64,000 bases of DNA, taken from contig CM074696.1 of assembly GCA_037367355.1 (NCBI GenBank), positions 1 through 64,000 on the forward strand, written 5' to 3'. Shown here piece after piece: positions 1 to 64,000 of the stretch (position 1 is its first letter; each line of letters starts with the position of its first letter). This DNA is from Neoscytalidium dimidiatum. Its lineage: Eukaryota > Ascomycota > Dothideomycetes > Botryosphaeriales > Botryosphaeriaceae. A model generated the notes under the pieces. The model was not told the DNA's origin. It saw only the letters and a program-made list of their open reading frames with translations, and searched no databases. The position numbers and the translations under genes are program-made.

Positions 1-27
1 CGATCAGTAGTGATCTGTAATGTTAAC

Positions 28-51
28 CCACTGATCAGTACTGATCGGTGG
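28..51. repeat. 24-bp near-perfect palindrome
   Basis: The 24 bases read the same on both strands except for one mismatched pair; the core 33-46 (GATCAGTACTGATC) is a perfect 14-bp palindrome. A second, imperfect copy of the core lies at 2-15. Function unknown. The rest of 1-654 has only a weak 106-codon ORF at 363-683 that I do not believe. Confidence 0.7.
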
Positions 52-654
52 TCCGAGCTTTGCTGAGCGAGTGTGCGGTGGTCTGGTGCATCAGTGTCGG
101 TAGGTATTCTGCCGAGTTAGGCCCCGAGTTGGTCACGTGGGCGGTGAGTAGTCGTAGGGTTTCGTTATCCGCCTTTCTGGGCGACTGTGCCGTAACATAG
201 TTCACCTTAATTCCGCAGCAGCTGGTGCAAGCAGCTGCTATAGAACAATATCTTGGCCACTAACCAGCACTATATAACAAGCGCGGCATCTTACTTTCTC
301 AGTTCGACAGCTGCGCATCTTATCTCACTCACGCTCAGCGCACTCGCGCGGACAAATCCTACTTGACATTCTTCGCTCCAGCTGCTGGCCATCGCTGCGC
401 ACCTCACCAGATTACCGCTCCAATCATTCCACAGCATCTTAATCGACCCTACACACGCCGCGTTACAGCGCGTTACCTATACTCGCTTAGGACGAAAAAT
501 TGCGCTGTTATATGTCAGCTCTTTACTCTCCTCTCAGCTGCCCGATCTTGCGCGACAGTTATTACAATGTCATTAGACACCCTTCCGGCCTGGTCTCAAA
601 GTAAATGTCCAAAACCTTCATTGCTGAATACGCTAACACTCTATAGGGTCGACG

Positions 655-1647
655 ATGCTATTATGGGCGGATGGCGATTTTGACGACGGCGATACTAACG
701 CACCGTCGTCACCCTCCAGGATGTCGGCGGCATCTCAGCGGCGTAGGCCGATCTGAATCCTCTTGAGTTATAGTTTTGCTGATCTTTTAGAAATTGCTGC
801 AAATTCCCTTCCACAATCCCCGCTCGAAGATACGCTCTCAGATCAAAGCGTTAATGAAGGAGTCCCTCTGCCGCCCGGGGTGATATTTGGAGAGCAACCA
901 CCGAGCGAGAACCATAAGGATGCTGCCGGACCGGCAGGTCGCCGTATTGTAAAGGCAAGGTAAGATGTTCTCGACCTATATCTATATAGCAAAGCTAATT
1001 ACAGCAGCCTAATGACAATACCATACGATATCCGGCATAGGATCCTCGAGCTGCTCTTGCCCACGTGCCCCAGGGGACCGAACGTCGTTCCCGTTCCCGG
1101 TTCCACAGCGCTCCGGTGGCGTCGAAATCCTTGCACGATGTTAGATCTTTCAATCTTTGCCGTTAGCAGAGTTTTGGAGAACGAAGTACTATTGTACATG
1201 ACGGACAAGCACTGGGCATATCTGGAAAGCGATTTCGGATCGGCTCCTTGCCGCTGGAGTCAAGTCCGTGGCAGTGCATGCTTTAATCATGCTATGCGGC
1301 TTCAGATCGGCTTCTACATATCCGGACGCACCGTTACTAAAGGAGACCTGACTCACGTCACGAACTTCTTTACCGCACTGTCTCGGAATCGCGCAGAGGA
1401 CATGATGATGGGATTGCCACCCCTACAACGGCTTATTCTAGAGTTCAAGACGTCCACACAGGACATGAGCTTCGAGGAGTTCAAGCTCTTAAGGAATGTT
1501 GACACTATTCTAACCAAGATAGAGCGGCTTATCGACAGTATCTCTATAGTAGACGTCATAATACTAGCGGGACTTATTTTACAGCGCGAGGACAGGATGC
1601 TTCAGAGACGCTGCCTGGTGTGTAAGTGGCGACTCGAGCAGATATAA
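655..1647 (+). pseudogene. F-box/2EXR-like protein with in-frame TGA
   Basis: Two exons, 655-959 and 1005-1647, are joined by a 45-bp intron (GTAAGA donor, GCTAATT branch region, ACAG acceptor) that keeps the frame. Exon 2 opens with TIPYDIRHRILELLLP, which resembles the short N-terminal F-box/2EXR helix of many fungal proteins (LPxEIRxxIYxxLL); the rest is helical and unrecognised. F-box proteins usually present substrates to SCF ubiquitin ligases, but that role is not shown here. The predicted exon 1 is interrupted by TGA at 754-756, in frame with both flanks. Either the gene is broken or translation starts downstream, for example at 1012, giving 211 residues. No CACANTG hairpin was found in it. 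Confidence 0.5.
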
Positions 1648-1827
1648 TATCTGAAAGTCTTCGTGGACACACAATGTTTGCATTAGTGGAAGAATTCAAT
1701 TTTGCTGTGCTGCCAAACTTTAATTAAAAAGCGACGGCTGCTTTCCTTTAGCAATTGCCAATGTTTTCGGCGGTACCAACACTAATATCCTCAGAGGATA
1801 GACTGCTTTATACCACTCGCGATTATC

Positions 1828-2832
1828 CTATAGCAGTGCAACCAAGGCGTGCTCGCCTCTATTTACGAACCCTCCGTCAAACATTCCGTTAATAACGAGC
1901 ACCTGCTTTCCTAGTGTACATGAAGCTGCCATCCCGTTTTCCACAATCTTGGAAAGCCGAGCCGCAATCACCTCTTTGACATCCATGCTGTCTACTCCAC
2001 TCGGTACAATGAGGATGTCGTGGAGACGAGACCCTCCCCCGATATCGCGGCACCACAGTATCTCGCTCTCGTTTGGAGGCCTTTCTTTATCGAGTGCGCC
2101 GACAAGCTGACCATGGCCATGGTAGAATTTAGGAATTCTGTAGTTTCCCGTCCCCATCCATTTGTTGTTTCTCCACGAAGGGGCCCATGGTGTTGTCAGA
2201 AGCATAGTTGAAGGTAATCTGGAATCGAGGTCTGTTACGCATTGTATGTTTCGTGGCGAGTCGCGGCGAAGTGGCATCTGGAACATGACAGGCTCAAATA
2301 TCTCATTGTTCGCGTTGATGTGCATGATCTTGGAAAAGTCTGGCCATACGGGTCTGAATGGAGTGTTGGAATTCATTGGGTAATCAGGCTTTCCCCAGTG
2401 AAGATTAGGTTGGACTTGCTCCCAGACGACTTCTCGTCGCTTAAGCATAGGCAGTCGTGCCCAGCCATCCCGATCGACAAGAGAAGGACCACGGGACGGT
2501 CTTCCGTCTGCAAGTACGACGGTGTTTAGCTTCAGAGAGAAGTCCTCGGGCCAGAATTCCACCATTTCCCATGCAGAGAACTCGCCACTCTGTCTGACTT
2601 GATGGGCGACCTCGTTGCTGAGGAGAAGGTACTTCCCAAGACTGCGAATATGGAACGAGTCCTCGCTAAAAGTGTAGACATACTTCCAGCAACTCTTATC
2701 GTGCTTGTCGCCGTCGTCGTCGCCGGGGTACCAGCACCGGATGGGGTATTTGAACTTCTCGCTTTGCCGAAGACGTGATACTTTGCGTGAGATATCCACG
2801 AGGTCCGTGCCTTCTGAGGAAATCTCAGACAT
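1828..2832 (-). CDS. Uncharacterised 334-aa protein
   Basis: A single open frame from ATG at 2832 (MSEISSEG) to a stop at 1828. The open frame continues 11 codons upstream without another ATG, so 2832 is the first usable start. The protein is soluble-looking and rich in Trp, Pro and Arg, without signal peptide, membrane segment or a motif I recognise. A CACANTG-type hairpin lies 27-41 bases upstream of the ATG, on the transcribed strand. The gene stands alone, with 2.3 kb of apparently gene-free DNA behind its promoter. Function unknown. Confidence 0.65.
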   Translation of the reverse strand: MSEISSEGTDLVDISRKVSRLRQSEKFKYPIRCWYPGDDDGDKHDKSCWKYVYTFSEDSFHIRSLGKYLLLSNEVAHQVRQSGEFSAWEMVEFWPEDFSLKLNTVVLADGRPSRGPSLVDRDGWARLPMLKRREVVWEQVQPNLHWGKPDYPMNSNTPFRPVWPDFSKIMHINANNEIFEPVMFQMPLRRDSPRNIQCVTDLDSRLPSTMLLTTPWAPSWRNNKWMGTGNYRIPKFYHGHGQLVGALDKERPPNESEILWCRDIGGGSRLHDILIVPSGVDSMDVKEVIAARLSKIVENGMAASCTLGKQVLVINGMFDGGFVNRGEHALVALL

Positions 2833-2858
2833 GGTGCAAGATGATGAGATTGAAATGT

Positions 2859-2873
2859 GCCACAATGTGTGGC
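2859..2873 (-). repeat. CACANTG hairpin A
   Basis: GCCACA-ATG-TGTGGC, 6-bp perfect arms. On the coding (minus) strand the loop is CAT. It lies in the presumed 5' leader of the 1828-2832 gene. Confidence 0.8.
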
Positions 2874-5114
2874 TATATAGATGTAGGTGGGTTCGTCGGA
2901 TTGCCGGCAGAAGATCGCGAGAGAGACCGGCAATGTGCGGCAGTGACGCTGTCGGCGGTGGGGCGCTGGGTCTTTTTTTTTGGGGTGGGGAAGCTTGACG
3001 GTACCAAGAAGTTGCAACGGCAGTTTAACGAAAGAGATACGGATTTAGGGTTTGAACTGGGGCAGGGTGTTGGAAGATTCTGGCTCATTGAAGAGGGCGA
3101 GCGACGAGCAATATGCTCGGCGGAGGCGCGGAGCCAACGCTCCGACAAGGTTCTAGATATTCTGTTTGCTACCGCCTTGCGCCGATCGCTCTGCCATCTC
3201 ACTCGTGTTCTCGCCATTTTGTTCGCTGTTGCCTTAGACTATATTATCATCGCAAATGAGACTTATGAAACGCTTTCCGGGCCATGATTTAAAAGGTTCG
3301 ACCGTCGATTGATGTTCAGTCCTACTCGAAGCTATGCATGCTCTGGCAGATTTTCAGCTCTCACTTGATTTTCAAGGCACTGATTTAGCATTCTGAACGT
3401 TGTTCTCTGGGGAAATGAGCTCACGCTTGGGTCGCTTAGGAAGACACACCTTGTGGGCGATACGCTGACTGAAGGAAAGATGTAATAAATACCGTAGGAA
3501 AAAGCTTTGAGTCTTGAATACTTATTTAGCGAATACTGGACCGTCTGCCCTGTCAGCAATGGTCGAAAGCGCCGCCAACGGAGACCGGATTGCCTGCTGC
3601 TCTACCGCCAGTCTCTTTCACACTCGGAATATTGGAAGTCGAAGAAACCGCCCCCGATCCTATGCATCCTGTCCCCGGCCAGTACTAAGCTTCTTCAATA
3701 TTCGAATAAGGGGATATGACTCCCCAAAAACGGAATCGGTCTGAACAACCACGCCGAGCTGGACGGGCCAAGCGTACGAGATAGGAGACTTTTGGGCGCG
3801 CTCGACTTCAACACAAAACATATCGCAATTGCAATGAAGGATGTTGATCGGCAATGAAGACAGTAACGTACATTCGTGTCGTCGTGGGCTTGAGGAGAAT
3901 ACGGTAAGGGAGTTTGGGTTCCGTAGCCAGCCAACCGAGTGCATAATAGTTAAGGACGGCCCGTTTGTGGGACTTCTCTTGGACGTAACAAAAAGATACA
4001 TTGAACGCGAAAAATTTAGATAATTTGCTACGTGTAACTTCCACGCTAGAGCGTCAACATGGAATGCGTATCTAATCACTTCCGAGAGTTCCGGTGATAA
4101 GGTATTTCATGGAGATTTAACAAAATGGGAAAATAACGTGCCCTACTAGAGGAGGTTCTTGGATCCAGCTCTTGCCCGCCTGCCAGCTACGTGTACCACT
4201 CATCTATTAGCAGCTCTTTTACGGCGCAGAGATATGTAGCGGGGTTGCCGCTGGCAATTGTTTCTTTGTTTGCACTATCATTTGGGTTACCTAGCGAATC
4301 AGTGTGGACCATAGAGTAAACAGCCACCGAAGACTTGTGTTGCCCTTCCGCGTTTTCGAAAGACGAAATAAATCGTCCTGTTTGGAAACAAGACCGTATC
4401 ATCCTGTCAGAGATACAAAAGTACCATGATCTATCCGTGAATCGTATTTTACTCATCTATGTGTCTCGCGCGCCATCTTCCACTCGAGCATGGACATACA
4501 GTACTAAGAGAAGCGTAGGGGCTTAATATATAAATTGAGATGGTATCCAAAGCGTTAAGGGCTCATCTAAAGACAAAATTTAATTTTAAATGTTCTAGAG
4601 CCGAGCTAAAGTATTAAGCATATGAAAACCCGGTGCGTTTCTACATCTTAAGTATAGAGTTTGAGGAGGTTCTCTAGATTGGAAGTGGACAGGCTGCCGA
4701 AATACGATAGGCATCAGAACTTTAGCAAAAGTAGAAAGCTGAGGAAATACGATGCGCATCGGATCTTTAAAGTAGGGGAAATGCTAAGAAAATACGATGC
4801 GCACTAGAACTAAACTGATGGTATTAAAACATGTCGGCTAAATCACGTAAGTTCACATTCATAGATGGGACGGCAAATTGCACGGTCTTGGGAAATCTCA
4901 GAGATCATTGAGCTATCTTACTGGTACACTTTTCGATGGTTAAGTAATTTATCTTAGGTTTGAGTGTTCGAAATCTGAACTCCATGTTCGAGGAGGTGTA
5001 GACATGAAGGAATACCCAGCAAGGATTTTATTACGGTTAAATTATGATGCTGCTTCACCATATTTTCCAATTCAAGGCCCATTCTCTTCCCAGGCTCAAC
5101 CATGCAGCCGTGAG
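2874..5114. other. Gene-poor intergenic stretch
   Basis: Only short overlapping frames on both strands (60-170 codons) with no recognisable protein. A run of 45-bp tandem repeats lies at 4700-4810. AT content rises from about 4.5 kb to 5.0 kb. I see no convincing gene. Confidence 0.5.
4700..4810. repeat. 45-bp degenerate tandem repeat
   Basis: The word AAATACGAT recurs at 4700, 4745 and 4790, exactly 45 bp apart, followed by related text (GGCATCAGAAC, GCGCATCGGATC, GCGCACTAGAAC). About 2.5 imperfect units. No function is evident. Confidence 0.75.
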
Positions 5115-6263
5115 CTAACACAGAGGAAGCTTCACGGACTTGGTGATGTCCCGGTCAAATTCCTGCATGCTCACAACACAGCAGGGGCCCTCCGGATCAG
5201 TCGTTAGCGGACGTCCGTGCCACTGGCGAAGTAGATAATCCACGTTTTCTTTCTGAGAGAGCGGTAGTTCGATGTGAAGATAGTCGTCTTTCAGCGCGAA
5301 TCGGTCGTATGATATGTGCTTACGCAAGCACCAGTCCTTTATGTCGTCATAGATGGTGGGCCAAACGTCGTTGCGGAAAACCTTCACCAGGAACATGGCG
5401 ACAGAAATAATGTCAGGGGACTCATTCTGGGGCAGTATTGGAGCTTCATCACCCCCGGGTGCCGCCGCATTGTCGCGGAAGTGCTGGGCATATTCCTGCA
5501 AGCTCATGTTCTGAAGAGCTGCCATATCGCGCTGGAGCAGCTCATCTGCTATTTCAGGATGTCCAGCTTCGCGTTTGACCTCGCGGCTGGCCTCTGCCCC
5601 GCGGCACTTCTCCTGATACTCCCGCTGGAACGTCTCAAATCCTTGTGCTCTCGGGTACATGTACTCATTTGGTAGAGTAGGGTTGCGATTGACGTCCTGG
5701 TCGATATCATCGAAGAAAGCATCACTATCCGCATCACCGAAGTTGCTTATGTCATCGAATGCATCTGTAGCAGTCTCGGCTTTGTCTTCTCCATTGAAAG
5801 ATTCTGGAAGCTCGTCTTCCTCTCCTTGCTCCTTGTCGAGGGCAGCGAGCGGAAGAGGCGGTGAGCTAGCGGTGTTGGTTGGACTTGAACCATGATGGTG
5901 CTCCACCAAGGCGGATGGAATCTCGACCTCTGAGATATCAGAGTTGTACTGGGATCTTGCACCATTGTGGTGCTCATCACGTGTAGCTAGGTGCGTATGC
6001 TGAGAACTGATGAAGTTGAGCGAGGATGCATCGCCAGTGTGGCGCTCAGGAGGATTCACGGATCTTCCTGTTGCATGAAGTGGGACACCACCATCGCTAC
6101 TCGTATCTGAGAACGCGTCGAGGTTAGTGCACCGTACCGAGAGCTCTGGAGTACAGTCAGTCAAAGATCTTTTCGGCAACAGTGGGTTGGTTGTGACCTG
6201 AGGATGGGAGAGCGCTGCTGCGATGCGGATGAGTTGGATCTGTACGCTGGGCGCAGTGCGCAT
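5115..6263 (-). CDS. Acidic, mostly disordered protein with 24-aa repeats
   Basis: Uninterrupted 382-codon frame with ATG at 6263; the start is uncertain because another ATG lies upstream in a different frame. Residues 1-190 are low-complexity and include three repeats spaced exactly 24 residues apart, each beginning E-(H/R)-H-x-G (ERHTGD, EHHNGA, EHHHGS). Residues about 140-200 are strongly acidic. The C-terminal 110 residues look folded (MFLVKVFRNDVWPTIYDDIK; SYDRFALKDDYLHIELPLS) but match no family I know. The three repeats are also three RNA-hairpin-like inverted repeats at the DNA level (centres 5894, 5966, 6038). It precedes the FHA-like gene on the opposite strand, sharing an intergenic promoter region of about 420 bp. 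Function unknown. Confidence 0.65.
   Translation of the reverse strand: MRTAPSVQIQLIRIAAALSHPQVTTNPLLPKRSLTDCTPELSVRCTNLDAFSDTSSDGGVPLHATGRSVNPPERHTGDASSLNFISSQHTHLATRDEHHNGARSQYNSDISEVEIPSALVEHHHGSSPTNTASSPPLPLAALDKEQGEEDELPESFNGEDKAETATDAFDDISNFGDADSDAFFDDIDQDVNRNPTLPNEYMYPRAQGFETFQREYQEKCRGAEASREVKREAGHPEIADELLQRDMAALQNMSLQEYAQHFRDNAAAPGGDEAPILPQNESPDIISVAMFLVKVFRNDVWPTIYDDIKDWCLRKHISYDRFALKDDYLHIELPLSQKENVDYLLRQWHGRPLTTDPEGPCCVVSMQEFDRDITKSVKLPLC
5959..5973 (-). repeat. CACANTG hairpin B
   Basis: GCACCA-TTG-TGGTGC, perfect 6-bp arms; coding-strand loop CAA; inside the 5115-6263 gene. Confidence 0.85.
6032..6044 (-). repeat. CACANTG hairpin C
   Basis: CGCCA-GTG-TGGCG, perfect 5-bp arms; coding-strand loop CAC; inside the 5115-6263 gene. 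Confidence 0.8.
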
Positions 6264-6687
6264 CCAAAGCCGCTGGGTTCTGCATCCTTGTTCGTTGATG
6301 ACGATGGTGGAGGATGGTAATGTTGAGTTTGATGTAACGGTAGAGTGGTTGCTGACAGTGGGTTGGTCGCGCCAAGCGCGCCGCAGGCGTTACCCAAAAT
6401 GGATACAGTAGCGAACAAAGGTGTTACCTTCGTCGGCGAACGATAGGCCGAGAGCATCGTCTGGAAACGCGCAGCAGCCTCCGCTTATCAGGCAGTCACC
6501 GCATAAGATCTTCGAAGCCGTGCCATTGTTCTATTTTTTCTGACCGTTCCACATCCACACACCGCACGACCTCGAGCGGACAATCCCTTCAACACTCCAC
6601 TGCCTCCAACGGATCGGTCTCGTAGCTACACAATCAAGTCAGCACATCTTCCCGCACTTTTACGATGATAATGCTCTAACAGGCCAC

Positions 6688-7428
6688 ATGACAGACCGCC
6701 AGTATCAGGCTGCAATGGCCTACTTCGTTGCTGATGCCGAGTCAACCATGACTCTTCAAGAAGTGGAGCCCGTCGAGTTTCGCTCCTTGATTCAGAAGCT
6801 TGTTCTCCGCTCTGCTGTCCGCCCCAGCCACGCGGACATTATCCTCCTTCCATTCCGCGATGGAGAAGATGGGCCTACGGTTCAACCGCAGCTGTTCTCC
6901 TTTCATTTCCCGGGCCATATAGTCCACATTGGACAAGATCCTTCAATCAGCGACCGTGAGACCAGGAGGGCTACAAACATGCACGGAGAGCCTCCGAAGC
7001 TTCGCGGCCCAGGCAAATCAAACAAGATTGTTAATGTCTCCGAAATCTCTTTCCTCTACATTCCCTCGGAACACGTCTTCAGGCGCCACGGTCGCCTAAC
7101 TTGGAATGGCTCTTCAATCTCGATTGCGCCATGCCTCAACGACCGTCCAGATGGCCGAGTCATCAGGTCCTTCGTCAGCGTGAACGGTACGGAGCTCACT
7201 GCAGCCGAGTCACTCAAGCCTGGCGACATCATCTCTTTCGTACGTATCCCGGGATCGGCCCCCATGCTCCGGTGGAAGGTTTGTCGGATCTTCGAAGGCA
7301 GGCTTGTCCCAGTGGACAACGCGCGCTTCTTCTGGATGCAAGCACTTGCCACGCTCATCAAATGGCTGCTGTTGGCTCTCTTTGGGCTCCTTTGCGTGGT
7401 CATTGGCTGGTGTTTCAAGGCCGGATAA
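6688..7428 (+). CDS. FHA-like domain protein with C-terminal membrane anchor
   Basis: 246 codons in one exon from ATG 6688. Residues about 70-185 read like a forkhead-associated (FHA) fold: a strand with a Gly (FPGHIVHIGQDPSI), a Ser-His pair (IPSEHVFRRHGRL), then SFVSVNGTELTAAESL-KPGDIISF, close to the FHA pattern 'N-G-T-x-L...L-x-x-G-D-x-I-x-F'. FHA domains bind phosphothreonine peptides; the exact phospho-binding residues cannot be confirmed by eye. Residues about 222-243 form one hydrophobic helix (LIKWLLLALFGLLCVVIG) followed by only four residues, so this is probably a tail-anchored protein facing the cytosol, perhaps on the ER or nuclear envelope. One CACANTG hairpin lies within the FHA-like part. 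The FHA call is an inference from the motif pattern. Confidence 0.6.
   Translation: MTDRQYQAAMAYFVADAESTMTLQEVEPVEFRSLIQKLVLRSAVRPSHADIILLPFRDGEDGPTVQPQLFSFHFPGHIVHIGQDPSISDRETRRATNMHGEPPKLRGPGKSNKIVNVSEISFLYIPSEHVFRRHGRLTWNGSSISIAPCLNDRPDGRVIRSFVSVNGTELTAAESLKPGDIISFVRIPGSAPMLRWKVCRIFEGRLVPVDNARFFWMQALATLIKWLLLALFGLLCVVIGWCFKAG
6922..6934 (+). repeat. CACANTG hairpin D
   Basis: GTCCA-CAT-TGGAC, perfect 5-bp arms, loop CAT, sense orientation in the FHA-like gene. Confidence 0.75.
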
Positions 7429-7849
7429 GTAGCACTGGACGCCTAGGAAGACAAGGCTACGGCGCAGAGCTGAATGACTTATTTGGTGGGTGGGTCGGAT
7501 ACGGAGGTATGGGTCTGCAATTAGCTCCTGGTATATGTAATTTGCTCCTATCCTCTCTCTATATGCAGCATGCCAGGACAAGATAGAATATTACTCCTTC
7601 CATAATAGATAAGGTGCGTATCATCATACCGGAACAGAGCGTGTTTCTTCCAAGTCAAAATAAATATTGAGTAAGACAAAGCTTATGATAACTTTGGTTT
7701 GCATGCGCAACCAATGTAAAGCCAACGTAAGATGTGTGGATTGTTCCTAGCATTGTGGATTACTTCTCCTAATAATCCTCAAGCAATAGGCTCGAGAAAG
7801 AGCTCCTGTAGACTAATCCAGATGTGGATACTGAGAATGCCGTCCCAAT
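7429..7849. other. Convergent 3' intergenic region
   Basis: About 420 bp between the ends of the FHA-like gene and the SNF2-type gene. It is presumably two 3' UTRs. I see no gene and no repeat in it. Confidence 0.5.
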
Positions 7850-10768
7850 TTATATTACCTCTCTGATAATCTCCAGCTCCTTCCTGTACCCAATAAAGTC
7901 TTTATTAAGGACTTTTTGTAGATCCCGTACTTGATTCTCAGATATTATGTCGTCGTTAAGGCCTGTCTCAACGGCACGAATGGCGTCCAAATCTCCTGCT
8001 TGTTCTACCTGGACCCTTAGCTTCAGCAATATCTCCTGTACAACATCTTTGTCTGCTTGAACTTGGGCGAGGACCTCCGCGGTCTCCTTGTTGTCCATAT
8101 GCTGCAGCAGGAACAGGTTATCCAGAGACGGTGTCTGTCTGCATTGAACAAACAAGCAGCGCCGCTTTTGCCCCAAACGATGTACCCTAGAGCGCCCTTG
8201 GACCTCCATATTGACGTTATAGTACAAGCTCAACGCTATCGCTATCCGACAGGACTGTTGAATGTTGAAGCCCACAGAGCCCATGTGCCAGGTTGTCAGG
8301 AAGATCATGGGCGTTCCTGGACCTGATCTGTTGAACTCTTCGATAAGTGCGTTTCGTGCCTCGCTGTCCAAGCCTGAGTGGAAAGTCGCAACGTTCATGC
8401 CGAAATGCTCGGCAAAGGCACGAACCAAGGTTTGTTCCCTGTTGTCGAAGACGAATATCACCGCCTTTTCCCTTGCCTTCAAGACGACACGCTCCAAGAA
8501 GATCGCCAACCACTTCAACTTTGGGCTTCCCAGACGAGACAGACATTGATCAGCTGAGAGAACTTCGTGGTCATAGACGTCGCGGCAGATGTCCAACAGG
8601 CTCTTGCTCTTCTTGTTCCATCTCTGGATCACGGACTTGTCTTCGGGAATCTTGAGCACGACGTCAGATAAAGACATGACAGCAAGGCGTTTGAGTGCCT
8701 GAAGGTTGAAGCCCTTGCGTGCGGCAATAGTATTCCACAGCTGTGCTACGTGGCTGTTAAAGGTAGAAACGTATCTTTCCTTCTCCCCCTCGTCGTCAAA
8801 GGCTACGGTCTGTCGCAATACTGTCAGTGGCGGTGTGAATTCGCCGACGCATGGACCGGCGCTGTTATATTTGCGAGAGCTGAGATTCCGATGGATGATA
8901 TAGTCGCAAACTCTGGCAACCGTGGCGAGCGCGATCCCCTGGGCCTGGGCATCGCAGGGCTCTGCATACTTCTCCCACATCTCTGCCAACACCGCATGTT
9001 TTTGGACAGACTCCAGCTCGTAAGGATTAGATCCAGGAGAGCATGCCAGCGCTGCCAATATCTCCCTCTCAGCTATATTCCAGGCAGTCTTATTTGCTGG
9101 CTCTAGAAAGCCGAGAAGCCCTTTCAGGTCTGCAAGTCCATTCATGGCAGGTGTCCCGGACAGCGCAACCCTCCACTGGCATTGGAACTTGTTGACGGCG
9201 AGGAAGGTTTTCGAGTCGCGTTCATTCCGCAGAACTTGCGATTCGTCCACAATGACACAATGAAAAGCTTCCGCGTAGCTGACGTCGTCCGTGTTCGACT
9301 TTCTCGTGATGGATCGCAAGGTATCGCTGCTGTACACCACAACAGTCCACTTGTCATTGAATGGACCTCTGGGGTCGCGATTTCGGTTTTGCTCGTCTTT
9401 GGGGGTACTTGCTGCGGTTCTGGAAGATGAAGGCATTGTGCCTTTGCTGTCAACGTAGACGAAATGTAGGTTTCTCGTTGCTTTCAGGCCAGTCTGGATC
9501 CACCATTGTGCAACGGGCGCGGAGGGCACTATCAGAAGGGTTGGTTTAAGCACTTCTGTACAGCTCGCATCATGGAGGGTAGTTTCCAGGGCTAGTAAAG
9601 CTTGTATCGTCTTTCCTACTCCAGGGTAGTCCATGAGACCCGCCCTGCCACATCTGAGAAGGCTTTTTTTGATGTGTGCCACGCCACGGACTTGATACCA
9701 AAACAGGACGGCTGTCGGATTCGTTCCAGGGATATGGAAGGGCTCAGTTGGTGCAATTTCCAACAGCGCGCATGCTTCTGCTAAAGGTGGGCCTTGACCC
9801 CAGAGCGCCGGCAACGGCTGTTCATGGTTGACGGGATATGATACCGGATTTCGTATTTCGACCAAAACTCTGTCCAAGTCATCTCCAAGCGTGTTCACGT
9901 CTGGGCCCTTCTCCGTTGCGAAATGTACAAGGTTTGCGGCCTGTGCGAGCTCTTCCGTTGAAAGTGGCCAAATTTTGGCCTCGCCAGAAACTAACACTTT
10001 TTGAACGTTTCGGCACTCTTGTAGTGATTCGGCGCCTGTAGTATCCCACCGAGTATCCCGGCGTATTATGCTGTATGTGGTCAGAAGGTGACAAATGTCT
10101 GTGGCATCTGCAGCACGCCTGGGATACTTTGTGGGTGTAGGGTTAGGCGGTATGTGTTGAACGTCCGGAGTAGCTATCGCAAGCTTGTAGCTTCTCGGGG
10201 GCACACTGCCGTCTGAGCCTTCCAACGCTGCCGGTGGATTAATCATCCCAGGGTTTCCAAGGAGACTAGAGGAGTTTTCCACCACAGTTTCGACAGCTTC
10301 GGGTAGCAACCAGGACACAAGCTCTGACTTCTTGCGTTTTGATGGTGCCAGATTCTCCTTGACATGCTGCAATAGCACGGCTACCGCATCGAAAAGCTTG
10401 CTGAACCGCTCAGCCTCTGGCAGATTGTCAAAGCGTCCTCTGAAAATCCCCTGCGAGTGCTCAGTTTGAATTTGGATGACCCTGTAGAAGAGCCTGGCTG
10501 TGGTGTTCAACGGAGTCCATTCCACAGGCGGGTTGCAAGTCTCAGGGAATCTGCACACGTCCGTTTGCATCAGGGGAACGATATGCTCCTTCTTGATCGA
10601 CACGTTTCGAACTCCGTCGCCCGTTGAAAGTCTCCAGTTTCTGTACCATTCTGAGAAGGGCACGCGGAACGTCATGTCTTTGAGAGCATCTTCTGCTTGC
10701 TGAATGGATAGGCGCTCTTCGGATGGCCAATCCACAACGGGACCCCATTTCTTGACGAAGGTGGTCAT
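7850..10768 (-). CDS. SNF2-type ATPase/helicase
   Basis: Single exon of 972 codons. The SF2/SNF2 motifs are in order: Walker A DYPGVGKT (about residue 380), the DESQ box in VIVDESQVLRN (about 506; DEAH/DEGH in classical SNF2), motif III SGTPAMNG (about 537), and in the second lobe SVGFNIQQS and QGRSRVHRLGQ (motif VI, about 856). This order and the HRLGQ ending mark a SNF2-family double-stranded-DNA translocase, closest in style to Rad5/Rad16-like or Mot1-like fungal ATPases. The N-terminal 370 residues match nothing I know, and there is no RING, bromo- or chromodomain. The C-terminal 90 residues may be coiled coil. A hairpin sits 16 bases before the ATG and another within the helicase region. 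Likely nuclear; substrate unknown. Confidence 0.88.
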   Translation of the reverse strand: MTTFVKKWGPVVDWPSEERLSIQQAEDALKDMTFRVPFSEWYRNWRLSTGDGVRNVSIKKEHIVPLMQTDVCRFPETCNPPVEWTPLNTTARLFYRVIQIQTEHSQGIFRGRFDNLPEAERFSKLFDAVAVLLQHVKENLAPSKRKKSELVSWLLPEAVETVVENSSSLLGNPGMINPPAALEGSDGSVPPRSYKLAIATPDVQHIPPNPTPTKYPRRAADATDICHLLTTYSIIRRDTRWDTTGAESLQECRNVQKVLVSGEAKIWPLSTEELAQAANLVHFATEKGPDVNTLGDDLDRVLVEIRNPVSYPVNHEQPLPALWGQGPPLAEACALLEIAPTEPFHIPGTNPTAVLFWYQVRGVAHIKKSLLRCGRAGLMDYPGVGKTIQALLALETTLHDASCTEVLKPTLLIVPSAPVAQWWIQTGLKATRNLHFVYVDSKGTMPSSSRTAASTPKDEQNRNRDPRGPFNDKWTVVVYSSDTLRSITRKSNTDDVSYAEAFHCVIVDESQVLRNERDSKTFLAVNKFQCQWRVALSGTPAMNGLADLKGLLGFLEPANKTAWNIAEREILAALACSPGSNPYELESVQKHAVLAEMWEKYAEPCDAQAQGIALATVARVCDYIIHRNLSSRKYNSAGPCVGEFTPPLTVLRQTVAFDDEGEKERYVSTFNSHVAQLWNTIAARKGFNLQALKRLAVMSLSDVVLKIPEDKSVIQRWNKKSKSLLDICRDVYDHEVLSADQCLSRLGSPKLKWLAIFLERVVLKAREKAVIFVFDNREQTLVRAFAEHFGMNVATFHSGLDSEARNALIEEFNRSGPGTPMIFLTTWHMGSVGFNIQQSCRIAIALSLYYNVNMEVQGRSRVHRLGQKRRCLFVQCRQTPSLDNLFLLQHMDNKETAEVLAQVQADKDVVQEILLKLRVQVEQAGDLDAIRAVETGLNDDIISENQVRDLQKVLNKDFIGYRKELEIIREVI
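9430..9444 (-). repeat. CACANTG hairpin E
   Basis: AAGGCA-TTG-TGCCTT, perfect 6-bp arms; coding-strand loop CAA; inside the SNF2-type gene. Confidence 0.85.
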
Positions 10769-10783
10769 GATGACGGTAGGATA

Positions 10784-10800
10784 TTCGGCAATGTGCCGAA
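10784..10800 (-). repeat. CACANTG hairpin F
   Basis: TTCGGCA-ATG-TGCCGAA, perfect 7-bp arms, the longest of the set; coding-strand loop CAT. It ends 16 bases upstream of the SNF2-type start codon at 10768, so it would lie in the 5' leader of the mRNA. Confidence 0.85.
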
Positions 10801-11652
10801 AATCTCGATAGGATGTATTTGAGAAAATCTAGAGCGGGAGTTAGCGGCGATATCTTCAGGTGCCTGCATGTGCTGGCAGCCGAGTGGATGGCGTAGATAT
10901 TTTCGCGTTGCGAGATATTGGACAAGTGTCAGACGTACGGATTGGATTGCGATAGCCTGAGATACTGTCTTATCGTGCTGGCGGAGAGGTGGTCGAGAAT
11001 CCGATGGTGTTAAGAGCTTCTTGTCAAGCACAGCATCGCGGAGAGATAGTTAGAAGCTTGGCACCGGCAAGATAATTTTCCGCAATGTTCGCGGACGACG
11101 CCCCTCTCTTATCACGCCAAAATATCCCTTCAACTTTTGCACCACTACCGATCACGGCATACGGCATGACAAAATAAACAAAACAGACGAAGTTCAAAGC
11201 ACCATTTGCTCATCAGGTTGAAGAATGGTCCTCACGTGGCTAGCATTCCGGGCCTACGCCTTCTTTTTTCGGGTGGAGGCTCTACTGCACGTGGTCAGCT
11301 GTTCGGGCGAGAGCGGCACGCAAATAGCAAGATGACCACAATATCTGGATTTCTTTTTGGAAGTTGAGCCCTGCTTTGCGAGCACGTGTCTATGGACGGG
11401 CCCTTATTTCATAGCCATCAATGTGTCGTCTTTGTTCTTTAAGACACTGTCGGCTTCATCGCCAATATATCCTCACCTCCTCCTCAGCCTCCACCACCAT
11501 TCACCAACCATCTCTTTACCGTACATACCCTGCGGCAAGGCCAACAATTGGCAATTATCACACATATTTCACACTTCGTTGACTAACACTTGGCCCTCCC
11601 ATCCCACAGCGAGGGCGCCAACAATTGACGATCGGTTTACCGAAGGACCTTA
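10801..11652. other. Divergent promoter region
   Basis: About 850 bp between divergently transcribed genes (SNF2-type to the left, the 242-aa gene to the right). CT-rich runs near 11460-11530 resemble pyrimidine tracts common before fungal start sites. No supported ORF. Confidence 0.45.
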
Positions 11653-12437
11653 ATGACCGATGCAAACCTCGCCCCCCAGAAGTCTCGCCATGTCAAAGCC
11701 ATAGACACATACCTCACTGAGAGTGGCATTTCGCGGCCAATAATTGACTTCTTTCGGGAGGACATAAGGCCGTTTGACGGCAGTGCGCGCAGGGATAACT
11801 TTACCAGTTATTCTGCCGGTATTTTGGCAACAGTTCGAAATATCATCAAACTTGATCCCGACATCACGAAACATAGGGATATTTTAGCAAACATCGTTAT
11901 CAATAACCGCGGCAAGAAGTACCACGCCAAGAACAGCAGGTGCCTAGCGAAACAAGACTTGGAACAATACTTCCAACAAGTCTGCCGCGAAAAAAAACGG
12001 GCTCCGTCATCGGTCCGCAAGGACAATAAGAAAAAGCGAGAGAAAGAGCGCGGTAAGTAATCGTGCGCTATGTTATTTCGAGTAAGCAAGCGCTAATGTG
12101 TCATAAAGCCCATCAGAAAACTAAGTCTCCACCGGTTCAAGCCCCTCTCCCCGAATTCGAGACGTCCAAGCTTGATCTCTCTCATGCGGAGGACAGCAGC
12201 ACAATGCTGCATAGAACGATCAACATTGAAGACAACATTGAGGAGGAGGAATTGCCCGCGGCGAATCCTTATGAATCTTTCACGCCAGCAGACTCGGAAC
12301 CAATTTGGAGAAACTTCATGGACGCCAGCTCATTTAATGACGCTGCCCTGCAAATAATATCGCCGCCGATTGGCAGGTGGAGATCCTGCGCCGTAGTTCC
12401 ATTCAGCTGGGACCTCATGCAGTGCTTAGAGCCGTAG
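11653..12437 (+). CDS. Uncharacterised 242-aa protein, two exons
   Basis: Exon 1 is 11653-12052 and exon 2 is 12109-12437; the 56-bp intron has a GTAAGT donor and keeps the frame. The N-terminal 110 residues look like a small helical fold (SRHVKAIDTYLTESGISRPI; LATVRNIIKLDPDITKHRDI), followed by a very basic stretch near residues 115-134 (KKKREKERG), possibly a nuclear localisation signal. The C-terminal half is acidic (IEDNIEEEELP). No family recognised. The basic/acidic division suggests a nuclear protein, which is inference. One perfect hairpin lies in exon 2. Confidence 0.7.
12196..12210 (+). repeat. CACANTG hairpin G
   Basis: GCAGCA-CAA-TGCTGC, perfect 6-bp arms, loop CAA, sense, in exon 2 of the 11653-12437 gene. 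A weaker relative (GACCA-CAT-TGGTT, needing one G-U pair) lies in the presumed 3' UTR at 12537-12549. Confidence 0.85.
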
Positions 12438-13116
12438 CTGCGGGCAGCGCACGGATTTTCTACTTATTATGATGAGCTCATCACGAGCGCGCTGGATTCG
12501 GCGTTGGGTTTCCTTTCAATTTTTTTTTTCTTAGTTCGACCACATTGGTTCTGGAGTTGATCGTTTACATACCTTTATTTTTTCTGGAGTTTGGCTCGGT
12601 TCTTTTACAAATGGGCGTTTTCGGACATTGGAGTAAGGAGTATGGGTATTTTTTTTCTATCTTCATTGCAGGTATTGGTCGTTTGCTCACATACTCGGAG
12701 TTTTTGAATTTTTCATCTCGGACGTTTAAAAAGTTGATCATTTTGTAGTGCGTTTACAGCACACCTAGTTTCAAGCATGATAGAGCAACCGGTCCAGCGC
12801 GAAAGATGTTCTTCACCTCTCGCATCACAAGCCTATGTGTCTCGATATGCACCGTATGTTTGCTCGCAGTACAGTGAAACACTTCACAGCGTAACATTGT
12901 TCCGGACTAAGCATTCCCTGTGTAAAGGCTCGCACGCTACCCGCACGCCATACTGTGAATGGTGAGCTACATTGACGCCGTTGAGTGAAAGGTCATCGGT
13001 TGTCTGAGACTGCAACGCCGCCCGTGCGTGCGCTCATTTTTTCTTATTGTCTAAATTTTGCCATCACACCCTTCCGCCGCCGCTCAACCACAAACGCCGC
13101 CAAAGCTCAACCGAGC
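12438..13116. other. Intergenic region
   Basis: A T-rich 3' UTR-like segment (12.5-12.75 kb) followed by the promoter region of the next gene. A 67-codon ORF at 12545-12748 has hydrophobic, T-rich composition and no support. Confidence 0.4.
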
Positions 13117-14190
13117 ATGTCAACAAGAAACTCATTTCGGCCACAACGCCGCGCTGCGGAGACCTCTCCTACCAGGCCACTACGGGGTAGTCGAGCATTG
13201 GAGTTTCCAACAGATGAAGCGACCCAGCAGTTGTGGATGTCTCGTAAACGCGGTACGGTCAGCCCAGAAGGGCTCACTGGTGGTAATTCGATACTCTTGT
13301 TCGACGGTCGTCAGCAGCAGCTAACCCATATATCAGTAGAGTTGAAGTCGGTACATGACCGAATGATCCCTTTCGCTATGGCGCTGACTCTGTTAAACGT
13401 CGTTTGGCCGGTCGAGAAGTTGAGCGATGTCCTCAGGGAAGAGCCTTCAACTGTACACCATAGTGCCCTGACGGGCGATCTACTTCGAAGGTGCGGAGCA
13501 TCATCTTCGTTGACGGAGGGAGATCTATGGCGGCATTTTCAAAGTTTCGAGCAGAGCTTTCCATCACTCGGGTCTCTGGGAGCAGCCTGGCTTTTCCTCT
13601 CGGCAAATCACCGTCTACTGTCGGCCGAGTTCGGAACTCTTCTGAACACTGTAACTGGAACCTCTCGTTACCTTGCTCCGGATGAGATACCAGATATCCC
13701 ACAATTCTCCATATGGGATATTCAAGTTTCCGATCTCGACAAGCCCAACAATTGGGCAGACATCTTCGATCGTGCCTGCGGACCTGAACCGTTCTTTCAT
13801 TCGCTCATGCCGACAGTCGTTTCAACTCAAACATGTATTCTCAAGATTCCTCCAGCCTACCTTACGGTCTTCATAGATCAACGATGCACAGAGTGCCTCG
13901 ATCCTCTCATTCCGAGAAAGAGGTTCATTGTCCGCGTGAGCAACACAACAGGCGGGGAGGGATTTGCTCAAGTGGAGTGGATAGGCGGGGTGTACGTACG
14001 CAACACGAGAGGGAAGCTCCTTATGTGTACGCTGTATTCTTGGGGACAGCCTGACATTGTCCACTGCCATATGGCTGGCCGTGCCATTAAGAAAACACAC
14101 ATGACTTCTGAGAGAGCTGGTATGGAGCATGAGCTTCGTCGCTTAACGCTCAGACCCTTGCTCGTACTATTCCGGCGTGTATCGGACTAG
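13117..14190 (+). CDS. Uncharacterised island protein, paralogue 1
   Basis: 357 residues from ATG 13117 (MSTRNSFRP); the frame is open further upstream, so a longer form is possible. From about residue 170 to the end it aligns by eye with the protein at 22199-23351. Shared landmarks are GSLGAAWLFLSANHRLLSAEFGTLL (versus GSIQSAWLFLIGNNRQFCASFGTLL, shown here in part), W-x-DIFD-x-A-GPE, PPAYLTVFI (PPHLTIFL), GFAQVEWIGGVY (GFAAMQWTGGLY) and a C-terminal LxVLFRRVS (LAVFRRVK). No catalytic signature is visible. The N-terminal 60 residues are disordered and basic. It carries none of the CACANTG hairpins. Confidence 0.72.
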   Translation: MSTRNSFRPQRRAAETSPTRPLRGSRALEFPTDEATQQLWMSRKRGTVSPEGLTGGNSILLFDGRQQQLTHISVELKSVHDRMIPFAMALTLLNVVWPVEKLSDVLREEPSTVHHSALTGDLLRRCGASSSLTEGDLWRHFQSFEQSFPSLGSLGAAWLFLSANHRLLSAEFGTLLNTVTGTSRYLAPDEIPDIPQFSIWDIQVSDLDKPNNWADIFDRACGPEPFFHSLMPTVVSTQTCILKIPPAYLTVFIDQRCTECLDPLIPRKRFIVRVSNTTGGEGFAQVEWIGGVYVRNTRGKLLMCTLYSWGQPDIVHCHMAGRAIKKTHMTSERAGMEHELRRLTLRPLLVLFRRVSD

Positions 14191-14525
14191 TTTTAGTTTT
14201 TTTTTTCCAAAATCATCATACACGCCATATCAATGACAGAGAAGCTTTGAACAAGGAATTAAAAATCATACTGGTTGGATAGTGAAGCCACTTACTAGGG
14301 TTTGTGGGATAATCCGGTTAGAATAGTGAGTAGAATCACAGCCATGTAGTGCGCACCATTTCAGCACTATAAATATCCACATGTTGTGGTGTGCAGCTTT
14401 GTACTATAATACGGTGCGTAGCTCATGATATAGTACGTGAATTTATTTCAGCTGCGTAGTTATAACACCGGACATCGATGCTCGACTATTTTGAAATCGT
14501 TCCGGCTCCTGCCATGTGTATCTGC
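14191..14525. other. Convergent intergenic region
   Basis: About 335 bp, AT-rich, between convergent genes. It contains CCACA-TGT-TGTGG (14380-14392), an inverted repeat with a different centre from the island set. Confidence 0.4.
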
Positions 14526-15350
14526 TCACCGTTTATCGACTACAGAATCCCTTTCAAGCCGTGCTAATTCTACCCAGTCATTTGAGGACAGTGCCTGTGC
14601 CAACTGACCCTTATAGATATCCAACTTGTCGGCGGCATGAGGCTTCGAAGACCAACGCTGCACGAGTGACTGGAATTTCTGGATCTTTTCGCCATTATTC
14701 ATCATCGCCACGGATCTGGGCTTACATCCATCTTCCATCATACTGTCTTCCTTGGATGTGTTGTGATCGGGAGTTGGCTTGCCGGAGGGATCGGGACCAG
14801 GCAGTGCTGGCATCAGCGGGCTCTGTCGATCTGTTGGGAGCACTGCACCGCAAGAAGGAGCCTCTGCTTCGATGAATAATGGGGGTTCTTGTGGCAACTG
14901 AACCCAACGGAACAGTTCAGACATATCCACTGGGCCTGCCCAGTGGTGGATGAGCGTCGCCGAGGTGCGCAGGCACCTTTGATCGAATATCATGACTTCG
15001 GGAACCAACGCCGACACTTCAGCCTCGAAAGACGGTGGGAGCTGTGCCCCATTGTGGGGTTTGCGACTGCGAGCCATTTCCTCCTGAACAGCGTCCATGT
15101 AACCAAGAACGTTGGCACCAACCGCCTTTCCGCCCAGGTTGACACCAACATGGATGGTGTGTAAGATGGAGAGGAACTCTTCGTGTTTGTACTCCTCACT
15201 AAGATGGAGGATCTTTGCGAAAAGGCAGTCTTGTGCAAAAGCACCGACCTCCGCCGGAAACGTGGGGCCGTATAGGAGGGCTTCCAAACCGTTGGCAGCC
15301 TTGAACATATTGACAATTCTTGCTGTCTCAACAGCGGAAACGAAGCTCAT
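14526..15350 (-). CDS. Uncharacterised 274-aa protein
   Basis: Single exon, ATG at 15350. The first 150 residues look folded and alpha-helical (ETARIVNMFKAANGLEALLY; EFLSILHTIHVGVNLGG); residues about 170-215 are Pro/Ser-rich; the last 60 residues are helical and charged (KIQKFQSLVQRWSSKPHAAD). No known motif. It is divergent from the 525-aa gene to its right. One perfect hairpin lies in its coding region. Confidence 0.65.
   Translation of the reverse strand: MSFVSAVETARIVNMFKAANGLEALLYGPTFPAEVGAFAQDCLFAKILHLSEEYKHEEFLSILHTIHVGVNLGGKAVGANVLGYMDAVQEEMARSRKPHNGAQLPPSFEAEVSALVPEVMIFDQRCLRTSATLIHHWAGPVDMSELFRWVQLPQEPPLFIEAEAPSCGAVLPTDRQSPLMPALPGPDPSGKPTPDHNTSKEDSMMEDGCKPRSVAMMNNGEKIQKFQSLVQRWSSKPHAADKLDIYKGQLAQALSSNDWVELARLERDSVVDKR
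15047..15059 (-). repeat. CACANTG hairpin H
   Basis: CCCCA-TTG-TGGGG, perfect 5-bp arms; coding-strand loop CAA; in the 14526-15350 gene. Confidence 0.8.
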
Positions 15351-15908
15351 GGTGGTCGTAGAAACAACCGTGGTGTCGCTCTGTTTACCATCAGCAAGTC
15401 GTCCGTTCCGTTAGAGATGGGAATTTACCACGGGACGTTGAAAGAGAGGAAAATTGTGGGTGGCTTTTGGGAGCATTCGAAGGTGTTATGGGCTTGTTTC
15501 GACGCTGTGGAGGTGGTGAAACGGAAGCCAAGGTAGCCGATTCTCTCGGTCTACTGCCAGTTTCTCGATGTTTCATTCACCGTTGACTTGCCCACGCACA
15601 GCGATATGCGCACATCCACTGAGTGCGCTAATCCCAATCGGGCTATTGGGTTGGCCGTGCTCGACCACCAGACCTTCAGCGCCGAGCCGTGCCACCAAAC
15701 TCCAACGCCAATCCACGCGTGCTCAACTAACCATCCACATTCGTCACCACTACGCCGATTCACACCGCGAATTTCTTCTTATCGAGCTCACTCCAATTTT
15801 CTTTTCGCTACCCTCTCTATACCTTTGTAGGTTCATCCTTTCCGCCCATCCGGGACAACAACTGTGATTGTGGACTGACACGATGTAGCAGGCCATACCC
15901 ACGGCACA
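15351..15908. other. Divergent promoter region
   Basis: 558 bp between divergent genes at 15350 and 15909. Pyrimidine-rich patches occur near 15.78-15.84 kb. Nothing else recognised. Confidence 0.4.
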
Positions 15909-15914
15909 ATGCCG
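15902..15914 (+). repeat. CACANTG hairpin I over a start codon
   Basis: CGGCA-CAA-TGCCG, perfect 5-bp arms, loop CAA. The start codon ATG (15909-15911) is made by the last loop base and the first two bases of the right arm, so the hairpin contains the initiation site. Confidence 0.8.
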
Positions 15915-17486
15915 AACACTCGAGACATCCAAGCTACACGCCAGTCATTTGGCGGCCCTCCGGACTCTCAGGACTCAATCATGGAGATGCAGGACTCGCA
16001 AAATATCCCAGACACTCCCGACATGCACCTCCACCACGACATGAATGTTCTTGTCCTCAACACCGATGAGAGTGACTCGGAGCCCGATATCGAAATGAAC
16101 ACCAACCGAGCCAATGCGATTGATCAGAGGCAAACGAGCCCAACGCCGAGCATTTCGCCAAAATGGTTCGATGCGCCATCTCAACACACCCCTAAGGGCC
16201 TAGAAGAGTCCCAGCCAACACCTGCTGGCTTGGATTGGTCCCAGAGCGATGTGCCTCGGGAGGAAGAACAACTAGTTGCGCCCGCCACCCAGCAGCAGGC
16301 TCCACAATGGGGCAATACTCAAGATCTTTCCCCTTCCCAAACCTTAAGGGGCAGTGACGGATCGTTGCAACCGTCTTCCAACATGTCTCAGAATGCCCCG
16401 TCGGAGCGTGCAGATCAGACATTAGACGATGTCGGTTCGACCTCGCACAGCCATGCGTTTGTCAAAATGGATCCAACCGGACAGCCTCCTCCTTCATCCG
16501 CGTCCACAGGCAGCGTTTCGCGCAGGACCCACGTGAGCAACACTTCGAATGCCACAAGACAAACCTATGCCGAATCTGCACTACGCTCTCTACCTCCTCG
16601 AGAAGGCTCGACAGCGGGTGTACCGATGTCCATCAGTTCTGGAAACTCTGACTCAGACTCTGACAGCGAGATCTCTGTCAGAGCTCGTCGAGAGTCCAAA
16701 AGAGCCCGCGAATACGTTCAGAAGTCAATGGCGTATACTGTAGCTGGGAATCCTGGCCAGGCTGCAAGTGGTCCACCTCTAGCCGTAGCTCGACCTTCGG
16801 CTATTGCCTTGAAAGCTTCTAATGTCGAAATATGTTCATGCATATCGACATTAGTGGAGACTCGAGCGGATGCAGACATGGAGTATCCCCAGATACAGGC
16901 ACTCGAGCGAGCTGTCTCATCATACTTTGATGAAAGAGGCGTGTGTGACGAATGGCAAGACTTCTGCAAAGAAGTGAGGAACCACTATTTCAACATTCAT
17001 GATGCCGACCTGTACCAGGCTCTCACACGAGAATACGCTCCTCGCGATGCTTTTGGGAACATCCTGACCCTTCAGCCTGCCACCAGCGCCCCACAATGGA
17101 GCATGCTGCCCAACAGAATCTCTGAGAAATCTACAGCCCTCCCGCAGCCTATGCGTGGTCCAGGAGCAGAGTCAGCCATGAAGCAATCGAATATTACGAG
17201 CGGTGGTACAGCAACGGATCTTCTCTCGCAGCGACCATTGCCACCTCTCTCGATCGCTGCAGCGACAAGTGTAGCACAAGCACCGACTGCTGGAAACGTA
17301 GTTTCCGAAGTTTCAAGACGTGAGCTTGGATTTGGCATGATGTTGTCATCGTCACGACCCCGGACCGTGGCGCATGATCTGATCCGTCGGCGGAGGGAGA
17401 GCTTGGCCACGCCAAAAATCGGGGATAGGAAGAAGAGGGCAGCCGATGTGGAGACTGAGCCGAGCAAGCGACCGAAGCGGGATTAA
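15909..17486 (+). CDS. Large disordered protein with a short conserved-looking core
   Basis: 525 residues, single exon, with a good Kozak context (CACAATGCC). Most of the chain is low-complexity and rich in Ser, Gln, Pro and Asp (NSDSDSDSEISV near residue 250). One compact helical segment at about residues 300-380 looks folded (SNVEICSCISTLVETRADAD; ERAVSSYFDERGVCDEWQDF). The C-terminus ends in basic runs (RRRRESL, KKRAADVETEPSKRPKRD) resembling nuclear localisation signals. It is probably a nuclear scaffold or regulator, by inference only. It carries three hairpins: one over its start codon and two inside. Confidence 0.65.
   Translation: MPNTRDIQATRQSFGGPPDSQDSIMEMQDSQNIPDTPDMHLHHDMNVLVLNTDESDSEPDIEMNTNRANAIDQRQTSPTPSISPKWFDAPSQHTPKGLEESQPTPAGLDWSQSDVPREEEQLVAPATQQQAPQWGNTQDLSPSQTLRGSDGSLQPSSNMSQNAPSERADQTLDDVGSTSHSHAFVKMDPTGQPPPSSASTGSVSRRTHVSNTSNATRQTYAESALRSLPPREGSTAGVPMSISSGNSDSDSDSEISVRARRESKRAREYVQKSMAYTVAGNPGQAASGPPLAVARPSAIALKASNVEICSCISTLVETRADADMEYPQIQALERAVSSYFDERGVCDEWQDFCKEVRNHYFNIHDADLYQALTREYAPRDAFGNILTLQPATSAPQWSMLPNRISEKSTALPQPMRGPGAESAMKQSNITSGGTATDLLSQRPLPPLSIAAATSVAQAPTAGNVVSEVSRRELGFGMMLSSSRPRTVAHDLIRRRRESLATPKIGDRKKRAADVETEPSKRPKRD
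16299..16313 (+). repeat. CACANTG hairpin J
   Basis: GCTCCA-CAA-TGGGGC: one T/G pair in otherwise complementary 6-bp arms, allowed as U-G in RNA. Loop CAA, sense. Confidence 0.7.
17088..17102 (+). repeat. CACANTG hairpin K
   Basis: GCCCCA-CAA-TGGAGC: 6-bp arms with one C/A mismatch. Loop CAA, sense. Shares its consensus with hairpin J. Confidence 0.65.
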
Positions 17487-17842
17487 ATCAGCCAATGTAC
17501 TCCGCAGTGGCTGAGGATTAAGGCATAAAGGCAGGAAAGATCAACCCTTAAGTAGAAGAATGAGAGATATGACGAGACCCAAACACAAAAGACCTCCGGA
17601 AAGGGTTAACAAAAGAATATATCGTGAACTCATGGAAGCAAGAAGTGCTTACAAGCAATTTCAAAGAGCTAAAGCTTTTTCTCACACTGATCTCTACGTA
17701 GGTCACACTGGATGATGATGGCATAATAATTGAATTGGATTATTTGTTTTACAGTTTCATTAGCTAAAGTAGAAAGGTTTACCATCTCGCCGTTGGAAAG
17801 CCCCACCGAAGGTCATCAATTGTCGTAGCGAAGTTCAGACTT
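17487..17842. other. Convergent intergenic region
   Basis: 356 bp of AT-rich sequence between two 3' ends. No ORF or repeat of note. Confidence 0.4.
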
Positions 17843-20800
17843 TCAAGAAAACACGACATCTGATGAGAAGTACGTCTGGCCATAGTTCACGCAGCGCCTA
17901 CGACCATGGAAGTTAACGAGCCGAGGAGGCTGGTTGTCGAAGAGGGTGGGAATGGATGCGGCCGCGTCCCAGTCCACAATTTCTCCATGGCGATTTGCAT
18001 CCTGCAGGAACTTCCTCATTAGCGAAAGCTTGTTCCTGACCATCGGTTTCGGCGTGCGGGTAGCCGAATCAATAAAGTAGTCGGCATTTCCAAACACGAA
18101 CAGGTACTCCTTAGCTCTTGTAAGAGCAGTATTGAGGCGTTTCTCGTCGGCGGCGAAGATTGGCATGCCAATACCATCCTGAGAGGATACAAGGTGATAA
18201 ATGATGATAGGCGATTCCTCTCCTTGGTAAGAGTCGATGGTCGAGACTTTGACCCTCGACAATCCCATAGGCGCTCTTTGATCGTCTACGAAATCCGACC
18301 AACTCTTCCTGAATGCGTCCTTGTCGTCCTTATAGGAAGATATCACGTGGATATCCTCCGGGACTACCTCCCTTCCAGACCTCGGGCGGTGTTGTAGGAG
18401 AGCGAGGGTAAACTTCATCAATCGCGCAAGGCTTCCAGCATTGTGTAGCGACTTACTACCGGGGTAGTTCTGGCTTGCTGAGTTCACGTTAAACACAACT
18501 TGGCGGTGCTTCTGCATCGCCTGGAGGCGTGCATACGGGCCATCTGCCATGAAGTCTTTTACGCCCTCTACAAGGCTTGGGTCGCTTGCCTGATAGGCAT
18601 CCTCAAAAGCTGTGTTGTAGATTTCTGCGGCAATGTACCGCGTGAGGTCGGGGTGAGAGCGATACTGTGTCTTCAATATTGTAGGATGACATTGCAGAGC
18701 GTCGCGAGCGACCTCCAATATTGCGCGTGAAGACCAGTCAGAAAACTCACTGACCCGGGCGCTCCCTGCTAGGTCAGTCGGCGGCAACTGCTTCGTATCG
18801 CCAGCGAGCACCACGTTAGAAATGTGGTCCTTAGCAGTGAAGGAAGACAGAAACTCGGGCAAGGTTGTCGCACCCGCCTCGTCGACGACTAAAAAGGTGC
18901 ACCCTATCGCATGTGCAGCTTCTCTGCAGTTGGCGCGCTTTGGGGTCGAGAACAGGATGTTTGTATCATTTAAGACTTCCAATGCAATCTCCTGGAACAA
19001 ATCTTCGGCCCTGGCCTTTTCGCGTGGAGAAAGGCCCAACAAACGGTCAGATTGAAGAACCGAGTTGCGCAAGCGAAGGTAGCCCATTGAGAGCGGATCA
19101 TTAGGGTGTTCTCTTGCCCAAGACAATACCTGCGCTGCTAGAGAGTGGTGGGCATGATGATCGTGAAGATCGGATTCAATAGCCTCTTCGTTCGTTCCCA
19201 TCGCGCGGAGGAAGTTGTTCACATCAATTGCAAGACCTGGGCGGTCTTCATCGGTGCGTGTGTCCTTCACTGTGCGCTCTACTGCGGCGGTGAATAAGCG
19301 GAGAGGCTTCAGCAGGTGCTCAACATTGAATCGCTCGGCAACTTTAAGGACACTGCTCAGGCACTTTCCAAGGGCTTGATTGGATGGACAAGTAACCTTT
19401 ACCTTCTCCCCCAGCAAGGATGCCGCGATGATGATGCATGCGACAGTGAAAGACTTTCCAGTGCCGGCAGGGCCCTCAATGCCCGAATAGCCATCCTTAA
19501 TCTTGTGGACGGCTTTCTCGAATGCAAGTCTTTGGTACGGGTCCATGCTACTTTTCATGGCCAGCAGGGACTCCTGAACACGCGCGGCATACGCTCTATC
19601 CCGGAACTTTCCGTTCAGGACCGCATCCAGCTCGAGATCGCGGGTTTCCGGACTCGACAATCGGGTGCCCCAGAGGAGGGAGCGCAGGTGGAAATGGGTT
19701 GGTGGCGCATTGTGCGCCGCTGCTGCTCGACGAATGGTTGCAGCAGCATAGTGAGAAGTGTGTTCCGTGAGAAAACACGTGCTGGATGCGGAGACGTTGA
19801 TATCTTCGTCTTCAGTCGAGTCCTCTTCAATTGTGTCTTTGAGCTCAGCAAGCACAGTAAAGTCGTAGCCATGGGGGTCGTCGTGGCTAATAATTCCATG
19901 GTATTCTTTGCCTCCATTGAGTCTTGTGACAGTCACATGCGACCCTGGCGATGGAATCGCTCCTACGTCTGCTCGCTGAAGCACGCGCACCTTGATAGTG
20001 AAGAATGCAGATCTCTGCTCCCGGGTGAAATGACCTTTGTGTACGGCCGTGGCAGACAGCATCTGCAAGGCGGCGGTGCGCACAGCAGCACGCTCACGGA
20101 AGAGACCAATGTTGAGAGCCGTTTCCAGAGACTGACGGTCAGTGAAAAACGGCATGGTGCTATGCTCGAAAGCCGAGACTTGGTCCGGGTTGAGCGAAAC
20201 GTCGTTGCGGAAGGTCTTTTCTGTGCCCATCATCCAAGGGGGAAATGGCACTTGAACATCATCGTCGAGAAAGTTCCTAGCGAAGGAGACGGCCTTGGTA
20301 ATGCGTTTGTTGCCGTCGTCATCCTCCCGGATATTGTACCGGTAATGCCTGTTCCGCGCATACCAGAAGAAGTCAGAGCCTTGAGATTTGTCGCCATCAT
20401 TGCTTACCCAAGCAATGGTGCTTGAGTGCCTCATCTTGAACAGCCCGTGTGTCCATAGGAGGGTGTGATCGAGTTGGTCTGAAGTCTCGATAAGTATCTC
20501 GACGGTAGAAGCTCCTGAGATATCTGCAACCATGGTATTGAATTTCGTGTTTGGGCTCTCGCCTGCCAGAATGCCGAACACACATGGCTTATCGTCAAGG
20601 TCCAACCGAATGTAAGCCAGCCTGCGAGACACTAGATGTAGAGAGCTGCGGAGTTTCTGCGCCGCATGCTTTCCCTGCTCGTACTCGGCGGGCAAAATCG
20701 AAACTGGACACTGGAACTCGGGTTGCGTAAAGCCAACTAGCGGGGTGCAGTGGTTATGATTCCTGGGATTAGGCTTCAGGATGCCTCCGGTGTAAACTAT

Positions 20801-21088
20801 TTCGGTTTGATTACGATGCGCCACTGTGGCGCGGCCGGCGTGACCCTTGAAATCATTGATCGATATGACAACACTAGGCTGCTGCGAGAACGTGCGGAGC
20901 CGCACAAACGGCTGAATGTCTTGTATGTTCTTGAGAGAACCTATGGTGCTTTGTCTGCCGTCTGGGCGAGTGACGATGACCAGAGCGGGCTGGGCAGCGA
21001 CGTTCTTAACATCTGATGGGCGGTCTCGCGTGTCCTTCGCCGAATTGAAGAAGTTGACCACATTCCGCGGAACCTTTGTAAGAGCCAT
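17843..21088 (-). CDS. SF1 (UPF1/DNA2-like) helicase
   Basis: 1081 residues in one exon; start taken at ATG 21088 (MALTKVPRN). The C-terminal half carries the SF1B helicase motifs in order: GPAGTGKS (about residue 540), FLVVDEAGATTLPEF (about 734), VLAGDTKQLPPTD (about 758), KTQYRSHPDLTRYI (about 806), STIDSYQGEE (about 950) and LNTALTRAKEYLFVFGN (about 985). This set is typical of the UPF1/SMG-2/DNA2/NAM7 group, which unwinds RNA or DNA 5' to 3'. The first 450 residues are not a zinc-binding CH domain or a nuclease that I can recognise. Three hairpins belong to this gene, one only 12 bases before the ATG. With the SNF2-type gene it is one of two helicase-fold ATPases in the island. Confidence 0.88.
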   Translation of the reverse strand: MALTKVPRNVVNFFNSAKDTRDRPSDVKNVAAQPALVIVTRPDGRQSTIGSLKNIQDIQPFVRLRTFSQQPSVVISINDFKGHAGRATVAHRNQTEIVYTGGILKPNPRNHNHCTPLVGFTQPEFQCPVSILPAEYEQGKHAAQKLRSSLHLVSRRLAYIRLDLDDKPCVFGILAGESPNTKFNTMVADISGASTVEILIETSDQLDHTLLWTHGLFKMRHSSTIAWVSNDGDKSQGSDFFWYARNRHYRYNIREDDDGNKRITKAVSFARNFLDDDVQVPFPPWMMGTEKTFRNDVSLNPDQVSAFEHSTMPFFTDRQSLETALNIGLFRERAAVRTAALQMLSATAVHKGHFTREQRSAFFTIKVRVLQRADVGAIPSPGSHVTVTRLNGGKEYHGIISHDDPHGYDFTVLAELKDTIEEDSTEDEDINVSASSTCFLTEHTSHYAAATIRRAAAAHNAPPTHFHLRSLLWGTRLSSPETRDLELDAVLNGKFRDRAYAARVQESLLAMKSSMDPYQRLAFEKAVHKIKDGYSGIEGPAGTGKSFTVACIIIAASLLGEKVKVTCPSNQALGKCLSSVLKVAERFNVEHLLKPLRLFTAAVERTVKDTRTDEDRPGLAIDVNNFLRAMGTNEEAIESDLHDHHAHHSLAAQVLSWAREHPNDPLSMGYLRLRNSVLQSDRLLGLSPREKARAEDLFQEIALEVLNDTNILFSTPKRANCREAAHAIGCTFLVVDEAGATTLPEFLSSFTAKDHISNVVLAGDTKQLPPTDLAGSARVSEFSDWSSRAILEVARDALQCHPTILKTQYRSHPDLTRYIAAEIYNTAFEDAYQASDPSLVEGVKDFMADGPYARLQAMQKHRQVVFNVNSASQNYPGSKSLHNAGSLARLMKFTLALLQHRPRSGREVVPEDIHVISSYKDDKDAFRKSWSDFVDDQRAPMGLSRVKVSTIDSYQGEESPIIIYHLVSSQDGIGMPIFAADEKRLNTALTRAKEYLFVFGNADYFIDSATRTPKPMVRNKLSLMRKFLQDANRHGEIVDWDAAASIPTLFDNQPPRLVNFHGRRRCVNYGQTYFSSDVVFS
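19704..19718 (-). repeat. CACANTG hairpin L
   Basis: GGCGCA-TTG-TGCGCC, perfect 6-bp arms; coding-strand loop CAA; within the SF1 helicase gene. Confidence 0.85.
20818..20832 (-). repeat. CACANTG hairpin M
   Basis: GCGCCA-CTG-TGGCGC, perfect 6-bp arms; coding-strand loop CAG; within the SF1 helicase gene. Confidence 0.85.
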
Positions 21089-21099
21089 GGTGGAGTAAT

Positions 21100-21114
21100 A
21101 CGGCAATGTGCCGT
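21100..21114 (-). repeat. CACANTG hairpin N
   Basis: ACGGCA-ATG-TGCCGT, perfect 6-bp arms; coding-strand loop CAT; ends 12 bases before the SF1 helicase start codon. Nearly the same sequence as hairpin F before the SNF2-type gene. Confidence 0.85.
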
Positions 21115-22198
21115 TTGCAAAAGCTTCGTCACGTCAGCTTGGACCGCTAGTAAGTAGGAGAGGTGAGGTCACAATCTAAAACTCGTACCAGAAAAGAAGA
21201 GGTGTGGTTAGCTGCTACTCGGCGTACGAGAGCTATAGAGAATTGGAACTCAAGGCGATGAGTCGTGGCCTTGACGAGGGTTGTAGGAGTTGTAAAAGAG
21301 GATGGAGATGGTGAGGTGTATGGAGGCGCACGGCATCGATGTGACCGGCCTTCGCTTCCGCAGATTAAGCGAGCTGGCGAACAATATCTCGATTTTGGTA
21401 GTTAGTGAATGATTGCTTGAGAAAAAAATGTAAAAAATTTTCAACAATAATAGTTAGTGATTGATTGTTAAGGACTCGGCTTAGCGGATAACATCTCGAG
21501 AACATGGACGGCGGGCCACATTCGTCTTGATGCATGTGTTTTGCTGGCATTTTCTGCACCTAGCTAGTACCACCTCCATATTCCCAATCTTAGATTTCGT
21601 AAGCGTTTTCTCTTTGGTATGGCCATCTGGGCACAATCCTGCTGTTCTTAAGCCCCGACCTCTAACGGGGACAGCAATGCTATGGCTAGGGGCCTTCACA
21701 CGTTACAGAAGACCAGATGCGCAGCCAGTGTGTGGCTCACTTTGGCAAAATGAAAGTGGAGCATGATTACTGGTGATGTAGTGCGCAACGTATGACCTTC
21801 TTGCGGCGAAACTAGAGATGCCATAAACTCCTCTTTCCTTAGCGCTCAACGTTGCCTAACGGACAGACGGGAAATCAGTTACAGCTATATCTCGCAGCTC
21901 TGAGATCCCATGTGTATATGTGATAAAGCCAATCAGGGTCATCCGGCGGCGGTTCATCGGCAGTTGCGTTGGTGGGAGTTTCGCGTAACCTGCACGCCCT
22001 GCTGGCGCTACAGAGATCCGCGCCATTGCGGATCGTCAGCAGCTGTCGCATCATCACCTCACCTAGACGACGCAAAACCTCTCTTTGCACTTGCTAAACT
22101 CCAGATCTTAAGCGATTTGCCCACCTTTCCACGAAAACGTATCAGACAGGACCTCCCTTCAGCATCCCAACAGTTGGGCACACTCTACATCCAGCACA
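21115..22198. other. Divergent promoter region
   Basis: About 1.1 kb between the SF1 helicase and the second paralogue gene. It contains AGCCA-GTGTG-TGGCT (21723-21737), an inverted repeat with a 5-nt centre that may be a variant of the island hairpins. No supported gene. Confidence 0.45.
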
Positions 22199-23351
22199 AT
22201 GGATCTCGCAATATGGAATCAACTCACGCAGGACGACAAGTCTCGACTCGCAATGTCATGTGGCCTTGAACCAAACGCGACGTTGGAAGAAGTCAATTCG
22301 GTCGCAGCAGGCCTACCCAATTCTGTCTTCTCCCCCAGCATCGACGACTTGAGCGGCGATCTCACGGCGGAGTTCCCAATCAATGCAGACATGAACATGC
22401 TGTGGGATGATGGGCGCCGCCCTGACACCAGAGCAATAGAGCAAGGTGCGTTTCTAGTGTCGTCGCTACGTTTCACATATCATTGATTAGTGTCCAGCCT
22501 CGAACGTGCTCCCTTCACCAAGCCGTTTCGGGCCCCAGGCCTCCGAGCTCGCATTTGCTCTACTTCTCTTAGACTGCACTCTACCGCTGGGCCACGCCAA
22601 GGACTATGTAATGAGCACTTCCGATGCGGGCCATTTTCCCCAAGCTGTCCTCAGGGAAGACCTTCGACATGAGGCGCTACAAGACCTCCTCGAAGATGCA
22701 AGCTTTCTGGAGAAGCTAATTGCGTTCCATACCTACAGCACACTTGGGTCTATCCAGTCAGCATGGCTTTTCTTGATAGGAAACAACAGGCAATTCTGCG
22801 CTTCCTTCGGCACATTGCTGAACCGTACTGATAACATATCACTCCAACTCGGACCTGAGCATGAGCCGGCAGAGATTTCTCACGCTTGTTGGGCATTAAA
22901 TGTCAAAGAGGAGTCCCGATGGAAAGACATCTTTGACAAGGCTAACGGACCTGAGAGGATGGATGTCAATGAGGATATGCCTGGCATTCACTCGGTACAG
23001 TGCTATGCCAAAGACATGTTGCCTCCACACCTTACGATATTTCTAAGTGCGGATTCTGCGGCAGCTCTTCGACCTCTTCTACCTAGCCCTACCAAGTATG
23101 TCACACTCATACGCCGTTCGGACGGGATTCCAGGATTTGCAGCAATGCAATGGACTGGTGGTCTCTATAGCAACGGAAAGGCCGTCCGGCTTGTATGCCC
23201 GGTGGGCCGCCAGTTACAAGTGTTGGGACTGCGCAGATCCGTAACGAAGGGCTGGGTCTTTCATAAGGCTTCGATTGAGGATATGGAGGGGCAATTAGTA
23301 CAGGCTGGCTTTCAGCCTAGACTTGCTGTTTTCCGACGAGTCAAATCATAA
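22199..23351 (+). CDS. Uncharacterised island protein, paralogue 2
   Basis: Exons 22199-22445 and 22498-23351; the 52-bp intron (GTGCGT donor, CCAG acceptor) keeps the frame and gives 366 residues. Residues about 150-366 align by eye with the C-terminal half of the 13117-14190 protein, and the LAFALLLLDCTLPL segment matches its IPFAMALTLLNVVWPV. The N-terminal exon (MDLAIWNQLTQDDKSRLAMS) is not shared. No known domain. Like its paralogue, it lacks a CACANTG hairpin. The duplication is old, with under about 40 percent identity by eye. Confidence 0.72.
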
Positions 23352-23475
23352 AGCATTCTCATTAAGTCTATTTGGAAGTGCAATGAAATTTGCCATTGTT
23401 TAAAGTAGACCTCAACCTTAACGTGTACCGCAGGAATGTATAAGATTAGGGCGATAAGCCTAGCACTTCATCCTC

Positions 23476-25017
23476 CTACGATCCCTCTATATGCTCAAGC
23501 AGCCTTATTGTATCCCCCAGTGCTCTCGCAAGGTCCTCAAAGTCCCTAGCTCGCTCCTCTTTCTCTTTCATAATTGCGGCAAGCTCATTGTTCGCTCTTT
23601 CGATCTGCTCGTTAATCTGTCGCTCTTCCTCGTAGCATCTTTCGAGCTCCCTTTGTTGAAGTTCCATCTTTTTTGCCGAGCGCTCCTCGATAATTTTCAC
23701 CTGCTCTTTGTAGTTTGCTAGGTCAATGTTAGCCTCATGCAACTCTGATATCACGGCATATGGCCACCTACCAAGGAACGGAGTCCATAGCACCGCCTCT
23801 TCTTTCCAGGCTGTGTATTCGCTGGCGATTTCCCTCTCGGAAGAGCGCACACTTGCTCCCGCAGGGTGGTGAGCGAATCCATGACCTGTAGCGATAGGTC
23901 CACTTCCCAGTCTGTTGAATAGGATTTCCGCAACCCATGCCTGTTCTGGACCCCAAATGCGGTAAATGACCAGCTGTTCAATGTGGTATTTTGGGCGTTC
24001 GATAAGCAGGTTACCCAAAGGCTCCTTGGTCTTGTAGTAGGCTTGCGATATAGCATCTGCCAGGTTCATCAGAAAGTTGGAGTTCACATGCGAGTGGTGG
24101 TCCTTGAATCGGCTCTTGGTGTTGTTCGTGTAGCCAAATTCGCCCAAAGCCCGGGCAACTTCTGATTCTGCGTTCTCTCGCATCACAGCATCACAAAACT
24201 GTTCCGCTTTCTCGAAATGAGTTTTACAGGTGAGATAGCGCCTGGCACCCTCCTTCCAATTGAATTTCCTGGGCTTGGGGCCCACTGCGGTGTCAACACG
24301 ACGGGCAAGTCTCCATTCGTTTTCAGAAGCGCAATAGCGTTTCATCTTCTCGATTATGCCTGTGAGATCGTCCATTGTGGGCGGCTTGCCTTTCTTGTCC
24401 ACGAGGTACTGCGCATATATGACTGGCTGATACCTTCCCGAAGGCAGTTGAGCTTTCCATTCGGAATCAGCGCGTTCAAGGAATCGACGGGCCTCCGGTT
24501 TCTCGTTGGTGTATTTCAGCCTTGCCAGGCTGCCGTCTAAGATGCCGATGAGGATTTCTTTGTTAGTCGAAGCAAGTATATCTGCTCCCTCATCGATGAA
24601 TAGGTCTTGTTGACCGTGATTCAGAATCCTGCCATCCGCGAGCTCTTCGGCAAGCACTTTGGAGAGTAGGGCATCGTACCCGGTTTTGAGTTCGTCGAGG
24701 TAAGGGATTTTCGGCAGCTTATCGAGAAATTCGACTTCGAGGAAGGCTTGCGAGTCGTCTAGACCGGATTCAGCGGTGTTATCCACCTCTGGAGCTTTGT
24801 TGAGAGGTCCCTGGTAGATCCCGAACTCAGCATCCTCTACTTCATCCGGGTTGAGCCTTGGTGCTTCTACGAGCTCTTCCGGAAGTTGTGAGAACAGGCT
24901 GTCAAAATAGGCATCTTCGGCGACATCGGAGGTTGTCTTTGGTGGTTCATCATCTTGACCTTTGAGGTACGAAGGGTTCTTGGGCGGCATCTCAGACTTG
25001 GACGCGTTTCCGTTCAT
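23476..25017 (-). CDS. Uncharacterised 513-aa protein with C-terminal coiled coil
   Basis: Single exon, ATG 25017 (MNGNASKSEMPPK). The N-terminal 110 residues are acidic and disordered. Residues about 110-420 look folded, with Trp/Tyr-rich helices (YRIWGPEQAWVAEILFNRLG; YTAWKEEAVLWTPFLGRWPY). Residues about 425-505 form a strongly charged coiled coil (KKMELQQRELERCYEEERQI). A scaffold role is possible, but no family is recognised. One near-perfect hairpin lies in the middle. A 15-bp minisatellite lies about 100-200 bp upstream of the start. Confidence 0.68.
   Translation of the reverse strand: MNGNASKSEMPPKNPSYLKGQDDEPPKTTSDVAEDAYFDSLFSQLPEELVEAPRLNPDEVEDAEFGIYQGPLNKAPEVDNTAESGLDDSQAFLEVEFLDKLPKIPYLDELKTGYDALLSKVLAEELADGRILNHGQQDLFIDEGADILASTNKEILIGILDGSLARLKYTNEKPEARRFLERADSEWKAQLPSGRYQPVIYAQYLVDKKGKPPTMDDLTGIIEKMKRYCASENEWRLARRVDTAVGPKPRKFNWKEGARRYLTCKTHFEKAEQFCDAVMRENAESEVARALGEFGYTNNTKSRFKDHHSHVNSNFLMNLADAISQAYYKTKEPLGNLLIERPKYHIEQLVIYRIWGPEQAWVAEILFNRLGSGPIATGHGFAHHPAGASVRSSEREIASEYTAWKEEAVLWTPFLGRWPYAVISELHEANIDLANYKEQVKIIEERSAKKMELQQRELERCYEEERQINEQIERANNELAAIMKEKEERARDFEDLARALGDTIRLLEHIEGS
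24369..24383 (-). repeat. CACANTG hairpin O
   Basis: CGTCCA-TTG-TGGGCG: 6-bp arms with one mismatch (T/G on the plus strand). Coding-strand loop CAA. Confidence 0.65.
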
Positions 25018-25119
25018 TTTCTGGAGCTGATACCCCGATGTGAGGCTGGAGAGAATATGACTTAGTGATGCGGAGACTGTCGATATGAGGACTTGGGGTA
25101 GTGACGTTGGCGGAGAGGT

Positions 25120-25215
25120 TGGTGTAGAGGTCAGCGGAAGCAGGGTCAGCGGAAGTAAGGTCAGTGGGAGTGAGGTTGACAGGAGTGAGGTCAGCGGGAT
25201 TGAAGCCAGCGGGAT
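25120..25215. repeat. 15-bp minisatellite
   Basis: About six degenerate 15-bp units of the form GGTCAGCGGAAGTAA (variants GGTCAGTGGGAGTGA, GGTTGACAGGAGTGA, GGTCAGCGGGATTGA). It lies upstream of the 513-aa gene, probably in its leader or promoter. Confidence 0.75.
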
Positions 25216-25522
25216 GAAAGTCGGCTGCGGTCAAGGTGGCAACGGTGAGAATGATGGAGAGGATGGCAGCGGCGTGGATGCGGGGGAGGCCAGTAGCGGT
25301 AAGGCCGATGAGTCAGGTCATTCGCGGCCAGGATTTCGGGAACATGGGCAAACACAGAAGAAGTAAATCGCAGAGAACACTATAGCCAATGACATTTCGA
25401 TGACTTCGGAACGCGAGGCGGACCGAAGGACACACGAATAAAAATTGGTTTCGCAATCATGCACAATCACAAACCACCATCTTCACTCCCCGTGCCCATA
25501 GAGCAAGGCGCACATCATCGAC

Positions 25523-26176
25523 ATGGCTTCCCAACCAGGATCCCATGGCCACAATGGCCAAAATACCTACAAAGCTCCATCTGGATCTTCTTCGTCTCAT
25601 GTCGCGGGCCACAATGGCCTAATTCCGTCAGCCAACGTTCAGATGCCACCTCCTCCTCGCGGGTTGATAACCGCAGACAGACGCGGCGACTTGCAAAAGA
25701 TGTTCATGTATCTGGACATCCATGACAGTTCCAAGCCGACGCCTAAGTCAACAGGTGATAACATTCACCCGACGGTCGATCATCAGCAACGCATCCAATC
25801 CATGAGAGAGACTTTCAGGCCCTCAGAAAAAAGGTACACCTTTAGCCCTTAGCCTGAACATCATTTACCTGGTACAGATCTTCCGTCAGCGTTGTCGGAC
25901 CATAGAATTTGGAGGCACGATGCGTATGCCTTCCTCGGAAAAGCGTACTTCTCCCCAGACCCTTGGGTACGGAAATTGATAGAGGACTTGCTTGCTGCCT
26001 TTCCTGTTGGAGAACTTGTCTGTGTGCCACTTTGCGGATGGATGATATTCTTTCCGAACACACTCGCAGGGCTGAAAGATATGATGGAAACCGTCCTAGC
26101 GTTAGAGGCCCAAGGTTGCGACGGCTATCCGCTGAAGTTTGCGGTCAACTTTCCAACGATCACTGGGTGTCCATAG
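25523..26176 (+). CDS. Uncharacterised small protein, probably two exons
   Basis: Exon 1 starts MASQPGSHGHNGQN and is Gly/Ser/His-rich. Exon 2 has a folded look (WRHDAYAFLGKAYFSPDP; RKLIEDLLAAFPVGELVCVP) and ends at TAG 26176. Splicing 25754 to 25878 (GTGATA donor, TACAG acceptor, 123 bp) keeps the frame and gives 176 residues. A better placed donor (GTACAC at 25833) would be out of frame by one base unless the A6 run just before it varies. The exact structure is therefore uncertain. Two hairpins, 60 bp apart, sit at the 5' end, and both encode a GHNG tetrapeptide. Confidence 0.55.
25546..25560 (+). repeat. CACANTG hairpin P
   Basis: TGGCCA-CAA-TGGCCA, perfect 6-bp arms, loop CAA, sense, 23 bases after the ATG. 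Confidence 0.85.
25607..25619 (+). repeat. CACANTG hairpin Q
   Basis: GGCCA-CAA-TGGCC, perfect 5-bp arms, extended by one G-U pair; loop CAA, sense. Centre 60 bp from hairpin P. Confidence 0.8.
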
Positions 26177-26354
26177 ACCAATTGATTTCTCACAAAGATG
26201 ACTTTTGAAAGATTAAACTTGCAATATCTCTACCGTCGCTGAAAACTACAGACTGAGCCATGCTGCGGCTTAGCAAGGTCATTGGCGTAAGCCACCTTTA
26301 CAAGAACACGATTTCTAAAAAACACAGCGTCGAACGCGTAGCTTATTCGTAGCG

Positions 26355-27077
26355 TTAATACAATAAGCTGTATACCTTGCACAAAGCATCCAATCTGCGC
26401 AGCGTGCTCTTGACCGCCTTTGCCTCTGCTTCTGAAAAGCCTACTCCTGCTAATGTTTCCAGAGACGCTTCCCTCATCATACTTGCGCGTACACCGCGCG
26501 CCTCGAAGGTAGCACCCAAGCGACGAACATTGGAAGCATACGTATCTTCATCCACAATCCTCAGAAGTTCATCATTTGTTCCTTCCCAAACCAACCGGCC
26601 GCTACTGTGAGGCGGGCTTCCTTGAAGACAGCCGCTGGGATGAGTGTTGCTTTGGAATTGTAGCTCTGTACTTAGGTCAGAATTAGGACCGTAGAATACC
26701 AAGCAAAGGGCTACCATACCTTCCCCCGGCACTTCTCCGTCATTGTGGCTTTGCAGCCGATGACGTGGCAATTTCAGTGGATCCATGCCATGTGCCTCCA
26801 TGCCATGTGCCTCCTTAGGCTGTCCCTCATCCCGTTGTCCCTCCTCCTGTTGTTCCTCATAAACTGAGTCCGGAGTGCCGCGGGCCAGAATTTTCTGGCC
26901 GTCTTGATCATACTCAGGTAGTGAGCCACGCGTTAAATCAGCTTCTGAACGTGTCTTTCGCACAGCTGGTAGAGGCGTTTCCTGAGAGGCTTTGCTGCCT
27001 CGCGCAGACGGCGTTGAGCATGTTCTGGAGTGATTTTGCAGCAATGTGCTGCGTTGTGCTTGAGGAATGATACGCAT
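26355..27077 (-). CDS. Uncharacterised 222-aa protein
   Basis: ATG 27077. A 54-bp intron (26666-26719, GTATGG donor, TTCTGAC branch region, TACAG acceptor) is likely; because its length is a multiple of three the frame is also open without splicing (240 residues). The N-terminal half is charged and low-complexity, with a perfect 15-bp duplication encoding EAHGM twice (26783-26812). The C-terminal 100 residues look folded (WEGTNDELLRIVDEDTYASN; GVGFSEAEAKAVKSTLRRLD), the last part reminiscent of a helix-hairpin-helix turn, though I cannot assign it. One perfect hairpin lies at codons 9-13. Confidence 0.6.
   Translation of the reverse strand: MRIIPQAQRSTLLQNHSRTCSTPSARGSKASQETPLPAVRKTRSEADLTRGSLPEYDQDGQKILARGTPDSVYEEQQEEGQRDEGQPKEAHGMEAHGMDPLKLPRHRLQSHNDGEVPGEGMVALCLVFYGPNSDLSTELQFQSNTHPSGCLQGSPPHSSGRLVWEGTNDELLRIVDEDTYASNVRRLGATFEARGVRASMMREASLETLAGVGFSEAEAKAVKSTLRRLDALCKVYSLLY
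27038..27052 (-). repeat. CACANTG hairpin R
   Basis: GCAGCA-ATG-TGCTGC, perfect 6-bp arms; coding-strand loop CAT; near the start of the 26355-27077 gene. Same arms as hairpin G. Confidence 0.85.
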
Positions 27078-27571
27078 CAGAAAGATTCCATGATAAAGAG
27101 TGCATGATCGGATGCATGTGACTGAATACCATGTGTGCTTGCGAGCGTCGTCGTTCGAGGTTGGCGTTTTGCAGAGACCGTTCGATTTTGTGGAGACCGC
27201 GCGTTGACCATCTCAAGATTCGAATACCGCGTTAGTGTTATATTGCGGGCTTATCGCAGCTTGGGATTGTAGTCTGTTAGCGTGAGCTGGATGCATGTTT
27301 GATTTGATTGACGGATGTAGACCTATATTTACGAGATCAAGCAGTGGTGCTGCCAGCTGCGGCTCCTTCTACGTTGGGAAGGCGGGCTGGCGGAGTCGCG
27401 GCTGCTACTTGTTCAGAGCAACAGCGAATTCAGCTTCTGCCTCTCATACACCTCTCAAACTTCGCAAAAACGTTCGCATTAACCCAGCATTCCCATGCTT
27501 GTGTATGCCATCTTTGTTTGTATCTTTGCCGGCGCACATCGCACCACATTCCATAACTACGCTCAGCTATC

Positions 27572-28377
27572 ATGGCTGAGGGCAGACGAGCCTCCTCCGT
27601 TGACAACCTGATACAGGCGTTTAACATTAAATTCACTGGGTCAGAGGAGGGCCTCGCACTGAACGGAGATGAGACTCTCATTCAGGAACTGAGCACTGTC
27701 AAGCGAGTTACACTTGAACGAACGCAGCGCGGCTCGACCACCGATACCTCACCTCGTCCTACCAGGCCCACAATGGGCCAAACCCACCAAAATCATTCTG
27801 GCCCTGTCATCTACGGAGAGGATTCTGGCCGCAAAAGGAAAGTGGCCTCTGCAGAGGCTCTTGCTCGGAAAAGAGCGCGACACCAAAACTCGGAGAGTGA
27901 GGTGCCAACTCCTTCACTGGCAATCGACTTCTTCTCGGCTTCCGTTGGAACTTTGACTCCTGAAGGTCAATACCCGTTCCTGGACCTGTCTAAGCTTAGC
28001 CAACAGCGTATATGCACGACCTTTGACAACCTTATCCTTGAAGGCGAGAAAAAGAAGGCGAGGTTCAATCAGTGGCGCCAGGATCCAAAAAATTGTCTCT
28101 TCGTCCACGTATTTATGCGGCTAAAATCCACATGGGTGAATGAGAAGACTAAGGGTAGGGTTGCATGTAAGTAGATAAAGTCATGATTATCTACTGAATG
28201 CTGACCGTTGGAGGTGATAAATGCCGCGCTAATGGGAGGCCTTGCGTAATTCAGTCCGATGGTGCCTTCCCGTTCATCATTCTCCCTCTGCCGGATGCAA
28301 ACGGCGATTGGCGTGAGCCCACCTACTGGTTTGGTGAAAGGCAGAACAAAGGCGGACGCAAGCGCAAGAACTATTGA
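27572..28377 (+). CDS. Uncharacterised basic protein with a short Cys motif
   Basis: Exons 27572-28166 and 28214-28377; the 47-bp intron with a GTAAGT donor keeps the frame and gives 252 residues. The splice creates VACDKCRANGRPC, which resembles the first half of a fungal Zn2Cys6 finger (CxxCRxxxxxC) but lacks the second Cys triad, so a DNA-binding role is not established. A bipartite basic run lies near residues 86-105 (GRKRKVASAEALARKRARHQ) and another at the C-terminus (KGGRKRKNY), suggesting nuclear location. The start codon lies in the loop of a 6-bp inverted repeat (CTCAGC ... GCTGAG, 27562-27580). One perfect CACANTG hairpin lies inside exon 1. Confidence 0.65.
27765..27779 (+). repeat. 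CACANTG hairpin S
   Basis: GGCCCA-CAA-TGGGCC, perfect 6-bp arms, loop CAA, sense in the 27572-28377 gene. Confidence 0.85.
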
Positions 28378-29141
28378 GTGATATGGAATGGACCTAGTGT
28401 TTGTGATTTAGATAGCCAAACAGAATGCGATGTAGCTCAGCTGGGAGCGAATAATGGGAATGACGCGTGTTATTCAAGGGATGTAGTGCGTGACTCTGAA
28501 AAAAAGTCAGCCGTGGTCAATGGAAATATAATTTATGCCCCACAGAGATGTATTACATCACATCGTTTTTTGTACAAGACTTGAGCAATCCACTGAGAGT
28601 CTGGAAGTATTCAAATGGCTCTTTCGTGAACGATTGTTGATGCTCAACCCTTCAACAACCGGGCTGCTCCGAGGACAATCATCCTGCAGTGGATGTATAG
28701 TGTGTACAGAAACAGCCCAACATTACAAGAAAAATTAGAGCAGGTCCCCCGCGTGACTGGAAGCAGCAATTTTCCCCCCTCGCGGCATCGTGATGGACTC
28801 GGCGCATTGCGCAGCGCGGGCGATCGAGCGGTTCTTGTGGTGGACTTGCAGCTGCAATGTGCAGCGCAGGCAAGAGCCAATGCCAATAGCGATGGCGAGA
28901 AGCTTCTAGATGGAGCGCGCCGCTCGGAAAGGTCTCGTCATTCCTCCTGCACGCGTGCCGCCGGCGGTCCCTTCCAAAGTTGACAGGGCAGCGTCGAGGC
29001 AACGCTACGCAGCAACAGCTCGAGGACTTTTCCTTCTCTCCATTACCACCACCCTCACACACTGCCATACCTGCTATCGCACCGCTCCAACATCATCGAC
29101 GCTCACCAGCCCACAAAGGGCAATTTACAGTCCTCACTACA
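28378..29141. other. Intergenic/5' leader region
   Basis: About 760 bp before the coiled-coil gene. It contains hairpin T at 28851-28865. Frames open through it (for example 28693-28983) have no recognisable content. Confidence 0.4.
28851..28865 (-). repeat. CACANTG hairpin T (antisense exception)
   Basis: GCTGCA-ATG-TGCAGC, perfect 6-bp arms. CACANTG is on the minus strand, while the nearest gene (start 29142) is on the plus strand: the only member with this disagreement. It may belong to an unannotated minus-strand transcript. Confidence 0.75.
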
Positions 29142-30833
29142 ATGGCTCCCAAGAGGCAGACGGTGTGGCAGTTCGCCGGCGGTGAAACACCGGCATACAT
29201 ACCGTCGCGTGTTGGCCCAGGTGCGCTATACGAGGCACAGCAGATCGGCCGCAACGGGCGCACAGAATACAAGAATGCGCAAGCCGTTGAAACCTTTTGT
29301 GATAAGGATGCAGCTGAAAAACTTGCTGCAGTTCGAAAGGTGATCCTGACAAGAAGCAATACCCTGAAACGACTGTGCGCGACCGTCACAGCTGCAGAGA
29401 AGGAGCGGACTCAGGACGAGCGCATCAAGACCGATGCGGTGTTCTCGCTTCGTGGTGGCGAGAAGATCACAGCACGGTTCTCGCGTCTCCAAGAAGAGCT
29501 TCGAAAAGAACGGGACATCTCTCAGCGTCTCAGCTCCACATTGGAACAAAACAAAGCTCAATACGCCACTGCGCTAGCGGAGGTCGACAATGCCAGTACT
29601 GAGCGGTTCAATTCCTACAAGGCCGCAGCAGAGGAGGAGGTCAGGACCCTGAAACAAGACCAACAGCACAAACAGGCGGACATTCTGAGGCTGGAGCAAC
29701 AGCTAGATGATAGCCAGAACAACACGACCAGGCTTATCGACCAGTTCACGGCCGAGAAACATGCGAAAGACCAAGATTTGGCGAAGATTGCCGCGGAGCT
29801 CGATGCGAAAGGAGAGGAACTGGAGACCCGCCTCGCGGAGATCACTACACTGAATACCGATCGAGATAAGCTGGGCCGGCAACTTACAACGCACGAGAAG
29901 GATAAACAGGAAGCCTATTCTCGTATCTCTTCCATGGGAGCGGATGTTGAGGCCTTTGCAGATGTGGTGGCCAGTCTTAATATCACCATAGACGAGCTAC
30001 ACGACCATATCGAAATCCTCCAGAAAGATAAGAATGAACTTCTTTTCAAAGCTCTAACAGGTACCAAGGAACAACAGAGCATGGCAGAGGCCATGGAAAG
30101 CCTTGAGTCAGAAAGAGAGGACCTGTGCAGGAAGGTGGAAGGACTTCAATCAGCTCGAGATGAAGCCGAGTCGCGGGCCTCAAGAAACGCCCTGGAATTC
30201 GCATCTCTGAGGGACAGAACGAACGCCCGTAACGCCCACATTCGACGCCTGGAGCATGCAAAACGAGATTTGACTACGGACAAGGAAACCCTCGAGCGGA
30301 ACATTTCCGCAATCAAAACCGAAAATTGCGCCCTCTTGAACACTATTTACGCCCTCGAAACGGCAAAATCAGACATACAATGTCGTTTCGCCAGCACTGT
30401 AAGGGCTTTCAATGAGACGAGGATGTCCATGCAGGTCTCGATCGATGACGCACATGCCGCCCTCACTGCTTTTATCGACGAAGCCACATTAACAAAGACC
30501 AAGGGTATCACGCTTATAAGTCGCCGAGCAGAGTTTCAAAAGAGGGTTTCGTTGCGCCTTCAGTCTGCGGTGACAGCCCTTGCAATCGCTTTTAAATGCG
30601 AAGCTCAATGCAATGTTGACAGGATTCACATTTTGAGTGCCCGCGTAACCCAACTTACTAATGAAAAAAAGGCACGGGATGATCAGATCGACAGACTGCT
30701 GGACTCGGGGAGGGGATATATGGCAAGAGTAGACCAGAGGGTGACATTGTTGAGGAACAGGATCGCACAGCTTGCTGAGGAAAGAAAGGAACGGGATCTT
30801 GAGATCGAGAGACTGATGAATGCGAGGAGATAA
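29142..30833 (+). CDS. Long coiled-coil protein
   Basis: 563 residues from ATG 29142 (MAPKRQTVWQFAGG); the frame is open 54 codons further upstream, but 29142 has the better context (CACTACAATGGC). From about residue 70 to the C-terminus it is almost wholly heptad-rich, charged coiled coil (ELRKERDISQRLSSTLEQNK; LDAKGEELETRLAEITTLNT), like SMC-hinge-less tethers or myosin-tail-like proteins. The last 70 residues hold two related units (RVTQLTNEKKARDDQIDRLL and RIAQLAEERKERDLEIERLM), a short internal duplication. The function could be a scaffold or tether; no specific family assigned. One hairpin with a single mismatch lies at 29533. Confidence 0.75.
   Translation: MAPKRQTVWQFAGGETPAYIPSRVGPGALYEAQQIGRNGRTEYKNAQAVETFCDKDAAEKLAAVRKVILTRSNTLKRLCATVTAAEKERTQDERIKTDAVFSLRGGEKITARFSRLQEELRKERDISQRLSSTLEQNKAQYATALAEVDNASTERFNSYKAAAEEEVRTLKQDQQHKQADILRLEQQLDDSQNNTTRLIDQFTAEKHAKDQDLAKIAAELDAKGEELETRLAEITTLNTDRDKLGRQLTTHEKDKQEAYSRISSMGADVEAFADVVASLNITIDELHDHIEILQKDKNELLFKALTGTKEQQSMAEAMESLESEREDLCRKVEGLQSARDEAESRASRNALEFASLRDRTNARNAHIRRLEHAKRDLTTDKETLERNISAIKTENCALLNTIYALETAKSDIQCRFASTVRAFNETRMSMQVSIDDAHAALTAFIDEATLTKTKGITLISRRAEFQKRVSLRLQSAVTALAIAFKCEAQCNVDRIHILSARVTQLTNEKKARDDQIDRLLDSGRGYMARVDQRVTLLRNRIAQLAEERKERDLEIERLMNARR
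29533..29547 (+). repeat. CACANTG hairpin U
   Basis: GCTCCA-CAT-TGGAAC: 6-bp arms with one C/A mismatch; loop CAT, sense in the coiled-coil gene. The last member of the set going right. Confidence 0.65.
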
Positions 30834-31087
30834 TACGAGTAGTACACAGATGAGATTGCTAAGGAACGGAGGTGGATCGGATATGATGGAAAGGCACCAG
30901 GTCTTGCTGCAAACTAACGGCAGCGTGCTTCATTCTTTTCATGTAGTCTGCAATCAAGTTTGCTCGCTATGAGGCAACGATGGAGAGATGATGAGAGTAA
31001 AAGGTGCTGTGGGCTTGTGCTTTATGCTTTAACCAAGCAACACAAGGTGCATAGGAATTTTCCAGCTTTCTCGTCGAGAGTGCATCT

Positions 31088-31148
31088 GATCGAGGAAACT
31101 GAAACGACTAAGTCACATGTTGACTTAGTCGTTTCAGTTTCCTCGATC
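31088..31148. repeat. Perfect 28-bp inverted repeat with 5-nt loop
   Basis: Left arm 31088-31115 and right arm 31121-31148 are exact reverse complements, separated by CATGT. Transcribed, it would form a 61-nt hairpin without a bulge. It could be a small-RNA precursor, a cruciform-forming site or a foldback element end. It lies just right of the last island gene. Confidence 0.9.
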
Positions 31149-34100
31149 TTAGCAGTGAACGCTACGAGCGTCGATATACGTCAGACGCATGGTATCTCTA
31201 GCAAAGAGGGGGCCGATATTTGCCTCTCTGCATATCGATGCATTGAATCTATGCTTAGAGGGAGGCTGATGTTTGCCCATCTTCGTACAGCGGGCTTCAT
31301 GATCCGAAGACCTGCGCCCGGCAGACCCCGAACGCAACTGATCTCCGCTGAAGAGGAAGCTGGTGTATACCTATCCGGCTACACACGCAGCGGATCTCTA
31401 CGCTCGAAGTCGGTATTTCAGACCTAGGTGCATCCTTACCAACGAGCTCAGTGACTGGGAAGGTCTTCATTCGCAAGCATCTCAAAATAGAGCCGTCTGC
31501 CGTAGATCGCGTCAGAAGCCCAGTTTCTACAGACCCACGTTCGTATCTCATCCTTCACAGAACGAACTGCGTCGAAATCAAAGTCAAATCATTTAGTATG
31601 ATTTGGGTGTCCGATCGCGGTAGCTACGCGCTGACATTAAACTGCCGTTCTCTGCCACACTTCTCAAATTGAGCCCCAAAGTCCTTCGAACAGAGCAAGT
31701 CCTTCCGCTATCTCGCTTGCAGTTGTGTGTGCTTCCTTCATGTATCCGGACGGTTCTGATTGTGATTCTGGGGCGGATGGTTAAAGCGACGAGGAATATG
31801 AAGAGAGGAACGAGAGCAGGAACCTGTGAGGTCAGCACTAGCAGAGGAGAGTTTCCCAGAGTACGTACTTGTCTCGGTTGTCACCATTGTCCGGAATGGC
31901 TCCCTGGCCGTTATCGCTGGGTATGGGGTGATTTCGTAGGAAACGTACATAGGATGATGTCGGCAGTGAAACGGCAATGGTGGAAAGTTGAGAGAGATTA
32001 TGGAGGCTATCAATACTGATCATCCTAATGGGTCGTGATCGAGATACTAAACTTGAAATCCTGGATCCCGGAGTGGCCAGCTCTGCATACGACACAGAGG
32101 TCCGGCGGCGAGTCGCGAGCCTAAAATGAACATGTCAATGGTGGTATACACAGCTCCAGCACCAGACGACTCCCGGTCGAGTCATCCGCGCCACGCAATC
32201 ACACCTGCGCGTACCCCTCTGTGCTATGCCATACATCTTTCTTACCGGCGCCGACTCGCACGACCGCAGCATTGGTATTGCAACGTGTCTACCTGCACAC
32301 ATCTGTGGCGGCTGCACCTAGAACTTTCCCGTTAGCTTCGTCCTCTGAGGCATTACAGTCTCTCACCGACAGCAGCAGCATCGTCACCGGTTGCAGTTTC
32401 GATCCCCATGTTCAAGGTTGGGAGCTGTAGGGCTCTCGCGTGGGTCTTGCGGCTTCAGCAGGAGGGAAATTATCGACCGTGGAATCCGAGACCGACGCCC
32501 TATCGATTCATGGTGACAATTGTCTGCCAGTGTACTACCACATGGTCTTCTGTTCATGCTAACTTATCACCTTCTTTGGGTATAGACTGCAAATACCTTC
32601 TAATCTTTAGCGAAGCGATCAGTTGTTGCTGGAAGAGGGTCGTGAACCAGTGATATCTGAGTCTGTCTTCAGATTTGATCTGCTGACCGAGGAGGAGAGA
32701 GGCAGCTAAACGTTCCCCAGAAGGCGGATGAAGGCTTATCGCTCAATCTTGAATACACGCGTTGTCAGACTGGAGTGACCGAAAAGGCGAATGCCAAGGA
32801 AGATGGTAGTTGTCAGAACTTACGTTTGGGGGCAGAATGAGGAAATTGGGCTTGGGAAGGAGTCAGCAGCAAAGTCCAACCGAGACTACCTGCGCGATTG
32901 GCGATCCAGTACATCCAGCCCCGCTCGGTGGACAAATCTCCAGCGGCGCGACTGTCGTTAGCCGAATCGGCGTGCACGGAGCCGTTGATCGTGTTGTCAT
33001 CTGTGTCGTTTAGTAGGAGGGAGTGGTATGGCTTGAGCCTGTGATGAGTCCGTTGGCAGCGGCAGCAACGTCGACGGCCGTGATAGCAGAGGTGTCACTG
33101 GACGTGTCAGCGTTGGATTCCAGGGAGCTGTTGTCGCACCGCCACCACCGGCGCAGACGTTGGCCAGTCCATTTTCCCTCAACTTGTGACATCATCGGGT
33201 ACAACTATACCTGGTATGAGGTATGACGGTTGGTGAAGATCAAATAGTTTGCGCGTTCATTCCAGCAACGGGTTGGCTTGCGGGACGGCATCGAGGGCAA
33301 CAACGACGATCGTCAGCCATTCGAGCACGGCGACTGTGCACTTTTGCCATAATCTGAAATCGCACAAAGGCGTCAAAGTATGTGACCGCTCACAGAGTCT
33401 GGAGCGGGCCGTACTAGCCAGGGCGTCACAGTACGAGGCGGCTGAATAATGCCGTGTCGAAGCGCGCGACTCGGAAGGAGTGGACAGCGGCAACGGACGA
33501 GAGGCTGTTCGTTTCGATGGCTGTAGGCGGGAACGATCGATCAAGGTAGTTTAGTGAGCCAAGGGACGAAGTAGATGCGATGACGAGCCTGACCCAGGCA
33601 CCTAGCGGCGACTTCGGCGACCGCCTTGGCGGCGGCAACCGCGCCGCCAGCAGCTCGACCACCACCACGCCACACAACACGCTCAGCAACACTCGCCGGA
33701 GAACCCTCTGGCAAGACAGCCAAAATCACCCGTGCAACAAACGGCCAAACACGCCGGGGCGAGCATTGTGGCTTCTTTACTCATTGACAGCCTCTTCAGC
33801 GCTCGCTTCGCGCCATCATACCCTACTGTGAGCACACTCAGCTGAAGAGTCCTAACTCGTACACATCAAGCGGCCAATATTCCACCTTACTTCACTAGCC
33901 TGCAGTGGCGTACGCGGCATATCATGTGCCCCTACCAGCCATGGTTGGACAATTCATGTGTGTCCGGCCGTGCAACCACCGGAATGTTGCCATCGGCTCA
34001 GATGCAATGCTTCGTGGGTGCCGCTCAAGCATGATCTTTGTGAGTACTTCTCATACCGTTCTCATGTTGCGCGTCACGTTCAACGCGAATGAGGCGACGA

Positions 34101-34219
34101 CATGCGAGCTTCTTCGATGCCCGTTGGCTACGCCAGCAGAGTGTCTCGTTATGGCTTACTGGGCGTGCCACTAGTCTCAATTCGACATAGAACCTGTACT
34201 GCAGTCAACTTCCGTGACA
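31149..34219. other. Gene-poor stretch
   Basis: About 3 kb with only short overlapping frames on both strands (60-116 codons), none with recognisable content or a supported splice partner. Base composition is moderate, not AT-rich, so it is not an obvious repeat-induced-mutation remnant. Confidence 0.4.
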
Positions 34220-34420
34220 ATGTCGGATAACGGCTCCCCGAAGCAATATAACGTGCGAAGCAAGCGCCTGACGATCAAGATTCCGGACACCAACGACAAA
34301 TTCTTCTCCAAGGTCATGTGGACATCCCAGCTCGTAAAGCTCATGGATACGTTCTGTGAGCGCCGGGGCAAGTCACCGGGAAGCTGTCCAACATCTCCAA
34401 CCGATACACTATCTCGTTAG
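34220..34420 (+). pseudogene. SUMO-like gene fragment
   Basis: ATG 34220 begins MSDNGSP, a start seen in fungal SUMO, followed by LTIKIPDTNDKFFSKV and LVKLMDTFCERRGKSPGS, which parallels the ubiquitin-fold strands and helix of SUMO (LxIKVxxxxxxVFFKIKxxTxLxKLMxAFCxRQGK). The family continues with SVRFLxDG and ends in a GG processing motif. Here the frame goes to PTSPTDTLSR and stops; no RFLFDG block or C-terminal GG is found. It is likely a decayed or truncated copy, not a working modifier. SUMO in fungi is a nuclear protein modifier of about 90-100 residues. Confidence 0.55.
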
Positions 34421-37400
34421 TCTTTACAGTCTCACCGTTCGAGTTCCGAAGTTTCGAGAGATTCTTACGGGTACAAATTGATTTTGATAGTTTCTACATC
34501 AGTCCTTGAGCAATTGCTACACTTGGACGACCTTCTTCTATCTTCGATAGTCCGATCTACTACCGTTTTCGAAAATACGATGCCATGGCGTCAACGAGCC
34601 CCGACAATACCGACATTATACATTGGGAGTTCTAAAGGCTTTGATAGAGTCAACTTCGGCCTTAACGGCAAACTCAGTTCGCGTATTTGGGCAACTTGGG
34701 TTGCTTGAACATGAATATTTTGAGAATCGGATGTTGTCTATGACTTCAAAGGCCTTATCAGCTTCAACATATAATACCTAACACTCTCGACATACCCGCC
34801 TCGACACGGACGACACCAGGATAGGTTCCAGCACTCAACCTCGATTCGATTCGACCCCAGCAACAGCAAACAGATATCTGCTCTCGCCGCATAGACAGCC
34901 AAGACCGCTGGTACGGACGTTTCGGAAAGGTACGTTTTGAAGCATTTTCATCACTCTTGACATGATCGAGATTACTCATAGCTCTGAAACTTACATATGG
35001 GGTTTTCCATCATACATCTTACTGATTAGGCTCTTTGTCCTGTTGTTACCTCGGGGTATTATTCAACTAAGCTGCCTGTGTACGTGCCCAAGCGACAGTT
35101 GTTTGGATCCTGGCGCCACTATCAACACCTGTCCTTCGTTGTTATTGTGGATAATAAGACAGTCAAGCTTTGCGCACATGGGCTGTTGACTAAGCTCAGA
35201 TACATGAAGGAACGGACGTTGGCACTGGGACGTGAGTTTAGAGGAGATCTGCAGCCAATGAGCGAGGAAGTGGATTGTTCTGTACAATGTGCTCTGTGAA
35301 ACTTGGAGTTCTTGTCCTTTTTCGTTGTGCGTGCTCGTCATCCTCGGTTTTTGTTTTGCATCTCGAATCCTCGCCTAATAATTTGAATTTGCTTATTGCA
35401 GGCTGCGCATAGTGCATGAAGCTCAAAATATCAGATCAGACAAATTCCAGAACCTACAGTCTAATCTCGACGGAAATAGAGAGGGTTGTGATGGTGGTGT
35501 TTATGGATGGAGGTGGCGTTGTTTCCCGGCTTGATTTTTTGGGCGCTTAACTAGTGATTCGCGATGGAGGCGAGGCCCGACAGCTTGCGCATAAACACGA
35601 ACGGCAGACGCAGTCAGCGATATAGCGAACAGATAGTCGAGAACACTTCCTACGCTCCGTCACACCGCAGAGCCACCCCGCTTGACCTTTCCACCAGCCT
35701 CACTGCCGCCAACAATACTATCCACCAAAGCCTCATCAACTCCGCACCCCAGCAACCAAGACTTTCGAGAGGGGCGTTGATATCTCACATGAGCCATTTC
35801 CAGACAACATATCTTTTCAACAGCATAACGACTGGGCAAACCAGATCACATTCAGCGGCAGAAATCGAGCGGGGTGGGGTCAACGCACGCATGCCGACAA
35901 GGCATGGGCCGCGATGATGGCTCGTCACGAACTAAGCGCCACACTCGAAGAGTTTCAAGTCTCCAATTGCAAGTTTACCCTGAACAGTAGCATGAAGGCA
36001 GAGTTCTAGGCCGGTGCTAGCACGAAGATGCTCTAATCCACTACCTCGCCACTCGCACGACAAGAGTCACAGCACCGACATGGACCCAAAAGCGAGAGCA
36101 CGTCGCCATCGATTGGGATACATGCTAATCTCCGTATAACCATGGATATCACTAACTCAGCCGTGTCGTTACACAGAAATGAATCTCGAGCCATCCACGC
36201 CATCGAACCACATTCTCGTCTGACTACTCTCCTACCGCAGCGTCTCGAGTAGGGCATTCCGCTCCTCGCCCATCCAATAAACCCGGCTCCTTAGTGCCTG
36301 CAACCTTCCTTTAGTATCCGCCACGCATCTTCATGTGGCTTCCAGAAGTCGATCAATCTGGGTCTTTGCTGCCTCTCCGTCTTCGCAAGTTGGGATATAC
36401 GAGTGCTGAGGATCTGGAGAGCTTCTCTTTGTCTGCCTTGTAAGCTTCAGCAGCGAGTGCCAGTCTGTTGTACCTTCTCTTATAATGGTCATTGTACACG
36501 CGCTAACGTATATATTTTGCTGTAGCTTGCTCTTCTCACTTCTCACCAGCGATTGGAAGACCATGCATACGCGGCAGCACGCCCAACTCTATACCCGCAT
36601 AGCTGAAGAATCACCTTAGATGCCAAATGGACATCCCCACGATGATATCAATAGTCAAAGGTATGGAAAGAGAGCAGAGACTAGGGTTCACTTCAAGAGA
36701 CAAAGCCTGATCTCCCAGCTGCACGGGCACCCGTCAACATACCGATTAAGAAAAATGTTACGGCGCGATCATGGTTCTCTACTACAAAGGCAGACATTTA
36801 ATGAACGAAACCCTTGACCAATTTGAGGCGACAGCAAAACAACATGAGCCTCGTTCCAACCGTCTTGCCCCGCTGCGTCGGCTTCTCAAGACAGCAGAGA
36901 GGTTGATCTGTAGCTCTCAAGCTCCTCTCTTTTATGAACAGCGTCGGACGTCTCCATACACTGATGGCGAGGGATGTTGTGGTCGAGAGCAGTGCCATTG
37001 AGTCGAAATTAAGTGCGGACCCGGGTGGTGTCGACGCATCTGTCAGGTCTCGGCCCTACGCTGGAGAGAATGAGAAGCGGAATCTTCGTCTCCATCGCAG
37101 TCATCTGAGAAGCTTCAGCTAGAGACAGTCCTCGAGTCGAGTGGAGCACATGGTTAGGACGATTGGCAGAAGAAATAAGGAGCGGACGAGCGTGTTAATA
37201 GCGTTATCCAGATTGCTAGCTTTCACAGCCAAGTCCGCTACTAAAGTTCATCATTCGTGACTCGCTAGGTATTCATCGACAATATAATTTCACGCGTTCC
37301 AGGAGCAATTTGGAGGATTCAGAGTCATCCAGCGCATTCACGTCCTCATGACTGCTTCCAAAGCCTATGTTTTTGAACACGTAGTACGCCTTCCCTACGC

Positions 37401-38156
37401 CACTCCCGAATTCGTGGTAGGATTTTCTTCCAGCGCTTTCTGGATTCTGCATCCTGAAATCTCCGATGACTTGCTCGAGTGCCACTACGAAGCTCGATTC
37501 AATTTCTAGATCGTGACCTTTTCCCGCTGCCGCCTTAAAGAGCTTAGCGTAGGTCATACAAGGCGCATGTAATAGTAGCGCTCTTTCTAAACTCCTGCTC
37601 TCATCCTCATTCTAATTACGTCGTCTAGGGTAAAATCACTAAATCGGTGGATACGGTGGACATGCGAGCCCTTCGCTGCCCCGTTGGTTTGCCGCGGTGG
37701 AAGGCGCGGCAGTCGGTTTGTCGGGCCTGGAGACGCGCGGGGCTTCGTGACACGCCAACGCTTGCGTGGCCACACCCATCATCTTCTCCCGTAGGCATCG
37801 TAGGGCTAATGAATCCAAGATTGCATTCAGAATTGATGACAGCGTACGGGACCCACGTTGAGTCCCGGTAGGCACTGGTCCTTGGTTTGAAATAGTAGTA
37901 GGGCAGAACCAACTCGCGTTAGCTACTTAAGGTGCTACGTACACGTGATCGTTGTAGTACGTATTCAGACGATGAAAAACAGGATAAAGAGCGGATAAAG
38001 GCCATTCGCACAACTAAGGAAGAAGTCTGATAGCAGATGAAAGAGCGGAGAGTGGTCAGTCGCAAAAATGAAAATAGGCTAACAACCAAGCAACAAGTGG
38101 AAGATGAGGGCCCAGTTAGAACTGGAGCTGTGTGGATACAAGGGACACCCAGTGCC
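34421..38156. other. Gene-poor stretch with ORF fragments
   Basis: No gene could be assembled. The most coding-like piece is a plus-strand frame open at 35686-36009 (NDWANQITFSGRNRAGWGQR; AWAAMMARHELSATLEEFQV), without a clear start or recognised family. A 94-codon minus-strand frame at 37273-37557 (FRMQNPESAGRKSYHEFGSG) is also plausible but unsupported. Confidence 0.35.
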
Positions 38157-38609
38157 TCATATATTGAGGAAGGCGATGCCAAGGGCTAAGCTTCCTGAGG
38201 TTGGTGCAGAGAGATCTTGTTGGCAGATGGGAGAATCTCTACTCAGCCCAATTATATCAACATTGCCACCTTGGGAGTTGCGCGCCTCAGACGGAAATTC
38301 GACGAAGATTATTCGACGGCGTACGGCGGCTGTAGTTGCTGAGACCGTCGCAGTCCATCCTCCTCCGGCCGCGGCTTGATTGACTTGAACCGTAACGCCA
38401 ATATCTGGATGTTGAAAATAGTGTTGACCGGGCGAAATGACGATGTTCAGTTGGTAAGATGGCTGTACCGAAGGCTCGCCCCTGCTGAAGCACGAACCCT
38501 GACGAGGTAGGAGACTTCCTCCTTCATAGTCAGAAGGAACAGCTTCTACCAACGAGAGTGGCGTAAGGAGAAAGAGGAAGAACGTGGCGAGAAGGCGGGA
38601 GGAGATCAT
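38157..38609 (-). CDS. Small putative secreted protein
   Basis: 150 residues. The first 23 are a clean signal peptide (MISSRLLATFFLFLLTPLSLVEAV, cleavage after an Ala/Val-rich end), followed by a possible dibasic-like processing point (LLPRQ). The mature part is beta-rich (SYQLNIVISPGQHYFQHPDI; GVTVQVNQAAAGGGWTATVS) with two cysteines. No family recognised. Its size, secretion signal and place in gene-poor DNA fit the loose picture of an effector candidate, but that is inference only. Single exon; no partner gene adjacent. Confidence 0.5.
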   Translation of the reverse strand: MISSRLLATFFLFLLTPLSLVEAVPSDYEGGSLLPRQGSCFSRGEPSVQPSYQLNIVISPGQHYFQHPDIGVTVQVNQAAAGGGWTATVSATTAAVRRRIIFVEFPSEARNSQGGNVDIIGLSRDSPICQQDLSAPTSGSLALGIAFLNI

Positions 38610-38749
38610 TGTGTTTCGTTTGAGCTAAGTCTTTGGAATGTATTTTAATGGGACATACGAGTCTGCATTCAGTAGTACTTAAATACCACTTGATCTGAGA
38701 AAAAAGGACTGTAGTTAATAAATTATGCACCGGCTGTCAATTCCTAAGT

Positions 38750-40500
38750 GATTATATACTTTTTCTCTAAGGAAAATTCACGACTTATGAAACTCCGATC
38801 CTAAAATAATCACGGGCATCTCGTAACGTGCCTTCTACTTTAATAGTCTTCTAGTTTAATAGTCTTCCACTTATTTATAGCCCTTGAGCTCTATTGATCG
38901 CATATTCCCTTGCCATCGGAGCCTCACGACCTAACGTCTATCCAGTACAACGTTATACTTCGAGCTAAATTTAGCATCGACCTCGGAGATACCCTTGTTT
39001 AGTGATACCGGCTATGCCACCCGCGGTTTTATTCGTGGGAAACTAGGATAGACTTTCTCCGGTACGGACCTCCAGGTATATAGGGTTTTTGGGGCATTAT
39101 CAGCCAGCCGGCTGATGATTACTATACCTTTTGCCGATCGACTGGTCTTATGCATGATTGGATCGGCTGCTCCGGGAAGTTTCACAGAGGAAGCTCCTTA
39201 TCTACTATAAACTGCCTCTCCTCTTAACCACCTCCAAATATCCGGTTAACGCGCGTTCTCCTTGTCTGCAAGCTAATAAATCGTGTTAAATATCCCGAGA
39301 AAGAGGAAACTTTGGGATAGAAGTGAGAATTAAGTGCTTAATTTAATGATTAATAAAATCGGCAGTGGAGGTGGCTTATAAGTTCCCAACCGATGATTCG
39401 TACAGAGTATGGTACACCGACGCTGCCAGGAAGACCTGGGCTAAGCAGGAGGTATGAAGATGGTATAGCGAAAACAATCCGAGCTTCGCGGCTAATGCAG
39501 TTCTACCGAACGCGGCATTCGGAAGGGTTTTTGGTCCGAAAAACCAGGGATACCACATGAGCGGTGGCTGGATCGTGGGCCTTTTTGAGGGAAAATCTGA
39601 GGGTGTGAAGTCTTACCCTCCTCGTGAGCTTTTCCCGCTGCTAGCTCGACGAGAATTAACACTGAAAAACCCTCAGTTGTTTGGTGACGCAGTCATTCTT
39701 CCCCATGTTAAGTATGAGTGTATTTTTGCTTTGGGTGAACCATCTACGTTCAGAAAGATCCCCAGTCTTTCTTTTCATTGACCAACTTGAGGTCAAAGTT
39801 ATAGAGAACTATCAATAAGATAGAGCGCATCTCGGCGTAAGAAAGACTTAAGAAACCTATATCAGCATAAATTAAAGTATCGAGGCATAATTTACTTACT
39901 TCTTCCTGAGATAGTTCCTCTTCCCGTTAGAGAATAGCATTAGGACACTTAACAATTTCAAACTGCATCTTCGCCGAGGTCACGCGCAGTGAGATACTTT
40001 TGCGTAACCACCTACCTTCACGGTAGAAACCCACATAAAGATTAAGGAAGTCCTGGCTATAATGCGTGCGAATCTGTCCTTGAGCCATCTTCTTAGTGGT
40101 AGCGCGGAACATATATTCCTCACCGCAGCTGGAAATATCGCAGTGAACGACACGATCCTCCGGGGATGTCAGATAAGGATGATAGCATGACGCTTTTCGG
40201 CGCACGGATACCAGTTACTTCGCGGCGCGACAGTTCGCTAGTGCGACCAATCTCTCTGTTAATCGCAAGAATGAGAATAACGTATAAGACGGCGAAGTAG
40301 ACGTGAAGGGAGATATAAAGCCTGGTAGCAGCCCTCTCCAGACAACGCTGTCCTATTGAGTGTGTAGCAACTACTACAACCATTCGTGCGGCTATCGTAT
40401 TGTTGAAGCGGAAACTCAAACAAAGCTTCGCGCCGGCATCGAGCAGGGTTAATTATAGTGCGCTGACCGTTATCAAGCCTTTCTAAGCACTCTCTGAAAG
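38750..40500. other. AT-rich, stop-riddled stretch, possibly old retroelement debris
   Basis: AT-rich relative to its neighbours with frequent stops in all frames, consistent with mutated repeats in fungi. One piece near 38990-39050 reads DTGYATRGFIRGKLG before a stop, faintly like the active-site strand of a retroelement aspartic protease (DTGA), but no reverse transcriptase or integrase can be traced. Low confidence. Confidence 0.3.
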
Positions 40501-41064
40501 CTTACATTGAAAAAAAAAAAAAATAGATAAGCTCACCGAACAATGACTCGAAATCCAAAAGGGGAAGCGTTGGGGCGACTGATCCCTGGGGGAGCGACGT
40601 GGGGCGTCGGAGGAATAAAAATCGTTGAGCGTCAGACGAGCTGAGGCACACCAGTCATTTCTAACAACATAGCAGTCAATGAACTTGGAACTATTGATCG
40701 CGTAGCTCGGTAAAAAGATTCGGCGTGCAGACTGTAACGGACGGCCTCTACCTCTAAGGATCCAACACCTTAGAAGGAGAAAACTAGTCACGGGGTTTTC
40801 CTTAAGTGGGTACAAGAAGAGAGAGAGAACAAGTAATGACTAAGCATTACGTGCGAAGGCCTGTTACTAATAGAGTCCAAATTCTATTACTAAAGTGAAT
40901 TCAGAAAGTTGACTACGAGGGTCAAAGCTATCTAGAGAGTGTGGTTTATATACAAGTAGGAAAGCGTATTTAATCTGGTGTTACTGGACGTCGCCGTGGC
41001 TACACTGGGCGACCGTTGCTCTATATAGCCCAGGCTCTCGAGGGCGACATGTAGGTCTGGGGAA

Positions 41065-41090
41065 GGATCACGTGAGAGATCACGTGATCC
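41065..41090. promoter_or_regulatory. Paired CACGTG inverted repeat
   Basis: Perfect 11-bp arms (GGATCACGTGA and its complement) separated by GAGA, holding two CACGTG E-boxes. In fungi CACGTG is bound by bHLH factors of the Cbf1/Pho4/SREBP type. It lies about 100 bp before the biotin-ligase remnant; whether it controls anything now is unknown. Confidence 0.65.
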
Positions 41091-41159
41091 GGTCTTTCTA
41101 GGTGGGATCTCTTCCGCGGCTTCCCTTCCTTCTACACTTCTCATGAAGGCTGTGCCGTA

Positions 41160-41800
41160 ACACAGACGTATAAATTAGGCTACGCAAAGCTCCCCATCAG
41201 GCTCAAATGGCCCAACGACGTCTACGCACTCGATCCTTCCTCGCCTGCATTCGCATCCGGAAGCAGTCTTTTGCTGTCCAAATACGTCCAGATTAGCGGC
41301 GTGTTCGCAAACACTTCGTACCAAGATTCAGAGTGCACGGTTGTTGTGGGCGTGGGCATGAACCTAGCCAATGCGGCATCGACAACCAATGTAGACACGC
41401 TGGCGAGAGCGCACGGCCTGCCGCCGGTCAGGGTGGAGAAGCTACTAATGTTTATTATGGCGCGATGCCAAGTGCTGTAAACGAAGTGTTGCGTGTGGAA
41501 TAGAGATTTGGAGGAAATGTACTATCTGCTGAGGTTACATAAGTGAACATGTGCTATTGGTCCCAGTATTGTTGCCTTGTAGCCATTCCGCTGACTATTC
41601 TGCTCCTGCAGAGACCAATCGTTGTGCTCGAGAATGGAGGCTACATCCGAGCGCAGATCAAAGGTATTACACGCGATTGCGGACCACTATTGGCGGCAGA
41701 ACTTGGAAGGGAGGATCGGAAGAAGGGGAAAGTGTGGGCACTGCAAAGCGATAGTAATAGTTTCGACTTTTCCAAAGGCTTGCTAAAGACGAAGCTTTAG
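41160..41800 (+). pseudogene. Biotin--protein ligase remnant
   Basis: Two blocks match the catalytic domain of eukaryotic biotin--[carboxylase] ligase. Block 1 (about 41160-41480): LPIRLKWPNDVYALDPSSPA, then VVVGVGMNLANAASTTNVDT, the strand-turn that lines the biotinyl-AMP site. Block 2 (about 41580-41800): GGYIRAQIKGITRDCGPLLA and KVWALQSDSNSFDFSKGLLK, the C-terminal domain. Block 1 ends at a stop (41478-41480) and block 2 begins in another frame, with no splice sites that join them. The N-terminal GRGRxxxxW region and the rest of the usual 600-700-residue protein are missing. The normal enzyme attaches biotin to carboxylases; this copy cannot be complete. A working copy must be elsewhere. 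Confidence 0.8.
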
Positions 41801-42399
41801 GCAACTTTTACTGGTGCGGGAGAAGAAAAAAGGTAGCGTTGACTTTTCGTAAGAAGCATTGGCTCCCACTGGATTGATTCCGGGGCTTGCAGCAAATGAT
41901 CGCACTTTGTGTATAACGATTCCTCGCCCTGGGTCTAAGTAATTATCCTCCTTTTTCGGCCTCGTCCGCTAAGTGCCAGGAGTGGAGACGCAATAAGCCG
42001 GATGATCGGCTGCCAAGCGAGTCATTCAGTTACGACCTTCTTCAATTCGTAATTGTGGCTCCGCTTTCGTGCCTAAGATCCCCTATCTAGTGCTTCGGGA
42101 TGCCTTGGCGAGTCATCCTAAATACCCACACCGCATCACAGTGACACCGCATACCGTTACTAGCACCCTTGTTCGGGTCCAAAGGCCGCTTGTAGACGGG
42201 TCTCGACGGCAGCAGGTGGTTCGGACCGGCTGGCTCTCTTTCAGTCTTCTATATCCCATTCGGATACACGACGCCCCAGCATTCCGCCCCCTGCGTTATA
42301 AAGACAACTCGGCTTGGTCGTACGATTGACATCTCCAATGCCATCGCTTTCGCTCCTTGCGAACATCTTTCATTCTTCGAAAGTGACTGCTGTCCAAGC

Positions 42400-44575
42400 A
42401 TGCCTAGTGTCGAGCCTTCTGTTAAAATGGCACGTGCCGATGATTCTCCCAAATCCGACGTTGACGTGTATGCTATGCCTTTCCGACTACCCATTTCCAA
42501 CACCATTCTAACAGGACCACAGCCTCATCATCGGCGCCGGTCCGTGCGGCTTGACTGCTGCGTACTGGATGGCGCAGTATGGTATAAATGCGCGCATCAT
42601 TGACAAGCGCGGCACCAAAGTCTTCAACGGCCAGGCCGATGGCCTGCGTGCGCACACCATGGAGCTTTTCGACAGTATGGGCATCGAGCAGAAAGTTTCC
42701 CAGGAGGCCAAAGCGTGCCATGCTTTCCGCAGCTGGGTACGCCGATTTATCTCCTGTTGTCAACTCAGAAACTAACCATGTGCACCCTCAATTCAGGGCC
42801 CTGACGGGAGTGGAGGAATCGTCCGCACTGGCATCATGCCGTTCACGGAAGAGGCGTACGCTAAATCCCGCTTCTTCGTAAGCTGCCTGAACCAGGGCCG
42901 CATCGAGCGACATCTGCTGGACGCCATTAAAGATGCCAAACCCGATCTACAGGTGGAGCGCGGGGTCATTGCAGAGAGCATGACCTACGACGAGGCGCTA
43001 GAGGGTTGCCACGACGCCTACCCGATCACAGTGACGCTGCGCACGCTGAGCGAGGAGGAAGCCAACCCTTCCCCAGTGCACGGAGCCAGCTCCAGCGCTC
43101 GCGATGGCCTCTTCCGTAGCAACCTGGCCCCGGACGACTGGGAGGACCTGATCAACAAGAGCAAGGCCAAAGCCGGGCACGTGGAGACGGTGCGATGCAG
43201 GTACGTGATCGGGGCTGACGGGGCGCACAGCTGGACGCGCAAGCAGCTGGGATACCGGCTGGAGGGCAACAGCAGCGAGCAGGTCTGGGGTGTCATGGAC
43301 GTAGTCCCCATCTCCAACTTCCCGGACATGCGCCATTCGGCCACCATCCGCAACGGCGCGTCCGGTACCATCCTGCTTGTCCAGCGCGAGCGCGGCCTCA
43401 TGCGCCTCTACATCCCCCTCGCCGACACCGAGAGCGCCGCCGCGAAGGAGACCCGCACCAGCATCACGCTTGACATGCTCCGCGCGAAGGTGCAGAAGAT
43501 CTTCCACCCGTACACTTTCGACTTCAAGATTTGCGACTGTAAGGAACCAACCCACGTTTCCTGGCTACTCGCTTGATCAGACTGACTGACCACTTCCCCT
43601 CCTTCACCAGGGTGGTCCGCCTACCAAGTCGGCCAGCGCGCTGCCAACGCCCTCTCCGCGCCGCACCAGCGCATTCACATCGCCGGCGATGCCGCACACA
43701 CGCACTCGCCCAAAGTGGGCGCGGGCATGAACATCAGCATCCAGGACGGGTACAACATCGGGTGGAAGGTGGCGTCAGTGGCAGCGGGCCTCTCCCCGGC
43801 CTCGATCCTGCCCACATACGAGGCGGAGCGGCAGCCGGTGGCACAGAAGCTCGCTGCCTTCGATCGCGAATGGAGCGCACTGTTCAAACCTGGTACCTAT
43901 AGTACGCCTGAGGACTTCAAGTGCAAGACGGATGAGTGGGAAGATTTTTCGCAGGGCTTCGTGCTTGGCTACCCGGCGAGCGTCGCGGTCGCGAAGGGCG
44001 GAAAGGCAGAAATCGCGCAGAAGTTGGTGGCTGGCGAGCGCTTTTGGCCGGCGAAGCTGGTCAACCACGCGGATGGGGGCGCCGCGTGGAGCACAGGCGT
44101 CATGAAGAGTGACGGCCGGTGGAGGGTCGTTATTCTACCGGGCGATGTCGGCAAGGAGGAGCAAATGGCGAGGGTGCGGCGGCTGTGCGACGCGCTCGAG
44201 GCGACGAAGGGCGGCGTGCTCGCTAAGTTCACGCCCAAGGATAAGAAGAAAGATGCTGTGGTCGATGTCATGACGGTACACTCCGCGGACAGGGCAAAAG
44301 TGAGCATCTTCGATTTCCCGGAACTGCTGCGGCCGCTGGACGAAGAGAGAGGCGTGGACTATGACAAAATCTGGATAGACGAGTACTCGCCCATCGGCAA
44401 GGATCTACCTGGCAACGCATACGAGACGTGGGGCTTAGACATGCTAAGAGGCGCCCTGCTTGTCATGAGGCCGGATCAGTATATTGGCTGGATCGGTGAT
44501 CTCGAGGACGTTAAAGAGCTAGACAGGTACCTCGCGGGCGTACTAAATACACAAGCTGCAACGGCTATCGAGTAA
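42400..44575 (+). CDS. FAD-dependent phenol-hydroxylase-type monooxygenase
   Basis: Four exons (42400-42467, 42523-42736, 42797-43538, 43611-44575) sum to 1989 bp, 662 residues. Motifs of the class A flavoprotein monooxygenases: VLIIGAGPCGL (FAD Rossmann loop), CRYVIGADGAHSWTRKQLG (DG motif) and GDAAHTHSPKVGAGMNISIQD (second FAD motif). The C-terminal 200 residues form the thioredoxin-like dimerisation domain of phenol hydroxylases (VMRPDQYIGWIGDLEDVKEL). Such enzymes hydroxylate phenols or hydroxybenzoates with NAD(P)H and oxygen in the cytosol. The exact substrate cannot be read from sequence; phenol 2-monooxygenase or 3-hydroxybenzoate 4-monooxygenase are the nearest types. It is intact, unlike several neighbours. 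An in-frame ATG at 42427 is an alternative start. Confidence 0.88.
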
Positions 44576-45108
44576 ACGGTAACCGTAGAGGAGTACCTTA
44601 AGCACCCGCGCACTTGGTAGCGCAAATCGGAATCTAGCGCTTCCTAAAATGGTCTCGAAAGCGAAGATTGTTTAGTTTTTATAGTTTAACCTACTTTTTA
44701 CCTTAAACCGTATCCTCTACATAGGATCATATTGCGCTATAAAATCGCTTTGAATAAGAATATATAAGGACAAGATACAAATAGGGAGCTTGAAAATGGC
44801 ACAAAGGGTCATCACTTAGTTAATAGATGAATCCTTAGGGGATTCGTACAGCTCGATACGTGGGGGATGAGAAAGTGGACGAGCTGTAAGGAACCGTTGT
44901 CTCGGGTGCTTCCCGAGTGTGGGAGGCAAGAATAAATGGTAAGGAATGCTCGGCAGTAACCTCGACACAATACGCGCCCGGGCCGTTAGGACTCACGCTA
45001 GTGATGAGCAGTGCCTTTACTAGGATCTTGGAGAGAAAATCTTCGCTACTTCAACAGCCTCAGCGTGAATGCTGTAGGACAAATGAAATTCGCCCACTCA
45101 ATTCTTGT

Positions 45109-46087
45109 TTAGTGACTAGGCCAACGTCCGTCTTCTTTCAATGTCAAGATCCACTCGCTAACCGTTTTCGCCTCCTCTGCTATGATGGGCCAGATAAGCT
45201 TTGTTGCGGCATCTTTACCCTCGATCGAGAACCCGGCAGTTGCGTCGGTCCTGCATTGAGAAGTACTCAGTAAGCACAGCAACGAAAAGGCTCAGTAATC
45301 AGTATACTCACAGCAACGTCACAAAATATCCACTAATGCAAGATTTACACACCGTCAGCAGCTGATTTTCCTCTACTAGGCCACTAAAGTGTGCGAATAC
45401 GCACAGTTCTCTCGCATATCTTGCTGTGGACTCAACACACGTGTTCGCCACCATTCCCGCGATTACCAGATGCGTGATCTTGCGTTGGCGGAGCTGATAA
45501 TCTAAGTCGGTATTGGCAAATCCACTAGCCACCGAGTTCTAACATTAGCAAAGATCTTGCGTTGGCGGAGCTGATAATCTAAGTCGGTATTGGCAAATCC
45601 ACTAGCCACCGAGTTCTAACATTAGCAAACAACTCGTACGATGAGCGATGGATAAATGACCGTCAACTCCATCCTCATCCTTTCCGACCTCACCGAGCTA
45701 GCTTTACCTGCTGTTCAAATGCTTGCTGACAACCACATCTGCGTTGCCAAGCACGTCCGGCTCAAGGCCCTCGTAGATTTGGGCGCCCCAACTACCGTCC
45801 TCGAAAGCCCTCATCTCGTTGACTGCCGTAGTCGAAGCATTCATGTGTTCCCATCCTTGGAAGTTTCCCGGCTTCCACGTCTGGTGCAGGGCGTAATAGA
45901 TGGGAATATGTGCCGTGCGCGCCGCGGTCACCAGCTCTGTCAAGTGAAGCGTGGTGTCCGTGTCAACAAGCGACTCGCTGACACGGCCGTAGAGTTTACC
46001 ATTCGGGTGAAGAAAGTCATTGTAGGGGTCCATGAGGAGGACTGCCAACTTAAAACCAGCATGGTCGGGCTGAGCGTGGTGTGTCAT
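45109..46087 (-). CDS. Isochorismatase-family hydrolase
   Basis: Four exons on the minus strand: 46087-45708, 45524-45405, 45332-45312 and 45250-45109; 663 bp, 220 residues. The cysteine-hydrolase triad is visible: Asp in VLLMDPYNDF, Lys in VVVSKHLNS and Cys in GMVANTCVESTARYA, with the family block SSGFANTDLDYQLRQRKITH. The C-terminal exons give GYFVTLLTDATAGFS. Family members hydrolyse isochorismate, nicotinamide-like amides or related small molecules; substrate unknown. Exon 3 is a 21-bp micro-exon. A perfect 77-bp tandem duplication spans the end of intron 1 and the start of exon 2, so two identical acceptors exist; only the one nearer exon 2's end (acceptor at 45525-45526) leaves the frame open. 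Confidence 0.8.
45476..45629. repeat. Perfect 77-bp tandem duplication
   Basis: Copies 45476-45552 and 45553-45629 are identical base for base. Each holds the 3' end of an intron, a CTAG acceptor and 49 bases of coding sequence of the isochorismatase-family gene. The identity suggests a very recent event or an assembly artefact. Confidence 0.95.
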
Positions 46088-46500
46088 TGTGGCTCAATCG
46101 CTGGAGTTTATCACTGTATTGTCTTCCTGGAACGACTCATATAAAAGGAGAGCTGTATGCTATCACTACGAATGCTTGCTTGTTTGTCATGTAGCGCATC
46201 TCATAAACTCAGCATATTACCGAGTCAATTTATCAGCAAGATTACTGATCCCTTGCTGGTGGCCATCATTTATGCTACGTTTTGCTGCAACGAGACTAAC
46301 CAATGTTTCCCGAGAAATGCCGGGTCGCGGAATGCATACCTTCTGTTCGTCAACGGCCCAGGGGCATAACCAGAATCATCCACAGACGCAAAATCGCTGG
46401 TAGGCTTGAGCGGCCCTTGCTCTGTGCAATACGCCCGGAACCTGCCTCCATTGTGGGCTCATTCTTCGGACACTGTAGCTTGCACTGACGTCGCAGCGCC

Positions 46501-47135
46501 CTACTTTGGGTTTTTCATAGACTTTAGATGATATTCGCCTAACTCGAAAGCATCCATTTCGACGAGGACCTGGAGGCCAGTCTCGACGATTCCCGGATGC
46601 ACCGATGTTGCATCCAGGTTCCTCGGGTCGTAACGGCGCTCGATCTCATTGGCGAGATATATGTTAGCTGTTCTGACCTACCCATTCGCTTCCCAAGGAT
46701 GATAGCCTTCGTGAAGTTGAGATCGCCGAATCGAGTTTCGCCAACATGATGACCGATGGAGCTGATGCTGACCACACGGGAGAGAAAGTGCGGGGTTGCT
46801 GACGCGAGCAGAGCATCCTTGAGGGGTTGGAACAGGAGGAAGTGGCCCACATGGTTGGTACTGAACTGCGTCTCGAAGCCGTTCTTGGTGAGGCCGTACG
46901 GAGTGGCCATGACCTGGGCATACGGTAAGCCGCAACTTTGGATATACCGAGCTCAATCATCGTATTATTCGCCCCGGCGTTGTTGATGAGGATGTTGAGC
47001 TTGCCTGCACTCTTGACCAAAATGTCTCTCGCCCCTTCCCTGACTGACTGGAGAGAGGCGTTTCCATCAGAAGGAGGAGAACAGGTTGCTATTCGCTTTC
47101 CGTAAATCTGAGTGGCCTCTATAAGCTAGCATTAT
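46501..47135 (-). pseudogene. Short-chain dehydrogenase/reductase remnant
   Basis: Family blocks occur in order but in changing frames: KLNILINNAG (about 46970-47000), YGLTKNGFETQFSTNHVGHF (about 46850-46890), RVVSISSIGHH (about 46740-46770), then NIYLANEIERRYDPRNLDAT and VHPGIVETGLQ (about 46560-46655), ending at TAG 46501-46503. The catalytic YxxxK block should lie just before NIYLANE; the DNA there reads TAGGTCAGAACAGCTAAC, i.e. a stop where Tyr is expected and no Lys. The N-terminal TGxxxGIG cofactor loop was not found. The intact relatives are NAD(P)-dependent retinol-dehydrogenase/WWOX-like oxidoreductases. This copy is almost certainly dead. Confidence 0.75.
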
Positions 47136-47437
47136 TGGCGGTTTATATTACGCCGACGCTCCTTTCCACGGGGAATCAAGCGTGTCGCCGGGTAGCTTGG
47201 CCTTTCGGGGGGTCGTTGCAGTAGGCAGGCGAGGATTTACCACAATTTATGACGCCTTCTTCTGGATCTTGTTTATTATTTAGATAGATATATTTCCCAT
47301 TTAGCCTTATGTAATCTTGAATGCGCTGATACGATCCTAAAGGGACTACACAGTGACATTGGACGGATTTTCTCTCCGGCAAGAGACACGTCGCTTTTCC
47401 AGTGGACAATTTTCACATCGATGGCTTACATAGCAGT

Positions 47438-49204
47438 TTATCCCTTGATCCAAGTACCCATCCAACGCTGGTTGAGCTCGTTCGCTTCGGCTACCAGACC
47501 AAGCTCAAGCAGCAGCTGGACAGAACCTCTCACCGATGAGTGGAGAGAGGAGCTGATCCAGGCGTGGGTTGGCGCGGTGTGCTCCCCAATAAAGATGGTG
47601 TTATGCTCCGTGCGGTGGTATGCTGGTATATACAGGCGATGCTGCTCTATGTCCGGGCGGCACCAGGAAGTAGCGGTGTGCTCATCCTCTAACCAGCAAA
47701 GCCGCTCGTAGTCTCCAGTGTAGAGGTCGCGGGCTTGCGCACCGTGCAAGGCGACGACGGCATCAAGCACAGTCTGGACATGCTCTTCGTCGGAGAAGCT
47801 GGTGAAACGGTCAGACCAATCGCCACCACGGTAGTGCATGATGAGACCCGGACGCGACTGGTTGAGGCCGTATACGGGGTAGTAAAGCGCGCCAACGGCA
47901 GCACTTGGTGGAGTCGAATAACCTCCGAAAATGGGACGATCGCCCTTCTCCCAGAAACGCTCTGAAAAGAGGAGGGCGACCTTGCAGGCTGACTTGAAGC
48001 GGAGCCCTGCTTCGCTGGTAGCGCGACCAAGCACAGAAGAGAACTTGGGAAGATCCATAAAGCGCGTCATGGTAAAAGGCACAGCCATGATGGTGTAATC
48101 GTAATCTTTGTGTTCGAAGGTCCGGTTGCTTACACTGGGATACCAGAAAAGGCGCGTTCGGGTGCCACGGTTGTTGTCATCTGTGATGGTCTCGAGCTTA
48201 CGAATCTTGCGGTTTAACGTGAGCCGATCGCGAACGTGCGGCAAAAAGGCGTCCGAAAGTCGATTGAAGCCGCCGTCGATGCACTTCCATTCGGTCTCCG
48301 CGATCGCACTCCGACTACCATCCAATGCGAGGTTGGAGTTGTGGTGCAGCTCGTCCCAAAAGACGTCGTAGTCAGTTGCAGTCCAGATGGCGTCCGTGGT
48401 GTTCTCGCTGGCCTTGAAGACGTGTCGCATCATGGCCTGTTCGCTCTAATCATCCAGGCCCGCAGCCATAGCTCTTTTGTGAGCGCGCCAGACATCGCGT
48501 TGGATGGACTTGAGAACATCCTTGTCCTTGAGGATGCGATCCATTTGGGCCTTCGTGCTGTGGTACTCTGCCGTTGTCAGCGGTGCCTGTCTGCCGAGAC
48601 TTGGATCCGCCTCGACCTCGGCTCGGGTGGGGATGCTGCCATCAAGGTGTCTGCCGGTCCCAAGGGCCAAAAGCTCATTAGGATGGTGCTGGATCCAGGG
48701 TATGAAGTTGATCTTCCATTCGGAACTGTTTCCACTCATATCGTTCAAGATACTGGCCAGGTGCCATACCATCTGGTGGTCGGTGTAATCCAGTGTCTCG
48801 CCGTCCTTGTACGTGACGCGATACGGCAGCCGCATGGGGCCCATTTCGGCCCACTCCTGTGTGCCACCAACGTACTTTGTTCTGAACCGCCCTCCGACTC
48901 GGTTGCTAGCCTCGACAATCTCCCAGTTGTGCATACCGATGCTGTCGAGCATGAGGGCGGTTGCTAGGCCGGAGATGCCGCCACCCACAATAGCAATAGA
49001 CGTATTCTTGCTCGCGGTCCCATCAGCCTGACCTGTGTTGTTCGGAATCGCGGCCACGTCATCGAACCAGGCCCCAAGAGAGTCGAAGTGCTCGAGCAGG
49101 GGCCGGCCGGCTGCAGCATGCACAGGCTTGGCAACGGCAGCTGTGATAGAGGCTAGCATTAACGTGAAAGATGCCATCTTGAGGCTACCGGGAACGACGC
49201 CCAT
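47438..49204 (-). pseudogene. L-amino-acid oxidase split by one TAG
   Basis: Two frames, 49204-48446 and 48445-47438, are in register and separated only by TAG at 48448-48446. Together they make a full flavin amine oxidase of about 588 residues: signal peptide (MASFTLMLASITAAVAKPVHA), FAD loop IAIVGGGISGLATALMLDSI with EASNRVGGRFRT, and the C-terminal FAD contact FIGEHTAPTHAWISSSLHSS. The family is secreted fungal L-amino-acid oxidase, which releases ammonia and hydrogen peroxide. The residue lost is probably Trp (TGG to TAG), by the LDDWSEQA-like context. The rest of the reading frame is clean over more than 580 codons, so the loss is recent, polymorphic or an assembly error. Confidence 0.85.
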
Positions 49205-50483
49205 ATTGTGCGAATGGAGTTCTGAGGAAATATCGTGCGGTGGATGATGTACGCGCAAGAATTCAAGATTTTATAATTCTCATGCACGCGAATACCTGAC
49301 ACCTTGATGGACACCATAATTGTCCAGCCACCGAGCTCGGGACCCACCTTGTACGTAGAACATCTCTAAGAGCTGCCCTGAGGTTAGTGTCACCGTCAAG
49401 GCTCGGGGCTGTGGATGCCGTCCTGCTTGGGATTGTCCATCATCGGCGCTATCGCGGTGGCGAGTGGGCTTAAGACTTCATGGTGAAGAAAATCATTGCG
49501 CAAATGACCTTTACAACCTTCAATACATAACTGTTCTAAGGATAGTACGATCGTGCACTTCGGCTGATGAACAATGGCGTGAGACTCTCGTCAGCTCGCA
49601 CACGCTTTTGCGGGGCAGCATGTGCTGCTAAGGCACGTGGATTATTTGATACCCTGTACATGGTAAAGAAGGTCCAGCTGTTAGAAATACTCTAAGAAAA
49701 ACAGCTCAGGTTATCGAAAGGCACAGATTGCCCCCAGTAGATCTACATTTGTGAGATCGAATCTGGTATGGGACCCGGTGAGATTGCTATAGTGCGCCAC
49801 AACGTTGATTGTGATTGGGGTCCTTTCTCTCCGTCTGGTATTCCAGTGCATCGACGGCAACGAAAAGCAGGCTCTCACCCAAGCTGAGAAATGATATGTC
49901 TGGCTTGCCTGTTTGATAAGGTGCCTCGAGGATAGAGGATATTCTTTTGTCCACGCGCAGGCTCTGCTTATTGACTATACGGGGCGCTCCTCTTGTTGTG
50001 AGCAGTACACTCAGCACCTTCTAAAAGGCACGACATCCTTCTAGTTTTCAGATCTTGGACTTACAATGCTTTCCTGCCTTTAACTATTGGCTTCTATAGG
50101 AATCCTGTTGGCTGGGTACGGAGATAGAGGGCAAAACCAAAGTCGGCTCTTCACGTGAGATTCGGTCCGCTTCGACGTCCTCGACAAATAATTCACCATG
50201 GTGATTTGGAAATTTTGCTTGCCTTAAGTCCACGAAAGCTCTCAAACATATATTCGTCGTAACACATCACCAATCCAATCTTAGTCCTCTTTCCGTCACT
50301 GGCGTAGAGCGCCGGCTAACTCTTGTCGCTTCAATCTCGCCATTACCGCCAATTCGACGCCGCTTGATTACTCATACTACCACCAACCTGAAGTGCTCAC
50401 GTTACTGTTATAGCACTCATAATCTCCAATTCCGCAACTATCTTCAGAGTGGTCACTATGAGCGACTACGAGACAGCGTTCGT
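49205..50483. other. Intergenic region
   Basis: About 1.3 kb with no supported gene. The left part is the promoter of the amino-acid-oxidase gene. Short frames only (76 codons at 49787-50017). Confidence 0.45.
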
Positions 50484-51002
50484 TCAATCAACCTTCTCCG
50501 CAGCCCGATACCTCCCAAACCACTCCGGCTTGGCACAGAATACATAAGCCCTCCATAGCGTAAGCGCAGAAAATGGCAATACCGCGAACATCACCAGCTT
50601 TCTCGACTGCATTCCAGTGCCCTCATCGCCGAGACCGTATACCTGCCAGAGCGCCAGCAGCGCTCCCAAAGACTCCGTCCAGAACGAATTCGCGTAGAAC
50701 ATACGGCGCCACTCGACGGCCCCGGGCTTGTTGGGGATGGCCAACAGCATGCCGGCGGTGATACCGAGAACGAGGAGACCGAAGTACTGGGCGGTGACGA
50801 CAGCGTTGGGCGAGAGTGTTGTGCCTGCGATGAGCAGAGGTTGTAGCATGGAGGCGGGGTCTAACATAAGCGGCAAGGCGGTCAAGATGTTTATGATGGA
50901 TTCGACAAGCATGGCCACACGGATCACTGTCCCGGAAGCGGCGGGATCGATCTCCAAGGCTGGGACGTTGGAGCGAGTTGTGGTACGAGCTCTTTGCGCC
51001 AT
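50484..51002 (-). CDS. Small integral membrane protein
   Basis: 172 residues, ATG 51002. Four hydrophobic stretches are visible at about residues 27-48 (VIRVAMLVESIINILTALPL), 66-88 (VVTAQYFGLLVLGITAGMLL), 102-120 (NSFWTESLGALLALWQVYGL) and 131-152 (KLVMFAVLPFSALTLWRAYV). No signal peptide with a cleavage site is evident. The arrangement fits a four-helix membrane protein of the small uncharacterised families common in ascomycetes. Function unknown. Single exon. Confidence 0.7.
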   Translation of the reverse strand: MAQRARTTTRSNVPALEIDPAASGTVIRVAMLVESIINILTALPLMLDPASMLQPLLIAGTTLSPNAVVTAQYFGLLVLGITAGMLLAIPNKPGAVEWRRMFYANSFWTESLGALLALWQVYGLGDEGTGMQSRKLVMFAVLPFSALTLWRAYVFCAKPEWFGRYRAAEKVD

Positions 51003-52204
51003 GGTTCTTTTTCTCTCTGCGTTATGTTATTACAATGGGCGGCAGACGATGAAAGAGGGAGTCATCACATACTGAGAGAACTGTTAACGTTAGTATTTTA
51101 ATAGGCAAAACTACAAATCGTTGACAGGTGGAGCACCTCGACGTATTACAAGGAGAGGACGTGCAGTTACTGAAATGTCAGCGGGGAATGGAAAGGCCTT
51201 TATATAGCAGTGCCAAGAGCCTTTCGGCACAACTGGATTGTTTCCATGTGCGTGATGCAGTGCGACCGTACCAGCCGGGCGATTTCTCTCCATGCAGATC
51301 GGAAGCGGCGGTAGCTCCCAACTCAAGCGGGGTATACAATAATCAGGAAAAGCTTAAACATGGCCCGTCGGAAGTATCGGAAGACTGGCATCGTAAGTGT
51401 TATCGGGCATGAGAATTGTTTGCCAGATCGCAGATTGGTCGATGGTCGCACCGTTGCCCAAGTAACCCATCAGATTGACACCTTCGCGAGAGTGATTGCC
51501 CAGGAACGCCCCAATTGTATCAATGACAGCTGCATGTCACGACTTAGAGGTTTACGATTGGAAGTAGGGCACTGGAAAGAAGCGTGCTTGAGAGTATCAG
51601 TTTGAAGTGCAAAGGGCGGGATGGCTCATTGTGCGCCCGGGCAGTGCGATGGCGATGGATAGCGCAGGCAGGGTCCGTCTGTCCCTACAGTGAATGGTAG
51701 AGGGTTTGATCATTAACTGAGGTGACTATACGCTTGGCTAGCGCTAACACAGAGAAGATTGTACTTACATGACATGCGACTACCCTGATATGGACCACGT
51801 AACGATGAGTAATCTAAGAAGGGCCCGTTTGCCGCTTACATACCCACGTCCACGCTCCGGAAAATCATCCTCGTTTCACAAGCCTCATTCAATACTCTAT
51901 TTCCGGCTTATCATTTGAGAATCGACGACTGGGTGTTTCAATTGTCTCCAGAGGAGCGTATCTGTTTTGGCTCAAGTAGATGCTCGACCAGCCTCAAATA
52001 ATTCCGGGCGAAGTTCGTGCCCTCGACCATTGCATGCAAAAACGCATTCTACGTGAGAACCCTCAGCCTGAAGTTTGCCCTCGCCTACCTGAGGGTGATG
52101 ACTAAGGATCATTTGTGGCGCGCGACAACGCTCTGCCAAGAGATACCGTCCGAGAAAGGCGGAGAAGAAGCGGAAGTTGAGGGAACGAACGAAGGAATTG
52201 TTTA
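51003..52204. other. Intergenic region
   Basis: 1.2 kb with short frames (up to 94 codons at 51128-51412), none recognised. Nothing further to report. Confidence 0.45.
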
Positions 52205-54324
52205 CTAAGGCGCTTCCCGCAGAGTTCCTTTTCCCACATCATCAACAGACCTAGATTGAAGTTCACTTGGCTCGGCGTTCATACCGCTCATTGCTGATCG
52301 ATCCTGGGGCTCTAGATCATCTCCCGCCAGCTCCTGAGGCTCTGGATTATCACCCGCCAGTTCCTGAGGCTCACTGCTGATTGGCTTGCACAGGTAAGAA
52401 TCTTTCTCGAGTCTCGCGGACTCCCCTTGCAATTCGGACGCAGCACTTGTTCCTATTGAATGGTGTCGAAGTTTCTGGGATCTCCGCCTGAGGGAAAGCC
52501 AGATACCTACACCAATAAGTGCCATGGCCGCGACTGATCCAACTACCGCCCCAGCTATTCCAGCTCCACTTAGCCTGCTATCCACACCATTGTCTGCAGA
52601 GGCAGTAGCAGTAGCGTTGATAGTTGGCGCGCTATTGAACATTGTCCAAATGGAGGGATGCGCGAATCCACCCTCTGGTTTAGTCATGGTGGCTCCTCCG
52701 TTCGGCCTGCCAGTTGTAAGCCACAAGGTCAAATGATGCGCTCCGGTCTGTGAGCTTACGACCCGCCGATAACATCGACCACTTTCCGTGGAACCTGGTA
52801 CCCTCGCGCATCGTGGTCGAAATACGTGGTCCATGTCGCATTCGTCACATCGAATAATCTTACGCCAAGGCGACCACCATTGCAAGTAGTGCTTTTCAGA
52901 TCTTGGATTTTACCCGTGGTTTCGATGGCGTATAGGCTGGAGTCTCGCGCCCCACCCGTGACCAGCATTGTTCGATACCCTGCGGCGTTGCAAGTGTGGC
53001 CAAACCGCCCCTCCACACCCGAATATATTTTCGTCCACGTGAAAGATGGGATAGATAGCACGTAAACATCGTCATAAAGTGTAGAGGTATTAGGATTATA
53101 TCCTCCATGAATATAACTGCTTGTTGTGAGCATGATTCTCTCGGTGAGAACAGGGTGGCGGACATGTTTATGCTTGAGAAATCGTCTGCATTTCTTGCCC
53201 ATGGGTACGTGCAAAAATCCAGGCGAGGACTCGGGACGTCACCGGTTGTCTGCTGGTGAAACCAAGTGACATTTTCGGTGTTATAGTTATCGCAGAGGGA
53301 AACGGTCGATAGGTCAACCTGCACGCGTATTAGTCGTGTACTAATTCCTTCCGACGGACGTGACCCACCAATTCTCCGTTTGTAAATGTGTCTACGTCCT
53401 GTGCGCTGCTTTGCATGCCTCCAAAAGTAATGAGTAGCCCATCCTTAGAGTCGTCGCGGACCTGCGACCAAACCAATCCACCCGCCACACGAGGAACACC
53501 GAGAGTCTCCGTGGACAGATTTTTCGTCTCCTGTGTGTCAAGGTTGATCATAATCATACCATCGACATATTCAATTTGATTGAATGAGCTATTGGTCACC
53601 GCATCGCCCTCGTAATCAATGGTGGAATACCTTCCGTATGATGATCCTCGATCATACTGGCCGTTTAAGACAAACCCGATGTTCTTGTCCACGTCCTCGG
53701 CAGTGGCCCCCCAATTTTGGCGCCCAGGGATGGACGGGGTATCATACGCCTGCCAACCTTCCATCAGCGTATCAAAGGACCACAGCGAGGTAGAGTCTTG
53801 GCCTGGTGCCTTCCAGTCGGGGTCAGAACGGTTTGCGAGGAAGCTCGAGCCTCCAAAAGTGAAAAGCTTTGTAGGATCACTCGACGCAAATAAGGCCCCG
53901 CGTAGCATATTTGGAGGATTTGGGTCCTCTGCGGCGACTCTTTCGTGTACTTCTATTGGGACGCCTGTTGTATTGTCCCATGACCGGTCGACCTTGATCT
54001 CGTATATGTACTTGCCTGTTGCGGGTCAACGGCAGCAAGGTTGTTCTGTAGGAAAACCTACTAAATCCGAGCCAGGCAGTATCGTTGTTGCGGACGGTCT
54101 GCACTCCACCGTCGATAAAAATCGACTCTCCCCTTACCATCGCTAGCAATGTACAGTCAGAAGACGTTCAACATTGCACCGGAGGCATACCGACCTGCAT
54201 GATGCCAGAGAGCGCATAGGCCACCAACTACGTCAGCATCTTCGCCCGTCACCAGAGGAGACAACGAAAACACGACAAGAAGTACTCCTCTCAGGCAGAA
54301 GCTAGCCTTTGCGGGATTCATTGA
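52205..54324 (-). CDS. Galactose-oxidase/Kelch-fold membrane protein
   Basis: Six exons on the minus strand: 54324-54195, 54142-54062, 54015-53369, 53318-53209, 53119-52760 and 52706-52205; 1830 bp, 609 residues. The N-terminal signal peptide (NPAKASFCLRGVLLVVFSLS) is followed by a Kelch beta-propeller: SIFIDGG, LFTFGGSSF, LLITFGG, YIHGGYN, MLVTGGA and VVDVIGGS mark successive blades. One membrane helix follows (AGIAGAVVGSVAAMALIGVG), then a cytoplasmic tail with a direct repeat (PEPQELAGDN, twice). This is the layout of the fungal single-pass Kelch proteins, with the propeller outside the cell and a short tail inside. The ligand is unknown. The exact acceptor of intron 4 (53120-53208) is the least certain point. 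Confidence 0.82.
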
Positions 54325-55898
54325 GGGCGTGGTGGTGGCAAATGCTATCCCGATCTTCAAAAAGGGGAGCAAGGCTCAGCTAACAAAGTGCGTTACGCTC
54401 GAGGATGGGCTTGGAAGTCTTTAAATCACGGTTGGGGTGGCGTATGTGGGGAAGTGGCAGCGCTGATTGTACTACAACGCTTCAATAGATGACTCGCGAG
54501 AAAATGCTCAGTCAGCGTTTAGGCGCATGCAGGTAAGCAAGCTTGCAGACGAGCGGGAGGCATCTATAGACGATAACGCATCAGCAGTAGAGTTCTAGAT
54601 TGACTCGAGATCTATTCTTAAGAGTTTGCGTGCTACTTGTCGGCTACCATCGAATGATTCATTCTAAGCTCAGAAAATAGCCACAGGCCTGTTGCCCTCC
54701 ACCGTTTGTCTTAATGGCATTGATAATCCGCGCCGCATTGCATAAGTTACTTGGTATATCCAGAACCCACCTACAGGAGCTGTTATATGCCTTCTTGGTA
54801 GGAATCCTTTTTTATTTTCCAGACTGAAGTGAAATTATTACAAGAGAATTGGCCCACGTAAGTGGCGCCACGGTTGCGTGCCAGTCACTGGCTTTCGAAC
54901 GTATGATATTTCGAGAATCTGGCCAGAGGGTGGGTTTTTGCATCCTTCGGCCTACGAGCGCTTTACTTTCCGATGGGGCTTGATATAGCAAACCTCGTTC
55001 GGTAAGTTTCAAAAGGCGTGCGGGAGGATGGTTTCGTGATACCTCTAATGCACCGATTTCGATTCGAGAGCCTCGCGATTGGCTTGAACATACAGAAGCA
55101 TTCCGCTCGCTACCAGTCCCAACGGTAAGCCGTTGCCAAATCCTTGATCGACGTGTCCGAACAGTTGGATGGCCGATTTGGACCCCACTCTATTCGCGAT
55201 GTGCTACAGGGCGCTACATTGCCGGAAGTTCGTAGCGAGGATAAAATGGCCACTGAAGCCGCACCGCGCTGCGCGTTGTCTAAGTGCAGCAGATGGCCAG
55301 GCTGACATTCTAGCTTTGTCTGGTTCCAAGCCATGGTGGCTCTGGATAAGCATGCAGAACGATTTGGACAAGAGCCGGACTGGAGCAAAGGCACGGGACG
55401 AACCCTGCATGAATGCCGGGGAGACTTTCAGGCCTCACGAAAGGCGCATATGGATTCTGCTTCAGATGAGCCTTCAGAGTCGACTCGAAGGCTCTGGTAG
55501 CCACAGCCAAACACTTGTAGAGAAGGTGGGAGTTGCAGCCAATCAGAACCTCCGCACGCCGCACTTGCCCAGCGATAAAAATTCGCCGCTGCAGACACCG
55601 ATCATATCCCGCACCAGGCAATGAGCGGGAAGCACTACTCACATCCATACGCATCACACTCAAGAGAACCAATTCTATCAAGCATGTTTGACGCCAAACA
55701 CCAGCGCAAACAGAAACGCCGGTGCCACGACGGATTCTACGCCTGCGAAGCCTCGGCCCAAATGTCCTCGGCCCCTTTCGGCGCTATTCTTTTTTCTCTC
55801 TTTTTTTCTTTCTCGCCCCCCCTGCCACTGCTCTTCTTCCTCAAGACTTTCCCTTTTCTCCAGCATTCCTTTGTACGACAGGCGCTCTTCGAGGCCAG
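54325..55898. other. Intergenic region
   Basis: 1.6 kb without a supported gene. Frames of 90-150 codons lie on both strands near 55.1-55.7 kb but have no recognisable content. A pyrimidine-rich tract (55790-55860) precedes the methyltransferase start and is probably its promoter or leader. Confidence 0.4.
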
Positions 55899-57101
55899 AT
55901 GAGCCTCTCGGGCCCGTGTCTGCCTCCAACGAGCAGCCTGCCCCCAGCTCGATCACTGGGGACGCTCGGCGAGGAGCAGATCTCCTCGGCATTACGCAAC
56001 CTTCACCTCCTCTACTGTCCACTGCGCCTCCCGCCGGCCTTCCAGACACATGTAGAGCCCAAGAGCCTGCTCCAGGTCCCCCCTGTCGACTCTGGCTACG
56101 CATCGCACAACGAAGAAGACGAGGACGACTCCGAAGATGCCGAGGATGCTCTTGCCGCGCTCCGTTCGGACCCCTTTGAGCGCAACTTCGCGGTGCGCTG
56201 GTTGACCGCCTTCATCGCCCGTGCAGACGAGCTGCAAGTCAGCTCCGAGGACTCCCGACTGCGCCTCATCGACGCCGCGGCCGCCGTGCTCGCGTCCTTC
56301 AACGACCCGGTCGAAGAAGACGAGGACGACGGGACCACGCGCGACTTCGCCTTCGGCCTGACCCTCCCGGCCCCGGCCCCGCGCAAGATCGAGGTCAGGC
56401 TGAACGACGCGCCGCTCTCGGGGACGGACCACACGGACGTCGGGCTCCAGAGCTGGGGCGCGTCCATCATCCTGTCGGACCTCATGTGCGCCTCGCCCGC
56501 GCGCTTCGGGCTGGACGCGTCCTCCCTCGGCCCGGCCCCGACCATCGTCGAGCTCGGCGCGGGGACGGGCCTGATCAGCCTGACGCTGGCCCAGCTGCTC
56601 CCGCACCTCCTCCCGGGGGGCGCCGAGCCCAGCAGCAGCGGCGGCGTCGTCGTCGCCACGGACTACCACCCGGCCGTCCTGGCCAACCTGCGGGCGAACA
56701 TCGACCGCAACTTCTCGTCCCACGCCTCCTCGCTGCCGGTGCGGGCGTGTCCGCTGGACTGGTCCGCGCCCGTCTTGGAGGCGCCGCTGGACGTCCCGGC
56801 GCGGATGCTGGTCGCGGCCGACGTCATCTACGCGCCCGAGCACGCCGCCTGGCTGCGTGAGTGCGCCGCCCGCATGCTCGCCCGCGACGGAGTTTTCTGG
56901 CTCCTCGCCACGGTGCGCCCGTCGGGTCGGTTCGAGGGGATCACGGATACGGTCGAGGCGGCCTTCGCGGCCGACGCGTCGCCGAGGGCGGAGGACGGAC
57001 GGTCGCTCGCTATTCTGGACACGGAGAGGCTCGAGAAGCGCCGCGGCGTCGGGCGTGGGGATGAAAGCGGTTACAAGCTTTACAGGATTGGGTGGGCGTG
57101 A
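55899..57101 (+). CDS. Seven-beta-strand protein methyltransferase (METTL21/EFM-like)
   Basis: Start taken at ATG 55899 (MSLSGPCLPPTSS); 400 residues. The frame is open upstream, but that part is pyrimidine-tract translation. SAM-binding motif I is IVELGAGTGLISLTLAQLL (about residue 215), acidic motif II VVVATDYHPAVLANLRANID, and a later block RMLVAADVIYAPEHAAWL. W-G-A-S-x-x-L (LQSWGASIILSDLM) before motif I is typical of the Methyltransf_16 group of protein lysine methyltransferases. Substrates in the group include elongation factors and chaperones; this one is unknown. The central 900 bp is much more GC-rich than its neighbours, mostly at third codon positions. Single exon. Confidence 0.82.
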   Translation: MSLSGPCLPPTSSLPPARSLGTLGEEQISSALRNLHLLYCPLRLPPAFQTHVEPKSLLQVPPVDSGYASHNEEDEDDSEDAEDALAALRSDPFERNFAVRWLTAFIARADELQVSSEDSRLRLIDAAAAVLASFNDPVEEDEDDGTTRDFAFGLTLPAPAPRKIEVRLNDAPLSGTDHTDVGLQSWGASIILSDLMCASPARFGLDASSLGPAPTIVELGAGTGLISLTLAQLLPHLLPGGAEPSSSGGVVVATDYHPAVLANLRANIDRNFSSHASSLPVRACPLDWSAPVLEAPLDVPARMLVAADVIYAPEHAAWLRECAARMLARDGVFWLLATVRPSGRFEGITDTVEAAFAADASPRAEDGRSLAILDTERLEKRRGVGRGDESGYKLYRIGWA

Positions 57102-58041
57102 TCGATGCTTGCGGAGATGTGTGTGTTTCTCGGTTTCTTGGTCGCGTTTCCTCTCTGACGTTTAGATATAGAATAGAGGTAAGAAGTAGACTGATAGACT
57201 AGAAGAGTCCGAATCGTCGGACTGGCATATAGAACAGCTTTAATGTCGAATGATTAGATGGCAGGGAGCGTTGGGTCGTCTGCTCGCAGCGAAGTAATTT
57301 CATCAACGTCCTGTCGATTTCTTCCTGTGCTGCTTGAGGCGCCTTTACAGTAGCCTGATAATCCACATGACCGGGCGTGTTAGTGGTTGTCTTACGAAGG
57401 CCCAGACTTACCCGAGGCGGAGAATTCAAGCTTGGTTGGTCGAAGCCTTCTGGCTTAGGTCTTTCTTTTTTTTTTCTCACCAAAGTCCTCTTGATGGTGA
57501 CTAACAGACTGGAGAGTTCTGGTTGACTTGAAAACGCGAAAGATATGCATCTGTAGGCTTGGTGGAAGCTTCGGCGCGTCGACAGTCAACAGCGTGCAGC
57601 AGGCTTGTCTGCGCAAAAAGGCTACGACTATGTGAAGTAGATGCGATAATCCCAGAAACGATTTGAGCATGATTGTTGCATTGCTGCGAGTCAGTTGATG
57701 AATGCGGTGTGAATGGCCGCTTGCTGTCGCCCATCAACCTGCAACCTGGCAGCCTGCAGTTGCAAAAATCCATGTTAGCGCGTCTCCAATCTTCCTCTCA
57801 CGTTCGCAGGATATTGATGTCACCCCACTTTCGCCGCCGACTTTACCATTCCCGCCACATTCCCCCTCCACAGCCTGAATAGTACCACCGAAATTCTCCG
57901 AGGATTTGCGTGGAGCTTGCGCGGTGGAGCACGGCCGCGCCGCATGACCCCACCGTGCGATGGGCCCGCTTCAGAAACTTAAAACTCCATCCACCGGGAC
58001 CCTGCATTCCATCATGCTGCATCCGTTCGCTGGCCCAAGCC
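57102..58041. other. Intergenic region
   Basis: About 0.9 kb. Short minus-strand frames near 57.2-57.8 kb (71-94 codons) are unsupported. The right part is the promoter of the next gene. Confidence 0.4.
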
Positions 58042-60726
58042 ATGGCTGATAGAGGCTTCCGCGTCGTCATTGTTGGCGGCAGCATTGCTGGACTCACGTT
58101 GGCATTGGCGCTGGAGAAACACGGAGTCGACTTCGTCGTTCTCGAAGCCTACCCGGAGATCGCTCCCCAAGTCGGAGCAAGCATTGCTGTCTTGCCCAAT
58201 GGTTTCCGCATCCTGGATCAGCTCGGCTGCTTTGAGGATATCTTGGCCAAAGTGAATTGCACAATCGACAACTTCATCATCCGTGATTCAGACGGTAAAG
58301 TCCTGGTCCATGTTGACGACCTCGACCATCACCTTATCCAGAGGTTCGTTGCCTGGTGAATTCCTTTCATTTGCCAAAACGCGGCGGCAGCTGATGTTTC
58401 GTAGACATGGCTATCCAATGATATTTTTTGAGCGGAGAATGGTCATCGAAGTGCTCCACAAGCACATAGAGCAGAAACACAAAGTTCTGACATCAAAACG
58501 CGTCGTGAATATAGAGCAAAATGCCGACAGTGTCTCCGCGGTTTGTCAAGACGGAGGACGCTTTGAGGGCAGTATTTTGATTGGTGCAGATGGAATCCAC
58601 AGCACTGTCAGTCAGGAAATTCGGCAAGCAGCTGTAGAGAAGAATCCACAACTCAAGAAGGGTAAAGCACTGGGTCCATCAGCTTTCTCAAGGAGCCGAG
58701 TTTGACATCTTTTAGACGAGTTTCCTGTCCAATATCGATGCCTCTTCGGCATCTCGGAGAAGGTCCCCGGGATAGCAGAGGACACACTGCATCACATCAC
58801 CAACGAAGGATCTTCCTCTTTTGCAGCCTCGGGCCCAAATGATCGCACTTACTGGTGTTTGTTCTTCAACGCCGGGTCGACATACCATGACCATGACCTT
58901 CCACCTTACGGCCCAGAAGAAGAGGCTGAGACCGCCCGCAAGCACGAGAATGACGCAGTTACGGAGACTGTCAAGTTCGGCGACCTGTACAAACGCAAGC
59001 TCATGACCGTGTGCACTCCACTTCATGAAGGTGTCTTGGAAAACTGGCATTCACAGCGTTGCATGGTTATCGGCGACGCAGTTCATAAGGTTACTCAAAC
59101 GCCATCTTACTCTCTGTCGACACATGATAGAGTTAACGCTTCATACAGTTCAACCCCATTATTGGCCTGGGTGGCATGTCCGCCATGGAGACATGCGCCG
59201 CGCTGACAAATAATCTGACGACGCTACTGAAATTGCACTCCACATCTTCTCCCATCCCTTCTTCGGCAATCGAGTCTATGTTCTCCGCCACTCAAGCACT
59301 GCGGAAGCCACGTGCTGCTGCGCTTGTTGACGCCTCTCAAAAGACGCAGTATCGCTTTGCAATGGAAACCACGTATCTCAGATTCCTTAACCGCTTCCTT
59401 TATCCGAGCATGGGCCCAGGGCCAACTCTTCGCCTACTGTCCGAAGCATACCCGGGAGCTGTGAGCTTCAGCACATTGCCCACGCCCAGGAAACCCCGTG
59501 CTCTACCATACGAGGACGAACTGTTACGCCAGCCTGCTCCCAGAAGTACGGTGACGAACGCCGTGGTTACAGCTCTGCTGATTGCTCTGAGTTTGTTTGG
59601 CAGTTACGCACTCTTCACCGTTGGGAAAATCAACGGCACGTTTCCCCTTCTGCGCGAAGCCGTCGAGAAGGGCGCCGTTTCGGAGCTTGGTAACTTCGCT
59701 CTCACATCGGCGTTCGGATCCGAAAGACTCCCAAAGTTGGACCGTCTTGTTAGGACTTTGGTTGCAGCATTTCTGCCCGTACTAGCCAGTTCTGAAGGCC
59801 CGGAGGGTAAACTCCAAGCCTGCTACTTCCTGTTATCCACGTATCTTCCCTTGCTTGCTATAATCGTAGTTGAAGGATACAGGAAACGAAACGCCTGGTC
59901 ATCAGTTTGGAGGTAAGTCTACATTCCCGCAGAACCGTGCGGAGATCATAGATAGACTAACTTTCTATGCCACAGTCCGAGCCTCTGGACCGGAGCCGCC
60001 CAACTCTTCGGATTAGGAGTGATTCTGCCTTTATATATTTTGGCATTCTACCTCAACTCCAAGGGCACTGCCTACTGGATGCCCGCTGAGCGTAGCATTC
60101 CGCGCTCTGTCAGCAAAGCGATCCTTCCTTCCCTATCGCTCGGATTCCTGGTCCCCTCCGCATTGATGATATGGCTGAATGGTACCGGACGCTACAACGT
60201 GGAGATCATAGCATTCTGGCAAATAACTCCCGTGCTCGTGGTGTTCCTTGTAGAGATAGTAGCCAAACTTACAGGCTTGGCGAAATCACCGGCGCGCCAT
60301 GACAAAGCCCCGGTGGAGGACTATCAAGGTCTGGACTTACCTTATCTGCGGTTGTTGTACGACATCCTGTTCGTCATTTCAGCTAGCATCCACGTGGCGG
60401 TGGTGGCTGTTCTGGGACTTTCATCCGGCATCTCCATTACTCGAACCTTCTTTCCATCCAGCCCGACTGCCTCTGTTTCCACCGTGGCAGCGGGAATGAG
60501 CATCTTCTTCAAATTCGATCTACTACTGGTGATAGTGGCAACCTTCATCTGGACTGCACTCAATATTGTCGATTTGCGGCGAGTCGGCCTTTCCGGGACG
60601 CCTGTATTGAAGAGTCTGGGCCTTCTACTGGCGGGTTACGTGCTCGTGGGTCCTGGCGCCACCACAGCAGCGTTTTGGAAGTGGCGTGAAAACAAGATGG
60701 CTCAGCCGGAGAAGAGGAAAGCATAG
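58042..60726 (+). CDS. FAD monooxygenase fused to a multi-helix membrane domain
   Basis: Five exons (58042-58343, 58405-58661, 58716-59089, 59149-59912, 59976-60726) sum to 2448 bp, 815 residues. Residues 1-460 are a class A flavin monooxygenase: [32 protein letters not shown], and [20 protein letters not shown]. This style of GD motif (GDAxHKxxPxxGxGG) is that of the PaxM/meroterpenoid epoxidase group. Residues about 490-810 contain six or more membrane helices ([60 protein letters not shown]). Similar fusions occur in fungal secondary-metabolite genes, but I see no prenyltransferase, cyclase or synthase nearby. The protein probably works on a lipid-like substrate at the ER membrane. Confidence 0.8.
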
Positions 60727-61465
60727 GCCTGTCGCCACGAGAATTGATTAGATCTTTGCCGAGAGCCGATGGTGTTTCTGGCGCTGGGTGGCTTGCATGG
60801 AGATTGTCCCGCCATCCAATGCCATTGATCTCTCGACGCCGGAAAGCGATGTCTTCAAGCTCGAATATGGCCGGGCTTATCTCTTCATCACCAAAGTTAT
60901 TGTTCTCCGGCAAAGTTTCATCGCTATCGGCAGTTGCCAGATCCCACTTTTGGTGCCGGAAGTTTACCTTGGTTTTCGCATCGGAGCAGCGGAGGGGAAT
61001 GGCGTGCTGCCACGAACGGATTTCGTGACCGCAACCCCTGCCTTGTTGGGCTCCACGAAAAATTCGTCAACCAATCCAGGCTCTCTTCGAGTGACTGTGA
61101 CCGTGTAAAATATGCAAATGTTGGGTGATCTGTGAAAAAGGAGCTCCTTTTGGCCACTTTATGGACAGAAATTACGCTGATTCACGGCGCAACTTACCTT
61201 TGTTGTCTTCGAATTCACATGTGCATGTCGCCTCCATTCAGCCCAACTAAATGCCTGAGTAAGTAGTGCAACATCTTAGTCGCACGTGGCGTTGGACTAG
61301 AAATAATTTGCTCTGACACCATACTCGTCCGCAACCCCGTAATCAGACGCACAAACATATCAGCCCATATAAGATGGTGACTTCTTGCCTCCAAACACAA
61401 CTGCCCCCGAATGCCCCTCTCTAGTGGTCCTTTACCCTGAGTGATCAATTCCTCTACAATCACAG
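60727..61465. other. Intergenic region
   Basis: About 0.74 kb, 3' end of one gene and promoter of the next. A 106-codon frame at 60788-61108 is not supported. Confidence 0.4.
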
Positions 61466-63131
61466 ATGGCGACAGACGCAAGCGGGCCCCCTCCACCGGG
61501 CGAGCGCCATCCAGGTAAGTCACTCTCGCCGTCCATTGGCGAAGCCCATCCAGCAGCCATGCTAACCGCGGATGGCAGTGAGATGGCACCGGTCAACATT
61601 CTACAACATGACCATTCTCGGCCTTTGCAACCTTTCTGCCCCGGGAATCTGGATTGCTATGAATTCGCTTGGTGCCGGTGGCGCTGCCTCTCCCAAGGTG
61701 GTCAATGCAGCCAACGCACTGACCTTCTGCCTCATGGTGGTCTCCTGCTATTTTTCAAGTGTCATCGTCCACTACATCGGCATCAAAGGATCGCTGATCT
61801 TCGGAACGTCAGTATCTGACCCTGTCGCACGTGATACTCAGCAGCTAATTTTACTGCAGCCTGGGATATGCTCCATTTGCCGCTGGCCTCTACACGAACA
61901 ACCGCTACGGCACGAACTGGCTGATGCTGTTCGGTGCTGCCCTCTGCGGCATCTCCGCCGGGGTTTTCTGGATGGCCGAGGCTGCCATCGCTATTGCGTA
62001 CCCAGAGCCGTGGAATCGAGGAAAAGCGTTGGGTTACTGGCTCACCTACCGTCTCTCCGGCCAGATCTTGGGCGGCGCCATCAACCTCGGACTGAACGCG
62101 AACAACAACAAAGCCGGGAAAGTGTCTTACACGGTGTTCCTGGTCTTCATCGCAATCCAGGCCGCGGGGCCTTTCGTCGCTCTCCTGCTGAACAATCCAT
62201 CCGCTGTTGAGCGGCAGGATGGCAAGAAGGTGAGCCTGTCGATTGTCCAGAATCCGTGGTACGAAATCAGGGCCACGACCCGGAACTTTTTCAAGCCGAA
62301 GTTTCTCCTCGTCGTCCTGTTCATTGGGCAGGCCGTCTTTTCAGAAGCCGTGTTCTTCACATATCTTGCAAGTAAGTATGAGAACTTACCTTTGACTCCG
62401 CTTGTGCTTACGAAAAACCAGCGTGGTTCACCGTTCGCTCAAGAGCGCTGGGATCTTTCCTCTCCGGAATTGTTGCCGTCCTTTCAGGGAACGTATTGGG
62501 GGTACGTCCAAAAGCTCGCCGAATGATGTACAAAACAGCTGACCGCATTGAAGCTTTGGCTCGATCGTGCTAAGGTCTCTCTGAAAACACGCACAAGAAG
62601 CACCTTTTTCATTCTGGTCATCCTTCAAGGTGCCTGGTGGACTTGGGCCACCGTGTTGGTGTCACGCTTCAGACACACCAGGCCGACCTACGACTGGGAC
62701 GACTCCGCATTCGGTGCGGCTTTTGCTGTCTACATCTTCCTGACTATCGGGTTTCAACTGAACTACCTGTTCTTGTGAGTACTTACAACCTCCCTATGAA
62801 ACGCCACGGGCTAATCGTTGCTAGGTACTTTATTGTCACCAACCTTGCTGAAGGCGAGGAAGAGGTCATCAGATACGCTGCGTTGTTGCGCGGAGTGGAG
62901 TCCGCGTGGCAGGCCGTGAGTTATGGCTTGACCTCGCTCCCTCTCTTTGCTGAAGTTGGAGGCGTGTATTTCTCATTCGTGCTGTGGGGAATCGCCATAT
63001 GGCCAGCTTGGCTCGTGTTGAAACACTTTGGGCAGACGGAGTCGGGACTTACTTCAGCCGCAACGGTGGAGTCAAGCGAAGACAGTGATGTAGCTGAAGT
63101 GAAGGTGGAACCTAAGGCCGAAACGTCATAA
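61466..63131 (+). CDS. UNC93-like major facilitator (DUF895 type)
   Basis: Six exons (61466-61514, 61579-61807, 61860-62371, 62422-62501, 62539-62774, 62825-63131) sum to 1413 bp, 470 residues. Sequence landmarks of fungal UNC93/DUF895 proteins are present: FYNMTILGLCNLSAPGIWIA, SLGAGG near the first helices, YAPFAAGLYTNNRYG, GALCGISAGVFWMAEAAIAI, GKALGYWLTYRLSGQILGGA, and a late NLAEGEEEVIRYAALLRGVE. About 11 membrane helices. UNC93 was first known as a potassium-channel regulator; the fungal members are membrane proteins of unknown cargo. The fourth intron (62502-62538) is only 37 bp, unusually short, yet it is needed to keep the frame. Confidence 0.85.
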
Positions 63132-63348
63132 TCCTGTGCCTGTGGGACGAAAGAAGATTTTTATAATCATTAGACCGGCTCGATTTTGAAGAGTTGAGTA
63201 CAAGTGCAGATTATAGGTTTCTTGCGGAGATTCTGGTAGTAAGATAGAGTGAAAAGTTAGACTTTCCAAGGAAGTACTTTGAGTGAAGCTCTAAAAAGGC
63301 AGGAAATCTTCTCCAATTCTTTTCCGATATTCTCAGCCCTTGAAAGCC

Positions 63349-64000
63349 CTACAGCAACATGTGAAACTCTCTTGCATGCCTCCTCCCTTTGTACCACCCC
63401 TTTACCAACTGTGGGTCGGCAGCAGCTTGACCATCAGCTATCAGGCTGGATATGTTCCTCCTGCCTACCGCATCAAGATTATGATGCCACTCGTCAGCCG
63501 TGTCTGTAATAATCCAGTTGAAGCCCTGCTTTAGGATCCAGTCGAAGTCGGACCGGTAATCATGATCGCCGACCGCTAACGTGTCAAGTAGGACTGGCGC
63601 TGCATTATCTTGGAAAACAAACACGGAGTTGTTGGTGCGAATGTCCTCTGGTAGTGTGTAGTTGGCAGTGTCAAAGCTTGAAAATGATGATCCTGTTAGT
63701 CTATTTTGCTCCTTACCGATGAAAATGTATAGCGAATGTAGAATAGAGACTTACGAAGTGAGGTTCAGTGTTGTAGGCTGGATGAAATCACCGATAGCGA
63801 AGCTGAAGTAGTTTTAGTAAGGCTGGACAGATAGCCTGTAACTCCGAATTTCCAACACTTACAAGATACCCGATGTCCTAAAGGTGTCCTCGGTAGATTC
63901 CTCGCTCTCCACGTAATCTAATAGATGTTGAAGAGCGCCTCCCGTCGACTGCAATTCGATCTCGGCGCTGATCGTGTAATTTGTGGTCCCAAAGGCCTTC
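63349..64000 (-). CDS. C-terminal part of an unidentified multi-exon gene (runs off the window)
   Basis: Three exons are visible on the minus strand: 64000-63863, 63802-63755 and 63676-63349, joined by GT-AG introns that keep the frame; the gene continues past the right edge. The protein reads ...EIELQSTGGALQHLLDYVES... then FAIGDFIQPTTLNL and SVFVFQDNAAPVLLDTLAVG, RSDFDWILKQGFNWIITDTA, and ends HAREFHMLL. ILKQGFNWIITDTADEW resembles the last strands of a TIM-barrel phosphodiesterase (PLC-like/GDPD type), but the catalytic residues would lie outside the window. Identity unconfirmed. Confidence 0.5.

Follow-up and report, generated by a model that had tools for sequence, protein, structure and literature searches.

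A family of CAN-triloop hairpins with variable but complementary arms in a gene block at a contig end of Neoscytalidium dimidiatum

The Smaug/Vts1 recognition element is a stem-loop that is read mainly through its loop, for which the rule is CNGG. Vts1p is the budding-yeast member of the Smaug type (PMC3468468, excerpt). The relaxed CDE of Roquin/Regnase-1 combines a free stem of 6–8 bp with a YRN triloop, disfavors G-U pairs, and is closed by an A-U pair in the UCP3 and CSF3 elements (PMC6294493, excerpt); CDEs are located in the 3'UTRs of animal genes (PMC6294493, PMC6426291, excerpts). Variable yet paired stems also occur in DNA: the promoters of the phage N4 virion RNA polymerase are hairpins with three-base loops, in which non-conserved stem positions matter just for pairing (PMC4496689, excerpt).

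The gene block and its relatives

We analyzed a window of 64,000 nt, i.e., forward positions 1–64,000 of contig CM074696.1 (Neoscytalidium dimidiatum GCA_037367355.1), to which all positions refer. At the contig end lies a block of ~28 kb whose genes are mostly without identification. It holds 15 gene models, built from ORFs alone with predicted starts and predicted splicing; ORFs 2873–3217, 3660–4079, and 28679–29068 lie outside this set. Among the block ORFs scanned, SNF2 and SF1-helicase-type domains alone passed the Pfam cut-offs, and a polymerase gene was not found. An SNF2-family ATPase ORF lies at 7850..10768 (minus strand), and the best solved relatives of the SF1 helicase ORF (17843..21088, minus strand) are SEN1 and UPF1-like helicases. 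Against the rest of their own genome these proteins gave just partial-length matches, with identities of 23–37% and 27–41%, respectively. When the DNA of 1801–21800 was compared with the same genome, the one match listed was to part of a gene for a complex I subunit. The block also contains a pair of paralogues, F (ORF 13117–14190) and J (ORF 22506–23351).

In a protein search with the SF1 helicase, a single weak match (E 1.4e-5, 25% of the query) appeared among the best 7,994 word-sharing candidates scored, and the viral contigs searched contained no relative of either helicase. No homologue of ORF 1828–2832 was found in the protein set searched, nor was one of paralogues F and J among the best word-sharing candidates. 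These empty searches are weak evidence that relatives of the block proteins are absent, because the protein set may contain few fungal proteins. Structure predictions for two orphan block proteins were unusable (mean pLDDT ~33). Rfam covariance models gave no matches to 1–31000 at E up to 1. We know of no description of a block-wide hairpin tag of such a kind, and no comparable fungal hairpin family was found among the closest-matching open-licence papers, as judged by title and abstract opening.

Hairpin shape and abundance

The element has a stem of ~6 bp, whose arms vary freely but stay complementary, a CAN triloop closed by an A-T pair, and an A immediately 3' of the stem. We counted as good stems those with an ACANT core and at least 4 of 5 outer pairs. 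In the 27-site set, which comprises all hairpins located below except 18625..18643, the loops were CAA (15), CAT (9), CAG (2), and CAC (1). That all 27 are CAN is a consequence of the search definition; the A-CAN-T class was prominent in a survey across all triloop classes. Perfect 6-bp stems with loops of 0–8 nt were most numerous as triloops (21 vs 7.6 expected), with 13, 13, and 14 for loops of 1, 2, and 4 nt (7.6 expected); no loop sequence common to the non-triloop stems was seen. The 3' A played no part in the choice of sites, and was found at 25 of 31 good stems vs 57 of 228 poor ones.

Pairing extends over 93.8% of the pair cells of the 27 sites, which were selected for pairing. The sixth pair is formed, G-U included, at 21 sites and open at six, and four have an inner or fifth-pair mismatch. 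The imperfect pairs comprise three G-U, five C-A or A-C, and five others, i.e., G-U is not favored.

There were 31 good stems in 1–31 kb, against a mean of 3.96 and a maximum of 13 in 200 dinucleotide shuffles, and 14 with 5/5 outer pairs (shuffled mean 0.26, maximum 2 in 200); the remaining 33 kb of the window contained one. Sense-strand good stems in 17 ORFs numbered 20, against a mean of 3.2 and a maximum of 9 in 300 synonymous-codon shuffles. Both controls bore out the excess over chance claimed by a first-pass annotation of this DNA. The clustering that it proposed was borne out likewise: 18 good stems were found in 267 kb elsewhere in the genome (a non-random sample with some overlapping loci), and four arm-constrained patterns matched the whole genome 86 times, with 17 matches in the 22 kb of C2:5,958–27,780 and the others scattered. 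The stem pair left free in these patterns was complementary in 13 of the 17 block matches vs 15 of the 69 others. With pairing above both shuffles, this upheld the argument that variable complementary arms indicate a hairpin and not a fixed protein-binding site.

CACANTG, counted on both strands, occurs 42 times in 1–31 kb and 11 times in 31–64 kb; the excess first reported stood, with these exact counts in place of ~36 and ~8. Genome-wide there are 15,306 occurrences in 43.76 Mb (0.35 per kb vs 1.35 per kb in the block) and 9,444 of the reversed pattern. The 17 perfect inverted repeats first described, 12 with arms of at least 6 bp, were recovered as 12 that are perfect over 6 bp and another five over 5 bp, and five further sites have one mismatch in 6 (16303, 17092, 22811, 24373, and 29537). 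The resulting 22 of 42, five with one mismatch, is close to the original 21 with four. To state that no armed CACANTG occurs in 31–64 kb was a slight exaggeration, as one of the 11 has 5/6 pairs (51627). Because the second pair may be A-T instead of C-G (11546, 11623, 13750, 22172, and 30303), the family is wider than CACANTG, and it extends to 30.3 kb rather than 29.6 kb.

Gene positions, strand, and folding

Along the block, the minus strand carries hairpins at 2857..2875 (CAT), 34 nt upstream of the ATG of ORF 1828–2832, and within ORF 5115–6263 at 5957..5975 (CAA) and 6029..6047 (CAC, outermost pair open, without the 3' A). The plus-strand hairpin 6919..6937 (CAT, outermost pair open) lies within ORF 6688–7428. 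On the minus strand, 9428..9446 (CAA, without the 3' A) is inside the SNF2-like ORF and 10783..10801 (CAT) is 24 nt upstream of its ATG. Two plus-strand hairpins with CAA loops, A-T second pairs, and folds disfavored in context precede the ATG at 11653, i.e., 11537..11555 (107 nt before, outermost pair open) and 11614..11632 (30 nt before, one inner mismatch). On the same strand, 12194..12212 (CAA) lies within ORF 12096–12437 and 13741..13759 (CAA, A-T second pair) within paralogue F; on the minus strand, 15044..15062 (CAA, outermost pair open) lies within ORF 14526–15350. Three plus-strand CAA hairpins belong to ORF 15909–17486: 15899..15917 (outermost pair open), which contains the start codon, and, inside the frame, 16297..16315 (one U-G pair) and 17086..17104 (one inner mismatch).

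The UPF1/SEN1-like helicase ORF contains, on the minus strand, a weaker hairpin at 18625..18643 (CAT, U-G second pair, with the 3' A) and those at 19702..19720 (CAA) and 20816..20834 (CAG), and 21098..21116 (minus strand, CAT) is 19 nt upstream of its ATG. The plus-strand hairpin 22163..22181 (CAG, A-T second pair, outermost pair open, fold disfavored in context) is 27 nt before the ATG of ORF 22199–22486; it is also 334 nt upstream of the ORF start at 22506. Paralogue J contains 22805..22823 (plus strand, CAT, one G-U pair). There follow 24367..24385 (minus strand, CAA, one inner mismatch) within ORF 23476–25017, 25544..25562 (CAA) and 25604..25622 (CAA, outermost pair G-U) on the plus strand within ORF 25523–25852, 27036..27054 (minus strand, CAT) within ORF 26355–27077, and 27763..27781 (plus strand, CAA) within ORF 27572–28174. 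The minus-strand hairpin 28849..28867 (CAT, without the 3' A) lies within the doubtful minus ORF 28679–29068, and is antisense to the 29142 gene if the leader of that gene extends there. ORF 29142–30833 contains the plus-strand hairpins 29531..29549 (CAT, one mismatch, fold disfavored in context) and 30294..30312 (CAT, A-T second pair).

All 15 predicted gene models have at least one hairpin when sites up to 350 nt upstream are counted; the association with genes thus stood, and its extent changed from the 13 of ~16 genes first given. Nineteen of the 27 sites are inside ORFs, and seven lie on a start codon or at most 110 nt before one (22172 being counted to ORF 22199–22486). For the remaining one, the perfect site 28858, there is no gene model on the same strand. 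Good stems in coding sequence were 20 sense and 2 antisense, compared to 67 and 47 for ACANT cores with no more than 2 pairs (Fisher p 0.003). This sense-strand bias and the 3' A are additions to the first-pass annotation. The sites occupy all three codon phases (9, 7, and 3); it is thus not the peptide that is conserved, and we rejected codon phase as the cause of the hairpins. The peptide FGTLLN is common to both paralogues, and is encoded by hairpin-forming codons in J and by synonymous non-forming ones in F; F has its own hairpin at a different place. In 121-nt RNA, folded as the real sequence alone, second-pair probability was at least 0.70 at 23 of the 27 sites, and the drawn fold was not formed at four. 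The closing A-U pair of those 23 reached just 0.46–0.66, and the loop may therefore behave as a pentaloop.

Readings of the hairpins and comparison with known systems

On balance, the sequence evidence suggests an mRNA cis-element read by one hairpin-binding protein, which would give the block shared post-transcriptional control. The sense bias and the 3' A favor a hairpin that forms on a single strand, with mRNA as the simplest case; we infer RNA as the acting form, a protein as its reader, and the outcome of reading. The hairpin would have a stem of ~6 bp with any complementary arms, closed by an A-U pair that mostly follows a C-G pair, as well as a CAN triloop and a 3' A. The putative protein would recognize the A-form stem together with the loop and 3' A, and ignore arm sequence; arm-blind recognition via a triloop has a precedent in PMC6294493 (excerpt). 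Because every modelled gene has at least one hairpin, the block mRNAs could be handled alike, whether through held or repressed translation, decay, stabilization, or localization. Our first guess is that translation or decay is controlled through coupling to a UPF1-like helicase, for instance the block's own, and UPF1 is employed on CDE-type stem-loops (PMC6426291, excerpt). Counted against a role in mRNA are the four of 27 sites that misfold in context, the weak closing pair, site 28858, and the two antisense stems. No candidate reader emerged from weak tests, namely searches for ROQ-domain families, whose controls likewise gave no signal, and for a Regnase-type nuclease family, where one control did. 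The lack of a G-U preference is counted against it too, a pattern that DNA hairpins would also give; CDE hairpins are likewise weakened by G-U (PMC6294493, excerpt).

It is conceivable, if doubtful, that the block represents a genetic element that marks itself, in which the hairpin tag would let an RNA-binding protein separate the mRNAs of the element from those of the host. Each gene would then have acquired the arm-independent tag independently, and the block's own UPF1/SEN1-like helicase might be the partner of that protein.

We regard it as unlikely that the elements act as DNA hairpins on the coding strand, whether in a cruciform or where the non-template strand is exposed, with a DNA-binding protein or a polymerase as the reader. 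The G-U pattern would fit, as would the N4 promoters and the seven sites near or on start codons, but 19 of 27 sites are inside ORFs, where promoters are unexpected, the scanned ORFs yielded no polymerase gene, and the N4 polymerase reads a template-strand hairpin (PMC4496689, excerpt). Less probable still is that the hairpins are substrates for RNA modification or editing, by an enzyme that requires a hairpin with ACA in its loop. A fixed ACAN loop on a free stem would in our judgement suit such an enzyme, and A-to-I editing sites in fungi show an enrichment in stem-loops, but the fungal editor prefers a UAG triplet, absent from the ACAN loop (PMC11087585, excerpt). Moreover, sites in all codon phases exclude uniform recoding, and restriction to a single block is left without explanation. 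Template switching can perfect quasi-palindromes, but a functionless by-product of such repair or another DNA process is very improbable, as it predicts neither the fixed CAN loop nor the 3' A nor the sense bias. An origin by chance, composition, or codon usage is scarcely credible: ~3 sense sites persist in codon-shuffled ORFs, but no control run reached the observed numbers (20 vs at most 9 in 300 codon shuffles), and both the genome sample and the whole-genome patterns show far sparser sites outside the block.

Shape-read RNA elements are difficult to detect because their sequence is free; here, more than two dozen hairpins across ~15 adjacent genes make the rule readable from a single genome, and open to test by simple mutants in which arms are swapped or the loop or 3' A is changed. 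Should every mRNA of one element bear the tag, linked foreign-looking genes would be controllable post-transcriptionally as a unit.

The block hairpins share the triloop and the variable yet paired stem with the N4 promoters, whereas the latter are DNA, on the template strand, and three in the phage (PMC4496689, excerpt), and the block hairpins lie mostly within reading frames. Like the substrates of Tad2-Tad3-Ame1, which are hairpin loops in fungal mRNA, they are stem-loops, but that enzyme prefers UAG (PMC11087585, excerpt) and the hairpins described here crowd into one block. With the Smaug/Vts1 element they share a stem-loop with recognition centered on the loop, whereas their CAN loops (CAA 15, CAT 9, CAG 2, CAC 1) fail CNGG. 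Compared to CDEs, they differ in location, being in the leaders and coding sequence of adjacent fungal genes according to the ORF models (19 of 27 in ORFs, 7 at or before starts, and 1 without a gene) rather than in 3'UTRs, and in that their loops always begin with CA and their 3' A is conserved. In shape they resemble CDEs, as all 27 have YRN loops, A-U closing pairs, and stems of 5–6 bp, some with a mismatch.

A hairpin family concentrated in one block

Perfect 6-bp triloop hairpins with any loop numbered 21 in the first 31 kb of the window (the block) and four in the remainder; 12 of the 21 were centred on CACAATG, CACATTG or CACAGTG. When triloops were grouped according to their closing pair and the first two bases of the loop, the A-CAN-T class had 30 block cases with at least four of five outer pairs and 14 with all five. 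Reverse complements of A-CAN-T aside, other block classes reached at most seven cases with at least four pairs and, among the 14 classes listed, none with all five. In the rest of the window, each class had at most eight with at least four pairs and, among the classes listed, at most two with all five. The family therefore takes in stems with an A-T second pair (five sites) and extends to 30.3 kb. The first-pass annotation had described CACANTG heptamers with complementary arms as enriched here and absent outside. Its counts were borne out (42 heptamers in 1–31 kb versus 11 in 31–64 kb), with six perfect pairs around 12 block heptamers, five around five more, and one mismatch in six around another five; outside the block, absence held for ten of 11 heptamers and must be corrected for one (51627), which has five of six pairs.

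We found 31 ACANT cores with at least four of five outer pairs ("good stems") in the block and took 27 for description. Left out were 18634 (minus strand; sense in the helicase ORF, with a U-G second pair and the 3' A present), 19659 and 19931 (both plus strand; antisense in the helicase ORF, without the 3' A), and 28701 (minus strand; outside gene models, without the 3' A). Pair cells were formed at 93.8% in this set versus 59.6% in shuffles, a descriptive figure rather than proof because sites were chosen for pairing. Two perfect 6-bp stems at 3103–3121 and 9964–9982 (both minus strand), with TAT and AAT loops, are possible loop variants.

Against 200 dinucleotide shuffles of 1–31 kb, the 31 good stems compared with a mean of 3.96 (maximum 13), the 14 with all five pairs with 0.26 (maximum 2), and the 25 with at least four pairs plus the 3' A with 1.04 (maximum 5). 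Synonymous-codon shuffles (17 ORFs, 19.3 kb, 300 rounds) gave sense-strand means of 3.2 (maximum 9), 0.4 (maximum 3) and 1.6 (maximum 6) for the same categories, versus 20, 10 and 18 observed; on the antisense strand, two were observed versus a mean of 1.0 (maximum 5). Both controls stayed below the observed block and sense counts, upholding the excess over chance first proposed.

A 267-kb sample of the same genome, partly helicase loci and partly contig ends, some overlapping, contained 18 good stems (five with the 3' A), or 0.067 per kb versus 1.0 per kb in the block. One contig end (C4:1–10000) has 30% G+C versus 52% in the window. The whole genome (43.76 Mb in 40 contigs, of which C2 begins with the 64-kb window) was searched with four patterns, each specifying two stem pairs as G-C or C-G and requiring the 3' A, giving 20, 14, 36 and 16 matches (86 total); reversed patterns gave 3, 10, 10 and 7. 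Seventeen matches (5, 5, 6 and 1 by pattern) fall in C2 5,958–27,780, and the other 69 are scattered, never more than two within 50 kb, in agreement with the clustering originally noted; weaker clusters elsewhere could escape detection because the patterns take in just 17 of the 27 sites. The stem pair left free was complementary in 13/17 block versus 15/69 other matches (Fisher p = 4e-5), and the last loop base was A or T in 16/17 versus 35/69. At the end of contig C11, one 19-base CACAGTG hairpin sequence occurs at ~623 (plus) and again at ~8040 (minus), perhaps as the ends of a repeat. The family is genuine and strand-biased and, at the sensitivity of these searches, concentrated in one block.

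Strand, place in genes and the 3' A

Relative to gene models, 27 of the 31 good stems are sense, two antisense and two (28858 and 28701) outside any model, both inside a doubtful minus-strand ORF (28679–29068). Within coding sequence, good stems divide 20 sense (including 18634) to two antisense, versus 67 to 47 for cores with at most two pairs (Fisher p = 0.003). All 15 gene models, which are unspliced ORFs with start codons chosen by us and include one fusion of two ORFs, bear at least one site, counting those up to 350 nt upstream. Nineteen of the 27 sites lie within ORFs, in codon phases 9, 7 and 3 and leaning mildly 5' (mean relative place 0.36; KS p = 0.02, n = 19); seven lie at or before the start, their positions being −334 (or −27 when counted to a closer small ORF), −107, −34, −30, −24, −19 and −1.

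An A directly follows the 6-bp stem in 24/27 sites and played no part in site choice. Among block ACANT cores, it follows 25/31 good stems versus 57/228 poor stems (Fisher p = 3e-9). No other comparably fixed flanking position was found out to 45 bases across the 27 sites; the next best, at 14/27 each, were an A in the mirror-image position on the 5' side and, at four further positions, G, C or A.

The ORFs 13117–14190 (F) and 22506–23351 (J) are paralogues, 32% identical and without a Pfam match. Their shared peptide FGTLLN is encoded in J by TTC GGC ACA TTG CTG AAC, which forms the hairpin, and in F by TTC GGA ACT CTT CTG AAC, which does not; the hairpin of F sits 38 codons downstream, at a place where J lacks one. 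In this pair, the element is kept by gene rather than position and is built through synonymous freedom.

Block genes and neighbours

The block encodes an SF1 helicase, whose nearest solved structures are SEN1 and UPF1-type helicases, and an SNF2-family ATPase; matches to either elsewhere in the genome were distant. No other block ORF among those scanned had a Pfam match over cut-off. The translation of 6688–7428 (plus) has a hydrophobic C-terminal stretch and a weak FHA-domain resemblance under cut-off (E = 0.095). A 99-bp stretch at 3732–3830 (minus) is 78% identical to C7:1597352–1597450, whose reading frames resemble the 75–78 kDa complex I subunit, and looks like a fragment of that gene inside the block. 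Neighbouring genes carry phenol-hydroxylase-type, amine-oxidase and methyltransferase domains and, together with the genome size, point to a filamentous fungus as the probable source. The window also contains a perfect 77-bp tandem duplication (45476–45629) and a 51-nt inverted repeat, 76% complementary, with one arm in a block gene (28051–28101) and the other outside the block (35090–35140).

A proposed RNA form and likeness to decay elements

The hairpin could act as DNA or as RNA, and an RNA hairpin in the mRNA is the best reading. The sense bias of good stems and their location within genes favour RNA, as do folding predictions on 121-nt RNAs, in which the second pair reached a probability of at least 0.70 at 23/27 sites, a figure taken without a shuffled baseline. 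Against it, the other four are predicted not to fold as drawn, and at those 23 the closing A-U pair has a predicted probability of just 0.46–0.66. Non-standard pair cells (three G-U, five C-A or A-C, five other) likewise reveal no wobble preference; this does not settle RNA versus DNA because, according to a study of the constitutive decay element (CDE; PMC6294493), G-U alone among stem changes was significantly harmful to that animal mRNA stem-loop.

Taking the RNA form, the best reading is that the hairpins serve as a shape-read mRNA tag, CDE-like in working, with a putative reader. Regnase-1 decay of stem-loop mRNAs in animals is described in PMC6426291 as UPF1-dependent, and we infer that the block SF1 helicase may be linked to a comparable process. 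The hairpins are not classed as CDEs because their transcript position differs and their reader is only putative; the likeness to CDEs would lie in how they work, and the difference in where they sit in the transcript.
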